Shown here: one piece after another, positions 1-64,000 of the stretch
How positions within the stretch are numbered: the stretch's first letter is position 1
Layout: every line of letters starts with the position of its first letter
Assembly (NCBI GenBank): GCA_017545185.1
Contig: JAFWQJ010000039.1
Location: 1-64,000, forward strand
Direction: 5' to 3'
From: Oscillospiraceae bacterium
GTDB lineage: Bacteria; Bacillota; Clostridia; Oscillospirales; Ruminococcaceae
Length of the DNA stretch: 64,000 nt
Position numbers and translations under genes: made by a program
Notes under the pieces: generated by a model
What the model was told of the DNA's origin: nothing
Seen by the model: the letters and a program-made list of their open reading frames with translations, nothing else
Databases searched by the model: none

Positions 1-683
1 TATGTCGCGTGGGCTTCTTCGCTTAATCGTTTTGTCCGGGTGTATGATTTGGCTGGGCGCGGGGCGCGAAATCGGGGGTGACAACCCAGGGGAACAGGGG
101 GATGCGCCGCAAGCGGCTTATTCCCCCTATCCCCCTAGGTTTTCTCCCCCGATCCCCCGCTTTCCTGACCCTTTGACCCCCTTGGGGCGCGCCGCCTGCC
201 TTTGTCTGTATGGCTGTTTCAGTTCTGTGTATCGTTTCGTTTCCGTGCTGTGAACGGGGGCATCTCCCGAATGGGCTCCCTGTGCTTATACGCGGACATC
301 TCCTGGGCGGCATTCACTATTCATTATTCGTCATTCACTATTCACTCTTATGTCGCGTGGGCTTCTTCGCTTAATCGTTTTGTCCGGGTGTATGATTTGG
401 CTGGGCGCGGGGCGCGAAATCGGGGGTGACAACCCAGGGGAACAGGGGGGATGCGCCGCAAGCGGCTTATTCCCCCTATCTCCCTAGGTTTTCTCCCCCG
501 AGCCCCCGCTTTCCTGACCCTTTGACCCCCTTGGAGCGCACCGCATACCTTTGTCTGTATGGCCGTTTCAGTTCTGTGTATCGTTTCCGCGCTGTGAACG
601 GGGACATCTCCCGGACAGCTTCACGATTCGTTATCCGCTGAAAGGATACCAAAAGGACGCCGACGTCGTATCAGCGTCCTTTT
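1..683. repeat. Tandem copies of a ~348-bp intergenic repeat (family R1) ending in a terminator-like hairpin
   Basis: The segment starting at base 1 begins again at base 349 with nearly identical sequence, so the period is 348 bp and the array probably continues beyond the left edge. The second copy runs to about 625 and leads into a perfect hairpin at 651-683 with arms AAAAGGACGC and GCGTCCTTTT. An inverted relative of the same unit, with the same hairpin, lies at 55371-55720. The short reading frames inside (for example 2-253 and 426-641) have no ribosome binding site and recur only because the DNA recurs, so I do not call genes here. Confidence 0.8.
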
Positions 684-711
684 ATGCTTTTCATGTAAAT
701 TTCCGGCGGGC

Positions 712-912
712 TCAGCATTGGGAGAAGTAACCTTACAGAAGCCGCCCCGCGGCATGTGTTTTGCTAATTGGGGGAGCTCCGCCAACCGCCTCCGAAGGGA
801 AATGCCGGCGGGGCTCCCCGCAGAAGCCGCGATCAGCGGCGTGTATTACGAAAAATGGGGAAGCTCCGCTCACCGTCTCCGGAGGGAAACGGCTGTCGGC
901 CCTGCCGACCCC
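712..912. repeat. Two copies of a short GC-rich intergenic repeat (family R2)
   Basis: Two related blocks follow each other, each with a segment like GAAGCCGC..GCGGCGTGT, a stretch reading GGGGGAGCTCCGCC or GGGGAAGCTCCGCT, and a core like CGAAGGGAAATGCCGGCGGG or CGGAGGGAAACGGCTGTCGG. The same module occurs at 34980-35125, 48365-48515, 50770-50965 and 55115-55335, always next to a gene end. It lies directly downstream of the M16 protease gene. No coding function is apparent. Confidence 0.7.
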
Positions 913-918
913 GCAAGA

Positions 919-3792
919 TTATTCGAGGATCGTCAGGTTTTCGCAGTCCGCAAGCAGATTGCCGGACGCGACCACGCAGACCGCGCCGTTCTCCGCAAAC
1001 GCATCCCAGACCGCGCAGTCCGCAAGCAGCGATTCCTGCGTCACGGAAAGCATCTGGCGGCGCTCCTGCACGAGCTCCTCCCGGGTCTTTCCGGCAAACC
1101 AGAGCGCGTCGGCAAGAATGCCTTCTTCTCTCGGTGCGCGCAGCGGCTCCTCATCCGAAACGGTCGAGATGATGAACTTGTCGATCGGCTCGCCGCTTTC
1201 GCAGAACTGCCGGATAAATTCCGAAATGCCGCCGTTGACCGTCAGCGACCGCGCCGGAGAAGGATCGCGGTAGGAGAATGTCACGATGCCGGTATCCGGC
1301 AGGACGGTCAGGCCGGTGCCGTATGCGCCGCCCTGCACGCGCACCTGATTCCACAGATAGCTGAGCGAAATGATCTTGGCCGCGACCCGTCTGCCTGCAT
1401 CATACGCAATGCCCTTCCGGACGGTCTGCCAGCCCTGCACCGCAAAGCCGATCTGCGCCGGGATCTGATAGCCGGATTTTTCCGGCATATCTGCTTCGTA
1501 ATGCATCTCCGCGGGGACGTTTCCGCCCTCCGGCAGAGAAGCGAGCAGCGGGGTGATATCCGCAGGCTCCTGCGCCGTGACGCTCGCGAACGCCATGCGC
1601 TTTCTGCCGAGCGAAGCCTGCATCCGCTTCATCAGGCCGGAAAATGCATCAAACTGCGCATCGAACTGCTCGACCAGTTCCTGCGTCGCCTTGACGACCG
1701 GATAACCGCCGGTCGCGGCACGCACCGCATTGCGTGCGGAATACCGCGCCATGACACAGGTCATGCCGAGCGCGTGACCCGCCATGATACCCATTTGACG
1801 GAACTGCTCGTTCGTCTGCGTGACGATCTCGCGGATCTTTTCCTTTTCCCCGAAATCGGTCGTCAGCAGCACCTCGCGGATCAGCCGGAATGCCTCCGGC
1901 AGCTTGTCGCGCAGGACGCTGCACCGCATCGTCAGCATCGGCGTGCAGGTTTCCGTCTGCTTTTTTCTGGCGCCCAGCTCGACGGCGGTTTCCAGTCTGC
2001 CGAGCTTGCTTTTCAGCTCGCGCTGCAGTTCCAGTGCGGAATGATGCTCCGTTTTCAGCTTGCCGAACAGGCTGCCCGCATGAGAGAGCAGCGTCAGCTC
2101 GTCAAGCGTGAAATCCGTCAGTGCAAAGGCAAGCGTGATGTGCACGATGCCGCGGCACGGCGCCGGATGATACAGCAGCTTTACGCTGTCTGCCTCCTGC
2201 AGGACGGTCTCCGTCCATGAGGGCTGGTCGCTGACCTCGGAAAGCGGCAGCACCGGCAGCGTTGCAAGCTGCTCCGGGGAATCCGGCGTCTGCTGCCATG
2301 CGGCGAGCCGCTCGTTCATTGCGGTATTCTCCGCGAAGTCTGCCTCCGTCCACTGACTGCGAATCGCCGCAAGACGGCCGGCCTCCTCCTGCCGCAGCTC
2401 CTCGCCGCGGGTATGGGACGGCAGCGAATACAGCACCGCCGTGCCGGTCTCATCGACGAAGATCTCGCGCATCAGATCGTCAAATGCGCCGTCCGCGATC
2501 ATGCGGCGGATCTCCGCAAAGGCCTCCTCATAGACCAGATACATCAGCGGGTCGCCGCCGTAGAGCCAGCTGTTCATGCTGTTGACGCAGCGCTCCAGCG
2601 CCTGCGGCTCGGCGGGCTCCATGAGGCGGAATTCGATCCGGTTTGCAGAAGCCTCCAGCGCTGCCTTGTCAAGTCCCTTCGATGCCAGCTCCGCAGCGGT
2701 TTTCCGCAGCAGCGGCAGGATCTCGTCCGCTCTGCCGTCGGTGACATTTTTCAGGTGGATCTGCAGATAAGCCTGCGCAATGGATGTCTCCACAAAGACG
2801 TCCATTTCCTGTGCCAGTCCTGCGGAAAGAACTGCCCGTTTCAGCGGCGTTTCATTGGATACCGCAAACGCATCCAGCATGACGCTGACAGCCAGCATTT
2901 TCGTTCTGTCCTGCCAGTCTCCGACGATCCTGCCGATCGTCAGGTTGCTGCGGTTTTCCGGGGATTCGTCCGCCGGAAGATCGTAATACAGCGTCTCAAC
3001 CGCGGAAACCGGCTTCTGCATCTGCAGAACGGGCAGCGCATCGCTGCGTTCAAACTGCGAGAGATATTCCTCCAGCAGCGAGAAGGTCTCCTCGGCCGGG
3101 ATCGCGCCGTCCAGATAAATGCGCGCATTGGACGGATGATAGAAGCGGTGATAGGTCTCCTTGAACTGCTCGTATGTGAGCGTCGGGATAACGGCGGGGT
3201 CGCCGCCGGAATTGAAGCCGTAGGCCGTATCCGGGAACAGCATCTCCATGAGCTTCTGCGCGGCAAGATCGTCCGCGCTGCTCAAAGCGCCCTTCATCTC
3301 GTTGAACACCACGCCCTTATAGCTGAGCGTGCCGTCCGCATTCTGCTCGATGTGCCAGCCCTCCTGGCAGAAGATGTTGGGGTTCCGGAGAATATCCGGC
3401 GCAAAGACCGCGTCCAGATAGACCTCCGTCAGATTGAGAAAGTCGCGCTGATTGCGGCTGGATACCGGATACATCGTCTTGTCCGGGAAGGTCATTGCAT
3501 TGAGAAACGTATTCATCGAGCTTTTCAGCAGCTCGACGAACGGCTCCCGCACCGGATATTTTTTCGAGCCGCAGAGCACGGAATGCTCCAGAATATGGAA
3601 CACGCCCGTGCTGTTCTCCGGCAGCGTCTTGAACGCGATCGAAAACAGCTTGTTCTCCGTGCCGTTGTCGATCCAGACCAGCTCCGTGCCGGTCTTATCA
3701 TAAGTCATTTCAACGATCCTGCCGCCCAGCTCTGCGGATTCCCGCACCCGCGTGACCGTAAAGCCGTGCAGCGTATCTCCCTGATTCAGCAT
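919..3792 (-). CDS. M16C family zinc metalloprotease (presequence protease / falcilysin type)
   Basis: 957 residues, normal for the M16C group (about 950-1000). The inverted zinc motif HILEH is at residues 66-70 in the context FHILEHSVLCGSKKYP, and the third zinc ligand Glu is probably E165 in NEMKGAL. Both are characteristic of PreP-like peptidases, which degrade oligopeptides in a closed two-half chamber. No signal peptide is seen, so a cytoplasmic role in peptide turnover is likely. The start at 3792 follows an AGGAG sequence; a TTGCAA-N17-TACAAT promoter lies just upstream. It is divergent from the GH5 gene and appears monocistronic. No frame damage seen. Confidence 0.93.
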   Translation of the reverse strand: MLNQGDTLHGFTVTRVRESAELGGRIVEMTYDKTGTELVWIDNGTENKLFSIAFKTLPENSTGVFHILEHSVLCGSKKYPVREPFVELLKSSMNTFLNAMTFPDKTMYPVSSRNQRDFLNLTEVYLDAVFAPDILRNPNIFCQEGWHIEQNADGTLSYKGVVFNEMKGALSSADDLAAQKLMEMLFPDTAYGFNSGGDPAVIPTLTYEQFKETYHRFYHPSNARIYLDGAIPAEETFSLLEEYLSQFERSDALPVLQMQKPVSAVETLYYDLPADESPENRSNLTIGRIVGDWQDRTKMLAVSVMLDAFAVSNETPLKRAVLSAGLAQEMDVFVETSIAQAYLQIHLKNVTDGRADEILPLLRKTAAELASKGLDKAALEASANRIEFRLMEPAEPQALERCVNSMNSWLYGGDPLMYLVYEEAFAEIRRMIADGAFDDLMREIFVDETGTAVLYSLPSHTRGEELRQEEAGRLAAIRSQWTEADFAENTAMNERLAAWQQTPDSPEQLATLPVLPLSEVSDQPSWTETVLQEADSVKLLYHPAPCRGIVHITLAFALTDFTLDELTLLSHAGSLFGKLKTEHHSALELQRELKSKLGRLETAVELGARKKQTETCTPMLTMRCSVLRDKLPEAFRLIREVLLTTDFGEKEKIREIVTQTNEQFRQMGIMAGHALGMTCVMARYSARNAVRAATGGYPVVKATQELVEQFDAQFDAFSGLMKRMQASLGRKRMAFASVTAQEPADITPLLASLPEGGNVPAEMHYEADMPEKSGYQIPAQIGFAVQGWQTVRKGIAYDAGRRVAAKIISLSYLWNQVRVQGGAYGTGLTVLPDTGIVTFSYRDPSPARSLTVNGGISEFIRQFCESGEPIDKFIISTVSDEEPLRAPREEGILADALWFAGKTREELVQERRQMLSVTQESLLADCAVWDAFAENGAVCVVASGNLLADCENLTILE

Positions 3793-3830
3793 ATAGACTC
3801 CTCCTTTTCGTCGGCGTATGCCTGTTTCCT

Positions 3831-3859
3831 ATTGTACCATATAATCGTATTTTTTGCAA
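3831..3859 (-). promoter_or_regulatory. Sigma-A-type promoter of the M16 protease gene
   Basis: On the minus strand a -35 TTGCAA (3854-3859) and a -10 TACAAT (3831-3836) are separated by 17 bases, about 40 bases upstream of the protease start. Confidence 0.7.
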
Positions 3860-3955
3860 GTGCATTCCGGTTTTTCGGCCTGTTTTGCGCAATATCTGCA
3901 TATTCCGGCACAGCGGTCAATATGAGGATTCCGCACTTTTTCTGTACTTTGTCCA

Positions 3956-3985
3956 TTGACCGGAACTGCTGTTCTGCGTTAAAAT
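3956..3985 (+). promoter_or_regulatory. Probable promoter of the GH5 cellulase gene
   Basis: TTGACC (3956-3961) and TAAAAT (3980-3985) are 18 bases apart, leaving a leader of about 105 bases before the ATG at 4099. It shares the divergent intergenic space with the protease promoter. Confidence 0.6.
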
Positions 3986-4098
3986 AAATACAGTACACGG
4001 CCATGTACCTCAGAAAGAAACCATAGAAAATGCGAAACCGGCAGAACCGTAAGAAGCGCGCAGACGGTCTGCCGGACAGAACCTGCAAGGAGGAAACC

Positions 4099-5457
4099 AT
4101 GAATCATACAGCGCGGTTCTCCGCACTGACCGCAGCAGTCCTGTGCTTCGGCTGCTGCATGATGCCCGTCTCCGCCGAACCGGCGATGCGGGATATCTCT
4201 ACAAAAGAGCTGGTGCACGATATGGGCATCGGCATCAATTTAGGCAACACCCTCGAGGCCTGCGGCGACTGGATCGCGGAATACAGCTCCGGTCAGCCGA
4301 AGGACTACGAGACCGCATGGGGCAGCCCCGTCATCACGAAAGAGATCATCGAGGGCATTGCGAAGGAGGGCTTCGGCGTGCTCCGCATCCCGGTCGCATG
4401 GTCAAACATGATGGAACCCGACGGCACCTACACGATCAATGCCGCCTATGACGCACGCGTTCACGAAATCGTGGACTGGACGCTCGGCTGCGGCATGTAC
4501 GCGATCATCAATATCCACTGGGACGGCGGCTGGGTCAACGACTTCCCCAAGAACAAGACAGAGAGCATGAAGCGCTTTACGCACATGTGGGAGCAGATCT
4601 CGGACAGCTTCAAGGACTACGGCGATTATCTTGTCTTTGAGGCGCAGAACGAGGAGCTCGGCTGGGAGACCGTCTGGAACCCGTGGGGCGGCACCGAGGG
4701 CAAGGCAGAAGCCTATCAGCTCTGCAATGAGATCAATCAGGCCTTTGTCGATACCGTCCGGAAATCCGGCGGCAACAACCCGAAGCGGCATCTGCTGATC
4801 TCCGGATATAACACCGGCATCGACCGCACCTGCGATCCGCTGTTCAAAATGCCCTCCGACCCCGGAAACCGCATGGCGATTTCCGTGCACTACTACTCCC
4901 CTGCCGGATTCGCGATCCTCGAGGAGGATGCGGACTGGGGCAAGGCGTCCCCGACATGGGGCAGCGACGAAGAATACGCGTCCCTGCGCAGTGAGATGCA
5001 GATGATGAAAACGAACTTCACGGACAAGGGCATCCCGGTCATCATCGGTGAATACGGCTGCCCGACCAAAAATAAGGAGCCGGAATCCGTGCAGCGGTTC
5101 ATCGCGTCGGTCTGCGAAGAGGCTTACAAATGCGGGCACTGTCCGGTGCTGTGGTCTACGCCCGGCGGGCATTATGACCGCGAGGCCTGTCAGCTCACCG
5201 ACCGCGAGCTGCAGAAAAAGCTCTTTGCGATCGGCGGAAAGACGTATCAGCCGCAGGAGCAGACCCCCGCGGAAATCAAAGGCGATCTGAACGGCGACGG
5301 CGCGGTCACGGCTGCGGACGCCGTACTGCTGACCAAGCATCTGCTCGGCGAGGCGCCGCTCCCCGACGGCAAGGGCGATCTCAGCGGCGACACCGTCATC
5401 AATGCAGTCGATCTCACGCTCCTGAAGCGGATTTTGCTGACCGCAGGAACAAAATAA
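4099..5457 (+). CDS. Secreted GH5 endoglucanase-type enzyme with C-terminal type I dockerin
   Basis: 452 residues. Signal peptide about 1-26 ending VSA/EP. GH5 domain about 30-385, with the GINLGNTLEA start motif, NIHWDGG at 138-144, acid/base Glu in the N184-E185 pair and nucleophile E318 in IGEYG; the pattern suggests GH5 subfamily 4. A dockerin follows at about 393-450 with two calcium-loop repeats (GDLNGDGAVTAADAV and GDLSGDTVINAVDL), so the enzyme should attach to a cohesin on a cellulosomal scaffoldin. The ATG at 4099 follows AAGGAGGA at 4087-4094 and gives the signal peptide its start; the frame opens earlier without one. This dockerin differs from those of the xylanase operon, lacking the SDAVLVMRYAVEDR-type helix. 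Confidence 0.93.
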   Translation: MNHTARFSALTAAVLCFGCCMMPVSAEPAMRDISTKELVHDMGIGINLGNTLEACGDWIAEYSSGQPKDYETAWGSPVITKEIIEGIAKEGFGVLRIPVAWSNMMEPDGTYTINAAYDARVHEIVDWTLGCGMYAIINIHWDGGWVNDFPKNKTESMKRFTHMWEQISDSFKDYGDYLVFEAQNEELGWETVWNPWGGTEGKAEAYQLCNEINQAFVDTVRKSGGNNPKRHLLISGYNTGIDRTCDPLFKMPSDPGNRMAISVHYYSPAGFAILEEDADWGKASPTWGSDEEYASLRSEMQMMKTNFTDKGIPVIIGEYGCPTKNKEPESVQRFIASVCEEAYKCGHCPVLWSTPGGHYDREACQLTDRELQKKLFAIGGKTYQPQEQTPAEIKGDLNGDGAVTAADAVLLTKHLLGEAPLPDGKGDLSGDTVINAVDLTLLKRILLTAGTK

Positions 5458-5462
5458 TACAG

Positions 5463-5492
5463 GCACCGCAGGGCAGACGCTCTGCGGTGTAT
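5463..5492 (+). terminator. Hairpin terminator after the GH5 gene
   Basis: Arms CACCGCAG and CTGCGGTG enclose a short loop and are followed by a T-rich but imperfect tract (TATATTTT). Confidence 0.55.
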
Positions 5493-5505
5493 ATTTTGAT
5501 TCTCT

Positions 5506-5534
5506 TGCAATTTCCGGCATAAAGTGCTATAAGC
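5506..5534 (+). promoter_or_regulatory. Upstream copy of a duplicated promoter
   Basis: TTGCAA (5506-5511), 17 bases, TATAAG (5529-5534). The surrounding ~33 bases recur 97 bases downstream with few differences, suggesting a duplicated promoter segment. Confidence 0.45.
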
Positions 5535-5602
5535 GCGGCAGCCCGCGCGGGCAATTCCTAAAGTTCGCCGGATGCTTGTGAAAACAAGAAACTCGTATTC
5601 TC

Positions 5603-5631
5603 TTGCAATTTCTGACATAAAGTGCTATAAT
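5603..5631 (+). promoter_or_regulatory. Promoter of the 5.7-9.1 kb envelope operon
   Basis: TTGCAA (5603-5608) and a perfect TATAAT (5626-5631) separated by 17 bases, about 38 bases before the first gene. It is the downstream copy of the repeat described at 5506-5534. Confidence 0.7.
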
Positions 5632-5668
5632 AAAAGCATATTCACTGGTAATCAAAGGAGGGATCGTG

Positions 5669-7063
5669 ATGCAGCAGCGCAGAAAGGCAAAGTCCGTGTG
5701 CATCGCGGTCCTGTTCTGTTTGCTCGCGGCGGAGTGTACGGCGCTCGTGCAGCAGTACCGCAGCGGCCCCCGCGGCGCGATCCGTGCGGTTGAGAATCAC
5801 CGCGAAACAGACGCAAAAGCGGAATATCTGATGCATGCCCGCGGCAATGCGGCACCGGCGCGTCTGGCGGGCGCGCTGCAAAGGGAGCTGGACGCCGCAC
5901 TCACCGCCTACCGCGCAGGCTCCGCTTCATACGAAGAAACGACCGCGGCGATCCGCGCGCTGCAGTCGCTCGGCGAGGAAACGCTCACCGGACAGGCGGA
6001 ACATGCCCTGCAAACCGCGGCGCAGATCGAATCCGCCCGTCAGGCCTATGCCGCGGCGCAGAAAGCAGAGCAGTCCGGCCGCGATGACGAAGCGATCCGG
6101 CAGTACCGCCTTGTCACGGACGACGACCCCGCCTGTGATCAGGCGGCGAGGGCGGCACTTCCCGCGGCAGAGGCGCGCTTCCGGGATGCGGCACTCGCTG
6201 CGGCAGAGCAGTCCGATGCGGATGCAGACTATGCCGCGGAGATTGCCGGACTGGAGCAGGCACTCGAAACGCTGCCCGATGACGGCGCGCTCCTTTCTGC
6301 GTATACAAAAGCGGTCACGCGGCGCACGTACACGCTCCGACATACCGCAATGCAGAAAGCACGCAGCTCCGCGGATAACGGCACGTACAGCGATGCGTTT
6401 GCCGCGCTCAATGAGGGACTCTCCGAACTGCCGGACGACGAGCTGCTGCAGTTCGCAAAGCAGAATCTCCGTGCGCGGTATCTGCTCTATGTGAAAGAGC
6501 AGACCGCAAAATTAGCGGACGAAAACAGGCTCAACGAGGCCGGTGCGCTGCTCTCCGAGGCGGAAACGCTGTTCCCAGGCACGGCAGATCTGCAGGCCGT
6601 CCGGCAGAACCTCAATGCATATCAGCCGCAGAAGCTTTCCGCGCTCGAAGCCGGTGAGCCGAACGAATGGTTCCGGGCAGAGCAGACCCTCACCGACCGC
6701 CGCGGCAAGGAATACACAGCGGACGGCAATCTGTATTACTCCTTCGATCAGGCCGTGACCGGCAGACGGTCGGCCTCTGCGGAATTTGCGCTGGACGGAC
6801 AGTATAATCTCCTGACGCTGACCGCCGCACCGCTGGCTTCGTATACCGCGGAAAACAGCGTCATCCTTGAAATTTACGGCGACGGCAGGCTGCTTTCGTC
6901 CTTCCCGTTTGACAAGAACGCCGCCGCGCTGCATACGAAGACTGACGTCACCGGCGTGAAAACGCTCCGGCTGCGGGTCTATCCGCTCGGGGTGTCCGAC
7001 CTGCAGAATGCGGGCGTTCTGATCGCGGACGGTGCAGTCAGAAAGGCAGGTGCGGGCACATGA
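5669..7063 (+). CDS. Membrane-anchored repeat protein with C-terminal NPCBM-like domain, function unknown
   Basis: 464 residues from the ATG at 5669, preferred over GTG 5666 because AAAGGAGG ends at 5661. An N-terminal hydrophobic segment at about 9-25 acts as a signal or anchor. Residues about 40-310 are Ala/Glu-rich helices resembling tetratricopeptide-type repeats. The last ~130 residues (YSFDQAV...VILEIYGDGRLL...TLRLRVYP) resemble the NPCBM/NEW2 sugar-binding jelly roll. A surface sensor or scaffold with possible carbohydrate affinity is plausible but unproven. Its stop overlaps the next start (ATGA), indicating translational coupling. First gene of a four-gene operon. Confidence 0.75.
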   Translation: MQQRRKAKSVCIAVLFCLLAAECTALVQQYRSGPRGAIRAVENHRETDAKAEYLMHARGNAAPARLAGALQRELDAALTAYRAGSASYEETTAAIRALQSLGEETLTGQAEHALQTAAQIESARQAYAAAQKAEQSGRDDEAIRQYRLVTDDDPACDQAARAALPAAEARFRDAALAAAEQSDADADYAAEIAGLEQALETLPDDGALLSAYTKAVTRRTYTLRHTAMQKARSSADNGTYSDAFAALNEGLSELPDDELLQFAKQNLRARYLLYVKEQTAKLADENRLNEAGALLSEAETLFPGTADLQAVRQNLNAYQPQKLSALEAGEPNEWFRAEQTLTDRRGKEYTADGNLYYSFDQAVTGRRSASAEFALDGQYNLLTLTAAPLASYTAENSVILEIYGDGRLLSSFPFDKNAAALHTKTDVTGVKTLRLRVYPLGVSDLQNAGVLIADGAVRKAGAGT

Positions 7064-7977
7064 AAGAGCAGCTCCGCGAAACGCTCTCCGAAATCGGCAA
7101 TCCGCCGCTTCTGCCGCGCAGGAAACGCTTTCTCTGGGGCGAGCTGCTCGGCGTGCCGTTTGCATTTTTCCTGCTGCACGGTTACTACGGGATGCCGATG
7201 CTGCCGTCCGTGCTGATCGCCCTGCTGTTTGCCGTGCTGATCGCTGCGGCATTTCTCTGGGAGATCCGTGCCGAAAAAAAGAACGCCGACCTCAAAAACA
7301 GCATCACATCCGGCGTATACTATGAACAGGAGCAATGGCGTGAACGGTACCGGCTTTACTGCGAAAAGCATGACTTCCGGCCGGTCCGCGCAAAGAGCAT
7401 GAAGGCCGATCTGCACCGGCGGTATCTCAGGCCGTCCGGCATCGTCATGATATGCTTTGCGATGACCATGCTGATCCCCGCCGCATTCTGGCGGACAGGC
7501 ATCGCAGAGCTGAACGGCTGTCTCCTGTTCGGCGGACTGCTCTTTCTGATCTGGGGGCTCGTGATCCTCCTCCGCACGCCGGTCCGGAGATTTCTTCGCG
7601 GCTGCGGGGAACAGCTGCCGGCGATCGAACGCTCCTATCTCGAAGGCAAAATGCTGACCTGCAAGTCGAACGGCATCTGCATCGGGCAAACATATACGGT
7701 ACTGTTCGATCAGACAGGCATCACCGCGGCCGAAAACCGCCGCATCACCGATGTGACGCGCAATGTCAGGCAGATCCGGCATTTTCTGAACAGCCTGTAC
7801 GCAGGCACCGTGACCGAACACCGCATCTGCATCCGGTATCAGGATGCAGCCGGAACAGACCGCACACGCGTTCTCCGGCTGAACGAATTTCAGACCGAAA
7901 TGGTGTACGACAGATTCGCCGTGCACCGGAAACCGACCGAATTTACCGAAAAGACGCGGCATGAGGTCGGTTGCTGA
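7060..7977 (+). CDS. Four-helix membrane protein of unknown function
   Basis: 305 residues. Two hydrophobic hairpins are visible, at about 27-67 and 128-172, with a basic segment between them and a soluble C-terminal domain of about 130 residues. I recognise no catalytic motif. It overlaps the upstream gene by four bases (ATGA), so the two products are probably made together and may interact. Confidence 0.75.
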   Translation: MKEQLRETLSEIGNPPLLPRRKRFLWGELLGVPFAFFLLHGYYGMPMLPSVLIALLFAVLIAAAFLWEIRAEKKNADLKNSITSGVYYEQEQWRERYRLYCEKHDFRPVRAKSMKADLHRRYLRPSGIVMICFAMTMLIPAAFWRTGIAELNGCLLFGGLLFLIWGLVILLRTPVRRFLRGCGEQLPAIERSYLEGKMLTCKSNGICIGQTYTVLFDQTGITAAENRRITDVTRNVRQIRHFLNSLYAGTVTEHRICIRYQDAAGTDRTRVLRLNEFQTEMVYDRFAVHRKPTEFTEKTRHEVGC

Positions 7978-8004
7978 TTCTATCAAAAGACAGGGGGTAT
8001 CCGT

Positions 8005-8274
8005 ATGAAGCAATGGGTTTGCAGCAAATGCAGCTCCCGCAACCGGGAGAATATGAAGTTCTGCCATGTCTGCCATATTCCGCGTCCTGCGGAGACCCTT
8101 TCGCAGGACAAGCCCGCACTGCCCGTCCCGCAGCCTGTGTTCCGCGCACAGCGGTTTACGGCACCGGCGCTGCGGACTTCTCGGAGCTTCGGCATCATGA
8201 AGCTGATCGTCCTGCTGAATCTCGGGGTGATGTTCGCATCGCTCGTTACGCTGGTCGTTGTGAAGGGCGGGTGA
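8005..8274 (+). CDS. Small zinc-ribbon (RanBP2-like) protein with C-terminal membrane helix
   Basis: 89 residues. The N-terminus WVCSKCSSRNRENMKFCHVC is a W-x-C-x2-C-x3-N-x6-C-x2-C finger, the pattern of RanBP2-type zinc ribbons, which bind zinc and often protein or single-stranded RNA. A Pro/Ala-rich linker follows, then one membrane helix at about 66-85. Start preceded by a GGGGG sequence. It sits between two membrane-anchored proteins of the same operon, with only four bases to the next gene. Function unknown; an accessory of the envelope complex is a guess. Confidence 0.72.
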   Translation: MKQWVCSKCSSRNRENMKFCHVCHIPRPAETLSQDKPALPVPQPVFRAQRFTAPALRTSRSFGIMKLIVLLNLGVMFASLVTLVVVKGG

Positions 8275-8278
8275 CGGG

Positions 8279-9097
8279 ATGCAGAACGAAAATACCCGCA
8301 GCAGCAGAGGCCAGAATGCTATGATCGTCACGCTGCTGGTGATGACCGCGGTCTGCGGCCTGCTGCTCTACCGCAACAGCCGCCCGGCCTATGCGGAGCC
8401 TGCGCCGTCAGAGCCCGCCGTGACCGGAACGACCGCCGTACCCGGCACCGCCGCGGCAACGACAGCCGTACAGCAGACTGCCGGTACAACAGCGGTCACG
8501 GAGCCGGATGACCGGACGCTTTATCTCACCTATATCACAGAACAGCTGATCCCGGAATACGGTCTTGCCGATGATTCCGGGGTGCTGTCCTGCGGGGAGC
8601 AGACCGGCATTGCAGGCGCGTATTTCGCAGATTTCAGCCGGCGCGGCGCGGACGATATGCTCGTGATCCGGCTCGAAACGCTCGACGGCGACCACGCCGC
8701 GGCACCGGTCTTTGACTGGTACACGCTCACGGACGGTACGGTCACGCTCACGGACAGCTTCTCCTGCAAAATGCCGTGGTCGGATATCGCCGTGCGGTAC
8801 AGCGATCAGATGCTTTATGTCAGCGCGTGCGATATCCCGCTCGACGAAAATGCGGAGAACCGCAAATACGCCGAGCTGACGATCCGGATGCAGGACGGCG
8901 ACATGCAGACCGCGGATATGGAGCAGGAATACGGCAATGCCAACCGTCCCGCCGCACCGTACAATGCGGACGCCGTGCTGCTGCTGACCGTTGAACCCGA
9001 CCGTACGCAGACGCCCGGTTCGCTTGCGGAACGGCGCTATCTGCTCACCGATTGCACCGGGATGCGGGAGCTGCTCACAAAAACGGAAAAAATCTGA
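8279..9097 (+). CDS. Membrane-anchored extracytoplasmic protein of unknown function
   Basis: 272 residues. A single hydrophobic segment at about 14-30 is followed by a Thr/Ala/Pro-rich linker (about 40-80), typical of an extracytoplasmic spacer, and then a mixed alpha/beta domain of about 190 residues with no family I recognise. Last gene of the operon; the next promoter (arsR-type regulator) begins nine bases after its stop and I see no clear terminator between them, so some read-through into the regulator is possible. Confidence 0.7.
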   Translation: MQNENTRSSRGQNAMIVTLLVMTAVCGLLLYRNSRPAYAEPAPSEPAVTGTTAVPGTAAATTAVQQTAGTTAVTEPDDRTLYLTYITEQLIPEYGLADDSGVLSCGEQTGIAGAYFADFSRRGADDMLVIRLETLDGDHAAAPVFDWYTLTDGTVTLTDSFSCKMPWSDIAVRYSDQMLYVSACDIPLDENAENRKYAELTIRMQDGDMQTADMEQEYGNANRPAAPYNADAVLLLTVEPDRTQTPGSLAERRYLLTDCTGMRELLTKTEKI

Positions 9098-9105
9098 AAA
9101 AAGGC

Positions 9106-9158
9106 TTGACATTTCTCCCGGTTTGTGCTATACTACAGTTGAACGATTATTCAACTGT
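9106..9158 (+). promoter_or_regulatory. Promoter and operator 1 of the metal-sensor gene
   Basis: TTGACA (9106-9111), 17 bases, TATACT (9129-9134): a near-consensus promoter. The perfect palindrome ACAGTTGA-N8-TCAACTGT (9135-9158) begins immediately after the -10 and covers the transcription start, where a bound ArsR/SmtB repressor would block transcription. The same half-sites recur before the ATPase gene. Confidence 0.85.
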
Positions 9159-9174
9159 CGGACGGAGGTGCGTC

Positions 9175-9528
9175 ATGGAGAAGCAGCCGCATTGTGAATG
9201 CGAGGTCATTCATAAGGATGTTGTCGAGGCCGTCAGCAAGGAGCTGCTCGCGGAGGATGTGTATATGTCCCTTGCGACGCTGTTCAAGCTGTTCGGAGAC
9301 AGCACCCGTGTGCAGATCCTGCACGCGCTGGAGCAGCATGAGCTCTGCGTCTGCGATCTGGCCGCGCTGCTCGGCATGACGAAATCCGCCATTTCGCATC
9401 AGCTGAAATCGCTCCGCCTTGCACGGCTGGTCAAATACCGCCGCGACGGGCAGAATGTGTATTATTCGCTTGCAGATGACCATGTGAAGAAGATTATTGA
9501 CATGGGCTGTGAGCATATCTCGGAATGA
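9175..9528 (+). CDS. ArsR/SmtB family metal-sensing repressor, CadC-like
   Basis: 117 residues, winged-helix repressor expected to sense Zn, Cd or Pb and release DNA when metal binds. Both classical sites are present: a cysteine site with C7 and C9 near the N-terminus and C58/C60 in ELCVCDL of helix 3, and an alpha-5 site with D101, H103, H114 and E117, spaced as in SmtB. The recognition helix is about 70-83 (TKSAISHQLKSLR). ATG 9175 follows GGAGG at 9164-9168; the frame is open further upstream but runs through the promoter. It is followed by the P-type ATPase gene and both carry the same operator, so it probably controls itself and the pump. Confidence 0.92.
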   Translation: MEKQPHCECEVIHKDVVEAVSKELLAEDVYMSLATLFKLFGDSTRVQILHALEQHELCVCDLAALLGMTKSAISHQLKSLRLARLVKYRRDGQNVYYSLADDHVKKIIDMGCEHISE

Positions 9529-9533
9529 AAGCT

Positions 9534-9556
9534 GCGGGGTGCTGCCCCGCTTTTCT
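9534..9556 (+). terminator. Short terminator between sensor and ATPase genes
   Basis: GCGGGG-TGCTG-CCCCGC followed by TTTTC. It suggests that the downstream ATPase relies on its own operator-controlled promoter or on partial read-through. Confidence 0.6.
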
Positions 9557-9565
9557 TCCGGGATG

Positions 9566-9598
9566 TCAGTTGAATATTTGCTCAACTGATGCAAATAT
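9566..9598 (+). promoter_or_regulatory. Operator 2, two overlapping palindromes before the metal ATPase gene
   Basis: TCAGTTGA-N8-TCAACTGA (9566-9589) repeats the half-sites of operator 1. It overlaps a second palindrome, ATATTTGC-N9-GCAAATAT (9574-9598). A weak promoter TTGAAT-N17-AAATAT (9570-9598) could lie within the same stretch, so repressor binding would cover it. Confidence 0.75.
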
Positions 9599-9634
9599 GA
9601 AATTCAGAATCATTTTCAGAATCGGGAGGGTATC

Positions 9635-12121
9635 ATGGAGCTGGTGTATACGCTGAAAGGGCTGGACTGCCCGCACTGCTCGGAAAAGATCGAGCGGGAC
9701 GTTGCTGCAATGGAGCATGTCTCCGCGGCGGCGGTGAACCTCGCGGAGCAGACGCTGACCGTTCACACCGGACATACCGTGCCGGAGGAGCTGCACAGCA
9801 TGATCGAGCAGATCGTGCACCGGCATGAGCCGGAGGTCGAGGTCGTCGCGCACAAGCATGAACATGAACATGAGCACGAACACGAGCATTGCTGCGATCA
9901 TGAGCATGAGCACGAACACGAGCATTGCTGCGATCATGACCATGAACACGAGCATACACATGGACATGAAAACGAACACGCGCATACCGAAAACGCGGTC
10001 GTCCTGACGCTGAAAGGTCTGGACTGCCCGCACTGTGCCGCGCAGATCGAGCATGACACCGAAGCACTTGCGGAGGTCGAAGAAGCAACGGTCAATCTTG
10101 TGCAGCAGACGCTGACGGTCTTTACCGACAGTGCAGACTGCACCGGCATCATCGCGGCGGTCACGGCGATCGTGCACAAGCATGAGCCGGATGTCGAGGT
10201 CATCGCACAGCAGGCGGATGCGCCCGCCCGTTCCGCAGGGGACGACAGCCGCGCAGACCGCATCATGCTTGCAAGGATCCTCGCGGGCGGCGCGGTGTTC
10301 CTCACCGGACTTGCTGCGGAGCATCTGCTGCATCTGCCGAAAGCCGCAGTCTTCGGCATCATGATCGCGGCCTACGTGATCCTTGGCTGGGATGTGGTCT
10401 GGAAGGCGATCCGCAACATCACAAAGGGGCAGATCTTTGACGAGCATTTCCTCATGAGCATCTCGACGGTCGGTGCATTCGCGCTCGGCGAATACCCCGA
10501 AGCCGCGGCGGTCATGCTGTTTTATCAGATCGGTGAATATTTCCAGAGCATGGCGGTCAGGCGCTCCCGCCGGTCGATCTCCGCGCTGCTGGATATCCGG
10601 CCGGATACGGCGAATGTCCTGCGCGGCGGCACGGTCACGGAAGTCCCCGCGGAGCAGGTGCGGGTCGGCGAACAGATCCTCGTCCGGGCGGGCGAACGCA
10701 TCCCGCTGGACGGCACCGTCACCGAGGGCGACTCCATGCTCGATACCGTTGCGCTGACCGGCGAATCCGTGCCGCGGCACATAAAACCCGGCGACGCGGC
10801 GCTCTCCGGCTGCATCAATCAGAACGGCACGCTGACCGTCACGGTGACAAAGCCGTTCCGCGAATCGACCGCGAGCAAGATCATCGACATGGTCGAAAAC
10901 GCGTCCGCACGCAAGGCGCCGACCGAGAATTTCATCACGACCTTTGCGCGGTATTATACGCCGGTCGTCGTCGGACTGGCCGTGCTGCTGGCGGTGCTCC
11001 CGCCGCTGCTGACCGGCGGCGCATGGTCGGAATGGCTCCGCAGGGCATTCGTGTTCCTGATCGTCTCCTGCCCGTGCGCGCTGGTGCTCTCCATTCCGCT
11101 GACCTTTTTCAGCGGGATCGGTGCCGCTTCGCGCTGCGGCGTGCTCGTCAAGGGCAGCAATGACCTCGAAGCGCTGAGCAAGGTCACACAGCTGGTCTTT
11201 GATAAGACCGGCACGCTGACAAAGGGTGTTTTCCGCGTATCTGCGATCATTCCCGCAGAGGGATATACCGAAGAAGAGCTGCTCCGCCTTGCGGCCTGCT
11301 GCGAACAGAATTCCAATCACCCGATCGCCGTTTCGATTCCTGCGGCCTATGACGGCGCACTGAATGCGGCGGACGTCACGGCCTGCGAGGAGATCTCCGG
11401 CCGCGGTATCCGCGCGGAGATCGGCGGAAAGACCGTCCTGACCGGCAGCGCCAAGCTGATGCGCGAAAACGGCATTGATTTCGCGGAAAACGATACACCC
11501 GGCACAAAGGTCTATGTCGCTTCGGACGGCAGCTATGCCGGCTGCATTCTGATCACGGACGAGATCAAAGCAGATGCGAAGGAAACCGTCAGCAGACTGC
11601 GCCGCGAGGGCATCGGCAAAACGGTGATGCTGACCGGCGACGACCGCAGCGTCGCGGAGGCTGTTGCAAAGGAACTGGGGCTGGATGCGTGCTATGCGCA
11701 GCTGCTCCCGGAGGAAAAGGTCAGCCGTCTGGAGGCGCTGCTCAAAGAGCTGCCCGCCGGCGAGAAGCTCGCGTTTGTCGGTGACGGCATCAACGATGCG
11801 CCGGTGCTGGCGCGTGCGGATGTCGGCATTGCAATGGGCGCACTCGGCGCGGATGCCGCGATCGAAGCGGCGGACGTCGTACTGATGACCGACGAACCCG
11901 CAAGGCTCTCCGACGCGATCGCGGCTGCAAAGCAGACCAAGCGCATTGTCATGCAGAACATTGTGTTCGCGATCGGCGTCAAGGTGCTGCTGCTGATTCT
12001 CGGCGCACTCGGACTGGTCGGCATGTGGTGGGCGGTATTCGGTGACGTCGGCGTCACGCTGATCGCCGTCCTGAACGCCCTGCGCGCGATGAAAGCGGTA
12101 TCGCTCCGCGATGATTCATAA
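9635..12121 (+). CDS. Heavy-metal P1B-type ATPase (Zn/Cd/Pb exporter, ZntA/CadA-like) with two metal-binding domains
   Basis: 828 residues. Two N-terminal HMA domains carry GLDCPHC at C12/C15 and C131/C134. Between them lies a His/Glu linker (about 73-118) containing two CC pairs and tandem near-repeats. The core has the TGES actuator motif, membrane metal motif C479-P-C481, phosphorylation site D523 in DKTGTLTKG, and the hinge GDGINDAP. CPC plus the CadC-like neighbour indicates export of Zn(II), Cd(II) or Pb(II) across the cytoplasmic membrane rather than Cu(I). ATG 9635 follows GGGAGG. Terminator hairpin at 12215-12245. Confidence 0.95.
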   Translation: MELVYTLKGLDCPHCSEKIERDVAAMEHVSAAAVNLAEQTLTVHTGHTVPEELHSMIEQIVHRHEPEVEVVAHKHEHEHEHEHEHCCDHEHEHEHEHCCDHDHEHEHTHGHENEHAHTENAVVLTLKGLDCPHCAAQIEHDTEALAEVEEATVNLVQQTLTVFTDSADCTGIIAAVTAIVHKHEPDVEVIAQQADAPARSAGDDSRADRIMLARILAGGAVFLTGLAAEHLLHLPKAAVFGIMIAAYVILGWDVVWKAIRNITKGQIFDEHFLMSISTVGAFALGEYPEAAAVMLFYQIGEYFQSMAVRRSRRSISALLDIRPDTANVLRGGTVTEVPAEQVRVGEQILVRAGERIPLDGTVTEGDSMLDTVALTGESVPRHIKPGDAALSGCINQNGTLTVTVTKPFRESTASKIIDMVENASARKAPTENFITTFARYYTPVVVGLAVLLAVLPPLLTGGAWSEWLRRAFVFLIVSCPCALVLSIPLTFFSGIGAASRCGVLVKGSNDLEALSKVTQLVFDKTGTLTKGVFRVSAIIPAEGYTEEELLRLAACCEQNSNHPIAVSIPAAYDGALNAADVTACEEISGRGIRAEIGGKTVLTGSAKLMRENGIDFAENDTPGTKVYVASDGSYAGCILITDEIKADAKETVSRLRREGIGKTVMLTGDDRSVAEAVAKELGLDACYAQLLPEEKVSRLEALLKELPAGEKLAFVGDGINDAPVLARADVGIAMGALGADAAIEAADVVLMTDEPARLSDAIAAAKQTKRIVMQNIVFAIGVKVLLLILGALGLVGMWWAVFGDVGVTLIAVLNALRAMKAVSLRDDS

Positions 12122-12470
12122 TGGGCTCCGCCAAACATGAAGAAACTTGTTTCTTCATGTTGAACCCTGCCAAAGGGACACTGTCCCTTTGGAATCCCAT
12201 TATAAAGAACAAGAGGGTGCTGATGTAACAATCGGCACCCGTTTTGTATTCAGCTGGCGGTCGGCTGCAGGCTAACGGTTTGCAGCCTCTTAAAAGTTTC
12301 GCGCAAGCCTTTTCAAAGGCTTGCGGGTCAAGGGCAGAGCCCGCAGGCATTTCCCTCCGGGGACGGTGCGCGAAGCTCTCCCAACAATCTGAACTTCACG
12401 CCGCTGCCGCGGCTTCTTCAGCGGTGCTTTTCCCAATACTGACGCCCGGCGACAACATAGATCAAATATG
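12122..12470. repeat. Mosaic of palindromic repeats between the ATPase gene and the dockerin operon
   Basis: This 350-bp gap has no gene. In order: a 13-bp perfect inverted repeat with a 2-base loop (12134-12161); an 11-bp inverted repeat CCAAAGGGACA/TGTCCCTTTGG (12170-12192, family R4, compare 60828-60875); a terminator GGGTGC..GCACCC-GTTTT (12215-12245) for the ATPase gene; an inverted R3-like block with the palindrome GCAAGCCTTT-TC-AAAGGCTTGC (12303-12324); and a partial R2-like block (about 12350-12440). Confidence 0.65.
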
Positions 12471-12471
12471 C

Positions 12472-12514
12472 AAAACAGCCTGCGGGAACCATCATCCCCG
12501 CAGGCTGCTTTTTA
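12472..12514. terminator. Bidirectional terminator at the end of the dockerin operon
   Basis: An 11-bp perfect stem (CAGCCTGCGGG 12476-12486 with CCCGCAGGCTG 12497-12507) has TTTT on the minus-strand side and CTTTTT on the plus-strand side, so it can end the minus-strand operon as well as plus-strand read-through. Confidence 0.85.
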
Positions 12515-14683
12515 TGCCAATGTGATCTTCTTCGCGATATACTGCAAAATCATCGTTGCATCGCTTTCATCGGTCTTGCCGTTTTTGTCCGCATCCGCAT
12601 TTCGGAGCCCCTGCTCCGTGACGGCCGCATCCCTGTCCTCGACTGCATAGCGCATGACCAGCACCGCATCGGAAACATCGACAAAACCGTCGCAGTTGGC
12701 GTCGCCTTTGCGCTGTTCGGATGCAGCTTTTTCTGCATTTCCAATCACGATCACCGGCTTATGTATCGTGCAGGAGCCGGAAGCTTCTCCGCCGCCGGCT
12801 TGCACCTCGGCGTATACCTCACAGATTTTTCTTTCGTCCCATACATCTTTGCTGTTGTCGATCCCTTTCCATGCACGGATATGTTCGAGGAGCGGCACCG
12901 TGCTGTGCGGCGAGACGATTGCGTCCGGATCATAGCCATTCACATGCCGGACGCTCCAATACTGATAGATCGGCAGGTCGGTTCCGGGTTCCGTTTTCAC
13001 GGTGATATACAGATCGTACCGGGCAAAGTCGATTTCCGTTGTTCCCAGCAGCTTTGCACCGCCGCCGGGCGGGCGGCTTCCGATCCAGCCCTCAATGATA
13101 TAGAACTCCCCGTATCTGTTTCCGGACTGTGTTCTCCCCGGCTCAAGATAACGGCCGTTCACACCGTACCATGCATCACCCTCCGCTTCAATGGCCGTTA
13201 TATAGGATACATCGTATGCAGTGAGCAGGCCGGCTCTGAGGGGCTCCGAATGCCGCGCACCGTTCCGGAGCCTGCATTCGGTCACACCGTCCCATGAACC
13301 GCACAAAGCACCTTTCTGCATATTCCACTGCTCAAATGTTCCCGCATCATTCTCATTCCAGCCCTCCCGGAACCATTCATCCGGTATCTGCTTCGGCGAC
13401 TTTGCCTGCGACAGATCAATCTCCGGTTCGCAGCCCGCCTTCGCGAAGGTCATGCTGTCGATCCAGAACGGAAAATTCTCTCCGTAGCCTCCCTCTGCGT
13501 CGAAATATACGTGAAAATCCCTCAGTACGGGCTTGAGACGAATCGCATTCAGCCGAAGAATGCACCATTCTCCCTTCCGGCTGTCTACGAAATCATACTC
13601 ATGATTGAACGCACCGTTCTCATCTATATATTCCAGCGTCATGGAAAATCTCAGATCATCCTTGAAGTTCTGCATCACTGCGGCCTGCAGGACATATTCC
13701 TCATCCGTCCTGACCGCATACGGCATCAATGAAAATTCAGGCCCGCACATCGTATTTTCCGGCCCTTCAACATACAGAGAACGCGCGCCCTCTGCACAGT
13801 ACCGGCTGTCAGGCACCGGATCAGTCGGATCATCGCTGCCGCGGGCGATCCATTTCCCGACCGAATTTTCAAAATCCTCCGTGAAAAAGACACCGTTCTC
13901 ATCTGCTTCCTGCTTCGGCATCTCCGACGTAAGCCTGAGCGAATAATCCGCCTTTTCGACCCGCAGGCTGCCTTCTGTATTACCGCGCTGGATGCCCCTG
14001 GACTCCGTATAAAACCCGAAACGCTCGATACTGAACGAATCCGGCAGCAGCCTTTGCTGTTTCCATTCTGCCAGATGCGCGCATAGATCGACCGTACCGC
14101 TCACATGCGCCGTCTCCGGATCATCAAGCCCATTTTCCGCTGCTGCGCTCCAGATCTGCCGGTATTTCCGGCGGCCTTCGATCGAAGGGGCGTTTGTGCA
14201 GGTATGCTCATAGATCGTATAGGCCTTTCCGTTGATATCCGCAGTGTCCCGGTTTCCGCTTTTATCGGAAGGCGGCCGCGATGTGTTCCAGCCGTCCACA
14301 ATGTAATACTCGCACAGCGTACTGCCGGTTATCCAGCCGTGCACGCCGTAAAACATATCGCCTTCCGCGGTGATCTCCGCCTCATAATCCAGTTTCAGCT
14401 GCTGCAGATATGACTGATCCACCGGCAGTCCGAAACAGAGCGATTTTTCTGCCTGGTGAAAAGGCACATCACGCCATGCACATTCAAAGCAGCCCGGTCC
14501 CCCAGGAACCTCGTTTGTAAATTCATGCGTTCCCATCAGCCGCCCCTGCACATACTGCCCGCAGACAAAATCTTGCTCCGTCAGCACGGGGACTGTTTCA
14601 GCATCCGCATACACATCAGAATGCGGAACCGCTGCCGCCGCAAATACCGCGGCGGCAAGCAGTCCCAAGAAACGCTGCTTCAT
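12512..14683 (-). CDS. Secreted GH11-CBM22-GH11-dockerin protein (last gene of the dockerin operon)
   Basis: 723 residues. Signal peptide about 1-26. First GH11 module about 35-250 with nucleophile E125 (CEYYIVDGW) and a candidate acid/base E227. CBM22-like module about 262-420. Second GH11 module about 435-645 with E526 (GEFYIIEGW) and E626. Dockerin 658-720 with two loops (GDANCDGFVDVSDAV, NADADKNGKTDESDA). Both GH11 modules keep the two catalytic glutamates as far as alignment by eye allows, so xylanase activity is possible, although the thumb region differs from the canonical PSIxG sequence in the second copy. AAAGGAG precedes the start; 17 bases separate it from the upstream gene. Confidence 0.87.
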   Translation of the reverse strand: MKQRFLGLLAAAVFAAAAVPHSDVYADAETVPVLTEQDFVCGQYVQGRLMGTHEFTNEVPGGPGCFECAWRDVPFHQAEKSLCFGLPVDQSYLQQLKLDYEAEITAEGDMFYGVHGWITGSTLCEYYIVDGWNTSRPPSDKSGNRDTADINGKAYTIYEHTCTNAPSIEGRRKYRQIWSAAAENGLDDPETAHVSGTVDLCAHLAEWKQQRLLPDSFSIERFGFYTESRGIQRGNTEGSLRVEKADYSLRLTSEMPKQEADENGVFFTEDFENSVGKWIARGSDDPTDPVPDSRYCAEGARSLYVEGPENTMCGPEFSLMPYAVRTDEEYVLQAAVMQNFKDDLRFSMTLEYIDENGAFNHEYDFVDSRKGEWCILRLNAIRLKPVLRDFHVYFDAEGGYGENFPFWIDSMTFAKAGCEPEIDLSQAKSPKQIPDEWFREGWNENDAGTFEQWNMQKGALCGSWDGVTECRLRNGARHSEPLRAGLLTAYDVSYITAIEAEGDAWYGVNGRYLEPGRTQSGNRYGEFYIIEGWIGSRPPGGGAKLLGTTEIDFARYDLYITVKTEPGTDLPIYQYWSVRHVNGYDPDAIVSPHSTVPLLEHIRAWKGIDNSKDVWDERKICEVYAEVQAGGGEASGSCTIHKPVIVIGNAEKAASEQRKGDANCDGFVDVSDAVLVMRYAVEDRDAAVTEQGLRNADADKNGKTDESDATMILQYIAKKITLA

Positions 14684-14700
14684 AAAGCTGCTCCTTTCGG

Positions 14701-15681
14701 TCAGAACGTGAGCTTCTTTGCGATATATTTGAGGATCAGCGCTGCGTCGCTTTCATCGGTCCTGCCGTTTTTGTCAACATCCGCATTTCGGAGCCCCTGC
14801 TCTGTGACGGCCGCATCCCTGTCCTCGACAGCATAGCGCATGACCAGCACCGCGTCCGAGATATCGACAAAACCGTCGCAGTTCGCGTCGCCGGTCAGCG
14901 TTTCCGCCTCTGTATTCCGGATCCTGATCTCCGGCTTTGCGATGACACAGCTGCCGGACGCAGCGCATTCCGCTCCGCCCCATGCATCGGCCTCAAAATA
15001 CACCTGCCGGAGGTTTCTCCCCTGCCATGTGTCTGCTCCGTCAAGCGCATCCCATGCACGGATATGTTCAAGGAGCGGAACGGTTCCGCTGCAGGCTTTG
15101 CCCGCTGTGTATGCGTTCTCATGCCGGATGCTCCAGTAACTGACCTCCGGCGGCGGCGGTTCGATCCCGAGCGGGGTATACACTGTGACATACAGATCAT
15201 ACTGTACGCCGCCGATCTCCGCGGTTCCCAGATGATTTGCGCCTTCTCCGGGCGGGCAGTAGCCCTCCCAGCCTTCGATGATATAAAACTTTCCGTACCG
15301 GCTGCGGTACTCCGGCTGTTCCGCCTCGAGGTAACTGCCGTTCACACCGTAGTAAAATGCGCCCTGTTCCGCGCTGATCTCCGCCTGATAGGAAATATCA
15401 AAGGCAGAAAGCTGCCCGATCACTTGCTCATTCTCCGCATACCCGGCACCGTTCCGGAAATAGCTGTTATAAATGCCGTCCCATGTTCCGGTAATACTGC
15501 CGTCCGGATGATCCTGCAGTTCAAACGTGCCCCTGTAATCCTGATTCCAGCCTTCCCAGTAATCACCGCCGGTCTGTTCACTCATGATCTGCAGGTCGTC
15601 TGCCGACGCAGGAAATGCCGGGACCGCTGCCGCCGCAAATACCGCGGCGGCAAGCAGGCCGAAAATTCTCTGCTTCATCAT
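14701..15681 (-). CDS. Secreted GH11-like protein with dockerin; nucleophile replaced by Lys
   Basis: 326 residues. Signal peptide about 1-27, GH11 fold about 38-250, dockerin about 262-324. The canonical EYYIVEGW strand reads KFYIIEGW here, so the catalytic nucleophile position holds K131 (codon AAG); the candidate acid/base E230 remains in YFEADAWGG. A retaining glycosidase without its nucleophile should not turn over substrate, so binding to xylan or another glycan is more likely than hydrolysis. The module is closest to the second GH11 module of the downstream gene (shared RYG-(K/E)-FYIIEGW and VPLLEHIRAW). AAAGGA precedes the ATG. Gaps of 16 and 17 bases to its neighbours place it inside the operon. 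Confidence 0.87.
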   Translation of the reverse strand: MMKQRIFGLLAAAVFAAAAVPAFPASADDLQIMSEQTGGDYWEGWNQDYRGTFELQDHPDGSITGTWDGIYNSYFRNGAGYAENEQVIGQLSAFDISYQAEISAEQGAFYYGVNGSYLEAEQPEYRSRYGKFYIIEGWEGYCPPGEGANHLGTAEIGGVQYDLYVTVYTPLGIEPPPPEVSYWSIRHENAYTAGKACSGTVPLLEHIRAWDALDGADTWQGRNLRQVYFEADAWGGAECAASGSCVIAKPEIRIRNTEAETLTGDANCDGFVDISDAVLVMRYAVEDRDAAVTEQGLRNADVDKNGRTDESDAALILKYIAKKLTF

Positions 15682-15697
15682 AAAGCTGTCCTTTCTG

Positions 15698-17632
15698 TCA
15701 GAACGTGATCTTCTTCGCGATATATTTGAGGATCATCGTTGCATCGTCTTCATTGGTCTTGCCGTTTTTGTCAACATCCGCGTTTTTGAGCCCCTGCTCT
15801 GTGACAGCAGCGTCCCTGTCCTCAACTGCATAGCGCATGACCAGCACCGCATCCGAAACATCGACAAAGCCGTCACAGTTAGCGTCGCCGGGCTTGGCTG
15901 CATTCATTTCCTGCATCATATCCATGATGTCGTAGTAGGACTGATACGGTGTGAGGGTCATATCCATGTTACTGGTTCCGAAATTCCGGACATCGGTCCG
16001 GAACAGGCCGACGGGCACGTAGTCAGAGATCATATAATTGGTGCTGATCTCACCGAACGACACGCTGGTGATATGATCTGCGTGATTGATCGCCGCCTTG
16101 AAAAACGCCTTCCAGCATTCGCCGGTGCCGTCCGCGCCGTACTCATCGCCGGCGACCTGCACGGATCCGATCTGCATGTTCAGTCCCAGCGCTTCGCACT
16201 TGCTGATCTTCTGCTCAAATTCCGCCGCATCAAATTCGCCGGAATATTCAAAGGTCAGCGACATGCCGTCCAGATAATTTCCGGCCTTCAGGATATCCTT
16301 CGCGACTTCAAACGGATCCTTCGCCTTCAGTGTGTCTGCCAGATAGAGCTTGCAGCCCTCCGGCGCGTACTTTCTTGCGAACTTGTACGCCTCCGTGATA
16401 TAGCTTGTGTCGTCGCCGAACACCGAATACCAGTCCAGCACGGTCAGATTCGGATCGTGCTTCTCTTCCAGACTGTCACAGACGATATACGATTCCAGGA
16501 TCAGATCCGGATATTTCGTTTTGATGTAAGAGAACGTCCCCTTGATGATGCTCTCAATGCGTGCAAGCCCTTCCTCCGGCGTGCATTCAAACAGTTCCTG
16601 CGGCAGCAGGAGCGGGTTCGGCAGGAAGGATTTGCCGTTCACCGGGATCTGATTCTGCTCTGCAAAGGCAAGGAAATCGTCCGCATCGGTGAAATCCATT
16701 TCCACATCTGTTCCCTCAACGGATTTGATATGAGTAAACGACGGCGTCAGCTCCGCGCCCGGGGTCAGCAGATTGTACTGTCTGCCGCACATCTCCCGGT
16801 ATCCCGGATACATCATATAGCCGTTCCGCGTCACGCCGCCGAGCCGGAAATACGGCGCAAACACATCCTTTAAGCCCTGCTCCGTGCTCGTGCCCGACGT
16901 ACTGCTGACCGTAAACACCGGCGCTTTGACCGTGCAGATGCCGGCGGCCTTCTCCGGACCTCTGCCGTATGCAAACACCGCGGCAAATGCCTGATAAAGC
17001 TGATAGCCTGCATCAAGATATTCCGTGTCCTCCCATGCACGGAGAAGCTCCGCCACCGGAACGGTTCCCTTGTACGCAGCCTTTTCGCCTGCTTTCCATG
17101 TATTTTCATGCCGGATGCTCCAGTATGTCCATACATTCCGCGGTTCTCCGTTATTCGGATCGTTGGCCTGCCGCTGTCCCGGGAACAGATCGTACTGCAC
17201 GCCGCCGACCTCGACGGTTTTCACAGGCTCCGTTCCGTTATAGGGATCCCAGCCCGTCCAGCCGTCGAGAATGTAGAACTCCGTCTGCGGATTGTTCAGC
17301 CAGCCGTAAGCGCCGTAATACGCGACGCCCATCGCCTCAGCCTCAAGCTCATAGGCGATATCATACTGCGACGGCATGTCGATCGGATCATCGTAATCCT
17401 TGCCGTGCAGCACCGTACATTCCGCAATGGTATCCCACCGCGCGGAAAGGCTGCCGTCCGCATTTTCCTCGCACTGAAACGCACCGATGCCGTCCGCGTT
17501 CCAGCCCTCCATATAGCTGTTGTCCGCGCCCTTCTTTTTGAAGCCGCCGTCCTCCAGCGTGTCGGCAAAGGCCGGAACCGATGCTGCCGCCATCACCGCG
17601 GCAGTCAGAAATGCGCAAAACCGTTTTTTCAT
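15698..17632 (-). CDS. Secreted GH11-like plus degenerate GH10-like protein with dockerin (probable pseudo-xylanase)
   Basis: 644 residues from ATG 17632, which has AGGAGG at the right distance; the frame also opens at TTG 17638. Signal peptide about 1-24; GH11-like 35-240; GH10-like 255-575; dockerin about 580-642. GH11 keeps nucleophile E118 (TEFYILDGW), but the acid/base position is A218. In the GH10-like module the acid/base Asn-Glu pair is Asp-Ser (S387 in YIVCDSLE) and the nucleophile is S490 (MQIGSVQV); the HTFIWHSQ substrate motif and the CENEM motif are also gone. The barrel pattern (FRLGG, FAEQN, FARKYAP, GNYLDGMSL) is kept. The GH10 part cannot be a normal xylanase; a binding or structural role is inferred. 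Confidence 0.88.
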   Translation of the reverse strand: MKKRFCAFLTAAVMAAASVPAFADTLEDGGFKKKGADNSYMEGWNADGIGAFQCEENADGSLSARWDTIAECTVLHGKDYDDPIDMPSQYDIAYELEAEAMGVAYYGAYGWLNNPQTEFYILDGWTGWDPYNGTEPVKTVEVGGVQYDLFPGQRQANDPNNGEPRNVWTYWSIRHENTWKAGEKAAYKGTVPVAELLRAWEDTEYLDAGYQLYQAFAAVFAYGRGPEKAAGICTVKAPVFTVSSTSGTSTEQGLKDVFAPYFRLGGVTRNGYMMYPGYREMCGRQYNLLTPGAELTPSFTHIKSVEGTDVEMDFTDADDFLAFAEQNQIPVNGKSFLPNPLLLPQELFECTPEEGLARIESIIKGTFSYIKTKYPDLILESYIVCDSLEEKHDPNLTVLDWYSVFGDDTSYITEAYKFARKYAPEGCKLYLADTLKAKDPFEVAKDILKAGNYLDGMSLTFEYSGEFDAAEFEQKISKCEALGLNMQIGSVQVAGDEYGADGTGECWKAFFKAAINHADHITSVSFGEISTNYMISDYVPVGLFRTDVRNFGTSNMDMTLTPYQSYYDIMDMMQEMNAAKPGDANCDGFVDVSDAVLVMRYAVEDRDAAVTEQGLKNADVDKNGKTNEDDATMILKYIAKKITF

Positions 17633-17661
17633 ATTCAAAACCTCCTGTTCTCGTCAAAAAA

Positions 17662-20292
17662 TTACCATAAGTCCGGATTCGCCTTCAGCCACTGCAGAAT
17701 CCCCATAACATCCGACATCGTCACAAGACCGTCCAGATCATAATCGGCATTCTCGATCGCCTGATCGGATAAACACACATTGTCCCCCTCCGAAAGGTAT
17801 TGAATGATCTGCAGCACATCATACATGTCACACATCCCGTTGCCGTCTACATCGCCCAGCACAGGCGGCTCCCAGCTGTCCGGGTTCCGTTCAGTGCTTC
17901 CGTCAAACATTTCCGCGCCGTGCACGATCGCTTCACGGGATTGTATGACCAGATTGTAATACAGATAAGTCTGCACAAGCTCTGCGTCAAACAGACTGCA
18001 TTCCTGCTCATGATAGCTTTCAGAATGACAGACCGGCGCATAAAATGTCACGCCTGTGACTGCCTCCGAAAAGCAGAATGCCTGTGACATCAGATATTCC
18101 GGTAATGCGCTGCTCAGCCATTCGTCCCCCGCGCAGCCGTTCTGCAGCTCCGAGATCTGGATATCCAGCCCGAGAGAAGCAAACCTCCAGAATATCGCTT
18201 CATACCTGACTGAATCATTGCGGTTGGTCAGTTTTCCCTGCAGCGCAATGCCGTCGATGTAATCGCCTGCCTCCATGATCTTCTCCGCCAGTACCGCAGC
18301 AGCATCTGCATGCTGCTGCGACAATGCATTCGCGCTCAGAAACAGCTTGCAGTTCTCCGGCGCATACATTCTCGCATACCGGAATGCCGCAATGATATAC
18401 GCGGTGCGGTCATCCTCTGAAAGCGCGCGCCATGCGGGCAGCCGGCTCTCCTGCAGGAGCACATCCCGGCAGACATCGTATGCATACAGGTCAAGCGACG
18501 GGTAATTCTGCTTCAGTCCGGCAAAGATCCCGCGGATCATGCTTTCCAGCCGCGCTTCCCGTTCCTCTGCGGTGCCGCTGAGCATCTCCGCCGGCATACT
18601 GCTGCCGTTCACCAGTGTGCTGCCGCGGAAGCCGAGGGCGTTCTGCTCCGCAAATTTCAGCACCGGGTCTGCGGCATCCAGCGAGACGACTGCAATCCCA
18701 TCCCCGATCTCCTTGACCGTGTTTTCCGGCAGCAGTTCATTTTTGCAGCTGACCGAATTAAACTGCTTCCGGTAAAACGCCTGCATGACCGGATCCTCCA
18801 GATCTTCGGCAGACGCACAGAAGCCCATCCGGAAAAACCGCCCGAACTGATCCTTTGCGCCGCCTCCGCCGTGTACATAGGTGTATTCATCGTTCTGGTG
18901 CGCACGCAGCGGCAGACCGTCATCCACATTTGTATGCCGGATCGTCTCGGCCGTGAAGTCGCTGACCGCCGCGGAAAGATCCATCTCCGGCATACAGTCT
19001 TCGTCCCAGAGCCCGGCCGCATCAATATAAAAATCCGCATCCGGCGAATCCGAGCTGATATACAGCCGCATATTCTCACTGCCGTCCGGAATGAAATGCG
19101 GAACTGTAAACGAACATTTCAGCAGCGCCCACTGCCCGCATTCCGTATACACTTCATCCAGAAAGATCATAGTTCCTTCCGGGTCTTCAAAATACAGGAT
19201 AAACGACGCCGTTTCCTCCGCCTTCTGCATCACGCAGACCCCCACATCGTACCTCGTTTCCGGCTTGAGCGCATAGGGCTTCAGCGAGACGGTCACGCCG
19301 CTGGAGGCGGAGAACCGGTTGGTCACCAGCAGCGAGCTGTGACCGTCAACATAATTGTTCTCATCATGCCGGAGCCGCGAGCGTTCACAGCTCTGCCAGC
19401 GGCAGCTGCCGTTCTCAAAATCCGAACGGAAATAGCAGCCGTCCGCATCCGCCTCGATCTTCGGTGCCGCTGTGGTCGTGACTGCCGTCGTTGTCGTGAC
19501 TGCCGATGTCACGGCGGTTGTCACCGGTGCGGTCGTTTCATACTTCACTCCCGACAGGTAATAATCCGCGCTTGTGACCCGGCAATAGCCTGCGTACGCA
19601 CTGCGGTAGCTGTCCAGATACAGTGCAGCGTATTCCGGCATCTCGCCCGGAGAAAGCATCCCTCTCTGAAGCAGGACCTCCAGATGCCGGTCCAGGGAGA
19701 TCTGCTCCCGGCTCAGTGTTACGGGGGCATTCAGCCTGGCCGCATTCTGCGTCCGTACACACCAGTACTGATCCAGGTTGCGGGCGCCTTCGACTGTCGG
19801 CTCGTTGTACCTGTGAACGGAAAAATACTCATACATATTGTAGCCTACACTCTCAACGGCGAGCGGCGAGAAGCCGCCCGGCGGTCTCCATTCGCCCCAC
19901 GCCTCAACGGTATAGATTTCCTTTGCTGCGGCTGCTCCGGGCAGATCATGCATTTTGCAGTGCAGGCCGAAATAGCTGTTGCCGGCCAGGAACAGCTCTG
20001 CCTGATACTTCACAAAAAAGGCGCTGATGTTCTCCGCGCAGTACATGCCCGGCATTTTCAGTCCCATTTCCGCAAAGCAGCGGTCGCTTTCTTCCCATTC
20101 ACAGGAAAATGTGCAGTTCTCGCCCTTTTCAAACCGAAAGCTGCATTCGTCGTTATAGCTGCTCTCCTGATAATAGCATCCGTCCGGCGTGTAGCCCCAG
20201 CGCATACTGCCCGGTTCCTCGGCACTGACCTGCCCTGTCAGCAGAAAAACTGCCGCAGCTGCAGTCAGCAGACCGCCGATGATTTTCTTCAT
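17662..20292 (-). CDS. Secreted GH11-like, CBM22, GH10-like protein with divergent dockerin
   Basis: 876 residues from the ATG at 20292, which follows GGGAGGAGATCC; the open frame extends to 20376 but that part encodes no signal peptide. Signal peptide about 1-24; GH11-like about 30-245; Thr/Val linker about 252-276; CBM22 about 280-435; GH10-like about 465-790; dockerin about 812-870. GH11 keeps E125 but has D227 at the acid/base. GH10 keeps nucleophile E715 (IQISELQ) but has D610 in place of the acid/base Glu (YDVCRD) and lacks the HTFIWHSQ segment. The dockerin is the most divergent of the operon (GDVDGNGMCDMYDV, NADYDLDGLVTMSDV), so it may bind a different cohesin. Confidence 0.87.
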   Translation of the reverse strand: MKKIIGGLLTAAAAVFLLTGQVSAEEPGSMRWGYTPDGCYYQESSYNDECSFRFEKGENCTFSCEWEESDRCFAEMGLKMPGMYCAENISAFFVKYQAELFLAGNSYFGLHCKMHDLPGAAAAKEIYTVEAWGEWRPPGGFSPLAVESVGYNMYEYFSVHRYNEPTVEGARNLDQYWCVRTQNAARLNAPVTLSREQISLDRHLEVLLQRGMLSPGEMPEYAALYLDSYRSAYAGYCRVTSADYYLSGVKYETTAPVTTAVTSAVTTTTAVTTTAAPKIEADADGCYFRSDFENGSCRWQSCERSRLRHDENNYVDGHSSLLVTNRFSASSGVTVSLKPYALKPETRYDVGVCVMQKAEETASFILYFEDPEGTMIFLDEVYTECGQWALLKCSFTVPHFIPDGSENMRLYISSDSPDADFYIDAAGLWDEDCMPEMDLSAAVSDFTAETIRHTNVDDGLPLRAHQNDEYTYVHGGGGAKDQFGRFFRMGFCASAEDLEDPVMQAFYRKQFNSVSCKNELLPENTVKEIGDGIAVVSLDAADPVLKFAEQNALGFRGSTLVNGSSMPAEMLSGTAEEREARLESMIRGIFAGLKQNYPSLDLYAYDVCRDVLLQESRLPAWRALSEDDRTAYIIAAFRYARMYAPENCKLFLSANALSQQHADAAAVLAEKIMEAGDYIDGIALQGKLTNRNDSVRYEAIFWRFASLGLDIQISELQNGCAGDEWLSSALPEYLMSQAFCFSEAVTGVTFYAPVCHSESYHEQECSLFDAELVQTYLYYNLVIQSREAIVHGAEMFDGSTERNPDSWEPPVLGDVDGNGMCDMYDVLQIIQYLSEGDNVCLSDQAIENADYDLDGLVTMSDVMGILQWLKANPDLW

Positions 20293-20372
20293 GGATCTCC
20301 TCCCTTTGCGCCGCCGGAAGCGGCCTCCCCGCACGGAAATGCCCGGCAGGGAGCCGCACGCACCGTCCGGCA

Positions 20373-21377
20373 TCAAAGTCTTATTTTCTTTGCAATATAC
20401 TGCAGGATCAGCGTCGCGTCGTCAGAATCGGTATTGCCGTTTTTGTCCGTATCCGCATTTTTAAGACCCTGCTCCGAAATGACCGCTTCTCTGTCCGCGA
20501 CTGCATAGCGCATGACCAGCACCGCATCCGATACATCGACAGTGCCGTCACAGTTTGCATCACCGATGAAGCTGGGCGGTGTATCCGTCAGAAACCAGTC
20601 AGATGCAGACCCGTCATTCCAACTGCGTGATGCAGAATGAACGGTAAAGGAACCGGAAGCATCATACCGGCCTCCGCCGTAGCATTCTGCAAACAGTCCG
20701 CAGGATTCCAGTCCGCCGCTCACATCCAGACCGGCATTCTCCATTTGCTGAAAAATCCCATACACATCAACAGTTGCGGCCACGCGGTTCTGAACACCCA
20801 TCGTGACAGTATTGCTCTGCCGGACACAGTAATACATCGGATAAGTTCTCGGTCCGTCAACGGACTGAGCATTGTAGCGCATCGTGTGATACAAATCATA
20901 TAGCACCCCGTCCGTATTCACGGTGCCCGTTCTGCCTTCTCCGCCGGGCGGCCGCCAGCTTCCCCAGCCTTCTATGATATAGTACTCTGTAAGCGGATTC
21001 TTCGTACAGCCGTGTATCCCGAAATAACTGTTGCTGTCTGTATAGAAATCAGCGTCATAGGTCACACGAAGTCCGGGAAAGGCTTTACAGCTCTTTCCGG
21101 CATACGATTCCGGAAGGCTCCAGCCGACTTCTGCCATCGCAGCAAACACGCCGTCCCATTTGCAGGAAAAACCGCCGGTGTTCTCGTTATAGACCGGATG
21201 AGAGAATGTAAACACGGCGTCATCCGGAAAATTCGCTTCATATTTTTGTGCATAAAAGTTTCCGTTCTGCTCCGTTTCCATATCATCGTAATGAGGCGTG
21301 TATGCAGACGCGGCCGGTGTGAGCACAGAACACGCCGATACCGCAGCAAGCAGCACGCCTGCCATTCTTTTTCTCAT
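20373..21377 (-). CDS. Secreted GH11 xylanase with dockerin, catalytic pair intact
   Basis: 334 residues. Signal peptide about 1-25; GH11 module about 30-250; linker; dockerin about 270-333. Nucleophile E131 lies in TEYYIIEGWGSWRPPGG and acid/base E231 in FAECYGGG; the thumb region (QSVDGPRTYPMYYCVRQ) also matches GH11. With the first-transcribed xylanase at 30.5-33.2 kb it is among the best candidates in the window for an active endo-1,4-beta-xylanase. GAGGGAA precedes the ATG. It lies 10 bases downstream of its upstream neighbour and 80 bases before the next gene. Confidence 0.9.
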   Translation of the reverse strand: MRKRMAGVLLAAVSACSVLTPAASAYTPHYDDMETEQNGNFYAQKYEANFPDDAVFTFSHPVYNENTGGFSCKWDGVFAAMAEVGWSLPESYAGKSCKAFPGLRVTYDADFYTDSNSYFGIHGCTKNPLTEYYIIEGWGSWRPPGGEGRTGTVNTDGVLYDLYHTMRYNAQSVDGPRTYPMYYCVRQSNTVTMGVQNRVAATVDVYGIFQQMENAGLDVSGGLESCGLFAECYGGGRYDASGSFTVHSASRSWNDGSASDWFLTDTPPSFIGDANCDGTVDVSDAVLVMRYAVADREAVISEQGLKNADTDKNGNTDSDDATLILQYIAKKIRL

Positions 21378-21387
21378 AAGCGTTCCC

Positions 21388-23964
21388 TCATTTTATCAGG
21401 TTGATCTTTTTCGCGATATGCAGCAGAATCATTGTCGCGTCACTGTCGCTGACATTGCCGTCGCCGTCGGTATCGCTGTTCTTCAGACCCTGCTCCGAAA
21501 TGACAGCCTCTCTGTCCGCGACCGCATAGCGCATGACCAGCACCGCGTCGGACACATCGACAACGCCGTCACAGTTTGCATCGCCGGTCTGATCCTTCCG
21601 CGCCTTCATCATGTCCGTGATCTCGCTGAAAGCCCACACCGGCGTGAGCTCGCCGGTCTCCGAATTGATGTTGAACAGCGTGGTCGGGCCTTCGTCAAAA
21701 ATCGGCATCGTGACGGCCGGTTTGCCCAGCGTCACGCAGGAGATCTCATCCGCACAGTCAGCAGCCATTGCCAAAAACTGTTTCCATGCCTGGATCATGA
21801 ACGCCCCCGAATAATCCCCTACGTCATGCACACCGATCTCTGCAAACTGAATATCCATGCCGAGTGCCGAAAGCTTTTTCAGCCAGCTTTCGTAGGCGGT
21901 CAGATCGGTTTCCCTGCCGACGGCAGCTTTCAGGGACACGCCGTCGATGTAATCGCCCTCCTGCATGATCTTTTTGACGAGCACTTCGAGCTCTGCGTCC
22001 TCCGCCATCTTCCATGACTGATCGTCGCAAAGATACAGCTTAGTTATACGCGGCGCGTACTTTCTCGCGTTCTTGAACGCCTGAACGATGTATGCGTCAT
22101 TGCCCTCGCCGTAGATGCTGCTCCACTGATTTCTGCCGGGTATATAGAATCCGCCCTCTGAACTGCCGCCTGTCACATGGGTGCAGACATCATACGAATA
22201 CAGCTTCAGGTTCGGATGCTGAAACTTCAATTCCGAAAACGTATTTTTCATGAGGCTTTCTATGCGCGCATCGCATTCCTGTGCGTTTATATTCAGAAGC
22301 ATCTCCTCCGGAAGCAGCTGATCCGTTCCGATCGTGAAAAAGCTGTTTCCGCGCACCGGAATGCCGTTCTGCTCCGCAAATGTCAGAACCGACGCTGCCC
22401 TGCTGATATCCACGGTGACATCCGTTCCGTTCACAGCCTTGATCGTGTACAGCGGATCCAGACCGTATTTGCAGCTCAGCGAATTAAAATGCTTTTTTAC
22501 GCTGTCCTTTGCCGCATCCGTTTTCAGATACTGATCGGAGATGATCCCGCCGACACGGAAATACTGCCCGAAAAGATCTTTCATGCCGTCGCCGTCCGGA
22601 TCGTATTCCGGCGTATCCTTCGGTACCGGCGGAGCGATCCCGCCCGTTTCCTCCGGCAGCGGCGGAACACAGTCCGCAAGACTGATCTCCGGCAGCGCAC
22701 CGGCTTTGGACAGACACGCGCTGTCCAAATAATAATCCGCGATGCTGTCCGGCGTCTCGATCAAAAGCTTTGCATTCTTCACATAGATTTTTTTCGAGCC
22801 GTCTGACGGGACCTGAAAGTCCGGGCAGCGCAGGATGACCCATTCACCCCGCTTTGCTTTGACCGTTTCCAGTGCTTGATACTGCAGCAGACCGCTGTCA
22901 TCCCGATACTGCATTATCAGGCGGAATGTGACCTCGTTCTCCGCCTCCTGCATCAGTGCCGTCTGGAAGCTGTAGGATGTGTCCGGAATGATCGCATAAT
23001 CATCCAGCCGATAGGCAACACCCTCCCGGCTATCCGAGCGGTCTGTCACCGAAAGCGACTGCGCGCCGTCAACATGATAATGCGGCATGACGTCGATCGT
23101 TGTCGATTCTCCGTACTGGCCCGCATTTCCGATGCCGGTTTCATAATCCTCCCGGAAGAACACGCCGTTCTGATCGGCAGCGATCCGTTTGTCCGTGACC
23201 GTGGGAACGGGATCCGGACTCCATGTTACATAGGTATTCATTTTGTCAACGGATAATTTGCAGGAAGAATCTGCGGCACGGCCGCCGTAGCCATCTGCAA
23301 ACAGTGCTGCATATTCCAGCTTCGCATTGAACAGCTCGCTGTAATCGCTGTCCAGTTCCGCAAGATTCCGGATATGCCTTGTAAAGTCGGTTGATGCGAT
23401 TATTCTGCATTCCTGATTCTGCGTAATACCGGAGCTCTCTGCAACGGCAAAGACCGCTCTGACGATCTCGCTGCTGTCCGCGGCAGGGTTGGCATAATAG
23501 GTCCCCTCATAATAATCATAGGTTTTGCCGTTTGCCGTGCGCTTGCCGATCATGCCCTGTCCCCCGGGCGGTCTCCATGAGCCCCAGCCTTCCACAATAT
23601 AGACCTGCGGCATGTCTGAACCGAAGCTGCCGTGCACGCCGTAGTAACAGTTGCCTTTGATATTGATCTTTCCCGAATAGGTAAATTCCAGATTGCCGAT
23701 CCCAGCAAACGAATCATACTGCTGAAAACGCTTTCCGACCTCTGCACGGTAGTTGAAAATCCCGTCCCATTCACAGGTAAATGTGCCGTAGTCTCCGAGC
23801 GTAAGCCGGTGCGTTCCCTGCTGATCCTCCGCAAATTCCGCATAATAGTATCCGTCCTCTGTTTCGCCGTCTGTCATCCACGCAGTTTCCTCGGCAGAGA
23901 CCGGCTGTACGGTCATGCACACTGCAGCAGCAGCGCACAGTACACTCAATAGTCGCTTTTTCAT
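21388..23964 (-). CDS. Secreted GH11-like, CBM22, GH10-like protein with dockerin; both modules missing catalytic residues
   Basis: 858 residues from ATG 23964 (GGAGG nine bases upstream). Signal peptide about 1-25; GH11-like about 35-240; CBM22 about 262-430; GH10-like about 458-790; dockerin about 795-857. GH11 has Q120 at the nucleophile (QVYIVEGWGSWRPPGG) and D224 at the acid/base (ADGYGG). GH10 keeps E709 (IQFAEIG) but has H596 for the acid/base Glu (YDVCTH); CENEM is CKYGL and the HTFIWHSQ segment is NSFFTIGT. The GH11 substitutions mimic laboratory inactivation mutants, so this module should still fold and perhaps bind xylan. Same module order as the intact xylanase at 30.5 kb. Confidence 0.88.
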   Translation of the reverse strand: MKKRLLSVLCAAAAVCMTVQPVSAEETAWMTDGETEDGYYYAEFAEDQQGTHRLTLGDYGTFTCEWDGIFNYRAEVGKRFQQYDSFAGIGNLEFTYSGKINIKGNCYYGVHGSFGSDMPQVYIVEGWGSWRPPGGQGMIGKRTANGKTYDYYEGTYYANPAADSSEIVRAVFAVAESSGITQNQECRIIASTDFTRHIRNLAELDSDYSELFNAKLEYAALFADGYGGRAADSSCKLSVDKMNTYVTWSPDPVPTVTDKRIAADQNGVFFREDYETGIGNAGQYGESTTIDVMPHYHVDGAQSLSVTDRSDSREGVAYRLDDYAIIPDTSYSFQTALMQEAENEVTFRLIMQYRDDSGLLQYQALETVKAKRGEWVILRCPDFQVPSDGSKKIYVKNAKLLIETPDSIADYYLDSACLSKAGALPEISLADCVPPLPEETGGIAPPVPKDTPEYDPDGDGMKDLFGQYFRVGGIISDQYLKTDAAKDSVKKHFNSLSCKYGLDPLYTIKAVNGTDVTVDISRAASVLTFAEQNGIPVRGNSFFTIGTDQLLPEEMLLNINAQECDARIESLMKNTFSELKFQHPNLKLYSYDVCTHVTGGSSEGGFYIPGRNQWSSIYGEGNDAYIVQAFKNARKYAPRITKLYLCDDQSWKMAEDAELEVLVKKIMQEGDYIDGVSLKAAVGRETDLTAYESWLKKLSALGMDIQFAEIGVHDVGDYSGAFMIQAWKQFLAMAADCADEISCVTLGKPAVTMPIFDEGPTTLFNINSETGELTPVWAFSEITDMMKARKDQTGDANCDGVVDVSDAVLVMRYAVADREAVISEQGLKNSDTDGDGNVSDSDATMILLHIAKKINLIK

Positions 23965-24049
23965 TGAAATCCTCCTCATCGCAGGTCTGATTGATCTGCG
24001 CGGTCAGTCCCCCCGGACTTTTTCATGCATCAGGATATCCAATTTTCTG

Positions 24050-25789
24050 TTACTGATTGTTGCCATGGGCGTCCGTGAAATAATCAGGGATAAAAACAAC
24101 CAGACCGTCGCCGTTCAGGTTGATCTTCTTCGCGATATGCTGCAGGATCAGCGTCGCGTCCTCGTTATCGGTGTTGCCGTTTCTGTCCGCATCTGCATTT
24201 TTGATACCCTGCTCCGAAATGACGGCTTCTCTGTCCGCGGCCGCATAGCGCATGACCAGCACCGCATCCGAAATATCAACTTCACAGTCGCAGTTTGCAT
24301 CACCGATGCGGTCATAGATCTCCGAGACCGGCGCCCAGTCCGGCGTATCGTTATCCGTAATATAAAGCGCCTTGCCGACATTGAAATGCCCGGATGTCTT
24401 GCCGGCTTCCGTTTCCTCGCACTGCACATAGAGCGCACAGGTCTGCAGGGCACCGGATGCCAGTGCCTGCAGCGGCGGCTGGCTCAGGATCGCCTTGATA
24501 TCGACGGCATCCGCAACATGATTTTCCGGGCCCGGGAGCAGGGTGTTTTCCTGCCGCACGCACCAATACTGCTTATATGTGCTGCCGACAGGACTGTTCC
24601 GCATCACGGTATATACGTCATAGCTGCGGCCGTTCACGGTCAGGGTGCTGTCCGGCTCCGCAGCGGGCGCGGGGCGTTCTCCGCTCCAGCCCTCAACGAT
24701 GAAAAGCTCGTCCTGACTGTCCTTTTGGCGAAAGTGCACGCCGTAAAAGCCCTTGCCGTTCAGCGCGATCTCGGCATCATAATTCAGACGCAGCGCGGAG
24801 GCCTCCGCAAGACGGTACGGGGCATAATCCCCGAACATTCTGCCGGCATCCACGGCATAGCCGGAAGCATTGCGCCAGTCTGCGGTGAATCCGAAATCCA
24901 GCAGATTTTCCGTCTGCGCGATATAATCAGACGCATCCATGTGATACTTTCCCTGCTCCGGCTCCTTGACATATTCCGCCGCATAGCAGGCGTCAAAGAC
25001 CATTTCCCCGGTGCGCGTCCAGTCTCTCGCCGGATCATCCGGTTCCGATGCTGCCGCGCCGACGGTGATCTTCGGTGCTGCGATTTTGCAGGAACCGAAC
25101 GCATTTTTCTCGTTTCCGCCCCAGGCATCTACTTCCGCACAGACCTCCCGGAGCATTCCCTCCGTCAGGGAAACATCCTTGAGCGTATCCCATGCACGGA
25201 AATGCGCATCCAGCGAGACCGTCCCGCTGACCGCATTCTTTTCGTCCTCCCGGAACAGGTTTTCGCGCCGCACGCTCCAGTAGACCGGATAGACAAAACG
25301 ATCCAGATCCGCAAAGCTTTCCCGGTAGGTGATGTAGAGATCGTACAGCGCACCGTCGATCTCCGCCGTTTTCAGCACATCGTCGTTCCCGGGCGGACGC
25401 CAGCCGTTCCAGCCCTCGATCACATAGTATTCACATCCCGGGGTCTGGGTATAAAGGCTGATGCCGAAATAGTAATCGCCGGAACCCGCCAGCTCCGCTT
25501 CATAGGAAACCGAGATCCCGCCCAGATCAGAAACAGCCCTGCTGTCCTTCCGCTCCGCGCCGTACTTCAGCCGGCACTGGGCGACGGCATCCCATTTCAT
25601 GGTGATGCTGCTGTCCGGCTGCATCTGCACATCGGCCGTTCCGGCATAATCCTGATTCCAGACCTCGTAAAACAGCCCGTTATCAAGCCGTTTGGTATAT
25701 TGCTCGTCCGCCGCGTTTGCCGTCAGCGGCGGAACGGCTGCCGCCGAAAGTACGGCAGCCGTTATCAGACTGAATATCTGTTTTTTCAT
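24050..25789 (-). CDS. Secreted protein with two GH11-like modules and a dockerin
   Basis: 579 residues. Signal peptide about 1-27; first GH11 module about 38-243 with E120 (CEYYVIEGW) and E219 (AEVDAWGG), apparently intact; second module about 262-475 with E361 (DELFIVEGW) but Q456 at the likely acid/base (YVQCEE). Dockerin about 495-557, followed by an unusual tail of about 20 residues ending FTDAHGNNQ that no other protein of the operon has. It shares the two-GH11 layout and the acid/base Gln of the second module with its upstream neighbour, so the two are probably products of one duplication. AAAGGG precedes the ATG; the intergenic gap upstream is 12 bases. Confidence 0.87.
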   Translation of the reverse strand: MKKQIFSLITAAVLSAAAVPPLTANAADEQYTKRLDNGLFYEVWNQDYAGTADVQMQPDSSITMKWDAVAQCRLKYGAERKDSRAVSDLGGISVSYEAELAGSGDYYFGISLYTQTPGCEYYVIEGWNGWRPPGNDDVLKTAEIDGALYDLYITYRESFADLDRFVYPVYWSVRRENLFREDEKNAVSGTVSLDAHFRAWDTLKDVSLTEGMLREVCAEVDAWGGNEKNAFGSCKIAAPKITVGAAASEPDDPARDWTRTGEMVFDACYAAEYVKEPEQGKYHMDASDYIAQTENLLDFGFTADWRNASGYAVDAGRMFGDYAPYRLAEASALRLNYDAEIALNGKGFYGVHFRQKDSQDELFIVEGWSGERPAPAAEPDSTLTVNGRSYDVYTVMRNSPVGSTYKQYWCVRQENTLLPGPENHVADAVDIKAILSQPPLQALASGALQTCALYVQCEETEAGKTSGHFNVGKALYITDNDTPDWAPVSEIYDRIGDANCDCEVDISDAVLVMRYAAADREAVISEQGIKNADADRNGNTDNEDATLILQHIAKKINLNGDGLVVFIPDYFTDAHGNNQ

Positions 25790-25801
25790 AAAAAAGCCCT
25801 T

Positions 25802-27463
25802 TCATTCCGCATCCGTTTTCAGTGTGATCTTCTTCGCGATATACTGCAGGATCAGCGTCGCGTCATGATCGCCGACATTGCCGTCACCGTCTGTATCGCT
25901 GTTTTTCATACCCTGCTCCGTGATGACAATGCTCCTGTCCTCACAGGCATACCGCAGAACAAGCACCGCATCCGAAACATCCACAGTGCCGTCGCAGTTG
26001 GCGTCGCCGGGGCGGGAGATCAGCTGGGAAAGCGGGATCCACGGGTCGAAAAGCACCCAGCTGTCCGAGATTCCTTCATAGACCCGGAAGCTGCCTGTCG
26101 CTTTCTGCTCCGCATTTTCCCGCGCCTGCACATACAGCAGACAGTAATTCAGATCGGCAGGCTTATGATATACCTCCTGCACGATCTCTTCCACATCGAC
26201 CGTATCAGCAATGCGGCTGAGCCCTTCATGCGTCAGTTTATTCTCCTTCCGGACGCACCAGTCCGGCATATCCGTCAAATAGGTGCAGTACCACTCATAT
26301 TCAACGCCGTTCACCTCAAACGAACTGGGGCCGTACAGCTCACCCGGAAGATGCAGTTCTCCCGTCCAGCCCTCAACAATGATGAGTTCTTCTTTTCTGT
26401 AGTTGATTCTCACCCCGGTATGCACGCCGTAGAAGGAATCGCCGTTCAGGTCGATCGCAGCATCGTAATGCATTTTCAGCCCCTCACAATCGCGCGGCGT
26501 GCCGTAATAAGTACTGCCGTATTCACCCGCATACCGGCTGACACCGTCCCATTCATAGGAAAAGCTGTAACCGTGCGGAGCCCGCACAAACCCGTTCATC
26601 TCAAACCGGTGCGTTCCCTGTTCCGGCAGCTGGATGTATTCAAACGCTCTGAACGACCATTGCGGCGGATCTCTGGTCTCCTTTTTGATATCCCACCATA
26701 ATGACGGTTCCGAATCATGCACCTCCCGGAGATATTTGATCTCCGGCTCTGTCAGTGACCAGCTGCCGGATGCCGTCTGACCCTCTGCGGCCTGCACATC
26801 CATCTCCAGCCAGACCGACTGCAGCGGCAGCCTGTCCAGATCAGCACTGTCCATGTAATCGAAAATTGCGATATGCTCAGACAGCGGAACCGTTCTCAGA
26901 ACATTTCTCTTTCCGCCGGAACGGAACAGGTTCTCCTTCCGGACGCTGATATATTCCGGATACCAGACTTCTTCCCCGCCGAGCTCGGCCGTGCAGTCCC
27001 GCCTATAAACGTCATATTCAGCGCCGTCGATCATCTCATCTGCACGCAGCAGTTCGCCGTCGATCTCCGGTCTGTCCCCGAACCAGCCTTCGATCACGCA
27101 GTACGAGCGCATCGGGTGGACTGCGGAAGCGCGGACACATAAGCAGGCATTGCCGGTGCTTTCCGGCGTCATATCATAGAAAACCTTGATCCCGCCGATC
27201 CGCCCCGGCTGGATCGGTGTGCTGAGCGACTGCCCGTATTTTGTGCAGCAGGACTGCACCGCATCCCATGATGCCGTCAGACCGCCGCCGGGATTCTCCG
27301 TGATCTCAAAATCGCCGATGCCTGCCTCATTCCGTCCTTCATAAAAGATCCCGTTTTCGCCGGAGCCTGAAATGATCTCAGGCTCCGCCGCTGCCCCGAA
27401 AGACGGAACGGCTGCCGCTGCAAACACAGCGGCAACGAGCATCCCGAATAACCGGATTCTCAT
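25802..27463 (-). CDS. Secreted protein with two GH11-like modules and a dockerin; one catalytic residue lost in each module
   Basis: 553 residues from ATG 27463 (AAAGGGG upstream); the frame opens 24 bases earlier, inside the upstream gene. Signal peptide about 1-26; first GH11-like module about 36-245 with S120 replacing the nucleophile (SYCVIEGW) and E220 retained; second module about 265-465 with E359 retained and Q446 at the acid/base (YVQAREN). Dockerin about 485-548. The RPPGG loop that follows the nucleophile strand is altered in both modules. No module has a full catalytic pair, so hydrolysis is unlikely; a docked glycan-binding protein is the simplest reading. Confidence 0.87.
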   Translation of the reverse strand: MRIRLFGMLVAAVFAAAAVPSFGAAAEPEIISGSGENGIFYEGRNEAGIGDFEITENPGGGLTASWDAVQSCCTKYGQSLSTPIQPGRIGGIKVFYDMTPESTGNACLCVRASAVHPMRSYCVIEGWFGDRPEIDGELLRADEMIDGAEYDVYRRDCTAELGGEEVWYPEYISVRKENLFRSGGKRNVLRTVPLSEHIAIFDYMDSADLDRLPLQSVWLEMDVQAAEGQTASGSWSLTEPEIKYLREVHDSEPSLWWDIKKETRDPPQWSFRAFEYIQLPEQGTHRFEMNGFVRAPHGYSFSYEWDGVSRYAGEYGSTYYGTPRDCEGLKMHYDAAIDLNGDSFYGVHTGVRINYRKEELIIVEGWTGELHLPGELYGPSSFEVNGVEYEWYCTYLTDMPDWCVRKENKLTHEGLSRIADTVDVEEIVQEVYHKPADLNYCLLYVQARENAEQKATGSFRVYEGISDSWVLFDPWIPLSQLISRPGDANCDGTVDVSDAVLVLRYACEDRSIVITEQGMKNSDTDGDGNVGDHDATLILQYIAKKITLKTDAE

Positions 27464-27483
27464 GATCGTTCCCCTTTCTGCTT

Positions 27484-29526
27484 TCAAAAGGTGATCTTCT
27501 TCGCGATATACTGCAGGATCAGCTTGGCGTCGTCGCTGCTGACCTTGCCGTCACGGTCGGCATCTGCATTGGTCTTGCCCTGATCCGTGATAACAGCCTC
27601 TCTGTCCTCCACGACGCAGCGCAGGATCAGCACGGCATCCGAGATATCGACATGGTCATCGCAGTTCGCGTCGCCGCGCAGACCTTCCGTCGGTACGTTT
27701 GTCGTGGTGACCGGAATCGGGGAAACCCAGCCCGGATACATGAAATCCTGATACGCATCGTTCGGCTGCATCGTTCTGTCAAAGAGCGTCGCATATTTGA
27801 CATCTGTGATCCAGCCGGCGACAGGATTCCACATCGTCACACTGGTGATCCCGTTTGCATGGTTCATCAGCACTTTGGATACATTCCGCCAGAGCAGCAG
27901 CTGTGCTTCTTCGCCTGCACGTTTACTGTCCGTGAGATCGAGCTCCGTGATCTGGATATCGAGGCCGAGGGATGTGAACTTCTTGATCGCGTCCTCATAA
28001 AGCTGCTTGTCCGGATAGGAAGCGTCCAGATGCGACTCCATACCGATGCCGTCGATATAATCGCCCTCTGCCATGATGCGCTTTGCCAGATCATAGATAT
28101 CGTCCCGCTTTTCCGGCATATACTCGTTGTACTCATTCAGGAAGAGCTTGCAGTCCGCCGGTGCATATTTTCTCGCAGACTTGAATGCGTGAATGATAAA
28201 CGAATCGTTGTCCTCGCCGTAGATGTTTGTCCACTGAGATAAATCGCTGCCGGCGCCGTTCCTGACACGGAGACCGCCGCCTTCATTCTTGAACGGCTCG
28301 TTCACGACATCATAGGCGTAGAGCTTGAGATCCGGATAATTCGTTTTCAGCTGAGAGAAGGTCTCTTTGATGAAGTTTTCGATGCGCTGATCGGATTCCT
28401 CCGGCATACCCCGGAACATCCCGTTCGGCGTCTGGCTGTACCAGATGAACGAACGGCCGCGGACGCCGATGCCGTTTTCCTCCGCGTATTTCAGGACATT
28501 ATCAGCCCCTGACAGATCAACGGTCACTTCGGTGCCGTCGATCTTCTTGATGATCTGTTCCGGCGTCATCTCGTTTTCGCAGGTGATCGAGTTGAATTGC
28601 TTTTTGACAAATTGCTGAAAATCCGGTCTTTGTACGGCGAAACTGTTTAATGATGTACCGACCCGGAAATACGGACCGAAGCGGTCCTTCAGCGTCGAAC
28701 CGCCTTGCTCGTAGGTGTAGTCAATATTCTGGTGCGCACGGAGCGGATCCTGCTCCGCACCCGGATCAGACTGATTCAGCGCAGCTGTCCTGAAAGAAGC
28801 ATCGAATGTTTCAAAGCTGCATTCTGCGCCCTTGCCGCCCCAGACAAACTCGGAAACATCGGCAATATACGCCTGCTCCATGCTTTCCGCAAACGCAGAA
28901 AGGGAACTGAGATTCCGCAGATGATCGTTCAGCGGCTGCACATAATACGCATACTCCCGTTCCTCAGTCGGTTCGGAGAACCAGCCGTTTTCCGGCGGAA
29001 CGCAGTAATACCGTGCGTAAGGCGCTTCCGGTTCCTGCACCGTGATTTTGTAGTAATCGTATGTCACAGCACCGATCGGAGCCGAACCGATCTTCGCCTG
29101 CGGGCTGATATATTTGCTGAGATCATCCGTCTGCCAGCCGTCCAGCATCAGGATCTGGACCTTCGGCTGTGCCAGCCAGCAGCATGAGCCGTAAAACGCT
29201 TCACCCTCGGTCCGGATCCGTGCGCCGCAGCCGATCGAAGCGGTTTTTGACGGCTGCGCACCGGCCAGTTCCGCAAACGTGACGCGTTCCTCCGGCTGTT
29301 TGCCGTAAAACGCCCAGTACTGTTCCGCGGGCTTAAATTCGCAGGTAAAAGTGCCGTTCTTGCCGAGTACAAAGTTTGTTTCGGCAGACTTGCTGTATTC
29401 ATCCGTAAAGATGAAGCCGTCCTGTCCCTCAACCGAACGCCGATCGGTCTCTGCCGCACTGACCGGCTGACAGCTCAATACTACAATGACGGCTGCGGTC
29501 AGCATTCCAAATCCTCTGTGTTTCAT
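27484..29526 (-). CDS. Secreted GH11-like plus GH10 protein with dockerin (first gene of the dockerin operon)
   Basis: 680 residues. Signal peptide about 1-25; degenerate GH11-like module about 33-245; GH10 about 262-590; dockerin about 615-679. In GH11 the nucleophile strand reads QILMLDGW, giving Q124; E226 in a shifted WGG segment may or may not be the acid/base. The GH10 module keeps acid/base E410 (YDVVNEPF) and nucleophile E528 (QITELDL) and the CENEM motif. Two active-site histidines of the canonical RGHTFIWHSQ are R358 and Y363, which should alter substrate contacts in the -1 subsite. GAAGGAGG precedes the start, and a near-perfect promoter lies about 90 bases upstream. Confidence 0.88.
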   Translation of the reverse strand: MKHRGFGMLTAAVIVVLSCQPVSAAETDRRSVEGQDGFIFTDEYSKSAETNFVLGKNGTFTCEFKPAEQYWAFYGKQPEERVTFAELAGAQPSKTASIGCGARIRTEGEAFYGSCCWLAQPKVQILMLDGWQTDDLSKYISPQAKIGSAPIGAVTYDYYKITVQEPEAPYARYYCVPPENGWFSEPTEEREYAYYVQPLNDHLRNLSSLSAFAESMEQAYIADVSEFVWGGKGAECSFETFDASFRTAALNQSDPGAEQDPLRAHQNIDYTYEQGGSTLKDRFGPYFRVGTSLNSFAVQRPDFQQFVKKQFNSITCENEMTPEQIIKKIDGTEVTVDLSGADNVLKYAEENGIGVRGRSFIWYSQTPNGMFRGMPEESDQRIENFIKETFSQLKTNYPDLKLYAYDVVNEPFKNEGGGLRVRNGAGSDLSQWTNIYGEDNDSFIIHAFKSARKYAPADCKLFLNEYNEYMPEKRDDIYDLAKRIMAEGDYIDGIGMESHLDASYPDKQLYEDAIKKFTSLGLDIQITELDLTDSKRAGEEAQLLLWRNVSKVLMNHANGITSVTMWNPVAGWITDVKYATLFDRTMQPNDAYQDFMYPGWVSPIPVTTTNVPTEGLRGDANCDDHVDISDAVLILRCVVEDREAVITDQGKTNADADRDGKVSSDDAKLILQYIAKKITF

Positions 29527-29617
29527 TTCAAGTCCTCCTTCAAATCATATCATTATTATCCTGCATCGGATTTTCGCCCCCCCGGCATCCGCATTTATCG
29601 GCCTTGCTTCCTGTTTT

Positions 29618-29646
29618 ATTGTAACATATTGCCAGTTCTTTGTCAA
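29618..29646 (-). promoter_or_regulatory. Promoter of the 17-kb dockerin operon
   Basis: On the minus strand TTGACA (29641-29646), exactly 17 bases, TACAAT (29618-29623). The leader to the first ATG (29526) is about 85 bases. No other promoter of this quality was noticed in the short gaps between the nine genes downstream. Confidence 0.85.
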
Positions 29647-29665
29647 TTCATAAACTTGAAAACTA

Positions 29666-29703
29666 TAAAAAAAGCGGACGAAATTGCTGTTATTCGTCCG
29701 CTT
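29666..29703 (-). terminator. Terminator of the AIM24-family gene
   Basis: Ten-base-pair stem AGCGGACGAA/TTCGTCCGCT followed on the minus strand by seven Ts, just after the stop at 29713 and before the dockerin operon promoter. It separates the two transcription units. Confidence 0.88.
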
Positions 29704-29712
29704 CCCTGATAT

Positions 29713-30387
29713 TCAACCGCGCGGCACTCTTGCAATGATCCTGCCTGCGAAATCGTTAAAGTTCTGTGTCTGGAGAATGATCCTTCCGGGTCCTGTCAGC
29801 TTGGTGAGGAACAGCCCCTCGCCGCCGAAGAAGATATTGGCAATGCCCTTGACCGTGGTGATCTCATAATTGACGGTCTGCTCAAACGCGACGACATTGC
29901 CGGTATCCACGAGCATTTCCGCGCCTGCCGCGAGGTCATAGGTGACCATGTCGCCGTCGATCTCAAGGAACGCCATGCCGGTGCCGGAAAGCTTCTGCAG
30001 AATGAAGCCCTCGCCGCCGAAGAAGCCGGCCGCGAGCTTTTTGGTCAGCGTCACATCGAGCTGCACGCTCTGCTCGGCGCAAAGGAATGCGCCCTTCTGA
30101 CAGATGATCGGGGTCGCACCGACATTGACCGGCACGACACAGCCGGGCACCGTCGCGCCGAACGCGATCTTGACGTTATCGGCCTGTGCGGTGTAATTTG
30201 CGATAAACAGAGACTCGCCGGCCAGCTTTCTGCCGATGCTCTTGGCGAGACCGCCGCGTGCATTCGAGGTCATCTGAATGCCCGGTGTCTGCCAGATCAT
30301 GCCGCCGGACTGGGAAAACACAGATTCTCCGGTCATGAGCGTCATTTCCACAGCCGGGACCGTCTGTCCAATGATTTGATACTGCAT
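29713..30387 (-). CDS. AIM24 / TIGR00266 family protein, function unknown
   Basis: 224 residues, rich in beta strands, with the family's glycine-rich turns (FFGGEGFILQKLSGTG and FFGGEGLFLTKLTGPG), two near-copies of one motif at about 122-137 and 189-204. This double-stranded beta-helix family is widespread in bacteria and related to the mitochondrial biogenesis protein AIM24; no bacterial biochemical role is established to my knowledge. No signal peptide, so cytoplasmic. GGAGG precedes the ATG. It lies between two xylanase transcription units but is closed off by terminators on both sides, so a functional link to xylan degradation is not supported. Confidence 0.88.
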   Translation of the reverse strand: MQYQIIGQTVPAVEMTLMTGESVFSQSGGMIWQTPGIQMTSNARGGLAKSIGRKLAGESLFIANYTAQADNVKIAFGATVPGCVVPVNVGATPIICQKGAFLCAEQSVQLDVTLTKKLAAGFFGGEGFILQKLSGTGMAFLEIDGDMVTYDLAAGAEMLVDTGNVVAFEQTVNYEITTVKGIANIFFGGEGLFLTKLTGPGRIILQTQNFNDFAGRIIARVPRG

Positions 30388-30417
30388 TGATAGTGCCTCC
30401 TCTGTTCAGTGATTGTT

Positions 30418-30451
30418 AAAACAGGGTATGACCGAAGCCATACCCTGTTTT
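30418..30451. terminator. Strong terminator of the GH11-CBM22-GH10 xylanase gene
   Basis: A 13-bp perfect stem, AAAACAGGGTATG (30418-30430) with CATACCCTGTTTT (30439-30451), sits 30 bases after the xylanase stop on the minus strand and can work in both directions. Confidence 0.88.
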
Positions 30452-30481
30452 AGATTGTTGCTTTGCGGGATAATCAGGCGA

Positions 30482-33247
30482 TTACAGATCGCAGATCTTC
30501 GCGATATACTCGAGGATCTTCGTAATATCGTCGATATCCACCTTTCCGCTCTTATCTGCATCCGCGTTTGCAAGACCCTGGTCAGTGATCGTAGCCTTGT
30601 TGTCGGAGTTCAGATATCTTGCGAGCAGAACTGCGTCAGAAACGTCAACCTTGTTATCGCAGGTCACGTCGCCGCGCTTGGAAACGGTAGGAGTCTGCTT
30701 CGGCTCAGTCGTCTCGACCGGCGCCGGAGTGGTGGTCGTGGTGGTGGTCGTGGTGGTCGTGGTGGTAACAGTCGTGGTGACAGCCGGCTTCGTGGTTACC
30801 GGGAACTTGGTGACAAGACCCTTCACGTCGCTGACAACAGCCTTTGCCTGATAGTTCTTGAACATCAGCGGGCCGCCTTCAGTACCGCCCTGGCCGCTGC
30901 GCCAGCTTCTGGCATCCGTGGTGCCCCACATGGTCAGGCTGGAGATGTGATCAGCGTAGGTCAGTGCGATGGTGTAGACGTCGATCCACAGCTGCTTAGC
31001 CATTGCCTCGCCGCCGCCCTGGTTGTTGGTGATATCGAGCTCGGTGATCTGAACATCGAGGCCGAGGGATGCGAACTTCTTGACAGCATCTTCGTAAGTG
31101 GTCTTATCCGGATACTTTGCATCCAGGTGAGACTGCATGCCGATACCGTCGATCAGGCCTTCAGCATCAAGCTTCTTCGCCATGTCGTAGAGGTTGTCGC
31201 GCTTTGCCGGGACATACTCGTTGTAGTCGTTCAGATAGAGCTTGCAGGTTGCCGGTGCATACTTTCTTGCGGCGCGGAAGCCTGCGAAGATATGACCGTC
31301 ATTGTTTTCGCCGTAGATGTTGGTCCACTGGGAAGTATCGTTGGCGCCGCCGTTCTTGACACGGAGACCGCCACCGTCGTTCTTGAAGACCTCATTTGCG
31401 ACGTCGTAAGCATACAGCTTGAGCTTCGGATAACGGGACTGGATCTGCTCGAAGGTCTGCTTGACAAAGCTCTCGATACGAGCATCAGAAGTGGACTTGT
31501 CGCCCTGATACATGCCGTTCGGGGTCTGGCTGTGCCAGATGAACGTATGACCGCGGACGCCGATGCCGTTCTGCTCAGCAAACTTCAGCTGATTTGCAGC
31601 ACTGCCGATATCGACATTGACGCTGGAGCCGTTGATGCCCTTGATGATCTGGTCAGGCTTCATCTCGTTTTCACAGGTGATCGAGTTGAAGTTCTGCTTG
31701 ATGAAGTTCTGTGCGTTGGAATCGCCGATCTCCATGCCGCTGACGGAGGTACCCATACGGAAGTACGGTCCGAAGACGTCCTTCAGGCCCTGGCCGCCCG
31801 GAGTAAAGGTGTAGTCGAGGTTCTGGTGCTTCGTCCAGTCACCGTCGCTGGAGCTCGGACCCGCAGAAGTACCCGGATCTGTCGTGCTCGTGCCCGGATC
31901 AGAGCTGGAGCTGGAGCTGGAACTGCCGACCTTTGCGCCGGAGAGATCAATGGAAGCTGCCGTGCCGCCCTTTGCAGAGGAAGCACTGTCGAAGTAGAAG
32001 TCATCGGTACCGGTCTCGGTCTCGATGTAGAGCAGGAGGTCGGAAGCACCGGACGGGATCTTGTAATCGCCGCCGATCTTTGCCCACTCGCCCTTGTTGC
32101 CGGTCACAGTTGCGATCTTGTCGTACTGTGTGCCGGAGCCGTCATTGTACTGCATGGAAAGCTTGAAGCTCGTGGAGCTGGAAGCATTCTGCATGACAGC
32201 ACCCCAGAAGCTGTAGGTTTCGCCCGGAACGTAGGTGCTGGTGCTCAGCGAGATGCCTGCGCCTTCCCAGGAATTGGATCTGCCGCTGATCTTCAGGGAG
32301 CCGGAGCCCTCTGCGTAGCTGTCCTTATCCGTGGTCAGGCTGACGCTGCCGCCGTTTGCCTGGCGTGCCGACCAGTCGCCCTTGCCGGAATCGAAGGATT
32401 CCTTGAAGAACTTGCCGTCGGATGTTGCCGGCGTAGAGGTGCCGGGATCCGTGGTAGATGTGCCCGGATCGGAGCTGGAGGAGGAAGTTCCTCTCGGATT
32501 GCCCTGCAGATCCTTGCCGTTGATGTAGAGCTTGTTCTTGGTGATGTTGCAGTTTGCGGACGAATCGCCGCTGCCGCCGCCGTAGCCTTCCATGTTCAGA
32601 GCGACTTCGTAAAGCGTACCGCTCATATCCATGCCCTTGCTGTCCCATGCCTCGAAGTGCTTGGAGATGGAGATCGTACCGGAGCACTTGTTGTCACGGC
32701 CCTGGCTCATGCAGCTCGACTGCGCGACGCTCCAGTACTGCGGGAACGTCTTATTGCCCTCGATGGACGGTTCGTTGTTGCGCATCGACTTAAACACATC
32801 GTAGCCCTTGTTGTTGATGTTGATAGAGCCCTGCTGACCCTGTCCCCCTGGCGGTCTCCAGGAGCCCCAGCCTTCGACGATGTAGTACTCAACGAGCGGA
32901 TTCTGGGTCCAGCCGTAAACGCACATGTACACGTTGCCCTGGGGTTTGATGTTGACTTCGTAGTCCAGCTCGACTTCGCCCCATGCCTTGTAGCTCTTCT
33001 TCTCGGAGAAGCGCTTGCCCATACGGCCGAGGAAGTTGAAGATTCCCGACCAGTTACAGGTGAAGCAGCCGTCATTGCCCGGGGTCATCGACCACTGGCC
33101 GGCGTAGTTCTGGTTCCAAGCCTCGTAATCGTAGCCGTCGTTCGTGGTGCCCATTTTCTGGTCATCGGCTGCGAAAACGGAGAAGGACGGGACAGAAGTC
33201 GCGGCAAGAACAACCGCACTGACCAATCCAAACAGTTTTCGTTTCAT
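30482..33247 (-). CDS. Secreted bifunctional xylanase, GH11-CBM22-GH10-dockerin
   Basis: 921 residues. Signal peptide about 1-27; GH11 about 32-245 with E120 (VEYYIVEGWGSWRPPGG) and E220 (MEGYGGG); Ser/Asp/Pro/Gly/Thr linker; CBM22 about 278-440; a second linker containing the same DPGTSTTDPGTS unit; GH10 about 470-800 with RGHTFIWHSQTP, acid/base E619 (YDVANE) and nucleophile E736 (QITELDI); a long Thr linker; dockerin about 858-920. All catalytic residues are intact in both modules. Both enzymes cleave beta-1,4-xylan from the cellulosome surface. The architecture matches known cellulosomal xylanases of R. flavefaciens. It has its own promoter and terminator. It is the reference against which the degenerate paralogues downstream were compared. 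Confidence 0.96.
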   Translation of the reverse strand: MKRKLFGLVSAVVLAATSVPSFSVFAADDQKMGTTNDGYDYEAWNQNYAGQWSMTPGNDGCFTCNWSGIFNFLGRMGKRFSEKKSYKAWGEVELDYEVNIKPQGNVYMCVYGWTQNPLVEYYIVEGWGSWRPPGGQGQQGSININNKGYDVFKSMRNNEPSIEGNKTFPQYWSVAQSSCMSQGRDNKCSGTISISKHFEAWDSKGMDMSGTLYEVALNMEGYGGGSGDSSANCNITKNKLYINGKDLQGNPRGTSSSSSDPGTSTTDPGTSTPATSDGKFFKESFDSGKGDWSARQANGGSVSLTTDKDSYAEGSGSLKISGRSNSWEGAGISLSTSTYVPGETYSFWGAVMQNASSSTSFKLSMQYNDGSGTQYDKIATVTGNKGEWAKIGGDYKIPSGASDLLLYIETETGTDDFYFDSASSAKGGTAASIDLSGAKVGSSSSSSSSDPGTSTTDPGTSAGPSSSDGDWTKHQNLDYTFTPGGQGLKDVFGPYFRMGTSVSGMEIGDSNAQNFIKQNFNSITCENEMKPDQIIKGINGSSVNVDIGSAANQLKFAEQNGIGVRGHTFIWHSQTPNGMYQGDKSTSDARIESFVKQTFEQIQSRYPKLKLYAYDVANEVFKNDGGGLRVKNGGANDTSQWTNIYGENNDGHIFAGFRAARKYAPATCKLYLNDYNEYVPAKRDNLYDMAKKLDAEGLIDGIGMQSHLDAKYPDKTTYEDAVKKFASLGLDVQITELDITNNQGGGEAMAKQLWIDVYTIALTYADHISSLTMWGTTDARSWRSGQGGTEGGPLMFKNYQAKAVVSDVKGLVTKFPVTTKPAVTTTVTTTTTTTTTTTTTPAPVETTEPKQTPTVSKRGDVTCDNKVDVSDAVLLARYLNSDNKATITDQGLANADADKSGKVDIDDITKILEYIAKICDL

Positions 33248-33328
33248 TCTTAGCCCTCCCTAAAAATTATTGATTTGGATTTTTCTGTCTTCCGGAGTGC
33301 ACAGTCCCCCTATACACGTCCGGTTGTA

Positions 33329-33357
33329 AATTTAGTTTAGCACAAATTCTTTTGCAA
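33329..33357 (-). promoter_or_regulatory. Probable promoter of the bifunctional xylanase gene
   Basis: Minus strand TTGCAA (33352-33357), 17 bases, TAAATT (33329-33334); leader of about 75 bases to the ATG at 33247, which is preceded by GGGAGGG. Confidence 0.6.
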
Positions 33358-33675
33358 GTCTAGCGCATTTTTTGCTGATTTCGGTAAAAACTCCCCAAAC
33401 ATTGCGATTTTATATATCTTTGTGCAATGCGCACAATGCATTTTCCTGCAAATATAGTTTTATTGCCTGTCTGCTCAAAAATCCGCATGTTTAACCTTAA
33501 TTTTGCAAGGTGGAACCGGACTATCACAGTTTGGCAGTGTCCAGATTTTGCGGTACACGCACAAACTGCTCCGCAAAAATTGGGGAGTTGTCTGCTCATT
33601 TCATCGGATTCCGTGCGGACATGCACAATACAACTATCGCGTGTGCAAATTCCTGCGCACAACTTTGGAATGCAC

Positions 33676-33704
33676 TTGACAGATCCCGATTTCTCTGCTA
33701 CAAT
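33676..33704 (+). promoter_or_regulatory. Promoter of the small sigma-like gene pair
   Basis: TTGACA (33676-33681), 17 bases, TACAAT (33699-33704), about 55 bases before the first ATG. The 33358-33675 stretch upstream is relatively AT-rich and I see no gene or repeat in it. Confidence 0.8.
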
Positions 33705-33766
33705 AGAGATAGAACAAATGTTCTTTTCTATCCAAAAAGCATCAGAAACGACAGGAGGAATGCCGA

Positions 33767-34033
33767 ATGCAAACAGTTCAGAACCGTCCGTGGGTACACA
33801 GCGCGCCCTATACGCAAATGCTGCGGCATTACGAACGCGCCGTTCTGCGGGTGCAGCGCAGACGCGAGGAGCTCAAGGCAGAGCTGCAGTCGCTGCACAA
33901 GGCGGGCACGGCCGAATCCGCCAACCGGCAGCGCGCACTGGAAAAGCGCATCGAGCTGCTCTACGAGGAATACATCGACCTGATCGACGCGATCCGTGAG
34001 ATCCGGATCTACGCAGCAAAGGAGGTGCACTGA
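33767..34033 (+). CDS. Small helical protein upstream of a sigma-like regulator
   Basis: 88 residues, charged and almost wholly helical (RVQRRREELKAELQSL...LEKRIELLYEEYIDLIDAIREI), likely a coiled coil. AGGAGG (33753-33758) supports the ATG. It ends with an AAAGGAGG sequence inside its last codons that must serve the following gene, whose frame starts at the stop, so the two are translationally coupled. Arrays of a short helical protein plus a region-4 sigma protein resemble regulatory gene pairs of phages and mobile elements in Firmicutes, but no phage genes are nearby. Confidence 0.75.
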   Translation: MQTVQNRPWVHSAPYTQMLRHYERAVLRVQRRREELKAELQSLHKAGTAESANRQRALEKRIELLYEEYIDLIDAIREIRIYAAKEVH

Positions 34034-34068
34034 TCGCCCGCACCCTGCGCCGGACACGGCGCGTCACG

Positions 34069-34371
34069 GTGGATTCGCTGGCATTCGATCCGGATATCGT
34101 ACGCCGGCTTGCGCGCAGCACGGACGAAGCGCTCTTTGCCGAATGCAGGCAGGAAAAGCGGCAGCTCCTGATGCGGCTCGTTCGGCAGGCATGGGACACC
34201 GAGCTGACCGACTGCCAGCGCAGCTATCTGCTGTGCTACTATCAGGACACGATGACCATGCGCGAGATCGCAGAGCTGTACGGCGTCACCGTCCCGACCG
34301 TCTCCAGAACGCTGAAGCGTGCGCGGGAGCGTCTGCGGAAAGTTCTGCAATATTATCTCAGAAATGCTTGA
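34069..34371 (+). CDS. Small sigma-70 region 4-like DNA-binding protein
   Basis: 100 residues from GTG 34069. The C-terminus (LTDCQRSYLLCYYQDTMTMREIAELYGVTVPTVSRTLKRARERL, split here as the helix-turn-helix at about 49-92) is a sigma region 4 pattern that recognises -35 elements; region 2 is absent, so it is not a complete sigma factor. The start is uncertain: the strong Shine-Dalgarno AAAGGAGG lies at 34018-34025, and from there the same frame is open from CTG 34030 at the upstream stop, adding 13 basic residues. GTG 34069 has no clear Shine-Dalgarno. Translation may begin at a non-ATG codon near 34030. Confidence 0.72.
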   Translation: MDSLAFDPDIVRRLARSTDEALFAECRQEKRQLLMRLVRQAWDTELTDCQRSYLLCYYQDTMTMREIAELYGVTVPTVSRTLKRARERLRKVLQYYLRNA

Positions 34372-34396
34372 CATCCCCGAATGAATATATTATAAT
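34368..34396 (+). promoter_or_regulatory. Consensus promoter overlapping the end of the sigma-like gene
   Basis: TTGACA (34368-34373), 17 bases, TATAAT (34391-34396): both boxes match the sigma-A consensus exactly. It drives the coiled-coil gene at 34451 and begins within the stop codon of the sigma-like gene. Confidence 0.88.
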
Positions 34397-34450
34397 AGTA
34401 TCAGACCGGCGCGAAGGACTGCCGGAATACCGGTGCAGGGGGTGCATCGC

Positions 34451-34900
34451 ATGGACGATCTGATCCGGAGGATCTCGGAGCTCGAAGAACAGACTGACGA
34501 GCTCGAAAAACAGAACAGCCGCCTGACCGCGCAGCTTCTGCGGACGGCGGAATCCATGAAAAAGCTTGCAGATACGGTCACGGTCATCCACGATTCGCAG
34601 CAGGATATGAATGCGGAGCTGCAGGATATGCAGAGCAGCCTGCGTGTGATGCAGCGGCATCTGGACGCGCTTGCAGACCGTGCGGACGCGCTGGACGATT
34701 CCGCCGATCATCAGGAGGATGCGATCGCAAAGCTGACCGAGGAGACGGCTGTGCTCTCCCGCGATATGGACAATCTTTACGAGGACATGAACGCGCTTTC
34801 CGCCGAGACGCGGAACCGCGCCCTCAAGCTGAAGGAGGAGGTACAGCGTTACTTCTTTGAGGAGGACGAAGCGCGGTTCGAGGAATCATACGAAGAGTGA
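34451..34900 (+). CDS. Coiled-coil protein, function unknown
   Basis: 149 residues, nearly all heptad-like (LIRRISELEEQTDELEKQ... at the N-terminus, then repeated hydrophobic a/d positions to about 135), acidic, without signal peptide or Cys. ATG 34451 lies eight bases after AGGGGG; the GTG at 34433 has no site. Expressed from a consensus promoter, so probably abundant. A cytoplasmic structural or adaptor role is possible; I recognise no family. Confidence 0.75.
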   Translation: MDDLIRRISELEEQTDELEKQNSRLTAQLLRTAESMKKLADTVTVIHDSQQDMNAELQDMQSSLRVMQRHLDALADRADALDDSADHQEDAIAKLTEETAVLSRDMDNLYEDMNALSAETRNRALKLKEEVQRYFFEEDEARFEESYEE

Positions 34901-34979
34901 AGGACGCTGCCCGCTCCGGAGGAAAATGCCGGTGCGGGCGCTGCGGACATTTTGCCTAACGCACGACCGGCAGCGTTCA

Positions 34980-35125
34980 CGGCAGCGCAGGCGGCGGGCT
35001 TCAGCATTGGGAGAAGTTACGCCAAAGAAGCCGCGTCCGGCGGCGTGCAGAAAAGATTGTTGGGAGTGTCCGGCCGCCGGCTCCCGGAGGGAAATGCCCG
35101 CGGGGGCTCCCCGCCGCGCAGCGAT
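34980..35125. repeat. R2-family intergenic repeat
   Basis: One full module: GGGCTTCAGCATTGGGAG, GAAGCCGC..GCGGCGTGCAG, then CGGAGGGAAATGCCCGCGGG and GGCTCCCCGC. It fills the space between two convergent genes and could act as their shared terminator because the GC-rich arms pair with each other. Confidence 0.65.
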
Positions 35126-35130
35126 ACCTT

Positions 35131-35574
35131 TTACACGCTGTACCAGATCACGCCGGCTGCGGCGAGAAGAAGCGCAAGCAGTCTGCGCAGGGAAAACGGC
35201 TCCTGCTCCGAGCCGAAAAGCCCGGTCAGCGCAATGCCGTATGCCGCGGCAAGCTGCGAGATCACGATGATGAGCTCCGCGCGCGCCGTGCCGAGCCTTG
35301 CGATGCTGAACACGACCGTTCCGGTGATCAGTGCGCCGAACAGTCCGCCGAGCAGCAGATACCGCGGCTGCACCTGCCACAGCAGCGCGAAATCCTCCTT
35401 GTTCCCGCCGGTGACGCGGATCAGAAAGCAGACCAGCGCCGCGGTCAGCGAAACAAACACGCCGGTCGTCCAGAGCCCTGCCGTTTTCGATACCGAAGTA
35501 TTGCAGACGCCCTGCACGCTCATCAATATGCCGGAGAGCACCGCAGCAAAGATCCCGAATAAAAGCATGAGCAT
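35131..35574 (-). CDS. DMT superfamily transporter, YdcZ (DUF606) type
   Basis: 147 residues and about five membrane helices (about 1-20, 33-53, 70-90, 97-117, 125-145), the size and pattern of YdcZ/DUF606 single-domain members of the drug/metabolite transporter superfamily. Conserved features include the early SVQGVCN segment and GGLFGALITGTVVFSIARLG. Substrate unknown. The first ATG (35574) follows AAAGGA; a second ATG two codons later is equally possible. Monocistronic or cotranscribed with the lipoprotein gene 40 bases upstream. Confidence 0.85.
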   Translation of the reverse strand: MLMLLFGIFAAVLSGILMSVQGVCNTSVSKTAGLWTTGVFVSLTAALVCFLIRVTGGNKEDFALLWQVQPRYLLLGGLFGALITGTVVFSIARLGTARAELIIVISQLAAAYGIALTGLFGSEQEPFSLRRLLALLLAAAGVIWYSV

Positions 35575-35614
35575 CCCGTCCTTTCTGCGGATAGGATGCT
35601 CATTTTTTGCATGT

Positions 35615-36049
35615 TTATGCGTCTGCTCCGGCGGGCTCACCGTCCCAGAACGGATAGCCGTAGGATTCAAGCTGCTCCGGCACGGGGTCGCCCTGCGTAT
35701 CAATGCAGCGCAGATAGACCGCCTGCTCCATTTCGCCCGCGACATAATATTCGATCAGATATTCTTCCTCCGGCAGGCCCTCCGCCGCGAAGATGCGCCG
35801 GTTTTCGTCTCCCGCAACATAGCCGAGGCAGGGACCGAAATGCGTTTTCATGCCCTTTTCGAGGCCGAACAGGATATAGGTGCGGCCGTCCCGTTCAACG
35901 GACTGGAATGTGTCCTCCGGGTCATCCGGATTGACAAAGCTGCCTGTTTCAAACACGACCGGATCCTCCGGCAGGGCGTAGAGATCATGACCGCAGCCGG
36001 TCAGGCAGAGCGCGGCGAGCAGTCCCGCTGCTTTCAGAAGATGCTTCAT
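35615..36049 (-). CDS. Small lipoprotein of unknown function
   Basis: 144 residues with a lipobox LTGC (Cys19), so it should be lipid-anchored on the outer face of the cell membrane. The mature part is acidic with aromatic-rich strands (RTYILFGLEKGMKTHFGPCLGY). No family recognised. GAAAGGAA lies upstream of the ATG. It may be cotranscribed with the YdcZ-like gene downstream. Confidence 0.72.
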   Translation of the reverse strand: MKHLLKAAGLLAALCLTGCGHDLYALPEDPVVFETGSFVNPDDPEDTFQSVERDGRTYILFGLEKGMKTHFGPCLGYVAGDENRRIFAAEGLPEEEYLIEYYVAGEMEQAVYLRCIDTQGDPVPEQLESYGYPFWDGEPAGADA

Positions 36050-36108
36050 CGGGTATGATTCCTTTCTGTATTTTCATGCGGGAGTAGCTAAAGCGAGGAT
36101 TTAATAAT

Positions 36109-36290
36109 GAAAAAGATGTATCCGCTTCGCGGATGCTATTTAAGAATGGGGGCCTCTATCGCAGGCCCCCAAGCCCGTCTAGCTCTTTGCACGCTGGGGG
36201 AGTTTCGCGCTCTGCGGAGCGCGACTTGGGGCTCTGCCCTAAGAACCTGCAAGCTTTTAAAAAAGCTTGACCAAAACTTTTGATTTGACA
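36109..36290. repeat. R3-family intergenic repeat
   Basis: About 180 bp beginning AAGATGTATCCGCTTCGCGG and ending with GCAAGCTTTTAAAAAAGCTTG-ACCAAAACTTTTGAT (the AAGCTTTT..AAAGCTT part is palindromic). Close relatives lie at 41848-42051 and 62176-62358, all three in the plus orientation. It contains no gene. Confidence 0.8.
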
Positions 36291-36351
36291 TCGCCGGATA
36301 CGAAGTGATAAACACCCCGATTTCCCGCTCCTTTTTTATGCTGCTTTCTTG

Positions 36352-36744
36352 CTATTTCTGCTTCGATATGGTATAATGGAGAAACAGCTCACAGACGATG
36401 CACGGCACGATGCCGATGCAGTAGCTGACCAGATCTTTGACGGAAAAGCCCGTCCCGATCAGAATGCGCAGCAGATGATTCGTGATGTGCATTTTATCGC
36501 AGAAGCCCCAGCGCTGCAGGAACTCGACGGCAAAGGAAAACAGCAGGATGCCGAGCGGCAGGAGCAGTCCGTGCTTCGGCTTCATCGGGGAGACCGTGCG
36601 CCAGAGCGTGTAGATCAGGATGACGACGAACACGTCGCCGAGGTACCAGCGCACCCAGCCGGACGCGAACAGGCCGATCAGCAGCTCTGCGCCGAACAGC
36701 ACCGCGGACGCGGTCCCCATGCCGGTGCGGATGCGGCGGTTCAC
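36352..36744 (-). CDS. DUF2809-type small membrane protein
   Basis: 130 residues from a GTG that overlaps the upstream stop (GTGA), the normal coupling seen in this operon. Three to four helices with the family-like segment WVRWYLGDVFVVILIYTLWR and FAVEFLQRWGF. Function unknown. Last gene of the minus-strand membrane operon that begins at 41811; an R3 repeat follows. Confidence 0.75.
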   Translation of the reverse strand: MNRRIRTGMGTASAVLFGAELLIGLFASGWVRWYLGDVFVVILIYTLWRTVSPMKPKHGLLLPLGILLFSFAVEFLQRWGFCDKMHITNHLLRILIGTGFSVKDLVSYCIGIVPCIVCELFLHYTISKQK

Positions 36745-37115
36745 GGCTGCTGCTTCACAGTCACGCTGATAGTATCGACCGGAAGGATGACGTCCGGCGA
36801 GCTCGAAACGGTCACCTCCAGGACGCCGCATTTGTCACCGACGAAAACCGTCTGCTGATCGTCAGAGATGAGCGGCAGCTCCGGGTCTCCGTCCTGCCAG
36901 TTCGCAGAGGTGATATACATGCGGGGGATGTTTTCCCATTCGCAGACGTCCCCGACCGAAACAACGGGGCCGCTGACATCCTGACCTTCATAGACTGCGA
37001 TGAGCGGCATTCCGCCGCGCAGGGTGTTGATGCAGGCGTTTCCGAGCACCAGCATACAGCCGTCAAACAGCAGGACACCTGCTGCGGTCAGTGCGTAAAG
37101 TGTAAGCTTTTTCAT
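36741..37115 (-). CDS. Small secreted or anchored protein of unknown function
   Basis: 124 residues from ATG 37115 (AAAGGAG upstream; the longer frame lacks a site). A hydrophobic N-terminus (about 5-22) ends near a Cys (FDGC) that could be a weak lipobox, followed by a beta-rich domain with four Cys. No family recognised. Overlaps the next gene by four bases. Confidence 0.7.
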   Translation of the reverse strand: MKKLTLYALTAAGVLLFDGCMLVLGNACINTLRGGMPLIAVYEGQDVSGPVVSVGDVCEWENIPRMYITSANWQDGDPELPLISDDQQTVFVGDKCGVLEVTVSSSPDVILPVDTISVTVKQQP

Positions 37116-37128
37116 AATGTAACTCCTT

Positions 37129-37968
37129 TCAGTCCCATGCAAGGAACAGTCCTGTTTCGTAATTGATGAGCACGCCGCTGCCGAGATTCGTCTTATCGGC
37201 CGGCACATAATAGTCTGCATCGGAAAGGTCATCCGTAATGCCGGAATTGCGCAGCATTCTGCCGGTGATTTCTTCCGGGATATTGAACAGACGCCGATAC
37301 TTGAACGCCAGCCGATCCTGTTCGTCCGTAAAATAGTCCAGATTGTTCAGATCATCCTCCGTCAGCTCATACCGCTGACGTTTGATCTCCCTGGATGCCT
37401 CCAGCTTTGCGGCATACTGCTTCAGCGTTTCCGTGTCTGTATGAAACACCAGACACGCATCCGGGTAGGGGCCGTCCGGACCGTGCAGTGCCTGATCCGT
37501 GAGGAACCAGTAATCCTCATGCACCGCCGGGAGCTTTTCCGGCAGCAGGCATCTGTGTTCGCAGAACGCGCCGATGTTCTGATAGCTTTTCACGCCCTTT
37601 GCATAAACGAGCCGCTTGACCGGGTACAGAAGCGGCGTGCGGGAAAACCCGAGGCAGACGGGCGGAGCCAGCAGCGTCACGGCCAGCAGCCCGATCCCGA
37701 TGACGCGGGAGATCAGCAGCGGAATGCGGCATGAACCGGTATCCTCATTAATCTTGAAGAAAAACGGGATCACGGCGAACCCGAAGATCAGCACGGGAAG
37801 TGCTGCGATGAGCGTGATACCGAGCGTTGTAACGAGAATGATCGCCAGAAACGGAATGGTAACAGCACACCCGATATTGACTGCTATCAGGCGTTTGCGC
37901 CGCGCAGAGACCGGCGGTTTCACATAACGCGCAGGCGGCGGCTTCGGCATCGTATTTTGCTGCGGCAT
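37129..37968 (-). CDS. Membrane protein, paralogue of the adjacent gene, function unknown
   Basis: 279 residues. Four hydrophobic segments (about 28-50, 53-70, 85-105) precede a soluble domain. It shares with its upstream neighbour a common plan: a pre-domain segment SRTPLLYPVKRLVYAKGV versus SETPALYPVRRFIYRKGV, and the C-terminal motif INYETGLFLAWD versus INYETGLLIVWI. They are therefore tandem paralogues. AAAGGAG sits in the 12-base gap. Role unknown. Confidence 0.73.
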   Translation of the reverse strand: MPQQNTMPKPPPARYVKPPVSARRKRLIAVNIGCAVTIPFLAIILVTTLGITLIAALPVLIFGFAVIPFFFKINEDTGSCRIPLLISRVIGIGLLAVTLLAPPVCLGFSRTPLLYPVKRLVYAKGVKSYQNIGAFCEHRCLLPEKLPAVHEDYWFLTDQALHGPDGPYPDACLVFHTDTETLKQYAAKLEASREIKRQRYELTEDDLNNLDYFTDEQDRLAFKYRRLFNIPEEITGRMLRNSGITDDLSDADYYVPADKTNLGSGVLINYETGLFLAWD

Positions 37969-37980
37969 AGCTTTCTCCTT

Positions 37981-38742
37981 TCAGATCCACACGATCAGCA
38001 GGCCGGTCTCATAATTGATCATGGCACCGGCATATCTGTCGGGCGTTCCGTCTGTTTTCTGCGGCAGATAAAAGACCGCATGGCTGAGATCCTCTGTCAG
38101 ATACCGGGTGTCATATAAATAGTGCGGGAGATACTGCGGGCACTGCGGTCCTTCGGGTTCTTCATCATATTCCGGATCATATTCCGGCGGTTCGTTTTCG
38201 ATCCGCATCAGGCCGTCCGCCGCAGCGAGCTCCGCTTCGTAGGTATCCAGCCACGCGGCATCCGTCCGCAGACGCAGCACGGCATCCGGATAATAATCCT
38301 GCGCGGGTAACTGTACGCGGGCATGAAAATCATACTGCGCCGGTTTTTCCGGCAGATGCTCCGGCATCAGTACGGCGCTGTGATGCCGGTTTACGACGCC
38401 CTTCCGGTAGATAAACCGCCGGACGGGATACAGCGCGGGCGTCTCGGAAAAGCCGAGGACGAGCACTGTCATCAGGAACGGCAGCAGCATCAGCGTGATG
38501 CCCGCGCCGCGTGCAGCATAGAGCAGCAGTTTGCATTTGCCGGTTTTCCGGTACAGCAGCGAACAGATCGGGATCACGAGCAGCCAGACCGGCACGGCCG
38601 GATAGAGCAGCAGGACGGTCAGGTCCATGACGCCCATGCCGAGAAAGACGGAGGCACATCCGAGCCCGCAGCCGAGGCCGTTCGGGATCTGCGGCGGCTG
38701 TTCTGCCGGAGACGGTGCCGCATTCTGCATGTTCTGCTTCAT
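37981..38742 (-). CDS. Membrane protein, paralogue of the adjacent gene, function unknown
   Basis: 253 residues with three hydrophobic segments (about 25-50, 53-62, 75-97) and a soluble C-terminal domain rich in Asp/Glu/Tyr, ending INYETGLLIVWI. Paralogous to the downstream gene (see there). Its ATG overlaps the stop of the upstream gene (ATGA). Confidence 0.73.
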   Translation of the reverse strand: MKQNMQNAAPSPAEQPPQIPNGLGCGLGCASVFLGMGVMDLTVLLLYPAVPVWLLVIPICSLLYRKTGKCKLLLYAARGAGITLMLLPFLMTVLVLGFSETPALYPVRRFIYRKGVVNRHHSAVLMPEHLPEKPAQYDFHARVQLPAQDYYPDAVLRLRTDAAWLDTYEAELAAADGLMRIENEPPEYDPEYDEEPEGPQCPQYLPHYLYDTRYLTEDLSHAVFYLPQKTDGTPDRYAGAMINYETGLLIVWI

Positions 38743-39158
38743 GACGGTTCTCCTGCAGATTCCGGCAGCGGCTGCTCCTGTTTCGCTGCGAGCAGCGCGG
38801 CAATGGCCAGCAGGAACAGTGCCCCGGGCAGATAAAAGACGTATAAACTGACAAGCATCCCGGTGTCCGTTCCGTCACCGGCTGTATCCGCAAGCAGATA
38901 CAGCTTTTCGTGCAGGTCAAGCGCGATGCAGCCGAAAACAAGCGGCAGATAGAGCAGCACGGCGGTTAGACTGCGGCGTCTCCATGATGCCGCGGACGGC
39001 GACCGGAGCAGCAGGATCAACAGTGTGAATGCGGCCGCTGCGGCAATGACCGTGACGATGACCCGGTTCCCCGCAAAGGCGGCTGCCGCAGAAAGCGCAG
39101 CACAGGCCGCGCAGAGCAGTCCCCGCAGGAAATCTGCGGCATTGGCGTTCCGCTTCAT
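38739..39158 (-). CDS. Small four-helix membrane protein, paralogue of the N-terminal part of the next gene
   Basis: 139 residues, four hydrophobic segments. It aligns along its length with the N-terminal ~135 residues of the upstream gene product (for example LLLRSPSAASWRRRSLTAVLLY versus LLLRTPEHSAWKRRSLTALLLY, and FYLPGALFLLAIAALLAAK versus LYIPGAFVLLIAAAILATK). A free-standing copy of a module that is fused in its neighbour. Overlaps both neighbours by four bases. Confidence 0.73.
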   Translation of the reverse strand: MKRNANAADFLRGLLCAACAALSAAAAFAGNRVIVTVIAAAAAFTLLILLLRSPSAASWRRRSLTAVLLYLPLVFGCIALDLHEKLYLLADTAGDGTDTGMLVSLYVFYLPGALFLLAIAALLAAKQEQPLPESAGEPS

Positions 39159-40216
39159 GATGTCTGCACCCCGTTTCCGTGCGAACGGGCTTCCGCCTGT
39201 TCCAGATAATAGCCGTAATAATCGGAGCCCTTCAGCGTCTCCTGATGCACCGCCATGACAGTGTAGGCCTCATCGGAAAGCCCGCAGAGCGTGCGGACGT
39301 CGAGCTCATCGAGCGTGCCGTTTTCGTAGCCGGTGATGTTGTATTCCGCGATCCGTCTTGCCGGATGCGAGAGGAACAGTCCGCCGAGCAGAACCGCGCA
39401 GGCTGCCGTCATGACTGCCGCCGCCGGGAGCTTTTTCACGAACTGCTTTGCGAGCAGCACCAGAAATACAAGGCCGGTCAGCACCGCGCCCCACGACGCG
39501 CAGACCCGCGGCATCGTCAGGCCGCGCACTCTGATATAGGCGGTCAGCTTTGCGAGCTCCGCCAGTGCGGTATACATTGTAAAGAGGCAGAGTGCGGCGG
39601 CACCGACGGTCAGCAGCTTCGGGCGCGGACTATCGCCTTTTCTGATGCGGCGGTTCAGCGCGAAGATCACCGCCAGATTGATGACCGCGACGGTGCAGAG
39701 CTCAAAGAAGCCGCTTCTTGCGTAGTGCGCGTAAGGGTATGAGATACTGAAATGCGCTGACAGTGCACGGTGGAAAAAGTCGATCTGCACGACGGCATAG
39801 AGCAGGTAGAACACGCAGATCAGCGGGACCGGGAGCACCGGATGCTTTTCCGGCTTCGTCGCGAGGATCGCTGCGGCGATCAGCAGGACGAACGCCCCTG
39901 GGATATACAGGACGAACAGCACGGCAAGATCGGCAAATTCCGCATTGCCGAATTCCGCCAGCGGCTCCCAGAGCCCGGTCAGATAACACAGCCCGAGCAG
40001 CAGCGGATACAGGAGCAGCGCGGTCAGGCTGCGCCGCTTCCATGCGGAATGCTCCGGCGTCCGCAGCAGCAGAATGCTGAAATACAGCGCGGCTGCCGCG
40101 GCGACCGCTGCGATGAGCAGCTCACTTCCGGCAAAGGCCGCCGCCGTGAACAGGAATGCACAGAATGCAGCTCCGGCACCGTGCAGAAGGTCTGCGGCGA
40201 TTTGCTTCGGCTTCAT
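39155..40216 (-). CDS. Membrane protein: small four-helix module fused to a DUF4153/DUF4173-like C-terminal part
   Basis: 353 residues, about nine helices. The first ~135 residues match the downstream small gene, while residues about 140-340 match the C-terminal half of the upstream 532-residue protein (YARSGFFELCTVAVINL, SRPKLLTVGAAALCLFTMY, EYNITGYENGTLDELDV). It is thus a hybrid of the two flanking genes' modules. The EYNI-RYENG-LDV signature is typical of DUF4153/DUF4173 proteins, whose function is unknown. Overlaps by four bases on each side. Confidence 0.75.
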   Translation of the reverse strand: MKPKQIAADLLHGAGAAFCAFLFTAAAFAGSELLIAAVAAAAALYFSILLLRTPEHSAWKRRSLTALLLYPLLLGLCYLTGLWEPLAEFGNAEFADLAVLFVLYIPGAFVLLIAAAILATKPEKHPVLPVPLICVFYLLYAVVQIDFFHRALSAHFSISYPYAHYARSGFFELCTVAVINLAVIFALNRRIRKGDSPRPKLLTVGAAALCLFTMYTALAELAKLTAYIRVRGLTMPRVCASWGAVLTGLVFLVLLAKQFVKKLPAAAVMTAACAVLLGGLFLSHPARRIAEYNITGYENGTLDELDVRTLCGLSDEAYTVMAVHQETLKGSDYYGYYLEQAEARSHGNGVQTS

Positions 40217-41811
40217 GACTGCGGCACCCCGTTTCCGGTATCGGTATGCATCTGCTGGATCAGGATCTGCGCGGGGATGTTCCAGCTGCGGTCATTCTGC
40301 TTGTCGTAGCAGTTGATGCGGTATTTCGCATCCTCCGCGAAGTTTTCCCACTGGTTCGCCTGCTTCAGCGTATCCGGATGCTTTGCCATGACGGTATAGG
40401 CGTCCTCGGAGAGTTCGCAGAGCATGGCGACATCCAGCTCCTTGAGCGTTCCGTTTTCGTATCTTGCGATGTTGTATTCCGCGATCATTGCCTCCGGACG
40501 GGCAAAGCAGAGCAGTCCGAACAGCAGCGTAAAGGAAACGGTCAGGATCGCGGCAGTCGGGAGCTTTTTGACAAACTGCCGGACGAGCAGCACCAGAAAG
40601 ACGACGCCGAGCAGCACCATGAACCATGCGGTATAGAGCCGCAGCGCGGTCAGGCCGTAGGCTTTGATATAGAGGAACATTTTGGCAAGTGCCGTCGCGA
40701 TGATGAACAGCGTGAACAGGCAGAGTGCCGCGGCATAGCCGGTCAGCAGCTTCGGGCGCGTGCTTCCGCCCTTTTTCGCACAGCCGGTCAGCACGAGGAT
40801 CACGATCAGGTTGATGACCGCGATCGCGCAGAGCTCAAAGAAGCCGCGCCGTGCGTATTCCGAATAGATCATATCAGACGGCAGCTTTCCGGCAAATGCG
40901 GAAAGGAAATAGTTTGTCTGGGATACCACATACATCAGATAGAGCAGGCAGATCGGCGTGACGCCTGCGTAAACGCCCGCGTTCGGGAGCTTTCGCGCAT
41001 GACCGAGCATTTCCTCGTAGTAGGAATCGGCGGTCATCGGCATCGGACGCTTTTTCCGCTGCACGGCGCCGTAGAGCAGCGCGAACAGCCAGAAGGCCGC
41101 CGGAATGCCGATCAGGATCTGCATGATCAGTGCCATGACATTGTCGGTCAGCAGGTCGCTGAAGCTGAGCAGCATCTTCTGGATGCCCGCATCCGCCTCG
41201 GAGAGCAGCACCGCGACGACGAGCGTCAGCGGGACGGTCACGAGCAGGCCGATGATGACGGTCTTGACGGTGCCTGCGGTCGATGAATGCCTGAGCGAAT
41301 CGGACATGGCCTGCGGGGCGGCACCGAAGTGGCGTGCCGGCTCCCGGAAGGCGGATTCGGCAAGGTCAAACGGCATGAACCGCGTGACGAATCCGGCATC
41401 TGCGGCAGCGGAATGCGTCCGCCAGATCAGGACAGCCGAGATAAAGATGAAGCAGAGGCCGTGCAGCAGCGGGCTTGCGGTGATCGAAAAGACCGTGCTG
41501 AACAGGCAGAAGATGATGCCGAGGATATGGTGCGGCAGCTTCGGTCTGCAGCCGGCTTTCCGGAGATAGACCTCCGTCAGCAAAAACAGCAGCAGGAAGA
41601 AGCCGGTCGTGAGGAAGCCGTCCGCCTTGAACAGTACATATCTGGAAAACAGGAAGCCGAACAGCAGCAGGATCCATGCAAAAGCGGGGTCATGCTTCAG
41701 GAAACCGAAGTGCGGCTTGAAGCTGCTCTGCGGAACGGCTGATACTGCCGTTCCCGGGATGCTTTCCGCAGTCAGGGTATCGGTCTGCGGGATCAGATCG
41801 TTCTCGTTCAT
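40213..41811 (-). CDS. DUF4153/DUF4173 family multi-pass membrane protein
   Basis: 532 residues from ATG 41811 (AAAGGAG upstream), about 12 helices. A soluble ~45-residue N-terminus is followed by the membrane body; conserved family segments are YARRGFFELCAIAVINL and AEYNIARYENGTLKELD near the C-terminus. First gene of an operon of seven overlapping or closely spaced membrane-protein genes running to 36352. The R3 repeat lies just upstream. Function unknown. Confidence 0.82.
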   Translation of the reverse strand: MNENDLIPQTDTLTAESIPGTAVSAVPQSSFKPHFGFLKHDPAFAWILLLFGFLFSRYVLFKADGFLTTGFFLLLFLLTEVYLRKAGCRPKLPHHILGIIFCLFSTVFSITASPLLHGLCFIFISAVLIWRTHSAAADAGFVTRFMPFDLAESAFREPARHFGAAPQAMSDSLRHSSTAGTVKTVIIGLLVTVPLTLVVAVLLSEADAGIQKMLLSFSDLLTDNVMALIMQILIGIPAAFWLFALLYGAVQRKKRPMPMTADSYYEEMLGHARKLPNAGVYAGVTPICLLYLMYVVSQTNYFLSAFAGKLPSDMIYSEYARRGFFELCAIAVINLIVILVLTGCAKKGGSTRPKLLTGYAAALCLFTLFIIATALAKMFLYIKAYGLTALRLYTAWFMVLLGVVFLVLLVRQFVKKLPTAAILTVSFTLLFGLLCFARPEAMIAEYNIARYENGTLKELDVAMLCELSEDAYTVMAKHPDTLKQANQWENFAEDAKYRINCYDKQNDRSWNIPAQILIQQMHTDTGNGVPQS

Positions 41812-41847
41812 GTTGATTCTCCTTTGCTTAGGGTGTTTTGGCGATTG

Positions 41848-42051
41848 TAAAAAAAGATGTATCCGCTTCGCGGATGCTATTTGAGAATGGGTGCTTCTCT
41901 TCAGGTCAGCTTGCTGACCGTAGGCACTCCAAGCCCGCAGGCGCTTGAACGCAAGGGGAGTTTCGCTCGCTGCGGCGAGCGACGGGGGCGCTGCCCCTCG
42001 ACCCCGCAAGCTTTTGAAAAAGCTTGACCAAAACTTTTGATATGGATGCGC
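41848..42051. repeat. R3-family intergenic repeat
   Basis: About 200 bp with the same start (AAGATGTATCCGCTTCGCGG) and end (CCGCAAGCTTTTGAAAAAGC, then TTGACCAAAACTTTTG) as the copies at 36109 and 62176. It separates the XRE regulator from the membrane operon on the minus strand, so the operon promoter may lie within or after it. Confidence 0.8.
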
Positions 42052-42081
42052 TCAACTAACTTTTACAATCACCTGTCATTT

Positions 42082-42291
42082 TTATTCGTCTTTGACGTAT
42101 TCCAGTACATCTCCCGGCTGACAGTCCAGTTCCCGGCAGATCGCCTCTAACGTGGAAAACCGCACGGCCTTTGCCTTGTTGTTTTTCAGGATCGAGAGAT
42201 TCGCCGGGGTGATGTCCACACGGTCTGCAAGCTCTCCGGCGGAGATCTTGCGCTTTGCCATCATGACGTCAAGATTGACTACGATCGGCAT
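42082..42291 (-). CDS. XRE-family helix-turn-helix regulator (YozG-like)
   Basis: 69 residues, a lone Cro/CI-type helix-turn-helix (ISAGELADRVDITPANLSILKNN at about 16-38), ending CRELDCQPGDVLEYV, which is typical of the small HTH partners of DUF2975 proteins. GAAAGGAGG supports the ATG. It follows the DUF2975 gene by 15 bases and is probably cotranscribed with it; such pairs occur widely in Firmicutes, where the regulator is thought to control the pair. Confidence 0.9.
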   Translation of the reverse strand: MPIVVNLDVMMAKRKISAGELADRVDITPANLSILKNNKAKAVRFSTLEAICRELDCQPGDVLEYVKDE

Positions 42292-42306
42292 TTGCTCCGC
42301 CTCCTT

Positions 42307-42765
42307 TCAGATCGTGTAATCGTTTTCTTCGCGCAGCTCAACGGCGGCCTCCAGCAGATTTTTGATCACGCGGATGATCAGCCCCGCAAAGGCTGCCATG
42401 AACGCGATGATAAATTCGTGGAACCGCCGGCAGGTCACGAACATAAAGAGCCAGAGCCCGGCGACCGCGAAGCAGCACCATGCGATCACGCGGAAGCAGG
42501 CGGCGTTTTCTGAAACGAATACGCGCTGCAGGTTGATGTTCCGGAGCAGCCTGTGCAGCTGCCAAAGCGCGAGGATCCCGAGTGCGTCGCTGATGTACAG
42601 GCAGACGATCAGCTGATTGCGGATCGGCGGATTGCCCGAAATGGCATCGTACCATTCCGCGAGATACGGGATGCAGAACAGTGTGATGACGGCGATCGCC
42701 ATTGATGCGATCGTCAGCATACGGGAAAGAAACAGGGATTTGGTTGCGGTCCATTTTTTTGCCAT
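42307..42765 (-). CDS. DUF2975 family membrane protein
   Basis: 152 residues from ATG 42765 (AGGAGCG upstream); four membrane helices (about 13-33, 47-67, 90-110, 115-135). Family position is supported by the HRLLRNINLQRVFVSENAACFRVIAW segment at about 70-95 and the C-terminal acidic DYTI tail, together with the XRE gene that follows. Function unknown. Confidence 0.87.
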   Translation of the reverse strand: MAKKWTATKSLFLSRMLTIASMAIAVITLFCIPYLAEWYDAISGNPPIRNQLIVCLYISDALGILALWQLHRLLRNINLQRVFVSENAACFRVIAWCCFAVAGLWLFMFVTCRRFHEFIIAFMAAFAGLIIRVIKNLLEAAVELREENDYTI

Positions 42766-42902
42766 GGCGGATACGCTCCTTTTCGCTTCATTGACCCAAG
42801 TATAGCACATAAATTTCTGTTTGTCAATAGTTTTTTATCGTTTTTCGATATATTTTTTCTGATTATCAAGATTTAACAAGAAAGGAGGCACCGCCCTGCA
42901 TC

Positions 42903-43301
42903 ATGAAATGCAAGCTGATACGAACAAAACCGCAGAAGATCGCGGCGCTCTGCGTGCTGCCGTTCGCGGCGGCGGCTGCGCTGCTCCTGCTGAAAACCGC
43001 ATACGCGAAATGGGTGATGCCGTATATGCCGCCCTGCCTGCTCCGCACGGCGACCGGAAAGCTCTGCCCGTCCTGCGGGATGACCCACAGCGTTTTCGCG
43101 CTCTGCCGGCTGGATCTTGCAGAATCGCTCCGGCAGAATGCGCTGGTGCCGTTCGGCGTGCTGATCGCGGTGCTGTACTACGCGGAGCTCTGGACGCGCG
43201 CGCTCGGCAGACCGAAAAGGCTCGTCCCGCGGTGCGGCATCTTCTGGATCGGCATTCTCATTGCAGCCGCGGTCTATACCGTGCTGCGCAATATCCTGTA
43301 A
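42903..43301 (+). CDS. DUF2752 family membrane protein
   Basis: 132 residues, about three helices, with the family signature LCPSCGMTHSVFALCRLD at about 54-71. The AGGAGG upstream is 14 bases from this ATG, longer than usual, but no better start exists in frame. A separate gene with an anchored product follows after 15 bases, so the two are probably cotranscribed. Function unknown. Confidence 0.87.
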   Translation: MKCKLIRTKPQKIAALCVLPFAAAAALLLLKTAYAKWVMPYMPPCLLRTATGKLCPSCGMTHSVFALCRLDLAESLRQNALVPFGVLIAVLYYAELWTRALGRPKRLVPRCGIFWIGILIAAAVYTVLRNIL

Positions 43302-43316
43302 TATCGGAGGCAACCC

Positions 43317-44165
43317 ATGAAAGCATTTTGGAAGGAACACTGGAAATTTCTGCTCGGCATGACGCTGCTGCTGCTCTTTATCGGCGCGTGGCTGCTGATC
43401 TGGCACCGCGTCGGACATCAGGTAGAGCAGGCGGCTTACCGCTCTGTCTATGACACGCTGACCTTTGACGGCGCATACTATAAAAAATGTGAGCTGGAAA
43501 CCGTGCAGGACTATGTCCCGGAGGCAGAAGCGATCGGCGAAGCGCTCTGCGGGGAGGAGCTCGGAACGCTGCAGTTCCCCTCGGAGGACGGCACCGCCGA
43601 ATGCCCGCTCTATGCCTGCAAAGCATTGGAGGAGGCCGGCAAAGCGCGCGGCATCGTGCTGCTGAAGGGACAGGAGGGCTATCTCGCCTACGAGCTCTCC
43701 GGCTTCAAATATCTGGACGAATCGCCGTCGATCTGGGCGGTCTGCGCGTCCTACGGCATCGGCAAAGCGGAGGACATCGAATCCCTGCACCTTGCCGACG
43801 CGGACGGCAATCCGCTGGAAACGGTCACGGACAGCGCAGCACTGAACGCATTTTTTGACCGCTTTGTCAAACTCGGAGACTGCCTCACCGACGAGGAGCT
43901 TGCCAAGGCATATTACGATTCGTATACCGGAAAATTCGGGGACGACGGAAAGCTGGAGCTCAGGAACGGAAAGCTGCAGGCAAAGAACGACGACGATTTT
44001 GCCGCCGCGCTGGACTTCTGGAACACCGGCGCGCGCATCGTGACGATCCGGCTGAAAAACGGCCTCATCATGCGGGACTGCCTCTATATGCCGGTGCCGG
44101 GCATCTTCGCGGTCTACGGCAATTATCCGCTGACGGAGCCCTTCTTCCCGGAGCCCGAAACATGA
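43317..44165 (+). CDS. Membrane-anchored protein of unknown function
   Basis: 282 residues. One N-terminal helix at about 11-29 (LLGMTLLLLFIGAWLLIW) anchors an extracytoplasmic acidic domain with three to five Cys. A Shine-Dalgarno CGGAGG precedes the ATG. I recognise no family. Cotranscribed with the DUF2752 gene by spacing. Confidence 0.7.
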   Translation: MKAFWKEHWKFLLGMTLLLLFIGAWLLIWHRVGHQVEQAAYRSVYDTLTFDGAYYKKCELETVQDYVPEAEAIGEALCGEELGTLQFPSEDGTAECPLYACKALEEAGKARGIVLLKGQEGYLAYELSGFKYLDESPSIWAVCASYGIGKAEDIESLHLADADGNPLETVTDSAALNAFFDRFVKLGDCLTDEELAKAYYDSYTGKFGDDGKLELRNGKLQAKNDDDFAAALDFWNTGARIVTIRLKNGLIMRDCLYMPVPGIFAVYGNYPLTEPFFPEPET

Positions 44166-44203
44166 AAAGATTATGAAGACAGTATGAAACCTTCCGCAAT
44201 CTC

Positions 44204-44232
44204 TTGACATCTGAAAAAAAAGGGAGTATAAT
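44204..44232 (+). promoter_or_regulatory. Consensus promoter of the TM2-protein gene
   Basis: TTGACA (44204-44209), 17 bases, TATAAT (44227-44232), both perfect; leader of about 50 bases to the ATG at 44288. Confidence 0.88.
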
Positions 44233-44287
44233 ACAATCAGCGAAATATACATTGTCGTTTCGCGGGCATAAAGGAGGTAACAACACT

Positions 44288-45004
44288 ATGTTTTGCAGAA
44301 ATTGTGCGGAAGTCATGCTTGATACAGATATCACATGTCCGAGCTGCGGGTTTGCAGCGGGAACGGGTGTGAAATATTGCGCACAATGCGGCTCGGAAAC
44401 GCCGGCAGGTGCCGTGATCTGCGAGATCTGCGGCAATCCCGTCAATGCAATGGGCATGGGCGGCGGCACTGCATTCCAGCAGGCACCGCAGGCTGCGCAG
44501 CAGTTCGCACAGCAGGTCAAGCAGCCGTTTCAGCAGGCGTTCCAGCAGCAGCCGAATGTGCAGTTCCAGCAGGCACAGCAGTTCAATCAGGCACAGCAGT
44601 TCGGTCAGCCGCAGAGCTTCGGTCAGCCGAATTTCCAGCAGCAGTACGGACAGCCCGGTGCCCAGACCTTCCGTTCCGCAGACCCGAATATGCAGGGCAT
44701 GAACGGCGCGGCAGGCTATTCACAGCCGAATACCTTTCAGCAGAACAATGCCGGCCAGTATTACGGCACTGTGACCTATAAGTCCAAGACGCTGGCGGGC
44801 GTGCTCGGCATTGTGCTCGGCTGCCTCGGCGTGCACAACTTCTATCTGGGCTATACGTCCAAGGGCGTCGTGCAGCTTCTGATGACGCTGCTCTCCTGCG
44901 GATTCCTCGGTGTCGTCTCGTGGATCTGGGGTCTCGTGGAGGGCATCATGATCCTCGCGGGCTCGATCAATCAGGACGGCAGAGGTCTGCCGCTGAAAGA
45001 CTGA
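44288..45004 (+). CDS. Double zinc-ribbon, Gln-rich, TM2-domain membrane protein
   Basis: 238 residues from ATG 44288 (AAAGGAGG upstream). Two CxxC pairs form a zinc ribbon each (FCRNCAEVMLDTDITCPSC and YCAQCGSETPAGAVICEIC). A Gln/Phe/Ala-rich low-complexity stretch covers about 60-135. The C-terminus (about 165-232) is a TM2 domain with LAGVLGIVLGCLGVHNFYLG and a second helix, the DRF-like turn replaced by HNFYLGY. Such proteins are common and of unknown function. It has its own consensus promoter. Confidence 0.88.
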   Translation: MFCRNCAEVMLDTDITCPSCGFAAGTGVKYCAQCGSETPAGAVICEICGNPVNAMGMGGGTAFQQAPQAAQQFAQQVKQPFQQAFQQQPNVQFQQAQQFNQAQQFGQPQSFGQPNFQQQYGQPGAQTFRSADPNMQGMNGAAGYSQPNTFQQNNAGQYYGTVTYKSKTLAGVLGIVLGCLGVHNFYLGYTSKGVVQLLMTLLSCGFLGVVSWIWGLVEGIMILAGSINQDGRGLPLKD

Positions 45005-45213
45005 TTTTCAGCAATATCAATAAAAAAGAGAGAAAGCAGAACCGTAATTTTTCGGAAATAAACACATTCCGATCATATATATATATAGAAAATTCAGGTT
45101 CATTTAAGTTGCTTCCGGTATACTGAAAGCAAGCTAAGGGGGATGCTGCGCGCAGACGCGGCAAAGAATACGAAACCGCCTTAACAGTTCGTATCAGTAG
45201 GGGAGGCATTGCT

Positions 45214-45981
45214 ATGGCTATCAGTACATTCCAGCGCAGGGAAGTCAAGTTCCTGCTCTCCAAAGAGCAGTTCGATGCCCTGCTCCCGATCGTGCATGAG
45301 CACATGAACCCTGACGCATATTGTGTGGACGGAAAGGAATACGGAATCTACAATCTGTATTACGATACGCCGGATAATTACCTGATCCGGCAATCCATCC
45401 AGAAGCCTTATTTCAAGGAAAAGCTTCGCCTCAGAAGCTACTATTCACCGGCAGACCCCTATGCCTCGGTCTTTCTCGAGATCAAGCGGAAGATCGGCGG
45501 CATCGTCACCAAGCGCCGTGTTGCCATGACGCTGATTGACGCGGAATCCTATATCCAGACAAGGGTCAAGCCGTATTACGACCGCTTCATCGACCAGCAG
45601 GTCATGAAGGAAATGGACGTCTTCCTCAATTTCTATGATTCCATTCAGCCGCGGCAGTATATCAGCTACCAGCGTGCTGCGTTCTTCGGAAAGGATGATC
45701 CGGAGTTCCGCCTGACCTTTGACCGTGACATCACCGAGAGACGGTATGACCTCACGCTGTCAAAGCCGAGCTACGGCGGGAAGATCATTCTGCCCGATCA
45801 GCGCCTGATGGAAATCAAGGTTCCGGGTTCGATCCCGCTGTGGATGAGCCAGGCACTCTCCGAGCTGGAGATCCGCCGCCACAGCTTCTCGAAGTACGGA
45901 AATGCTTACAAAAACTTCGTGCGCGAGCAGAAGGAGCAAGCAGAAAAGCCTCAGAACGAAAGGAAGATTATCTATGCTTAA
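45214..45981 (+). CDS. VTC-domain (polyphosphate polymerase-like) protein
   Basis: 255 residues forming a triphosphate tunnel-type VTC domain: RREVKFLLS at the N-terminus, basic strands EKLRLRSYY and FLEIKRKIGGIVTKRR, and a C-terminal MEIKVPGSIPLW strand. In yeast the domain makes polyphosphate from ATP, but many bacterial VTC proteins beside DUF4956 and CotH-like genes have no tested function. GGGGAGG precedes the ATG. Its end overlaps the DUF4956 start by eight bases, so the two are translationally coupled. Upstream, a TATACT hexamer at 45118 has no good -35. Confidence 0.88.
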   Translation: MAISTFQRREVKFLLSKEQFDALLPIVHEHMNPDAYCVDGKEYGIYNLYYDTPDNYLIRQSIQKPYFKEKLRLRSYYSPADPYASVFLEIKRKIGGIVTKRRVAMTLIDAESYIQTRVKPYYDRFIDQQVMKEMDVFLNFYDSIQPRQYISYQRAAFFGKDDPEFRLTFDRDITERRYDLTLSKPSYGGKIILPDQRLMEIKVPGSIPLWMSQALSELEIRRHSFSKYGNAYKNFVREQKEQAEKPQNERKIIYA

Positions 45982-46747
45982 CCTCATGGCCGCACAGACC
46001 GCTGTGCTCGATACACCCGTCATTTTCCAGAGACTGTTCGCCGATCAGTCACAGTACAGCCTCGATGCTCCCGGCGTCGGACAGGTGCTTGCCTGCATCC
46101 TCTCCGCACTGGCGCTCGGCATCCTGATCGGTCTGGTCTATATGTTCACGCACAGAAAGACCGGTTATACACAGAGCTATGTGCTTGCAATGCCGATGCT
46201 CTCCGGACTGGTCGCCACGATCCTCGTGATGATGTGCGTGCTGGCAAGCGGCGTGGGTGTGACGGCAGCGATCTCCCTGACCGGTGCCTTCTCGCTGGTG
46301 CGGTTCCGTTCCGCGCCCGGCGATCCGCGCGACATTGCTTACGTGTTCTTCGCAATGGTCATGGGTACGGTCTGCGGTGTCGGATTCATCGGATATGCCT
46401 TCCTGATCTTCCTGATCATGGCGGCGGCACTGATTATCTTCAATCTCATCAACTTCGCAGCACCGAAAACACAGGATATGACCCTCAAGGTCACGATTCC
46501 GGAGAACCTCAACTACAACGGTCTCTTTGACAATGTGTTTGAGAAATACACCACTTCGTACCTGCTCCGCCGCGTCAAGACGACCGACTTCGGTACGCTG
46601 TTTGATCTGGTTTATTCTGTCCGCGTCAGAACCGATGCGGATCAAAAGAAGTTCATCGATGATATCCGTGCGCTGAACGGCAACCTCAACGTCACGCTGG
46701 TGCTCTATAAATACGATGATCAGATCTACGATACAAAGGCAAAATGA
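45974..46747 (+). CDS. DUF4956 family membrane protein
   Basis: 257 residues from ATG 45974. Four hydrophobic segments (about 38-60, 72-95, 118-135, 137-158) precede a soluble C-terminal domain of about 95 residues. The segment AISLTGAFSLVRFRSAPGDPRDIAYVFFAM is the family hallmark. It is regularly found next to VTC-domain genes, as here, and the two products probably work together at the membrane. Terminator at 46758-46787. Confidence 0.9.
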   Translation: MLNLMAAQTAVLDTPVIFQRLFADQSQYSLDAPGVGQVLACILSALALGILIGLVYMFTHRKTGYTQSYVLAMPMLSGLVATILVMMCVLASGVGVTAAISLTGAFSLVRFRSAPGDPRDIAYVFFAMVMGTVCGVGFIGYAFLIFLIMAAALIIFNLINFAAPKTQDMTLKVTIPENLNYNGLFDNVFEKYTTSYLLRRVKTTDFGTLFDLVYSVRVRTDADQKKFIDDIRALNGNLNVTLVLYKYDDQIYDTKAK

Positions 46748-46757
46748 TGCTTCTGAA

Positions 46758-46787
46758 AAAGACTGAGGTTACCCCCTCGGTCTTTTT
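46758..46787 (+). terminator. Terminator after the DUF4956 gene
   Basis: Stem AAAGACTGAGG with CCTCGGTCTTT (one wobble pair) and a run of five Ts, between the VTC-DUF4956 pair and the lipoprotein gene. Confidence 0.8.
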
Positions 46788-46822
46788 CTGCTGTTTCCTG
46801 AAAATAAGGGAGGATTTTGAAT

Positions 46823-48289
46823 ATGAGAAATGCAAGAGTTTTTGCGCTGCTTCTCTCGGCCATGCTGCTCGCAGCACCGCTGACGGGATGCGGAATGAAT
46901 GCCGATCCGGATGCTGCTGCCAATCCCGGCAGTGCCGCATCTGACGGGCAGGAGAGCGACAGCGCATCCGAAACGGAAGGATCCGGCAAGGACAGCAGCT
47001 CTGATTCCGATTCCAAGAGTTCAAAGGATTCCAAGGACTCCAAAGACAGCAAGGATTCCAAAGATTCCAAGGACTCCAAGACCGACAGCAGCAAAACCGA
47101 CAGCAAGTCCGACGACAAGACGGAATCCAATGCCGACAGCAAGACCGAGAATCAGCCGGACAGCAAAACGGATAACCAGTCTGAAAGCAAGTCCGACAGC
47201 ATAACGGACAGCAAAAATGATAACAAGACCGACAGCAAAACCGATAACAAGACCGATAACAATGCTTCTTCCGGCACGACCGCACCCGACGACGGCGATC
47301 CCGATGAGGACGACGGCGACGAGGTCAAGCCGATGAAGTACATCAAGCTGGAAGGCTCCAGCGCGAAATATTCCGGCGAGGGCATCGCGGTCAACGGCAG
47401 CACGATCCTGATCTCCAAGGGCGGTCACTACGAGATCTCCGGCGAGCTGGAAAACGGTCAGATCTATATCGAGACCGATAAGAAAAAAGTCAAGCTGTTC
47501 CTCAATAACTGCAGCATTACCAATAAGGCAGGCTCGGCGATCAACTGTCAGGCGGCCAAAAAGGTGACGCTCGAAACGCTGCCGGGCACGGTCAATTATA
47601 TTCAGGACGGCGGCACGCATGACGCCGACCACGGCGCGATCTATTCGGAAGATACCGTTGTGCTCAAGGGCGAGGGTGAACTCAACATCACCGGAAACTA
47701 TGCGCACGGCGTTCACAGCGACGACGATATTCAGGTCAAGGGCGGCAATATCAATATCACCGCGACGAAATCCTGTCTGCACTCCAATGACGCCATTGAG
47801 GTGTTCGGCGGCACGATGTTCTGCAACGGCGGCACCAACGGCATGAAGACCCGCGGATTCATCAACATCATGGGCGGCTCGTCGGTCTTTATCGGCGGTG
47901 TCCGTGAGGAAAAGGGCGCGATCGCGTGCGGCGAAGCACTGACCGTCACGGGCGGTACGTTCTGGGCGATCGGCAACACCTGCTCGATGCCGGATGTTTC
48001 CACCACAACGGCCAATGTTGTCGGTATCGTGTTCCCGAACGCGCAGCCGGCGGATTCTGCCGTCAATGTCACGAGCGGCGGCAACACGCTCTTTACGATG
48101 AGCTCGCCGAACAGCTATAAGTATGTGCTGTATGCAGGCCCGAATCTGCTGCCGAACGGCACGTATCAGGTCAGCTACGGCGGTACCGGAAGCGGCGGAG
48201 ACCATTATGTTTACAGCGACTATTCCGGCGGTACGGACGGCGGTTCGTTCACCGCAGGCGATGTCGTAACGATCCATCAGGTATCGTAA
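46823..48289 (+). CDS. Lipoprotein with Ser/Asp/Lys linker and Cthe_2159-like carbohydrate-binding beta-helix
   Basis: 488 residues from ATG 46823 (GGGAGG eight bases upstream; the TTG at 46817 is too close). Lipobox LTGC with Cys near residue 21. Residues about 45-165 are low complexity: repeated (K/S)DSK units, then DNKTDSK units, likely a flexible wall-spanning spacer. The C-terminal ~320 residues have repeated GG-x-(F/I)-x-I steps (GGNINITAT, FGGTMFCNGG, MGGSSVFIGG, TGGTFWAIGN) of a right-handed beta-helix resembling Clostridium thermocellum Cthe_2159, a polygalacturonate-binding protein. Neighbouring VTC-DUF4956 genes recur with this family. Role in pectin or acidic-glycan binding is inferred. 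Confidence 0.88.
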   Translation: MRNARVFALLLSAMLLAAPLTGCGMNADPDAAANPGSAASDGQESDSASETEGSGKDSSSDSDSKSSKDSKDSKDSKDSKDSKDSKTDSSKTDSKSDDKTESNADSKTENQPDSKTDNQSESKSDSITDSKNDNKTDSKTDNKTDNNASSGTTAPDDGDPDEDDGDEVKPMKYIKLEGSSAKYSGEGIAVNGSTILISKGGHYEISGELENGQIYIETDKKKVKLFLNNCSITNKAGSAINCQAAKKVTLETLPGTVNYIQDGGTHDADHGAIYSEDTVVLKGEGELNITGNYAHGVHSDDDIQVKGGNINITATKSCLHSNDAIEVFGGTMFCNGGTNGMKTRGFINIMGGSSVFIGGVREEKGAIACGEALTVTGGTFWAIGNTCSMPDVSTTTANVVGIVFPNAQPADSAVNVTSGGNTLFTMSSPNSYKYVLYAGPNLLPNGTYQVSYGGTGSGGDHYVYSDYSGGTDGGSFTAGDVVTIHQVS

Positions 48290-48316
48290 GCTTGATAACC
48301 CTCATCAGAAACAAGG

Positions 48317-48348
48317 GGCGGGAATCCGGTGCAAGCCGGGTTCCCGCC
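48317..48348 (+). terminator. Terminator of the Cthe_2159-like lipoprotein gene
   Basis: Thirteen-base-pair stem (one wobble) GGCGGGAATCCGG / CCGGGTTCCCGCC followed by TGTCGTTTT. Confidence 0.75.
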
Positions 48349-48364
48349 TGTCGTTTTCCTCCGG

Positions 48365-48515
48365 GTCGGCAGGGCTTTCGCACTGGGAGCAACAAAGCCA
48401 AAGAAGCCGCCCCGCGGCGTGTGCTTCGTAAATTGGGGGAGCTCCGCCCACCGTCCCCGGAGGGAATCGGCTGTCGGCCCTGCCGACAGGGAATCGGCTG
48501 TCGGCCCTGCCGACC
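48365..48515. repeat. R2-family intergenic repeat with a duplicated 3' unit
   Basis: Contains AAGAAGCCGCCCCGCGGCGT, GGGGGAGCTCCGCC and CCGGAGGGAATCGGCTGTCG; the 27-base unit GGGAATCGGCTGTCGGCCCT-GCCGACA is repeated directly. Compare 712-912, which has the same GGCTGTCGGCCCTGCCGAC end. Confidence 0.75.
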
Positions 48516-48518
48516 GCC

Positions 48519-48548
48519 TTGACATTTTGGGGCAAAAAGGGGTATAAT
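48519..48548 (+). promoter_or_regulatory. Promoter of recD2
   Basis: TTGACA (48519-48524), 18 bases, TATAAT (48543-48548), right after the R2 repeat; leader of about 30 bases to the ATG at 48587. Confidence 0.8.
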
Positions 48549-48586
48549 AATAGTGTATGATTATCAATGAAAAAGGAGGCAGCGGG

Positions 48587-50878
48587 ATGCAGCCGAAAAT
48601 AGTGCAGGCATTGCGCGGGACAGTCGATGATGTCCTGTTCTATAACGAAGATACCGGCTACGTCGTTGCCGACCTCGAAACCGAAGAAGCAATGATCACG
48701 GTCGTCGGCGAGCTCGGACAGCTGGAACCCGGCGAGGAGCTCGAACTGACCGGCAGCTTCGTCACGCACCCGCGCTTCGGACAGCAGTTCCGCGCCGAAA
48801 GCTGCGTGCGCGCACTGCCCTCGACCGTCGTTAACATCGAACGCTATCTGGCAAGCGGCGTGATCCGCGGGATCGGTCGGGCGCTCGCAAAGCGCATCGT
48901 CGCGGAGTTCGGCGAATTTACGCTGCAGATCATCGAAAAGGAACCCGAAAAGCTCTGCCGCATCAAGGGCATCTCCCCGCAGAAATGTGAGGAAATTGCT
49001 GCATCCGCACAGCAGATCTTCGGGCTGCGCTCGCTCATGGGCAGGCTGCAGACCTACGGCGTTTCGGCATCCGCGACTATGCAGGCGTACCGCCGCTGGG
49101 GCTCCGCCGCGTGGGAGGTCATTCAGGATAACCCGTTCCGGCTCTGCGGCACGGGGATCGGACTGGAATTCCGCACCGCGGAGAAGATCGCGGCCGATCT
49201 GCAGATCCCTGCAAATTCACCGAAAAGAATGCTCGCAGGCTTTCGCTGGGTGCTCGAAAGCGCCGCGCTCGAAGGTCACACCTGCCTGCCGTTTGCAATG
49301 TTCCGCGAGATCGCGGTGCAGGCACTCGGCATTACCGAGCAGGATTTTCAGAACGGCTATGCCGATGCCGCTGCCGACCGCGTGATCTATTCCTATCAGG
49401 CGGCAGACGGCGAATACATCTATCTCGATTATTATTTCGAGGCGGAGGACTATATTGCGACGCGCATTGACGCGATGCTTGTGTTCTCTCCGCCGGAGGA
49501 TTTTGACTGCACGAAGGCGATCGCGCAGGAGGAGCAGGACACCGGCATGACCTATGCCGAACTGCAGAAAAAGGCGATCGCGTGTGCATTTTCCCGCGGC
49601 ATCATGGTGCTGACGGGCGGCCCCGGCACCGGCAAGACCACGACGCTCAACGGCGTGATCCACCTCTGCCTGAAGGCGGGGAGCACGGTGCTGCTCGCCG
49701 CGCCGACCGGCAGAGCCGCCAAGCGCATGACCGAGCTGACCGGCCGGGAGGCCAAGACCATTCACCGGATGCTCGGCATGGATTACGACGAAACGGGTCA
49801 GCTGACCTTTCAGCATAACGAGCAGAACCCGCTGCAGGCTGACGTCATCATCGTAGACGAGGTCTCCATGGTCGATACGCTGCTGTTTGAGAGCCTGCTC
49901 CGTGCGGTTCGGCTTTCCTGCCGCGTGATTCTGGTCGGGGACGAGGATCAGCTGCCGTCGGTCGGCGCGGGCAACATGCTCCATACGCTGATTGCGTGCG
50001 GCAGACTGCCGGTCGTCCGGCTGACCGAGATCTTCCGGCAGGCGCAGGAAAGCTGCATCATCCGCAGCGCGCATCAGATCGTCAGCGGCGAAATGCCCGA
50101 TCTGCGGGAGAAAAAAAGCGATTTCTTCTTCTTTGACCGCCGGAACGCCGCCGAGGCTGCGGCCTTTGTGCGGGAGCTTTATCAGGACAGACTGCCGCAG
50201 GCCTTCGGGTTCGAGCCGCAGAGCGATATTCAGGTGATCTCCCCTACCCGCAAGGGCATTCTCGGCACGGTCACGCTGAATCAGCTGCTGCAGGATACGG
50301 TCAATCCGGCGCAGTACGGCAAGCCGGTCATGAAGAATCTGCTGTTTACGTTCCGCGAGGGCGACAAGGTCATGCAGATCCGGAACCAGTACGAAATGGA
50401 GTGGACGCGCGCAGGCGAACGCGGTGCGGGCATCTTCAACGGAGACATGGGAACGGTCGTGCAGATCGACAGGAGCACGAATACGATGAAGGTCGATTTT
50501 GACAGCAGGATCGTGACTTATCGCCCCGACCAGCTCGATCAGCTGGAGCTGGCATATGCGGTCACGGTGCACAAAAGTCAGGGCAGCGAGTTTGAGGCGG
50601 TGATCCTGGTGCTGCCGGAGGGCAGGGACCGGTTAAGCTACCGGAGCCTGCTGTATACGGCGGTGACGCGCGCGAAAAAGCTGCTGATCCTGGTCGGCTC
50701 GCCGCGCAAGGTCTACGAAATGGTGCAGAATCAGCAGAAAACGGAACGCTACTCCTGCCTCTGCGAAATGCTGCGGCGGGGAGCCCCCGCTGGCGATTCC
50801 CTCCGGGGCGGGGAGCCCCCGCTGGCATTTCCCTCCGGGGCGGGGAGCCCCCGCTGGCATTTCCCTCCGGGTGAATGA
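48587..50878 (+). CDS. recD2: ATP-dependent 5'-3' DNA helicase RecD2 (RecD-like, SF1B)
   Basis: 763 residues from ATG 48587 (AAAGGAGG upstream). The N-terminal ~190 residues carry the RecD2-specific OB and helix-hairpin-helix region (LASGVIRGIGRALAKRIV, LCRIKGISPQKCEEI). Walker A GGPGTGKTTT is at about 344-353, Walker B IIVDEVSMVD at about 421-430, and VTVHKSQGSEF and YTAVTRAKKLL near the C-terminus are motifs V-VI. It lacks RecBC neighbours, as expected for RecD2, and acts in replication-fork repair. The last ~33 residues (from about CEMLRRGAPAGD) are encoded by an R2 repeat inserted or grown at the gene's 3' end, so the natural C-terminus is probably near residue 730. Confidence 0.94.
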   Translation: MQPKIVQALRGTVDDVLFYNEDTGYVVADLETEEAMITVVGELGQLEPGEELELTGSFVTHPRFGQQFRAESCVRALPSTVVNIERYLASGVIRGIGRALAKRIVAEFGEFTLQIIEKEPEKLCRIKGISPQKCEEIAASAQQIFGLRSLMGRLQTYGVSASATMQAYRRWGSAAWEVIQDNPFRLCGTGIGLEFRTAEKIAADLQIPANSPKRMLAGFRWVLESAALEGHTCLPFAMFREIAVQALGITEQDFQNGYADAAADRVIYSYQAADGEYIYLDYYFEAEDYIATRIDAMLVFSPPEDFDCTKAIAQEEQDTGMTYAELQKKAIACAFSRGIMVLTGGPGTGKTTTLNGVIHLCLKAGSTVLLAAPTGRAAKRMTELTGREAKTIHRMLGMDYDETGQLTFQHNEQNPLQADVIIVDEVSMVDTLLFESLLRAVRLSCRVILVGDEDQLPSVGAGNMLHTLIACGRLPVVRLTEIFRQAQESCIIRSAHQIVSGEMPDLREKKSDFFFFDRRNAAEAAAFVRELYQDRLPQAFGFEPQSDIQVISPTRKGILGTVTLNQLLQDTVNPAQYGKPVMKNLLFTFREGDKVMQIRNQYEMEWTRAGERGAGIFNGDMGTVVQIDRSTNTMKVDFDSRIVTYRPDQLDQLELAYAVTVHKSQGSEFEAVILVLPEGRDRLSYRSLLYTAVTRAKKLLILVGSPRKVYEMVQNQQKTERYSCLCEMLRRGAPAGDSLRGGEPPLAFPSGAGSPRWHFPPGE

Positions 50879-50965
50879 AGCGGAGCGCTCCCAATGAGCG
50901 TGACTGCACGCCGCTGATCGCGGCTTCTGAAAGGTTACTGCTCCCAGCGGGGAACCCCATGTTTC
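50770..50965. repeat. R2-family repeat extending into the recD2 reading frame
   Basis: Three direct copies of a ~37-base unit GCGGGGAGCCCCCGCTGGCA-TTTCCCTCCGG at 50774-50870, followed by the usual GCTCCCAATGAGC, GCCGCTGATCGCGGCTTCTG and CTCCCAGCGGGGAACCCC elements. The first part is inside the recD2 open frame and sets its stop codon at 50878. Confidence 0.78.
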
Positions 50966-51068
50966 GCGTAGCGAAACTGGGCAGTTTTGCTGCGCAAAAC
51001 ATGCCCCGCCGACGAAAATCTGCTGAAAAGCCGGTGATTCAGACAGCTGCGCAGAATGGGGTGATCGA

Positions 51069-51455
51069 ATGGACGATGTGAAAAGTATCTTGCTGTGTCT
51101 TGACGTTTTGGAACGCCTGAAAGGTCAGATTTTTAACAGAAGCGCCGTATCCTATATAGAGGACGCGGTTCGTCTGACGCGGCAATGGCTGAATGATCAG
51201 GCGGAGATTGCAGATGCAATGTACGATCTTCTGGACAGTGAGGCGCAGAGCTTCACTTTGTTTCAGGAAGCCGAAACGGATGCACGGCAGATCGCGGTCT
51301 GGAACTGCATCATTGATGCGGCGGCTTATATCTGCCGCAGAGCCTATGAAGCGCAGGGCGCAAAGTATGTTCCGGAGCCGGTCGGGCTGGTCGGTGCGGA
51401 TACATTGGAACACATGAAGCATACGTATGAGGGACTTTGCAATGGAAGCATTTGA
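51069..51455 (+). CDS. Small protein of unknown function, first of three small genes
   Basis: 128 residues, helical, no signal peptide or transmembrane segment. Sequence such as SIEDAVRLTRQW and DARQIAVWNCIIDAAAYICRRAYE suggests an all-alpha fold like some immunity proteins, but I cannot name a family. It overlaps the next gene by 14 bases. ATG is preceded by GGGGTGATCGA, a weak site. Confidence 0.68.
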   Translation: MDDVKSILLCLDVLERLKGQIFNRSAVSYIEDAVRLTRQWLNDQAEIADAMYDLLDSEAQSFTLFQEAETDARQIAVWNCIIDAAAYICRRAYEAQGAKYVPEPVGLVGADTLEHMKHTYEGLCNGSI

Positions 51456-51867
51456 TGTCAGAGCACTGTTTGAACAATATTGCGAAAAGGAAGCCGAAAA
51501 CCGGTATTTCTGCGAATCGGACGGCCGGACTTATGAGATCATCCCGGCGGCGGAAGCGGAGCTGACCGCGTTCCGGACAGGCTGTCAGGCGCGGCATGTT
51601 CCCGAAAACGCCGCGGAGGAGCTGCTCGCGTATTACCGGCAGAACAACAGTTTTTTTCAGTATTTCACCTGCGATGACCCCGCGATCTTCGAGTGGTGGG
51701 AGGATGCGCATGAGCTCTGGCTCGGCTGCGTTGACATGGATGTGTTCCGGTTCTGCGCCGATACCGGGAAATATACGATCGGGGATGCGGGAACCGCGTC
51801 CTACGGCAAGGAATACGAATTTGACACGCTCCGGCAGATGCTGGAAGGGCATTTCCGGGGGATATGA
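51442..51867 (+). CDS. SMI1/KNR4 (SUKH)-like small protein
   Basis: 141 residues from ATG 51442 (GAGGGA upstream). The order of features, a helical N-terminus followed by AIFEWWEDAHELWLGCVDMDVFRF and a terminal DTLRQMLEGHF helix, is reminiscent of SUKH-superfamily proteins, which act as immunity proteins to polymorphic toxins or as regulators. The match is by eye and could be wrong. Neighbouring genes of similar size and no toxin gene suggest an orphan immunity cluster. Confidence 0.66.
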   Translation: MEAFDVRALFEQYCEKEAENRYFCESDGRTYEIIPAAEAELTAFRTGCQARHVPENAAEELLAYYRQNNSFFQYFTCDDPAIFEWWEDAHELWLGCVDMDVFRFCADTGKYTIGDAGTASYGKEYEFDTLRQMLEGHFRGI

Positions 51868-51885
51868 CAGAAACGGAGAAACAAA

Positions 51886-52272
51886 ATGCAATGGATCTTT
51901 CTGATCGGGGATGCGTCCCTCTCGCTAAGCCGCTTTAAGCAGATGCGGTTTCCGGGCAGCACCAGGACCGTCCGCAGCGGGGAGCAGCTGCTCGTCATGT
52001 ATGAAAACGGCGATTATGCGGCATTTTTCCGTGAAGAGGATGCAGACGCGATGCGAAGCGAATTTGAACCCGGCGAACTCGAAAAGCTCCTTGCGTTTCT
52101 GCCGTTTGATGATCCGAAATGGATCATGCTGAAATACCGGAATATTGAGACCGTAAAGCAGATTTTGCAGGCGCCGGATTTCCCGAAGGATGTGTTCATT
52201 GACTGCGACGGTACGGATCCCGGACTGGAAGCGGTCTTTGACAAAGCAAGAATCATCGGTACGGCGAGATAA
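51886..52272 (+). CDS. Small protein of unknown function
   Basis: 128 residues, mixed alpha/beta, starting MQWIFLIGDASLSLSRFKQM; no signal peptide, no catalytic motif noticed. ATG at 51886 follows GGAGAAACAAA. Lies 18 bases after the SUKH-like gene, probably in the same transcript. Together with the two genes upstream it may belong to an immunity-type cluster; this is inference from size and context. Confidence 0.68.
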   Translation: MQWIFLIGDASLSLSRFKQMRFPGSTRTVRSGEQLLVMYENGDYAAFFREEDADAMRSEFEPGELEKLLAFLPFDDPKWIMLKYRNIETVKQILQAPDFPKDVFIDCDGTDPGLEAVFDKARIIGTAR

Positions 52273-52402
52273 TTCCGGCCGCATACCGGCATCTTAACCG
52301 GTCAGACCCATGCCGCTGTCCTTGTTTATCAGATAAGAACCGTCATTCAGAATTACAAACAAAAACGTAATATGCCTGCTGCACAACGGGAGGTGCTGTT
52401 CT

Positions 52403-53098
52403 ATGATTCCGCTGCTGAAACGATTGCTCGACATTCCCTATCCGAACCGGTGCGACTGCTGCTATGCGCGCATCCCGCACGACCGGCTGCTCTGTGATGC
52501 CTGCATCGCGGCACTGGATAAAGAGCGCATCACCTATTCCGACTGGGCTGCGGAGCAGTCCGCACAGCCGTGGGAAAACGGCTCGGTGCTGTTCTCCTAC
52601 CGCGATACGGCGCGCAACGGCATCATTTCCATGAAGGAGGGCGAGCGCGGCTTTGCGCAGTATGCAGGCGCGCAGCTTGCGGAGGTCGTGAAAACGGTCT
52701 GCGAGCCGGATGCGATCTCCTTTGTGACATGGGTGCCGGTCACGCGGCGGCGCAGGCTCTCGCAGGGCTATGCACATGCGGAAAATCTCGGCAAGGCACT
52801 GGCAAAAACGCTCGGCATCCCGACGCGCCGCGATCTGCTCACAGAACAGCAGGGCGCACTCCGGCAGCATGATCTGCCTGCGGATGCGCGGTCTGTCTAT
52901 GCGCAGCGGTTCCGGTACAGCGGCGGCGCACTGGACGGCAAGCGCATTCTGCTCGTGGACGACGTTCTGACGACCGGCAGCACGCTGCGGCGGTGTACGA
53001 ATCTGCTGCTGGAGGCCGGTGCGGAGAGCGTCAGCATTGCGGCAGCCTGTGCAAGAGTGCTCGGGAAGAAGGACGCAGACCATGACGCTGAACGCTGA
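52403..53098 (+). CDS. comF: ComF family phosphoribosyltransferase-like competence protein
   Basis: 231 residues. A zinc-ribbon N-terminus (CDCC at 17-20 with CDAC near 31-34) precedes a phosphoribosyltransferase fold with the PRPP motif ILLVDDVLTTGSTLRR at about 191-206. ComF proteins help DNA uptake in competent bacteria, though many non-competent species keep one. GGGAGG lies upstream. The stop overlaps the next gene's start region by 17 bases. Confidence 0.92.
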   Translation: MIPLLKRLLDIPYPNRCDCCYARIPHDRLLCDACIAALDKERITYSDWAAEQSAQPWENGSVLFSYRDTARNGIISMKEGERGFAQYAGAQLAEVVKTVCEPDAISFVTWVPVTRRRRLSQGYAHAENLGKALAKTLGIPTRRDLLTEQQGALRQHDLPADARSVYAQRFRYSGGALDGKRILLVDDVLTTGSTLRRCTNLLLEAGAESVSIAAACARVLGKKDADHDAER

Positions 53099-53786
53099 CG
53101 GCCTGCAGATCACGCTGCACGGCAAGGAACATGCCGGTGCGCCGCTCGTCTGGGTGCCGGTGTTCGGGGATGAGGGCGAAAAGCTCTTTGCGGCCTATGA
53201 CGCGCTGCCGGATGCGCCGGTCTGTATGCTGGCGGCAGTTGCCGTGCCGGACTGGAACGGGATGCTCTCGCCGTGGGCGGCACCGCGGCTGTATAAACGG
53301 GGCAGCGATTTCACCGGCGGTGCGGATGCGTTTCTTGCGCGGCTGACCGGCAGCGCGATCCCTGCGGTGACTTCTGCGCTCTCCGCGGAGCCGCTGTATC
53401 ATGCGCTGGCGGGGTACTCGCTTGCGGGACTGTTTGCGCTCCGGGCAATGTTTCGGACAGACCGGTTCCGGCGGGCGGCGTCGGCGTCCGGCTCGCTTTG
53501 GTATCCGGGCTTTGCGGATTATGCCGCGGCGCATTCATTTGCGCGGCAGCCGGATGCGGTCAGCCTGTCGCTCGGCGATAAAGAGGCAAATGCAAAGCAG
53601 CCGGTATTGGCATCAGTCGCGGAGAAAACGGAGCAATTTGCAGAGCTGCTCCGGCAGCGCGGCGTGCCCGTACAGTTTGCGTGGGAGCCGGGCAATCATT
53701 TTCAGGATGCGGATCAGCGGACTGCGCGGTGCATCCGGGGGATGCTGGAAATAAGAGCGGCAGATCAAGGAGGACGGCGGAAATGA
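53082..53786 (+). CDS. Alpha/beta-hydrolase, putative esterase
   Basis: 234 residues from ATG 53082. The nucleophile elbow GYSLAG is at about 117-122 and a candidate catalytic His lies in GNHFQDAD near the C-terminus; an Asp in SLGDKEA may complete the triad. The layout fits small cytoplasmic esterases of the Fes/IroE-like group. No signal peptide. Its start overlaps comF and its stop overlaps the next ATG (ATGA). Confidence 0.82.
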   Translation: MTLNADGLQITLHGKEHAGAPLVWVPVFGDEGEKLFAAYDALPDAPVCMLAAVAVPDWNGMLSPWAAPRLYKRGSDFTGGADAFLARLTGSAIPAVTSALSAEPLYHALAGYSLAGLFALRAMFRTDRFRRAASASGSLWYPGFADYAAAHSFARQPDAVSLSLGDKEANAKQPVLASVAEKTEQFAELLRQRGVPVQFAWEPGNHFQDADQRTARCIRGMLEIRAADQGGRRK

Positions 53787-54433
53787 AAAAACGCAGGATG
53801 CTCCTGATTCTGTCCGCAGTTTTTCTTGCAGCAGCACTGCTGCTCATATTGATCCTGAAGGATATCCCGGAGAGAAGGCTGCGTGCCTGTTTTGAAGCGG
53901 TTGTCTATGATTCGTCCGAGCTGAAATACTGCCGTCTGATCCCGCACAGATCTGCGGTCGTCGTGTATTCTGTGAAGAATGAGACCGGCTTTCTGGCGGA
54001 TTCTTTAGCGGCCAGACGACAGTTTGAAGATCATATCCGGGCGCATCCGCGGGAATTCTCCGGTGCGGAAATCAAGCTGCAGTTCTCTTTCCCGAACGGA
54101 CATGTATCTGCATATTATTACAACTACGATCATATCAACTACGATCATGTCGCAGAGCCGCATCACTGCAAAAATGCATACGACCTTCACTATGCAGAGA
54201 TCTCTGATAATGATAACGATTCTCTTTCTGTGCTGCAGCAGGATACAGATCTGGAATATTTATCCTTATCCGGCATGAAGGACTATGATCTCTCATATCT
54301 GCGGAATTTCAGCGCGCTGAAAGAAGTGGTGATCGCAGCGCCGGAATCTGCGGAGCAAATCAAAGAGACGATTGATGCTTCTCTGCTGCCGGATGGCTGT
54401 ACGCTCTGGATCGAGGCGGAACAAATCAAGTGA
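53783..54433 (+). CDS. Membrane-anchored protein of unknown function
   Basis: 216 residues from ATG 53783 (AAGGAGG upstream; overlap of four bases with the esterase gene). A hydrophobic N-terminus at about 6-26 anchors a mixed domain of about 185 residues with a Tyr/His/Asn-rich stretch in the middle (AYYYNYDHINYDHVAEPHH). The end (LEYLSLSGMKDYDLSYLRNFSALKEVVI) has a leucine-rich-repeat-like rhythm. A strong terminator follows. Confidence 0.72.
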   Translation: MKKRRMLLILSAVFLAAALLLILILKDIPERRLRACFEAVVYDSSELKYCRLIPHRSAVVVYSVKNETGFLADSLAARRQFEDHIRAHPREFSGAEIKLQFSFPNGHVSAYYYNYDHINYDHVAEPHHCKNAYDLHYAEISDNDNDSLSVLQQDTDLEYLSLSGMKDYDLSYLRNFSALKEVVIAAPESAEQIKETIDASLLPDGCTLWIEAEQIK

Positions 54434-54436
54434 AAT

Positions 54437-54470
54437 AAACCGGCGGCGGGATGCTGCCGGTTTCTCTTTT
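54437..54470 (+). terminator. Terminator after the comF-esterase operon
   Basis: Stem AAACCGGC..GCCGGTTT with a GC-rich interior, followed by TTTCTCTTTT. Confidence 0.75.
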
Positions 54471-54472
54471 GC

Positions 54473-55057
54473 GCCCTCCCTCCGCGCAAGGTCAGCACAC
54501 CGCCTTGCCGCGACGGTCACCTCCGCGCCGAGCGCACGGAGCCGCTGCTGCAAAGCACGGCTGACCCGTCCCGCGCCGAGAATCAGGCACGGAAGCCCCT
54601 GCAGCACGACCGGCAGCTCCTGCATGATGATCTGGATCGCGCCCTCTGCGGTCGGGACGGCGTTGCGGAGCGCAAAGGTCTCCTGCTCCGCGTAGTCGGC
54701 GGCGCAGAGCCCTGCGGACTCGATCATGCGGTGTTCGCTCTCGCGGAATCTGCCGCCGAACACCGTGCCGCCCGCTCTGACCAGCGGCAGCAGCGACGCT
54801 AAACGGATCGCGCTGCCGGAAAACGGCGTAAAAAGAAACAGGCCGTCCTGCGTGACCGGCATCGGCAGGAGCAGCGCGTCAAGGGACTGCGGCGGCATGG
54901 CGGAGAGATCTGCGGCGGTGATGTCCGCGGGCAGCGCACCGAAGCGGTCGAAGCCGGTCATGCTGACGCTGTGGTGCTCCGCGAGCCGCTTGGCTGCCGT
55001 GATCTGCCGCAGGTCGCCGCCCGCGGTGAGCAATGTAATCTGTTTCAGGGAGATCAC
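54473..55057 (-). pseudogene. Truncated dipicolinate synthase subunit A gene (dpaA/spoVFA remnant)
   Basis: The N-terminal part (LTAGGDLRQITAAKRLAEH... SMTGFDRFG) and the start of the NAD(P)-binding Rossmann core (LILGAGRVSRALQQRLRALGAEVTVAARRCADLARREG) match dipicolinate synthase A, which is about 290-300 residues long. Here recognisable similarity stops near residue 195; the frame then runs on antisense into the neighbouring gene's coding end, and no DpaB partner gene is present. The gene therefore appears to be a 3'-truncated remnant. Dipicolinate is made only by spore-formers, so this fits loss of sporulation. Confidence 0.75.
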
Positions 55058-55114
55058 TTCCTGTTCGTGGATTTCCGTTCCCGGATCGCTTTATCTTATG
55101 CGAATCTTGCCGAA

Positions 55115-55335
55115 ACGTGCGGGCGCGGAGCCCGCGCTGGCATTTCCCTCCGGGGGCGGATAGCGAACCGCTCCCATGATTCGCAGTACACGCCGCGGGG
55201 CGGCTTCTGTTAGGTCACTTCTCCCAGCGGGGAGCCCCCGCGGGCATTTTCCTCCGGGGGCGGATAGCGAACCTCTCCCATGATTCGCGGTACACGCCGC
55301 TGTTCGCGGCTTCTGTTCGGTCACTGCTCCCAGTG
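55115..55335. repeat. Two tandem copies of the R2-family repeat
   Basis: Two ~120-bp modules share GCTGGCATTTCCCTCCGGGG or GCGGGCATTTTCCTCCGGGG, GCGGATAGCGAACC, CCCATGATTCGC, GTACACGCCGC and GGCTTCTGTTnGGTCACT. They lie between the dpaA remnant and the R1 relative. Confidence 0.75.
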
Positions 55336-55370
55336 CTGAAGCACGCCGAAGGAATCACTGAAATTGAAAC

Positions 55371-55720
55371 AAAAGGACGCTGGCGTAACAGTCGGCGTCC
55401 TTTTTGTATGATTCAGTGAAGCGTGAATGACGAATAATGAAAAGTGAAGAGTGATGCCGCCCGGGAGATGTCCGCGTATAAGCACAGAAAACCCATGTCG
55501 AAAGATGACCGGATCCACAGCGCCAAACGATCCTGCAACTGAAAACCGCTGTACAAGCTGAAGAAAACGGTGCGCCCCAAAGGGGTAAAGGGGTCAGGAA
55601 AGCGGGGGCTCGGGGGCGAAAACCTAGGGGGATAGGGGAAATTAGCGACGCAGTCGCGCTTTTCCCCTGTTCCCCTGGGTTGTCACCCCCGAAATTGCGC
55701 CCCGCGCCCAACTAAATTTA
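55371..55720. repeat. Inverted relative of the R1 repeat
   Basis: Contains in reverse orientation the same blocks as 1-683: a hairpin AAAAGGACGC..GCGTCCTTTTT (55371-55405), the GCATAAGTGTCGCC-like block (about 55430-55490) and the GGGGTCAGGAAAGCGGGGGC to CCCCTGGGTTGTCACCCCCG block (55571-55700). Sequence between them differs, so the repeats have diverged since their separation. Confidence 0.72.
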
Positions 55721-55734
55721 CCTCCGGATAAAGG

Positions 55735-55778
55735 ATAAAAAATCCCCGAAACCTGCCTTCCGGCAAGCTTCGGGGATT
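55735..55778 (-). terminator. Terminator of the flavin reductase gene
   Basis: Ten-base-pair stem AATCCCCGAA/TTCGGGGATT, followed on the minus strand by TTTTT (55736-55740), just after the stop at 55786. Confidence 0.85.
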
Positions 55779-55785
55779 GTCTGTT

Positions 55786-56292
55786 TCAGTCCTGCTGATA
55801 GCAGGCGACGATCTCGCCGATGTACAGGCGGTGCGCATCGTTGTCGCCGTAGAAGCTGGTTTTTGCGTCCTCCGGGATATCCGCGATGTCCATGTCTGCG
55901 GCATAACGCTTTTTGCAGACCAGCACAAGCTTTGCCTCCTCAAAGGTGACGGCGCCGTCCAGCGCCACAGGATGCAGGCCGCTCTCTGCTGCCTTGTCGC
56001 AGTCCCTGCCGGAGTGCGAACCGCAGAACGCCAGTGCCTTGCGGTGCTCGTCCCCGAGGAACGACAGCGTGAACATGTCCTGCTGCTCCATGAACCCCAG
56101 CGTATAGCGGGAATGGCGCACGTAACAGGTGACGGACGGCTTGTTCCACAGAACGCCCGCCGCGCCCCATGAGCAGGTCATCGTGTTCCAGCCGGTCTGC
56201 TGGGTGCCGGCGGTCAGCAGGAACCACTGTTTGCCGATCGCTTCAAACGGGTTGAAGCCGAGCTGCTCGGGATTGACTTGTTTCAGTGCCAT
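55786..56292 (-). CDS. Flavin reductase-like domain protein (flavoredoxin type)
   Basis: 168 residues with the single FMN-binding split-barrel of the flavin reductase-like family: GKQWFLLTAGTQQTGWNTMTCSWG near the N-terminus and YGDNDAHRLYIGEIVACYQQ at the end are characteristic. It probably binds FMN in the cytoplasm and reduces flavin or a protein partner. AACGGAGG precedes the ATG. It starts 42 bases after the spo0A stop on the same strand, with only a weak hairpin between, so co-expression is possible. Confidence 0.85.
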   Translation of the reverse strand: MALKQVNPEQLGFNPFEAIGKQWFLLTAGTQQTGWNTMTCSWGAAGVLWNKPSVTCYVRHSRYTLGFMEQQDMFTLSFLGDEHRKALAFCGSHSGRDCDKAAESGLHPVALDGAVTFEEAKLVLVCKKRYAADMDIADIPEDAKTSFYGDNDAHRLYIGEIVACYQQD

Positions 56293-56334
56293 AGTTTATA
56301 CCTCCGTTTTCCGCTCTTTGGCGGTTGATAACAT

Positions 56335-57090
56335 TTACTGCTGGTGCTGCAGGCGGAGCTTGTCCGTGATGAGCGCGATAAACTCCGAGTTGGTCGGCTT
56401 GCCCTTGCAGGTGTTCACCGTATAGCCGAAAAAGGAATTGAGCGTATCGAGATTGCCTCTGTCCCATGCGATCTCGATCGCGTGACGGATCGCGCGCTCC
56501 ACGCGGGACGGCGTTGTCGAGAACTGCTCCGCGACCCGCGGATACAGCTGCCGGGTGACGCTGTCGAGCAGCTCCGGCTCGTGATACGCGCTGACGATCG
56601 CACAGCGCAGATAATGATAGCCCTTGATATGCGCCGGAACGCCGAGCTGGTGAATGATATCCGTGATCGTGATCGCAAGATCCTGTCCGGCGCGGCTTGC
56701 GATCGCGCCGAGCGGCTGCTTGTTCGTCAGCAGGGAAATGCGCTCGCCGAGGACGTTCAGGTCAAACGGCTTCAGCATGAAGTAGGCCGCGCCGTTCTGC
56801 ATGACCTGCTGCTCGACAAAGCTGTTGTCATACGACGATGTGACGATGAATGCCGGACGCTTTCCGCCTGCGGCGTTCGTTTTTTTCATCAGCTCAATGG
56901 CATCCATATGCGGCAGAACGGCGTCTACCACGACCACATCCGGTGTATCATTGCGGATCGACTCCAGAACGGTATTTCCGTTTTTCGGTCTTGTATATGC
57001 GTACATTCCCTGTGCGCGCAGGACACTGGCGCAGGATACACCGTACTCCGCCGTGTCGTCACCGATGAGAACCTTGACTTGCTTTTGCAT
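56335..57090 (-). CDS. spo0A: Stage 0 sporulation protein A, response regulator
   Basis: 251 residues from ATG 57090 (AAAGGAGG upstream). Receiver domain about 1-120 with the acidic pocket D11/D12, phosphoacceptor D56 (VVVVDAVLP), VTSS and the KPFD Lys; a Spo0A-specific C-terminal DNA-binding domain about 140-251 ([31 protein letters not shown]). Spo0A is the master regulator of sporulation, but many non-spore-forming Firmicutes retain it for stationary-phase control. A good promoter TTGCAT-N17-TAAAAT lies upstream. The gene is divergent from spoIVB, unlike the usual co-directional pair. Confidence 0.97.
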
Positions 57091-57119
57091 GGTTCTACCT
57101 CCTTTTGCGTTATGTTTCC

Positions 57120-57148
57120 ATTTTAGCACACCGGGGAACAAAATGCAA
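57120..57148 (-). promoter_or_regulatory. Promoter of spo0A
   Basis: On the minus strand TTGCAT (57143-57148), 17 bases, TAAAAT (57120-57125). Confidence 0.8.
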
Positions 57149-57178
57149 GAGCGAAGAATCACGAAGAAAGCCCGATTC

Positions 57179-57289
57179 TGTCGAGAGAGGGAATAATCTG
57201 CGAAACATGATGAAAAATACGCATATACGTTATTATTGCTATATCTGAAATCGCTGCCGTGCCGGAATCGGCGAGCTTTTGTCGAGAAA
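57179..57289. promoter_or_regulatory. Two candidate Spo0A boxes in the spo0A-spoIVB intergenic region
   Basis: TGTCGAGA occurs at 57179-57186 and as TTTTGTCGAGAAA at 57277-57289, each one base from the TGTCGAA consensus. They sit between the two promoters of this divergent pair, so Spo0A could regulate one or both genes. Motif similarity is short, so confidence is low. Confidence 0.35.
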
Positions 57290-57499
57290 GCAGATGCGCT
57301 GTCGTGTTTTGACAGGCGCATTTTTTATATGAATGCGCAGATAATAAATTATATATAGAAACAAAAATGTGTCAAAATATGCCGGAGAATCTGTCAGCAA
57401 ATTTGCTGATTGGTACGCGCCGTTTCTGTCCATACTAGCACTGTGCGGGAGCAAAAAGTTCGGAAGCGGGTACTGCCTGCACAGAAAGGTGACGTACAG

Positions 57500-58717
57500 A
57501 TGAAATTTGCACAGAAATGGATCATGCGGCTTTGTACCGCGGCGGCTGCGCTGGGCATCGGACTGGGCGGTGCCGTGCAGCATTATGCGCTCGGCCTGCC
57601 CGATCACTATTATACAGAGACCGACCGGCCGCTGAGCATTCAGACGCTGCTGCCGGTCACGCTGCGGAGCACATCGCCCTCGGTGCCGCAGGTGCAGGAG
57701 GCGGAGCTCCGGCTGTTCGGGATGATCCCGGTCAAGACCGTTTCCCTGACGACCGTCCGGCCTGCGGATGTTTATGTCGGCGGGGAGCCGTTCGGCATCA
57801 AAATGCTGATGGCGGGCGTTATGGTCGTCTCGCTGACCGGTGTGCCCGGTGTCGAGGGCGAGCCCTGTCCTGCTGCCGAGGCAGGCATCCGCGTCGGGGA
57901 TGTGATACAGGCGGTCAACGGGGAAAAAATATGCAGCAATGCGGATCTGCAGGCGGCAGTTTCCGGCTCGGAGGGCGCGGCGGTCGAGGTGACGCTGATC
58001 CGCGGCGACGAGCTGCATACGGTCCCTGTGACGCCGGTGTTTTCTGAGATGACAAAGCGCTGGCAGACCGGCGCATGGGTACGGGACAGCACGGCGGGCA
58101 TCGGTACGGTGACGTACTACATGCGTGCGCCGTCGGGGCAGATCCGCTTTGCGGGGCTCGGTCATGCCGTCTGCGACCCGGACACCGGCGAGCAGATCCC
58201 GCTGGCCTCCGGCGATGTGATCTCCGTCACCGTGAACGACGTTGTCTCCGGCAGTGCGGGCAAGCCCGGCGAACTGCGCGGCAGATTCGAGACAGGCGGG
58301 AGCATCGGTACGCTGCTGGCCAATACGCCGAGCGGCGTGTTCGGTCTGATGAAGAAGCTCCCGAAGCAGAAGCTGCAGCTGCCGGTCGGCTTCCGGCAGG
58401 ATATCACCCGCGGTGAAGCTGAGATCTACACGACGGTTGACGGCGATGCGCCGCGTCCCTTTGCCGTGGAGATCGAGGAGATCCGCAGCGACGACAACGC
58501 CCAGCGCGATCTCGTGATCCATGTGACAGACCCGGCGCTCCTTGAACTGACCGGCGGCATCGTGCAGGGCATGAGCGGCAGCCCGATCGTGCAGCACGGA
58601 CGGCTGGTCGGTGCGGTGACGCATGTGTTCGTGCGCGACCCGACCAGAGGCTACGGCATCCTTGCGGAGCACATGTATGTGCAGACCGCGGCCTTTGCGG
58701 ACGCACCGGCCGGATAG
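57500..58717 (+). CDS. spoIVB: SpoIVB-type serine peptidase (S55 family) with PDZ domain
   Basis: 405 residues from ATG 57500. N-terminal hydrophobic segment about 7-32; PDZ domain about 105-180 (GIRVGDVIQAVNGEKI); S55 peptidase about 190-385 with H222 (GLGHAV), D344 (VTDPAL) and the nucleophile Ser motif GMSGSP at 357-362. In spore formers SpoIVB is secreted from the forespore and cleaves SpoIVFA, releasing activation of pro-sigma-K. All catalytic residues are present, so the gene is intact although sporulation looks partly lost nearby. GAAAGG lies upstream. In typical genomes spoIVB lies just upstream of spo0A on the same strand. Confidence 0.94.
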   Translation: MKFAQKWIMRLCTAAAALGIGLGGAVQHYALGLPDHYYTETDRPLSIQTLLPVTLRSTSPSVPQVQEAELRLFGMIPVKTVSLTTVRPADVYVGGEPFGIKMLMAGVMVVSLTGVPGVEGEPCPAAEAGIRVGDVIQAVNGEKICSNADLQAAVSGSEGAAVEVTLIRGDELHTVPVTPVFSEMTKRWQTGAWVRDSTAGIGTVTYYMRAPSGQIRFAGLGHAVCDPDTGEQIPLASGDVISVTVNDVVSGSAGKPGELRGRFETGGSIGTLLANTPSGVFGLMKKLPKQKLQLPVGFRQDITRGEAEIYTTVDGDAPRPFAVEIEEIRSDDNAQRDLVIHVTDPALLELTGGIVQGMSGSPIVQHGRLVGAVTHVFVRDPTRGYGILAEHMYVQTAAFADAPAG

Positions 58718-58725
58718 AAAAAAGA

Positions 58726-58752
58726 GGGCGTTTCGCGTGAAACGCCCTTTTT
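58726..58752. terminator. Bidirectional terminator between spoIVB and the HPr gene
   Basis: A nine-base-pair perfect stem GGGCGTTTC/GAAACGCCC (58726-58747) with TTTTT downstream (58748-58752) and A-rich sequence upstream, serving both convergent genes. Confidence 0.85.
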
Positions 58753-58837
58753 CTTTCAGTTATCAAGCAGCTTTGTCAGGTGCGCTGCCCTCTGTACGCA
58801 GAGCCCCGATCAGGGCTGCACTTTATATCAGATGCGA

Positions 58838-59110
58838 TCAGCGGCTCTCGTCGCTGAAACCGCTGTCAACCAGCTCGACCAGCGAAGCGACAGCCTGCTC
58901 TTCATCGGTGCCGTCTGCGATGATGCGGATCGCGGTGCCGCCGACGATACCCAGCGAAAGGATACCCAGCAGGGACTTCGCATTCACGCGGCGCTCTTCC
59001 TTCTCGATCCAGATTGCAGAGCGGAACTCATTTGCCTTCTGGATGAAGAATGTTGCGGGACGAGCGTGCAGACCTACCTGATTCTGAACCATGACATCTT
59101 TGATACACAT
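58838..59110 (-). CDS. HPr family phosphocarrier protein
   Basis: 90 residues from ATG 59110 (AAAGGAGAG upstream). The active-site His is H15 in GLHARPAT, so it is a phosphorylatable HPr and not the His-lacking Crh type; the regulatory Ser region reads AKSLLGILSLGIV, with a serine near 46 for HPr kinase. It relays phosphate in the PTS and takes part in carbon catabolite control. No ptsI gene is in view. Promoter at 59375-59403; untranslated leader of about 260 bases. Confidence 0.92.
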   Translation of the reverse strand: MCIKDVMVQNQVGLHARPATFFIQKANEFRSAIWIEKEERRVNAKSLLGILSLGIVGGTAIRIIADGTDEEQAVASLVELVDSGFSDESR

Positions 59111-59374
59111 AAACTTTCTCTCCTTTAAGATTTCGTAACCCAAATTGCGGACAATCGGATATGTGTTCCGTCCTTCTGCGCCGCAATACGCGGAATCAAA
59201 TTCGCAAAGGACGCAAGCTGCAATTTATGAGCGCGCTACGGCTGCCTGCACGTTTCTGCCTGACCAGCCATGCAAATACATTCTGTAAACCCCTTCCAAA
59301 ATATACCCACCGTATAGCGCCGAACATTCGTTTCAAATCCCGGCAGCTTCCGATTCTTACGGAACCACGCTCTC

Positions 59375-59403
59375 ATTATACTGATTTTTTTCCGTTTCGT
59401 CAA
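59375..59403 (-). promoter_or_regulatory. Promoter of the HPr gene with long 5' leader
   Basis: Minus strand TTGACG (59398-59403), 17 bases, TATAAT (59375-59380). The transcript would start near 59368, some 260 bases before the HPr ATG at 59110. The leader and the rest of 59144-59586 show no gene; the 101-codon frame at 59161-59463 has no ribosome binding site. Confidence 0.7.
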
Positions 59404-59547
59404 TGTCTTTTCTACACAAAAACGAGGCTGACGGGAAAATTCTCCCCTATGCTACATTCATAATCAGCGTAAAGCGCTTGGTTTGGGCATAATCACGAAA
59501 AGGAATTGTTGAAACTGTGTTGAAAAGCTTTGTTCATGTGGCTAGTT

Positions 59548-59569
59548 TTCAACAAAACATTTTGTTGAA
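59548..59569. other. Perfect 10-bp palindrome downstream of trmD
   Basis: TTCAACAAAA-CA-TTTTGTTGAA, 18 bases beyond the trmD stop (59587). AT-rich, so weak as a terminator; may be an operator or a weak transcription pause. The same half-motif GTTGAA occurs twice more between 59500 and 59530. Confidence 0.45.
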
Positions 59570-59586
59570 TGTCACAACAGATACCC

Positions 59587-60282
59587 TTATTTCGAGGCAT
59601 TCCACTTTTCCCAGAGGTCCGGACGGCGCTCTTTGGTGATCGCCTGACTCTGCTCGGCGCGCCATGCGGCAATATTTTTGTGATGTCCGCTCAACAGCAC
59701 TGCGGGCACCGTTTCCCCCTCCCATGTCTCCGGGCGGGTATACTGCGGGTATTCCAGCAGGCCGCTGAAATGGCTCTCCTCCGTGTAGGCATCCGGGGAC
59801 GGGAGCACGTTCTCGCACATGCGCGCGACGGCATCCGTCAGCACGAGTGCGGGCAGCTCGCCGCCGGTCACAACATAATCGCCGATCGAGATCTCCTCAT
59901 CGACGATGCGGTCCAGCACGCGCTGGTCAATGCCTTCATAATGGCCGCAGAGCAGAAACAGCCGCGGCATCTCCGCAAGCTCGCGGACGCGCTGCTGCGT
60001 CAGCGTTCTGCCCTTCGGGGAAAGATAGATCGTGTGCATCGGCAGCTCGGACTGTTCCCGCACGGCGTTCCAGCAGTCAAAGACCGGCTGCGCCTGCATC
60101 ACCATGCCCATGCCGCCGCCGAACGGCGAATCATCCACACGGTTGTGCTTATCTGTGGTATAGTCGCGGATCTGGTGACAGCGGACGGTGATCGCGCCCT
60201 TTGCGCGCGCTCTGCCTAAGATGCTCGCGGAGAGCACCGCCTCACACATTTCCGGAAACAGGGTCGCGATCTCGATCAGCAT
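59587..60282 (-). CDS. trmD: tRNA (guanine-37-N1)-methyltransferase
   Basis: 231 residues, the usual length. SPOUT knot methyltransferase with family motifs SPFGGGMGMVMQ, LLCGHYEGIDQRV and the SAM-binding DYVVTGGELPAL followed by VLPSPDAYTEESHFSGLLEYPQYTRPETWEGE. It methylates G37 of tRNAs reading CNN codons, preventing frameshifts. It overlaps rimM by four bases (ATGA), as in many bacteria, giving a rimM-trmD operon. Confidence 0.97.
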   Translation of the reverse strand: MLIEIATLFPEMCEAVLSASILGRARAKGAITVRCHQIRDYTTDKHNRVDDSPFGGGMGMVMQAQPVFDCWNAVREQSELPMHTIYLSPKGRTLTQQRVRELAEMPRLFLLCGHYEGIDQRVLDRIVDEEISIGDYVVTGGELPALVLTDAVARMCENVLPSPDAYTEESHFSGLLEYPQYTRPETWEGETVPAVLLSGHHKNIAAWRAEQSQAITKERRPDLWEKWNASK

Positions 60283-60788
60283 CAGTCAAACAGCCCCTCC
60301 AGCGGACGGATCAGAATGCGGTCACTCTCAAAATCAATGCTGAGAACGACCTGCGGGATCACCGGCACGAGCAGCGAGCGGCCGTCCGGTGCCTCGACCT
60401 CGTAAACATCGTTTGCGCCTGTCTGCAGCACATCTTTGAGCGTCCCGTAGACCTGACCGGAATCCGCATCGGCGACCTGCATCCCCTGCAGATCCTGAAT
60501 AAAGAAGGTGTCGTCGTCAAGCTCAACGTCATTTCTGTCCATATAAAGGACGGTGTTGCGCAGCGCGTTTGCGGCCTCCGGCGTATCAACGCCTTTGAAC
60601 TTCACGAGCGCCATATTTTTCTGGACGGACGCGCGCTCGATCTCCATTGGGATGTGCTGTTTGCTGCGGTAAAGCGTTTCAAATTCGCAGAGAAACTCCG
60701 CGCTGTCACACCACGGCATGATCTTCACGACGCCGCCCAGCCCGTGAATATTGACGATCTTGCCGATCTCAAGAAACTGTTTTCTCAT
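60282..60788 (-). CDS. rimM: Ribosome maturation factor RimM
   Basis: 168 residues from ATG 60788; an upstream in-frame ATG at 60830 lies inside the R4 repeat and is less likely. The N-terminal part has EIGKIVNIHGLGGVVKI, the C-terminal PRC-barrel region has GTLKDVLQTGANDVYEVEAPDGRSLLVPVI. RimM binds S19 and helps 30S head assembly. The overlap with trmD supports the assignment. Confidence 0.93.
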   Translation of the reverse strand: MRKQFLEIGKIVNIHGLGGVVKIMPWCDSAEFLCEFETLYRSKQHIPMEIERASVQKNMALVKFKGVDTPEAANALRNTVLYMDRNDVELDDDTFFIQDLQGMQVADADSGQVYGTLKDVLQTGANDVYEVEAPDGRSLLVPVIPQVVLSIDFESDRILIRPLEGLFD

Positions 60789-60827
60789 AGGAACCTCAAT
60801 AATAGATGTATCTTCGACGGATTCAGC

Positions 60828-60875
60828 CAAAGGGACATATGTCTGAAAACCGTAGCCCTTTGGAATCCCGTTTTG
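60828..60875. repeat. R4-family palindromic repeat
   Basis: Arms CCAAAGGG and CCCTTTGG enclose an inner ACATATGT palindrome, followed by AATCCCGTTTT. A relative at 12170-12200 has CCAAAGGGACA/TGTCCCTTTGG followed by AATCCCAT. No gene. Confidence 0.6.
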
Positions 60876-60897
60876 AGATACACGGAATATGCAAATA

Positions 60898-62064
60898 TCA
60901 GATCAAGTCACGATAAAAGCTCGTACCTGCTAAGCTTTCCGCCGGGACGCCAAGCGCCTCGCAGACGGTCTGCCCGATATCCGAGAAGCCTGTCCGGATA
61001 CCGAGATCAACCGGCTTCACGCCCTTGCCCCAGACCAGCACCGGGATATATTCCCGCGTGTGATCGGTGCCGTGCGCCGCCGGGTCGCAGCCGTGGTCGG
61101 CCGTCAGGATCAGCAGGTCGTCCTCACCGAGCTGCGGCAGCAATGCGCCGAGCTGCGCGTCAAACGTATTCAGTGCCTGCGTATAGCCCGCAATGTCGCG
61201 GCGGTGGCCGTAGGCGCTGTCAAATTCGACCAGATTGACGAAGCAGAGCCCCTCGAAATCCTGCGCGGTCAGCCGGAGCGTCTTGCCCATGCCGTCGTCA
61301 TTCGAGACGGTGCGATAGCCCACGGAGATGCCCTGTCCGTTGAAAATATCGCGGATCTTGCCGACTGATATAACTTTCTTGCCAGACCCAATGATACGGT
61401 CAAGCATGGTCGGCGCAAACGGCGAAACGGAGTAATCATGCCGGTTCGCGGTGCGCGTAAAATTCGGATATTCGCCGATAAACGGCCTTGCGATGATGCG
61501 TCCGACCGCATACTCCCCCTGCATGATCTCACGCGCCTGCTCGCAGATTTTGTACAGCTCCGGCACGGGGATCACGTCCTCGTGCGCGGCGATCTGCAGC
61601 ACGCTGTCGGCAGATGTATAAACGATCAGTGCGCCGGTTTTGAGATGCTCCTGCCCGTAATCCTTGATGACCTCAGTGCCGGAATACGGCAGATTACAGA
61701 GGATGTCGCGGCCGGTCGCTTTGCGCAGAAGATCAAGCACCTCCTGCGGAAATCCGTTCGGATAGGTCTTCATCGGTATCGTCGAGATCAGTCCGGCGAT
61801 CTCCCAGTGGCCGGTCGAGGTATCCTTGCCGGCGGAGCGTTCGGCGCATTTGCCGTATGCCGCAGAGGGTGCGTCCGCGGGCGTCCCGCAGCCGATGCCG
61901 TCGATATTGAACAGCCCCATTTTCGTCAGATTCGGAACATACAGTTTCCCGGAATCCACACAGGAACGGATCGTATGCGAGCCGGTGTCGCCGAATTTGT
62001 CAGCGTCCGGCAGTTCGCCGCAGCCGCAGCTGTCGAGTACGATCAGAAAGACACGCTTTGCCAT
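60898..62064 (-). CDS. deoB: Phosphopentomutase
   Basis: 388 residues, the standard length. Alkaline-phosphatase superfamily enzyme with VLDSCGCGELPDA at the N-terminus (metal-binding Asp), the TGHWEIAG segment, and ILTADHGCDPAAHGTDHTREYIPVL near the C-terminus with metal-binding His and Asp. It interconverts ribose-1- and ribose-5-phosphate in nucleoside salvage. AAAAGGAGG precedes the ATG. Monocistronic as far as seen, flanked by R4 and R3 repeats. Confidence 0.96.
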   Translation of the reverse strand: MAKRVFLIVLDSCGCGELPDADKFGDTGSHTIRSCVDSGKLYVPNLTKMGLFNIDGIGCGTPADAPSAAYGKCAERSAGKDTSTGHWEIAGLISTIPMKTYPNGFPQEVLDLLRKATGRDILCNLPYSGTEVIKDYGQEHLKTGALIVYTSADSVLQIAAHEDVIPVPELYKICEQAREIMQGEYAVGRIIARPFIGEYPNFTRTANRHDYSVSPFAPTMLDRIIGSGKKVISVGKIRDIFNGQGISVGYRTVSNDDGMGKTLRLTAQDFEGLCFVNLVEFDSAYGHRRDIAGYTQALNTFDAQLGALLPQLGEDDLLILTADHGCDPAAHGTDHTREYIPVLVWGKGVKPVDLGIRTGFSDIGQTVCEALGVPAESLAGTSFYRDLI

Positions 62065-62175
62065 GATGAAGCCTCCTTTTATGATGATATTGTAGGTGAT
62101 TGTAATTCTTACGCAAGCATCTGTTTGCTTACTTTTTCAGCCGTTTTTTGCTGCTTTTCTCCACCTTTTTTGATT

Positions 62176-62358
62176 GAAAAGATGTATCCGCTTCGCGGAT
62201 GCTATTTGAGAATGGGAGCCGCTCTTGTCTGCTCCCAAGCCCTTCGAGCGCTTGAACGCTGGGGAATTTCGCTCGTTGCGACGAGCGACCAGAGCTCAGC
62301 CTCTGGACTCCGCAAGCTTTTAAAAAAGCTTGACCAAAACTTTCGATATGGATGCGCG
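62176..62358. repeat. R3-family intergenic repeat
   Basis: Same start and end blocks as the copies at 36109 and 41848: AAGATGTATCCGCTTCGCGG at the start and CCGCAAGCTTTTAAAAAAGC, then TTGACCAAAACTTTCGATATG, at the end. The middle differs in each copy. No gene in 62065-62412. Confidence 0.8.
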
Positions 62359-62412
62359 CATTTTACTTTTACGACCACCTATGATGATATTGCATAAGAT
62401 AATCTTGCGGAA

Positions 62413-63048
62413 TCAATCCTCGGAATCGTCCGCGGATTCGATCGTTTCAAGGTTATCAAGCTCCGCTGCAGCTTCCTCCGCGTCCTCCGGGAGCATATCC
62501 TCCTCGCCGGTCTGCACCTCGAACAGGTCGGGCTCCCCGCTCGTCGGGAGCGGCGGCAGCTCGGCCAGAGACTGCAGGCCGAATGTCCGCAGGAAATGCG
62601 CGGTCGTGCGGTAGGTGACGGGGCGGCCGGGCACCTCGATGCGTCCGGCTTCCTCCAGAAGGCCGCGCTCGACCAGAGTATTGACGACGGAGCCGCTGTC
62701 CACGCCGCGCACGCGCTCAACAAAGCCCTTGGTCACGGGCTGGTTGTAGGCGATGATCGTCAGCGCCTCCATGGCCGCGTTCGAGAGCGGCGTGTTGCGC
62801 TTGACCTCAAGTGCCGCGCGGATCTGCTCGGCAAATTCGGCGCGGGTCGTCAGCTGGAAGCTGTCGCCGAGCGTGAGCAGCTGCAGGGCGCTGCCGGTCT
62901 CCGCAAGATGCGACGAAAGCGTGGCCGCCATGTCCCTGACGGTGTCCGGCTCAAGGCCGAGTGCTTCCGCGAGACGGTCGGTTTCCATGGGCTCGCCGGC
63001 GGCGAACAGCACCGCTTCCAGTGCCGCGATTTCGTATTCCAGTTTCAT
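62413..63048 (-). CDS. scpB: Segregation and condensation protein B
   Basis: 211 residues, two winged-helix domains: LEAVLFAAGEPMETDRLAEALGL at the N-terminus and ALTIIAYNQPVTKGFVERVRGVDSG in the middle. ScpB works with ScpA and SMC in chromosome segregation. The acidic C-terminal tail (about 175-211) is typical. It lies 24 bases after murF on the same strand. No scpA in view. Confidence 0.94.
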   Translation of the reverse strand: MKLEYEIAALEAVLFAAGEPMETDRLAEALGLEPDTVRDMAATLSSHLAETGSALQLLTLGDSFQLTTRAEFAEQIRAALEVKRNTPLSNAAMEALTIIAYNQPVTKGFVERVRGVDSGSVVNTLVERGLLEEAGRIEVPGRPVTYRTTAHFLRTFGLQSLAELPPLPTSGEPDLFEVQTGEEDMLPEDAEEAAAELDNLETIESADDSED

Positions 63049-63072
63049 GTTGACTTCCTTTTGACAGGCGGC

Positions 63073-64000
63073 TTATTCGCCGCGCAGCAGCGTTTCGAGT
63101 GCCTCGTCGGCACGCTCCATGTGCAGCCCGCGGGAGCCCTTGATCAGATAGCAGCACGGCGCATCGCCCTGTTCGGATGCAAATTCCGTCAGCGCGGCGA
63201 TCAGCTCGGACTGCTCCGCAAACGCGGTACCGGCAGTGCCGAAGCCCTCCGCAAAATCCTTATAATTGTCACCGCAGAAAAATGCGGCATCCGTCAGCTC
63301 TCTGCAAAGTGCGCCGAGCTCCCTGTGACGGTCGGTGGCAAAATCGCCCAGTTCATTCATATTGCCGAGAACCGCAATTTTCTTTGAATTTCCGGCGATC
63401 GTCTGCATGCCGTTCAGTGCAGCAGCCATAGCCTCCGGGTTCGCGTTGTAGAAATCGCGGATGACAAGACTGCTGCCGATCTGCACGCGCTCCGAGCGCA
63501 TTGCGCCGGGTACGAAGTCCGCAAGCGCATCCGCAGCTTCGGAAAGCGTCATGCCGCAGACCAGTCCCGCATGGATCGCAAGCAGCGCATCCGTGACGTT
63601 ATGCAGGCCGGTCATCGGCAGGATGACGGAAGCGAATTCGCCTTGATAACGAACCGTAAACTTCGTATCATCTGCACTTTCGGCGATGTTGTCGGCAGTC
63701 AGCTCCGCTTTGGCATCACCGCATCGGGAGCTGTAGCGAAGGGTCACGCGATCCGCCAAAGCTTCTGACTGTGCGCGCAGAAGCGGGTCGTCCGCCGGGA
63801 CGATCAGGCAGCCGCCGTCCATGCCGTTCAGGATCTCGAGCTTTGCTTTCAGGATGTTCTCCTGCGAGCCGAGATTGCCGATATGCGCCGTGCCGATGTT
63901 CGTGATGACTGCGTGATCCGGCACCGCAATATGCGTCAAATAGTCGATCTCTCCGGCATGATTCATGCCCATTTCGATCACGGCAGCTTCGGTCTGTTCC
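63073..64000 (-). CDS. murF: UDP-N-acetylmuramoyl-tripeptide--D-alanyl-D-alanine ligase, partial (start beyond the window)
   Basis: The visible ~309 residues are the C-terminal two-thirds of MurF: EMGMNHAGEIDYLTHIAVPDHAVITNIGTAHI in the Mur ligase central domain, and LVIRDFYNANPEAMAAALN in the C-terminal domain. The frame is open to the window edge, so the ATP-binding N-terminus lies outside. MurF adds D-Ala-D-Ala to the peptidoglycan precursor in the cytoplasm. The stop is 24 bases before scpB. Confidence 0.94.
   Translation of the reverse strand, partial: EQTEAAVIEMGMNHAGEIDYLTHIAVPDHAVITNIGTAHIGNLGSQENILKAKLEILNGMDGGCLIVPADDPLLRAQSEALADRVTLRYSSRCGDAKAELTADNIAESADDTKFTVRYQGEFASVILPMTGLHNVTDALLAIHAGLVCGMTLSEAADALADFVPGAMRSERVQIGSSLVIRDFYNANPEAMAAALNGMQTIAGNSKKIAVLGNMNELGDFATDRHRELGALCRELTDAAFFCGDNYKDFAEGFGTAGTAFAEQSELIAALTEFASEQGDAPCCYLIKGSRGLHMERADEALETLLRGE

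Follow-up and report, generated by a model that had tools for sequence, protein, structure and literature searches.

A nine-gene operon of dockerin-bearing GH11- and GH10-fold proteins in which most modules lack catalytic residues and may bind plant glycans

Organization of the operon and its surroundings

The 64,000-nucleotide stretch of DNA analyzed here, which we call the window, lies on contig C35 of a 3.6-Mb genome (G000) that we compared with two relatives, G002 and G006. As had been proposed in the original prediction, the window contains nine consecutive minus-strand genes, all of them open, that extend from position 29526 to position 12512; we named them g9 to g1 in the order of transcription. 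The starts of g8 (27463), g4 (20292), and g3 (17632) were revised by eye by means of an upstream AG-rich site, and with these starts the gaps within the operon are 10 to 80 bases. The predicted near-consensus promoter, TTGACA-N17-TACAAT, is present on the minus strand before g9 (29618 to 29646); it agrees with the consensus at 11 of 12 positions, and a TG precedes its -10 element. The window holds two copies of exactly this string (0.00 occurrences are expected from shuffles), and the promoter elements are also found in G002 (N17) and, by eye, in G006 (N18). The strong intrinsic terminator predicted after g1 (12472 to 12514, minus strand) is absent from the pattern-scan listing and was picked up by folding, as a hairpin at ~12470 to 12517 with -33.5 kcal/mol, a z score of -6.7, and a short T run.

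The operon leader contains a motif, CCGGGGGG-N3..9-TCCGATS (29564 to 29585, minus strand), of which G000, G002, and G006 each have one copy, located in the operon leader, and which was found in 0 of 5 other genomes searched. A search of the whole window against Rfam gave no match, and the leader gave matches at chance level only. A conserved RNA structure in the three leaders is not supported by folding (z scores of 0.43, 0.70, and -1.64) or by any compensatory change.

Upstream of the operon is an AIM24-family gene (29713 to 30387, minus strand), which both relatives have in the same place (100% and 94% identity), and beyond it is a gene encoding a GH11-CBM_4_9-GH10-dockerin xylanase (30482 to 33247, minus strand) with orthologues in G002 (93%) and G006 (70%). 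Its CBM_4_9 module is probably a CBM22. This xylanase is intact, as predicted, with all catalytic residues present in both the GH11 module (Y111/E120/E220) and the GH10 module (E619/E736).

Each of the nine operon proteins carries a dockerin that scores above the Pfam cut-off and, judged by eye only, a signal peptide, both of which had been predicted. Cohesins are matched 24 times in the genome, with 18 of these matches scoring above the cut-off, and scoring of 150 of the 306 first-look dockerin candidates gave a total of at least 149 dockerin matches. The architecture of the genes suggests a Ruminococcus-like organism. This gene content identifies it as that of a predicted cellulosome producer, and all nine proteins have the features by which we recognize a putative cellulosome component, namely, signal peptide, dockerin, and cohesins in the same genome.

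The locus differs between relatives in gene number. In G002, the flanking proteins are 89 to 98% identical to those of G000 and the operon has 10 genes, of which seven are shared and three are extra, with counterparts of g8 and g1 missing. Neither G002 nor G006 has a close counterpart of g8 (the best long matches are 36 to 41% identical), and the best match for g1 in G002, where it has no full-length counterpart, is g2 of that operon (58% over residues 438 to 722). The G006 operon has four genes, which lie between the AIM24-family gene (94%) and a gene resembling the P-type ATPase-like gene of the window (31%). All ten G002 genes and all four G006 genes are open throughout.

Catalytic residues of the GH11 and GH10 modules

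GH11 modules were aligned with MAFFT to 1h4g, in which we take Glu94 to be the nucleophile and Glu184 to be the acid/base, and residue pairs are given in that order. For GH10 modules, pairs are given as acid-base/nucleophile, and the residues required are the acid/base Glu of DVxNE and the nucleophile Glu of ITELD. PF00457 matches above cut-off in seven of the nine operon proteins, weakly in the case of g8 (31.6 versus 27 bits); Pfam gives no GH11 match for g2 or g9, which were detected only with profiles of relatives. The best PDB matches of the broken-module profiles are GH11 xylanases.

By alignment, g9 (27484 to 29526; this and all following genes are on the minus strand) encodes a GH11-like module (Q124, acid/base unassignable) with Cys where Tyr85 belongs, an intact GH10 module (E410/E528), and a dockerin. 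Two GH11-like modules and a dockerin are encoded both by g8 (25802 to 27463, start moved to the ATG at 27463; S120/D222 and E359/Q446) and by g7 (24050 to 25789; E120/D221 and E361/Q456). The g6 product (21388 to 23979) is GH11-like (Q125/D229)-CBM_4_9-GH10 (H601/E714)-dockerin, and that of g4 (17662 to 20292, start moved to the ATG at 20292) has the same order of modules (E125/D227 in GH11 and D610/E715 in GH10), ending in a divergent dockerin. Between these two, g5 (20373 to 21377) encodes a single GH11-like module (E131/E231, with His122 for Tyr85) and a dockerin. The g3 protein (15698 to 17632) combines a GH11 module that has Tyr109, Glu118, and Phe220 at the acid/base position with a GH10 module (S387/S490) and a dockerin, and g2 (14701 to 15681) encodes a GH11-like module (K131/D232) and a dockerin. 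Last, g1 (12512 to 14683) encodes two GH11-like modules (E125/E227 with His115, and E526/Q628) separated by a CBM_4_9 match that falls slightly below the cut-off, followed by a dockerin.

The operon thus has 12 GH11 modules rather than the 11 originally counted. The nucleophile Glu is present in 8 of the 12, and both catalytic glutamates are present in only 2, g5 and g1 module 1, each of which has His for the active-site Tyr. The full Tyr85/Glu/Glu triad that we require of a GH11 retaining endo-xylanase occurs in 0 of the 12 window modules and in 0 of 28 modules over the operons of G000, G002, and G006. Only one of the four GH10 modules, that of g9, retains both glutamates, since g6 (H/E), g4 (D/E), and g3 (S/S) do not. 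The loss of catalytic glutamates predicted for most modules therefore not only holds under a proper alignment, which does not restore both residues to most GH11 modules, but goes further than proposed. Both glutamates are present in 7 of 11 GH11 modules of the G002 operon and in 2 of 5 of the G006 operon; given the G002 count, loss of the pair is partly lineage specific.

Not all of the individual residues assigned in the original prediction survive. All 12 of the GH11 nucleophiles that we list are also recovered with an HMM built from canonical modules only. The acid/base residues of the original prediction do not stand in 5 of the 12 modules (g8 module 1, g7 module 1, g3, g2, and g1 module 2), where they had been set two residues early; in all of these except g3, the Glu of an E-x-D or E-x-Q strand motif had been chosen. 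With these corrections, one protein, g5, rather than two, has every pair intact. The register of g7 module 1 is settled by the orthologue in G002, where Glu occupies the position of g7 Asp221 (AEAEAWGG versus AEVDAWGG). The canonical-only HMM agrees with our acid/base in 5 of 12 modules (g7 module 1, g6, g5, g4, and g2), fails to place it in four (g9, g8 module 2, g3, and g1 module 1), and places it elsewhere, at ~50 to 70% posterior, in g8 module 1 (Glu227), g7 module 2 (Glu461), and g1 module 2 (Gly630). If this register is right, g7 module 2 would keep both glutamates. For the discordant modules, we base the register on close relatives together with profile-profile alignment of clades; HHalign comparison of independently realigned clades gave a probability of 100% for the two main clades and, for the first part only, 91% for g9. 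Possibly the acid/base role has shifted two residues back along the strand, to the carboxylate at -2 in the E-x-D/Q motif of g8 module 1, g7 module 1, g2, and g1 module 2.

Non-canonical GH11 modules across the genus

Of the 30 genomes searched in the genus, 28 contain PF00457 matches, and our own profile, applied to the stretches around these matches, yielded 133 GH11 modules, of which 129 were scorable after 4 partial ones were left out. The full triad is present in 43, both glutamates without Tyr85 in 27, and a broken pair in 59, so that 86 of the 129 are non-canonical. These are confined to 10 of the 28 genomes, and 9 of the 10 (all except G011) also have a canonical module. In a sample of 398 genomes of the phylum, our own included, 13 other genomes contributed 15 modules, and every one of these has the canonical triad. 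The commonest replacement of the acid/base among the 129 modules is Asp (20 of 54 replaced), and His occupies position 85 throughout one clade of 19 modules. Elsewhere in the G002 genome, a GH11 gene (C44) contains an in-frame TAA.

A tree was built without the three catalytic columns, 7 of 148 modules having been left out beforehand. The minimum number of state changes on it is 3 for the canonical label, at least 8 for Tyr85, and at least 17 for the intact pair; when only well-supported branches are considered, by one support measure and with many long branches flagged, 10 changes of the broken label are left. We read this as indicating that the non-canonical lineages are probably old and that the glutamates were lost repeatedly, with regains possible.

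Broken GH10 modules are not confined to the window. Among 46 scorable GH10 modules, which come from collected loci rather than a random sample (5 of 51 were partial and left out, and the reference was excluded), 34 are E/E and 12 are broken. The broken ones are those of g3, g4, and g6 and their G002 and G006 counterparts (among them G006:C35), the one encoded by the final gene in the G006 operon, and those of G001:C24, G016:C30, and G027:C167, each of which belongs to a protein that carries several non-canonical GH11 modules.

Selection and mosaicism at the locus

For four flanking genes, comparison of G000 with G002 gives dS values of 0.04 to 0.23 and dN/dS values of 0.10 to 0.21, and the active upstream xylanase has a dN/dS of 0.22 (95% confidence interval [CI], 0.15 to 0.29). 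Among the modules that are broken in both species, the GH11 modules of g2 (0.10; CI, 0.04 to 0.20) and g3 (0.24; CI, 0.08 to 0.65) and the GH10 module of g3 (0.31; CI, 0.18 to 0.56) can be set beside looser values for the g9 GH11 module (0.32; CI, 0.22 to 0.46), g7 module 2 (0.42; CI, 0.20 to 0.83), the g6 GH10 module (0.42; CI, 0.31 to 0.56), and the g4 GH10 module (0.54; CI, 0.41 to 0.71). Constraint on g2 and g3 is thus similar to that on the active xylanase, and it is weaker on the four others, at 0.32 to 0.54. For every GH module compared, a set that covers seven of the nine genes (g8 and g1 are without counterpart), dN/dS stays under 1 even at its upper 95% limit. The original prediction that selection rather than decay maintains these genes agrees with these limits, and neither sign of decay, frameshifted orthologues or dN/dS near 1, was found in the operons of G002 and G006 or in the G000-G002 comparison, respectively. 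In the seven genes compared, catalytic residues lost under purifying selection point to pseudoenzymes.

A possible alternative is relaxed decay, in which duplicated xylanase modules drift to loss in several lineages. The 17 or more changes of the catalytic pair, the variable number of operon genes (9, 10, and 4), the in-frame TAA of the C44 gene, and dN/dS values of ~0.5 for g4 and g7 would fit it. However, all operon genes are open in three genomes, the dN/dS limits stay below 1 even where both species are broken, core-facing positions are constrained (see below), and the dockerins and the promoter are kept. We therefore disfavor relaxed decay and consider it improbable.

Values of dS jump at module borders, which suggests module replacement: in g9, from 0.62 in GH11 to 0.13 in GH10; in g7, from 0.43 in module 1 to 0.10 in module 2; and in g5, from 0.03 in GH11 to 0.5 in the dockerin. 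The GH modules of g6 and g4 have dS values of 0.65 to 1.1. The GH10 module and dockerin of g6 are 92% identical to G006:C35 (dS of 0.14), compared with 70% identity between the xylanases of those species, and the nearest relative of its GH11-CBM half is in G011 (64%). Parts of g6 have likely moved between species, as judged from these identities; misbinning is a possibility, since the contig that carries G006:C35 is only 3.5 kb long. Taken together, the comparisons show the locus to be a mosaic with gene gain and loss, in which modules have been replaced and exchanged.

Fold residues and clefts

In a set of 84 non-canonical modules, which by tree placement includes one full-triad module (G006:C71), residues of the fold persist (Tyr122 in 84 of 84 and Trp40 in 78 of 84) and those of the active site are mostly gone (Tyr85 in 7, the acid/base Glu in 33, Pro133 in 22, and Trp19 in 28 of 84). 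Within the window, the number of cleft signature residues per module ranges from 0 of 12 (g8 module 1) to 10 of 12 (g3). The cleft aromatics expected of a xylan binder have disappeared from most modules but are retained in g3. Since substrate-contact residues are mostly lost, one simple xylan-binding role for all modules is doubtful.

Lists of cleft and core-facing positions were approximated from strand alternation on 1h4g, without coordinates, and are exploratory. With these lists, cleft positions of the operon (8 module pairs) vary slightly less than random positions (16.5% versus 21.6%; P = 0.036), and their dN/dS is above that of other positions (0.61 versus 0.45). In a second array, C82 (8 pairs), the cleft varies more than random positions (39.1% versus 30.7%; P = 0.0055), which makes a single conserved ligand unlikely for that array. 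When 17 non-canonical pairs are pooled, cleft variation is no different (26.3% versus 25.3%). Core-facing positions, by the same exploratory lists, are constrained in both arrays.

Possible functions of the operon

The loss of catalytic residues from genes that are nevertheless kept by selection suggests that the modules bind rather than cut. The reading that we favor, with a probability of roughly 0.5, is that the operon encodes cellulosome-docked, largely non-catalytic GH11- and GH10-fold proteins that hold xylan or a neighboring hemicellulose near the upstream xylanase. The proteins would be exported and would dock via their dockerins into the cellulosome; their GH11-fold and GH10-fold modules, having switched from cutting xylan to non-catalytic work, would hold the polysaccharide beside the intact GH11-CBM22-GH10 enzyme. 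Most modules would perform no hydrolysis and would bind glycans, with ligands that differ between modules. The GH11 module of g3, with Phe at the acid/base position and a cleft that is otherwise kept, is the strongest candidate for simple binding of xylan, and the other modules probably have remodeled clefts and altered ligands. Thus, of the original proposal, a family of dockerin-bearing pseudo-xylanases is supported at the level of sequence. The further idea, that its members bind xylan or present it, is plausible in the case of g3 and is weakened for most others by the loss of contact residues.

More tentatively, the GH11 fold may have been turned, throughout this genus of fiber-degrading gut bacteria, into a hypervariable non-catalytic repertoire on the cellulosome for recognition of plant glycans (or plant proteins). 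Within a single regulated island next to an intact xylanase, cassettes would come and go, recombine at module borders, and pass from one species to another, which would leave every species with its own set of binders made from dead xylanases.

It is also conceivable, though we think it unlikely, that these are altered enzymes, such that the modules that retain both glutamates (g5, g1 module 1, and most G002 operon modules) and those with Glu-to-Asp changes still hydrolyze, with an altered active site (His for Tyr85) and perhaps another substrate or pH optimum. The G002 modules with both glutamates, the prevalence of Asp at the acid/base position, the uniform His of the 19-module clade, and the alternative register of g7 module 2 are all consistent with this, and because 8 of the 12 window modules keep the nucleophile and the g9 GH10 module is intact, some activity may remain. 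Against it, g2, g8, g9, g6, and g3 have Lys, Ser, Gln, or Phe at catalytic positions, and the g3 GH10 module is Ser/Ser; Lys, Ser, Gln, or Phe at such positions is incompatible with the double-displacement mechanism. Even the Glu/Glu modules are suspect, because in a model enzyme, that of B. circulans, the change Tyr69Phe left activity undetectable (PMC2981812).

A role as decoys that absorb plant xylanase inhibitors (TAXI or XIP type) and so shield the active xylanase is very improbable: in its favor, inactive paralogues adjoin an active enzyme, keep fold residues, and diversify rapidly, a Phytophthora paralogue is reported to be an inhibitor decoy (Ma et al. 2017, as cited in PMC6549527), inactive GH28 proteins of beetles matter in digestion (excerpts of PMC6549527), and rice OsXIP inhibits a GH10 enzyme of sheep rumen microbiota and XIP-I a rumen Paenibacillus xylanase (excerpts of PMC9739030), but XIP-type inhibitors fill the cleft with a loop put between thumb and palm, most of our modules have lost the Pro of the thumb as well as cleft residues, and bacterial xylanases generally resist such inhibitors, apart from named exceptions and RIXI (same excerpts).

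In gut and rumen genome surveys, GH11 is usually taken as xylanase activity; with 86 of 129 scorable modules in 30 genomes lacking a complete triad, GH11 counts would overstate the capacity to degrade xylan. If the modules bind glycans, they would offer a new source of plant cell wall-binding proteins, would illustrate clearly how one enzyme fold can be put to use in recognition again and again, and would provide natural Glu-to-Asp, Gln, and Phe variants.

Comparison with known systems

The modules share with GH11 endo-xylanases (PF00457; e.g., 1h4g from B. agaradhaerens) the profile fold, length, Tyr122, and Trp40, and differ from them in that Tyr85/Glu94/Glu184 is incomplete in all 28 operon modules and the thumb and subsite residues are mostly lost. 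They resemble carbohydrate-binding modules in that they appear to be non-catalytic and are attached to dockerin proteins. Many carbohydrate-binding modules are, like GH11, beta-jelly-rolls. However, no CBM family model matches the GH11-like modules of the operon, the CBM_4_9 matches falling outside them, and descent from GH11 xylanases is clear.

Some of these architectures are already known. The available portions of the reports on Ruminococcus describe GH11-CBM22-GH10-dockerin proteins such as ORF01222 of R. flavefaciens FD-1 (PMC2721979, PMC2930009), which share core architecture, dockerin, and signal peptide with g4, g6, and the upstream gene, and GH11-GH11-dockerin proteins of R. flavefaciens 17 and 007c (PMC4081043), which have the same tandem layout as our tandem proteins. 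In contrast to the former, both GH modules are broken in g3, g4, and g6, and the other operon genes lack a CBM or a GH10 module. Those same portions (PMC2721979, PMC2930009, PMC4081043) do not mention loss of catalytic residues, and among the matches listed from the open-licence literature there was no report of GH11 modules without catalytic residues or of GH11-derived binding modules. Pseudo-glycoside-hydrolases as such are also known: according to the parts of PMC6549527 consulted, the GH28 pseudoenzymes of leaf beetles, like the operon modules, belong to an expanded family of active and inactive members, with purifying selection on the inactive ones and a place in the same digestive pathway. 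The beetle proteins, however, are from an insect and concern pectin, whereas those encoded by the operon are bacterial, xylanase derived, multimodular, and dockerin bearing.

GH11-like modules outside the operon

The genome from which the window comes (G000) contains a second array of GH11-like modules on contig C82 (L052/L053, G000:C82:41353-49066), in which a 1002-amino-acid protein has four such modules and neighboring proteins have five more. Both catalytic Glu residues are kept in 1 of these 9 modules and Tyr85 in 0 of 9. The G002 counterpart of this array is located on contig C39. In more distant relatives, non-canonical GH11 modules (Tyr85/Glu/Glu triad incomplete) are found within single proteins that also have a broken GH10-like region and a dockerin, with four modules in the L059 protein (8526-12617; G001:C24) and three in the L058 protein (7713-10853; G016:C30). 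Of this pair, only the L059 protein has a Pfam match for the GH10-like region, and its dockerin scores below the cut-off. A GH11 gene of G002 (L106, G002:C44:31097-31656), similar to a gene on G000:C34, contains an in-frame TAA; either the gene is a true pseudogene or the stop codon reflects misassembly.

The operon and its surroundings

Between the promoter and the first operon gene, the minus strand carries the leader motif CCGGGGGG-N3..9-TCCGATS (29564-29585), which is present in one copy per genome in all three operon-bearing genomes (G000, G002, and G006) and absent from all 5 other genus genomes searched. An Rfam search at the motif gave zero matches at the gathering score, and no RNA structure was supported there.

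A heavy-metal P-type ATPase-like protein, assigned by eye, is encoded convergently with the operon (9635-12121, plus strand) and has a strongly His/Glu-rich segment close to its N terminus; a GH5-dockerin gene (4030-5457, plus strand) also lies close to the operon. Plus-strand open frames of 946 amino acids (30413-33253), antisense to the xylanase gene, and 928 amino acids (23915-26701), antisense to operon genes, are probably codon-usage shadow rather than genes.

The dockerin of operon gene g4 (17662-17860) is unlike the operon's eight others, with ≤53% nucleotide identity to any of 28 other dockerins compared. This sequence divergence suggests that the g4 product may dock elsewhere.
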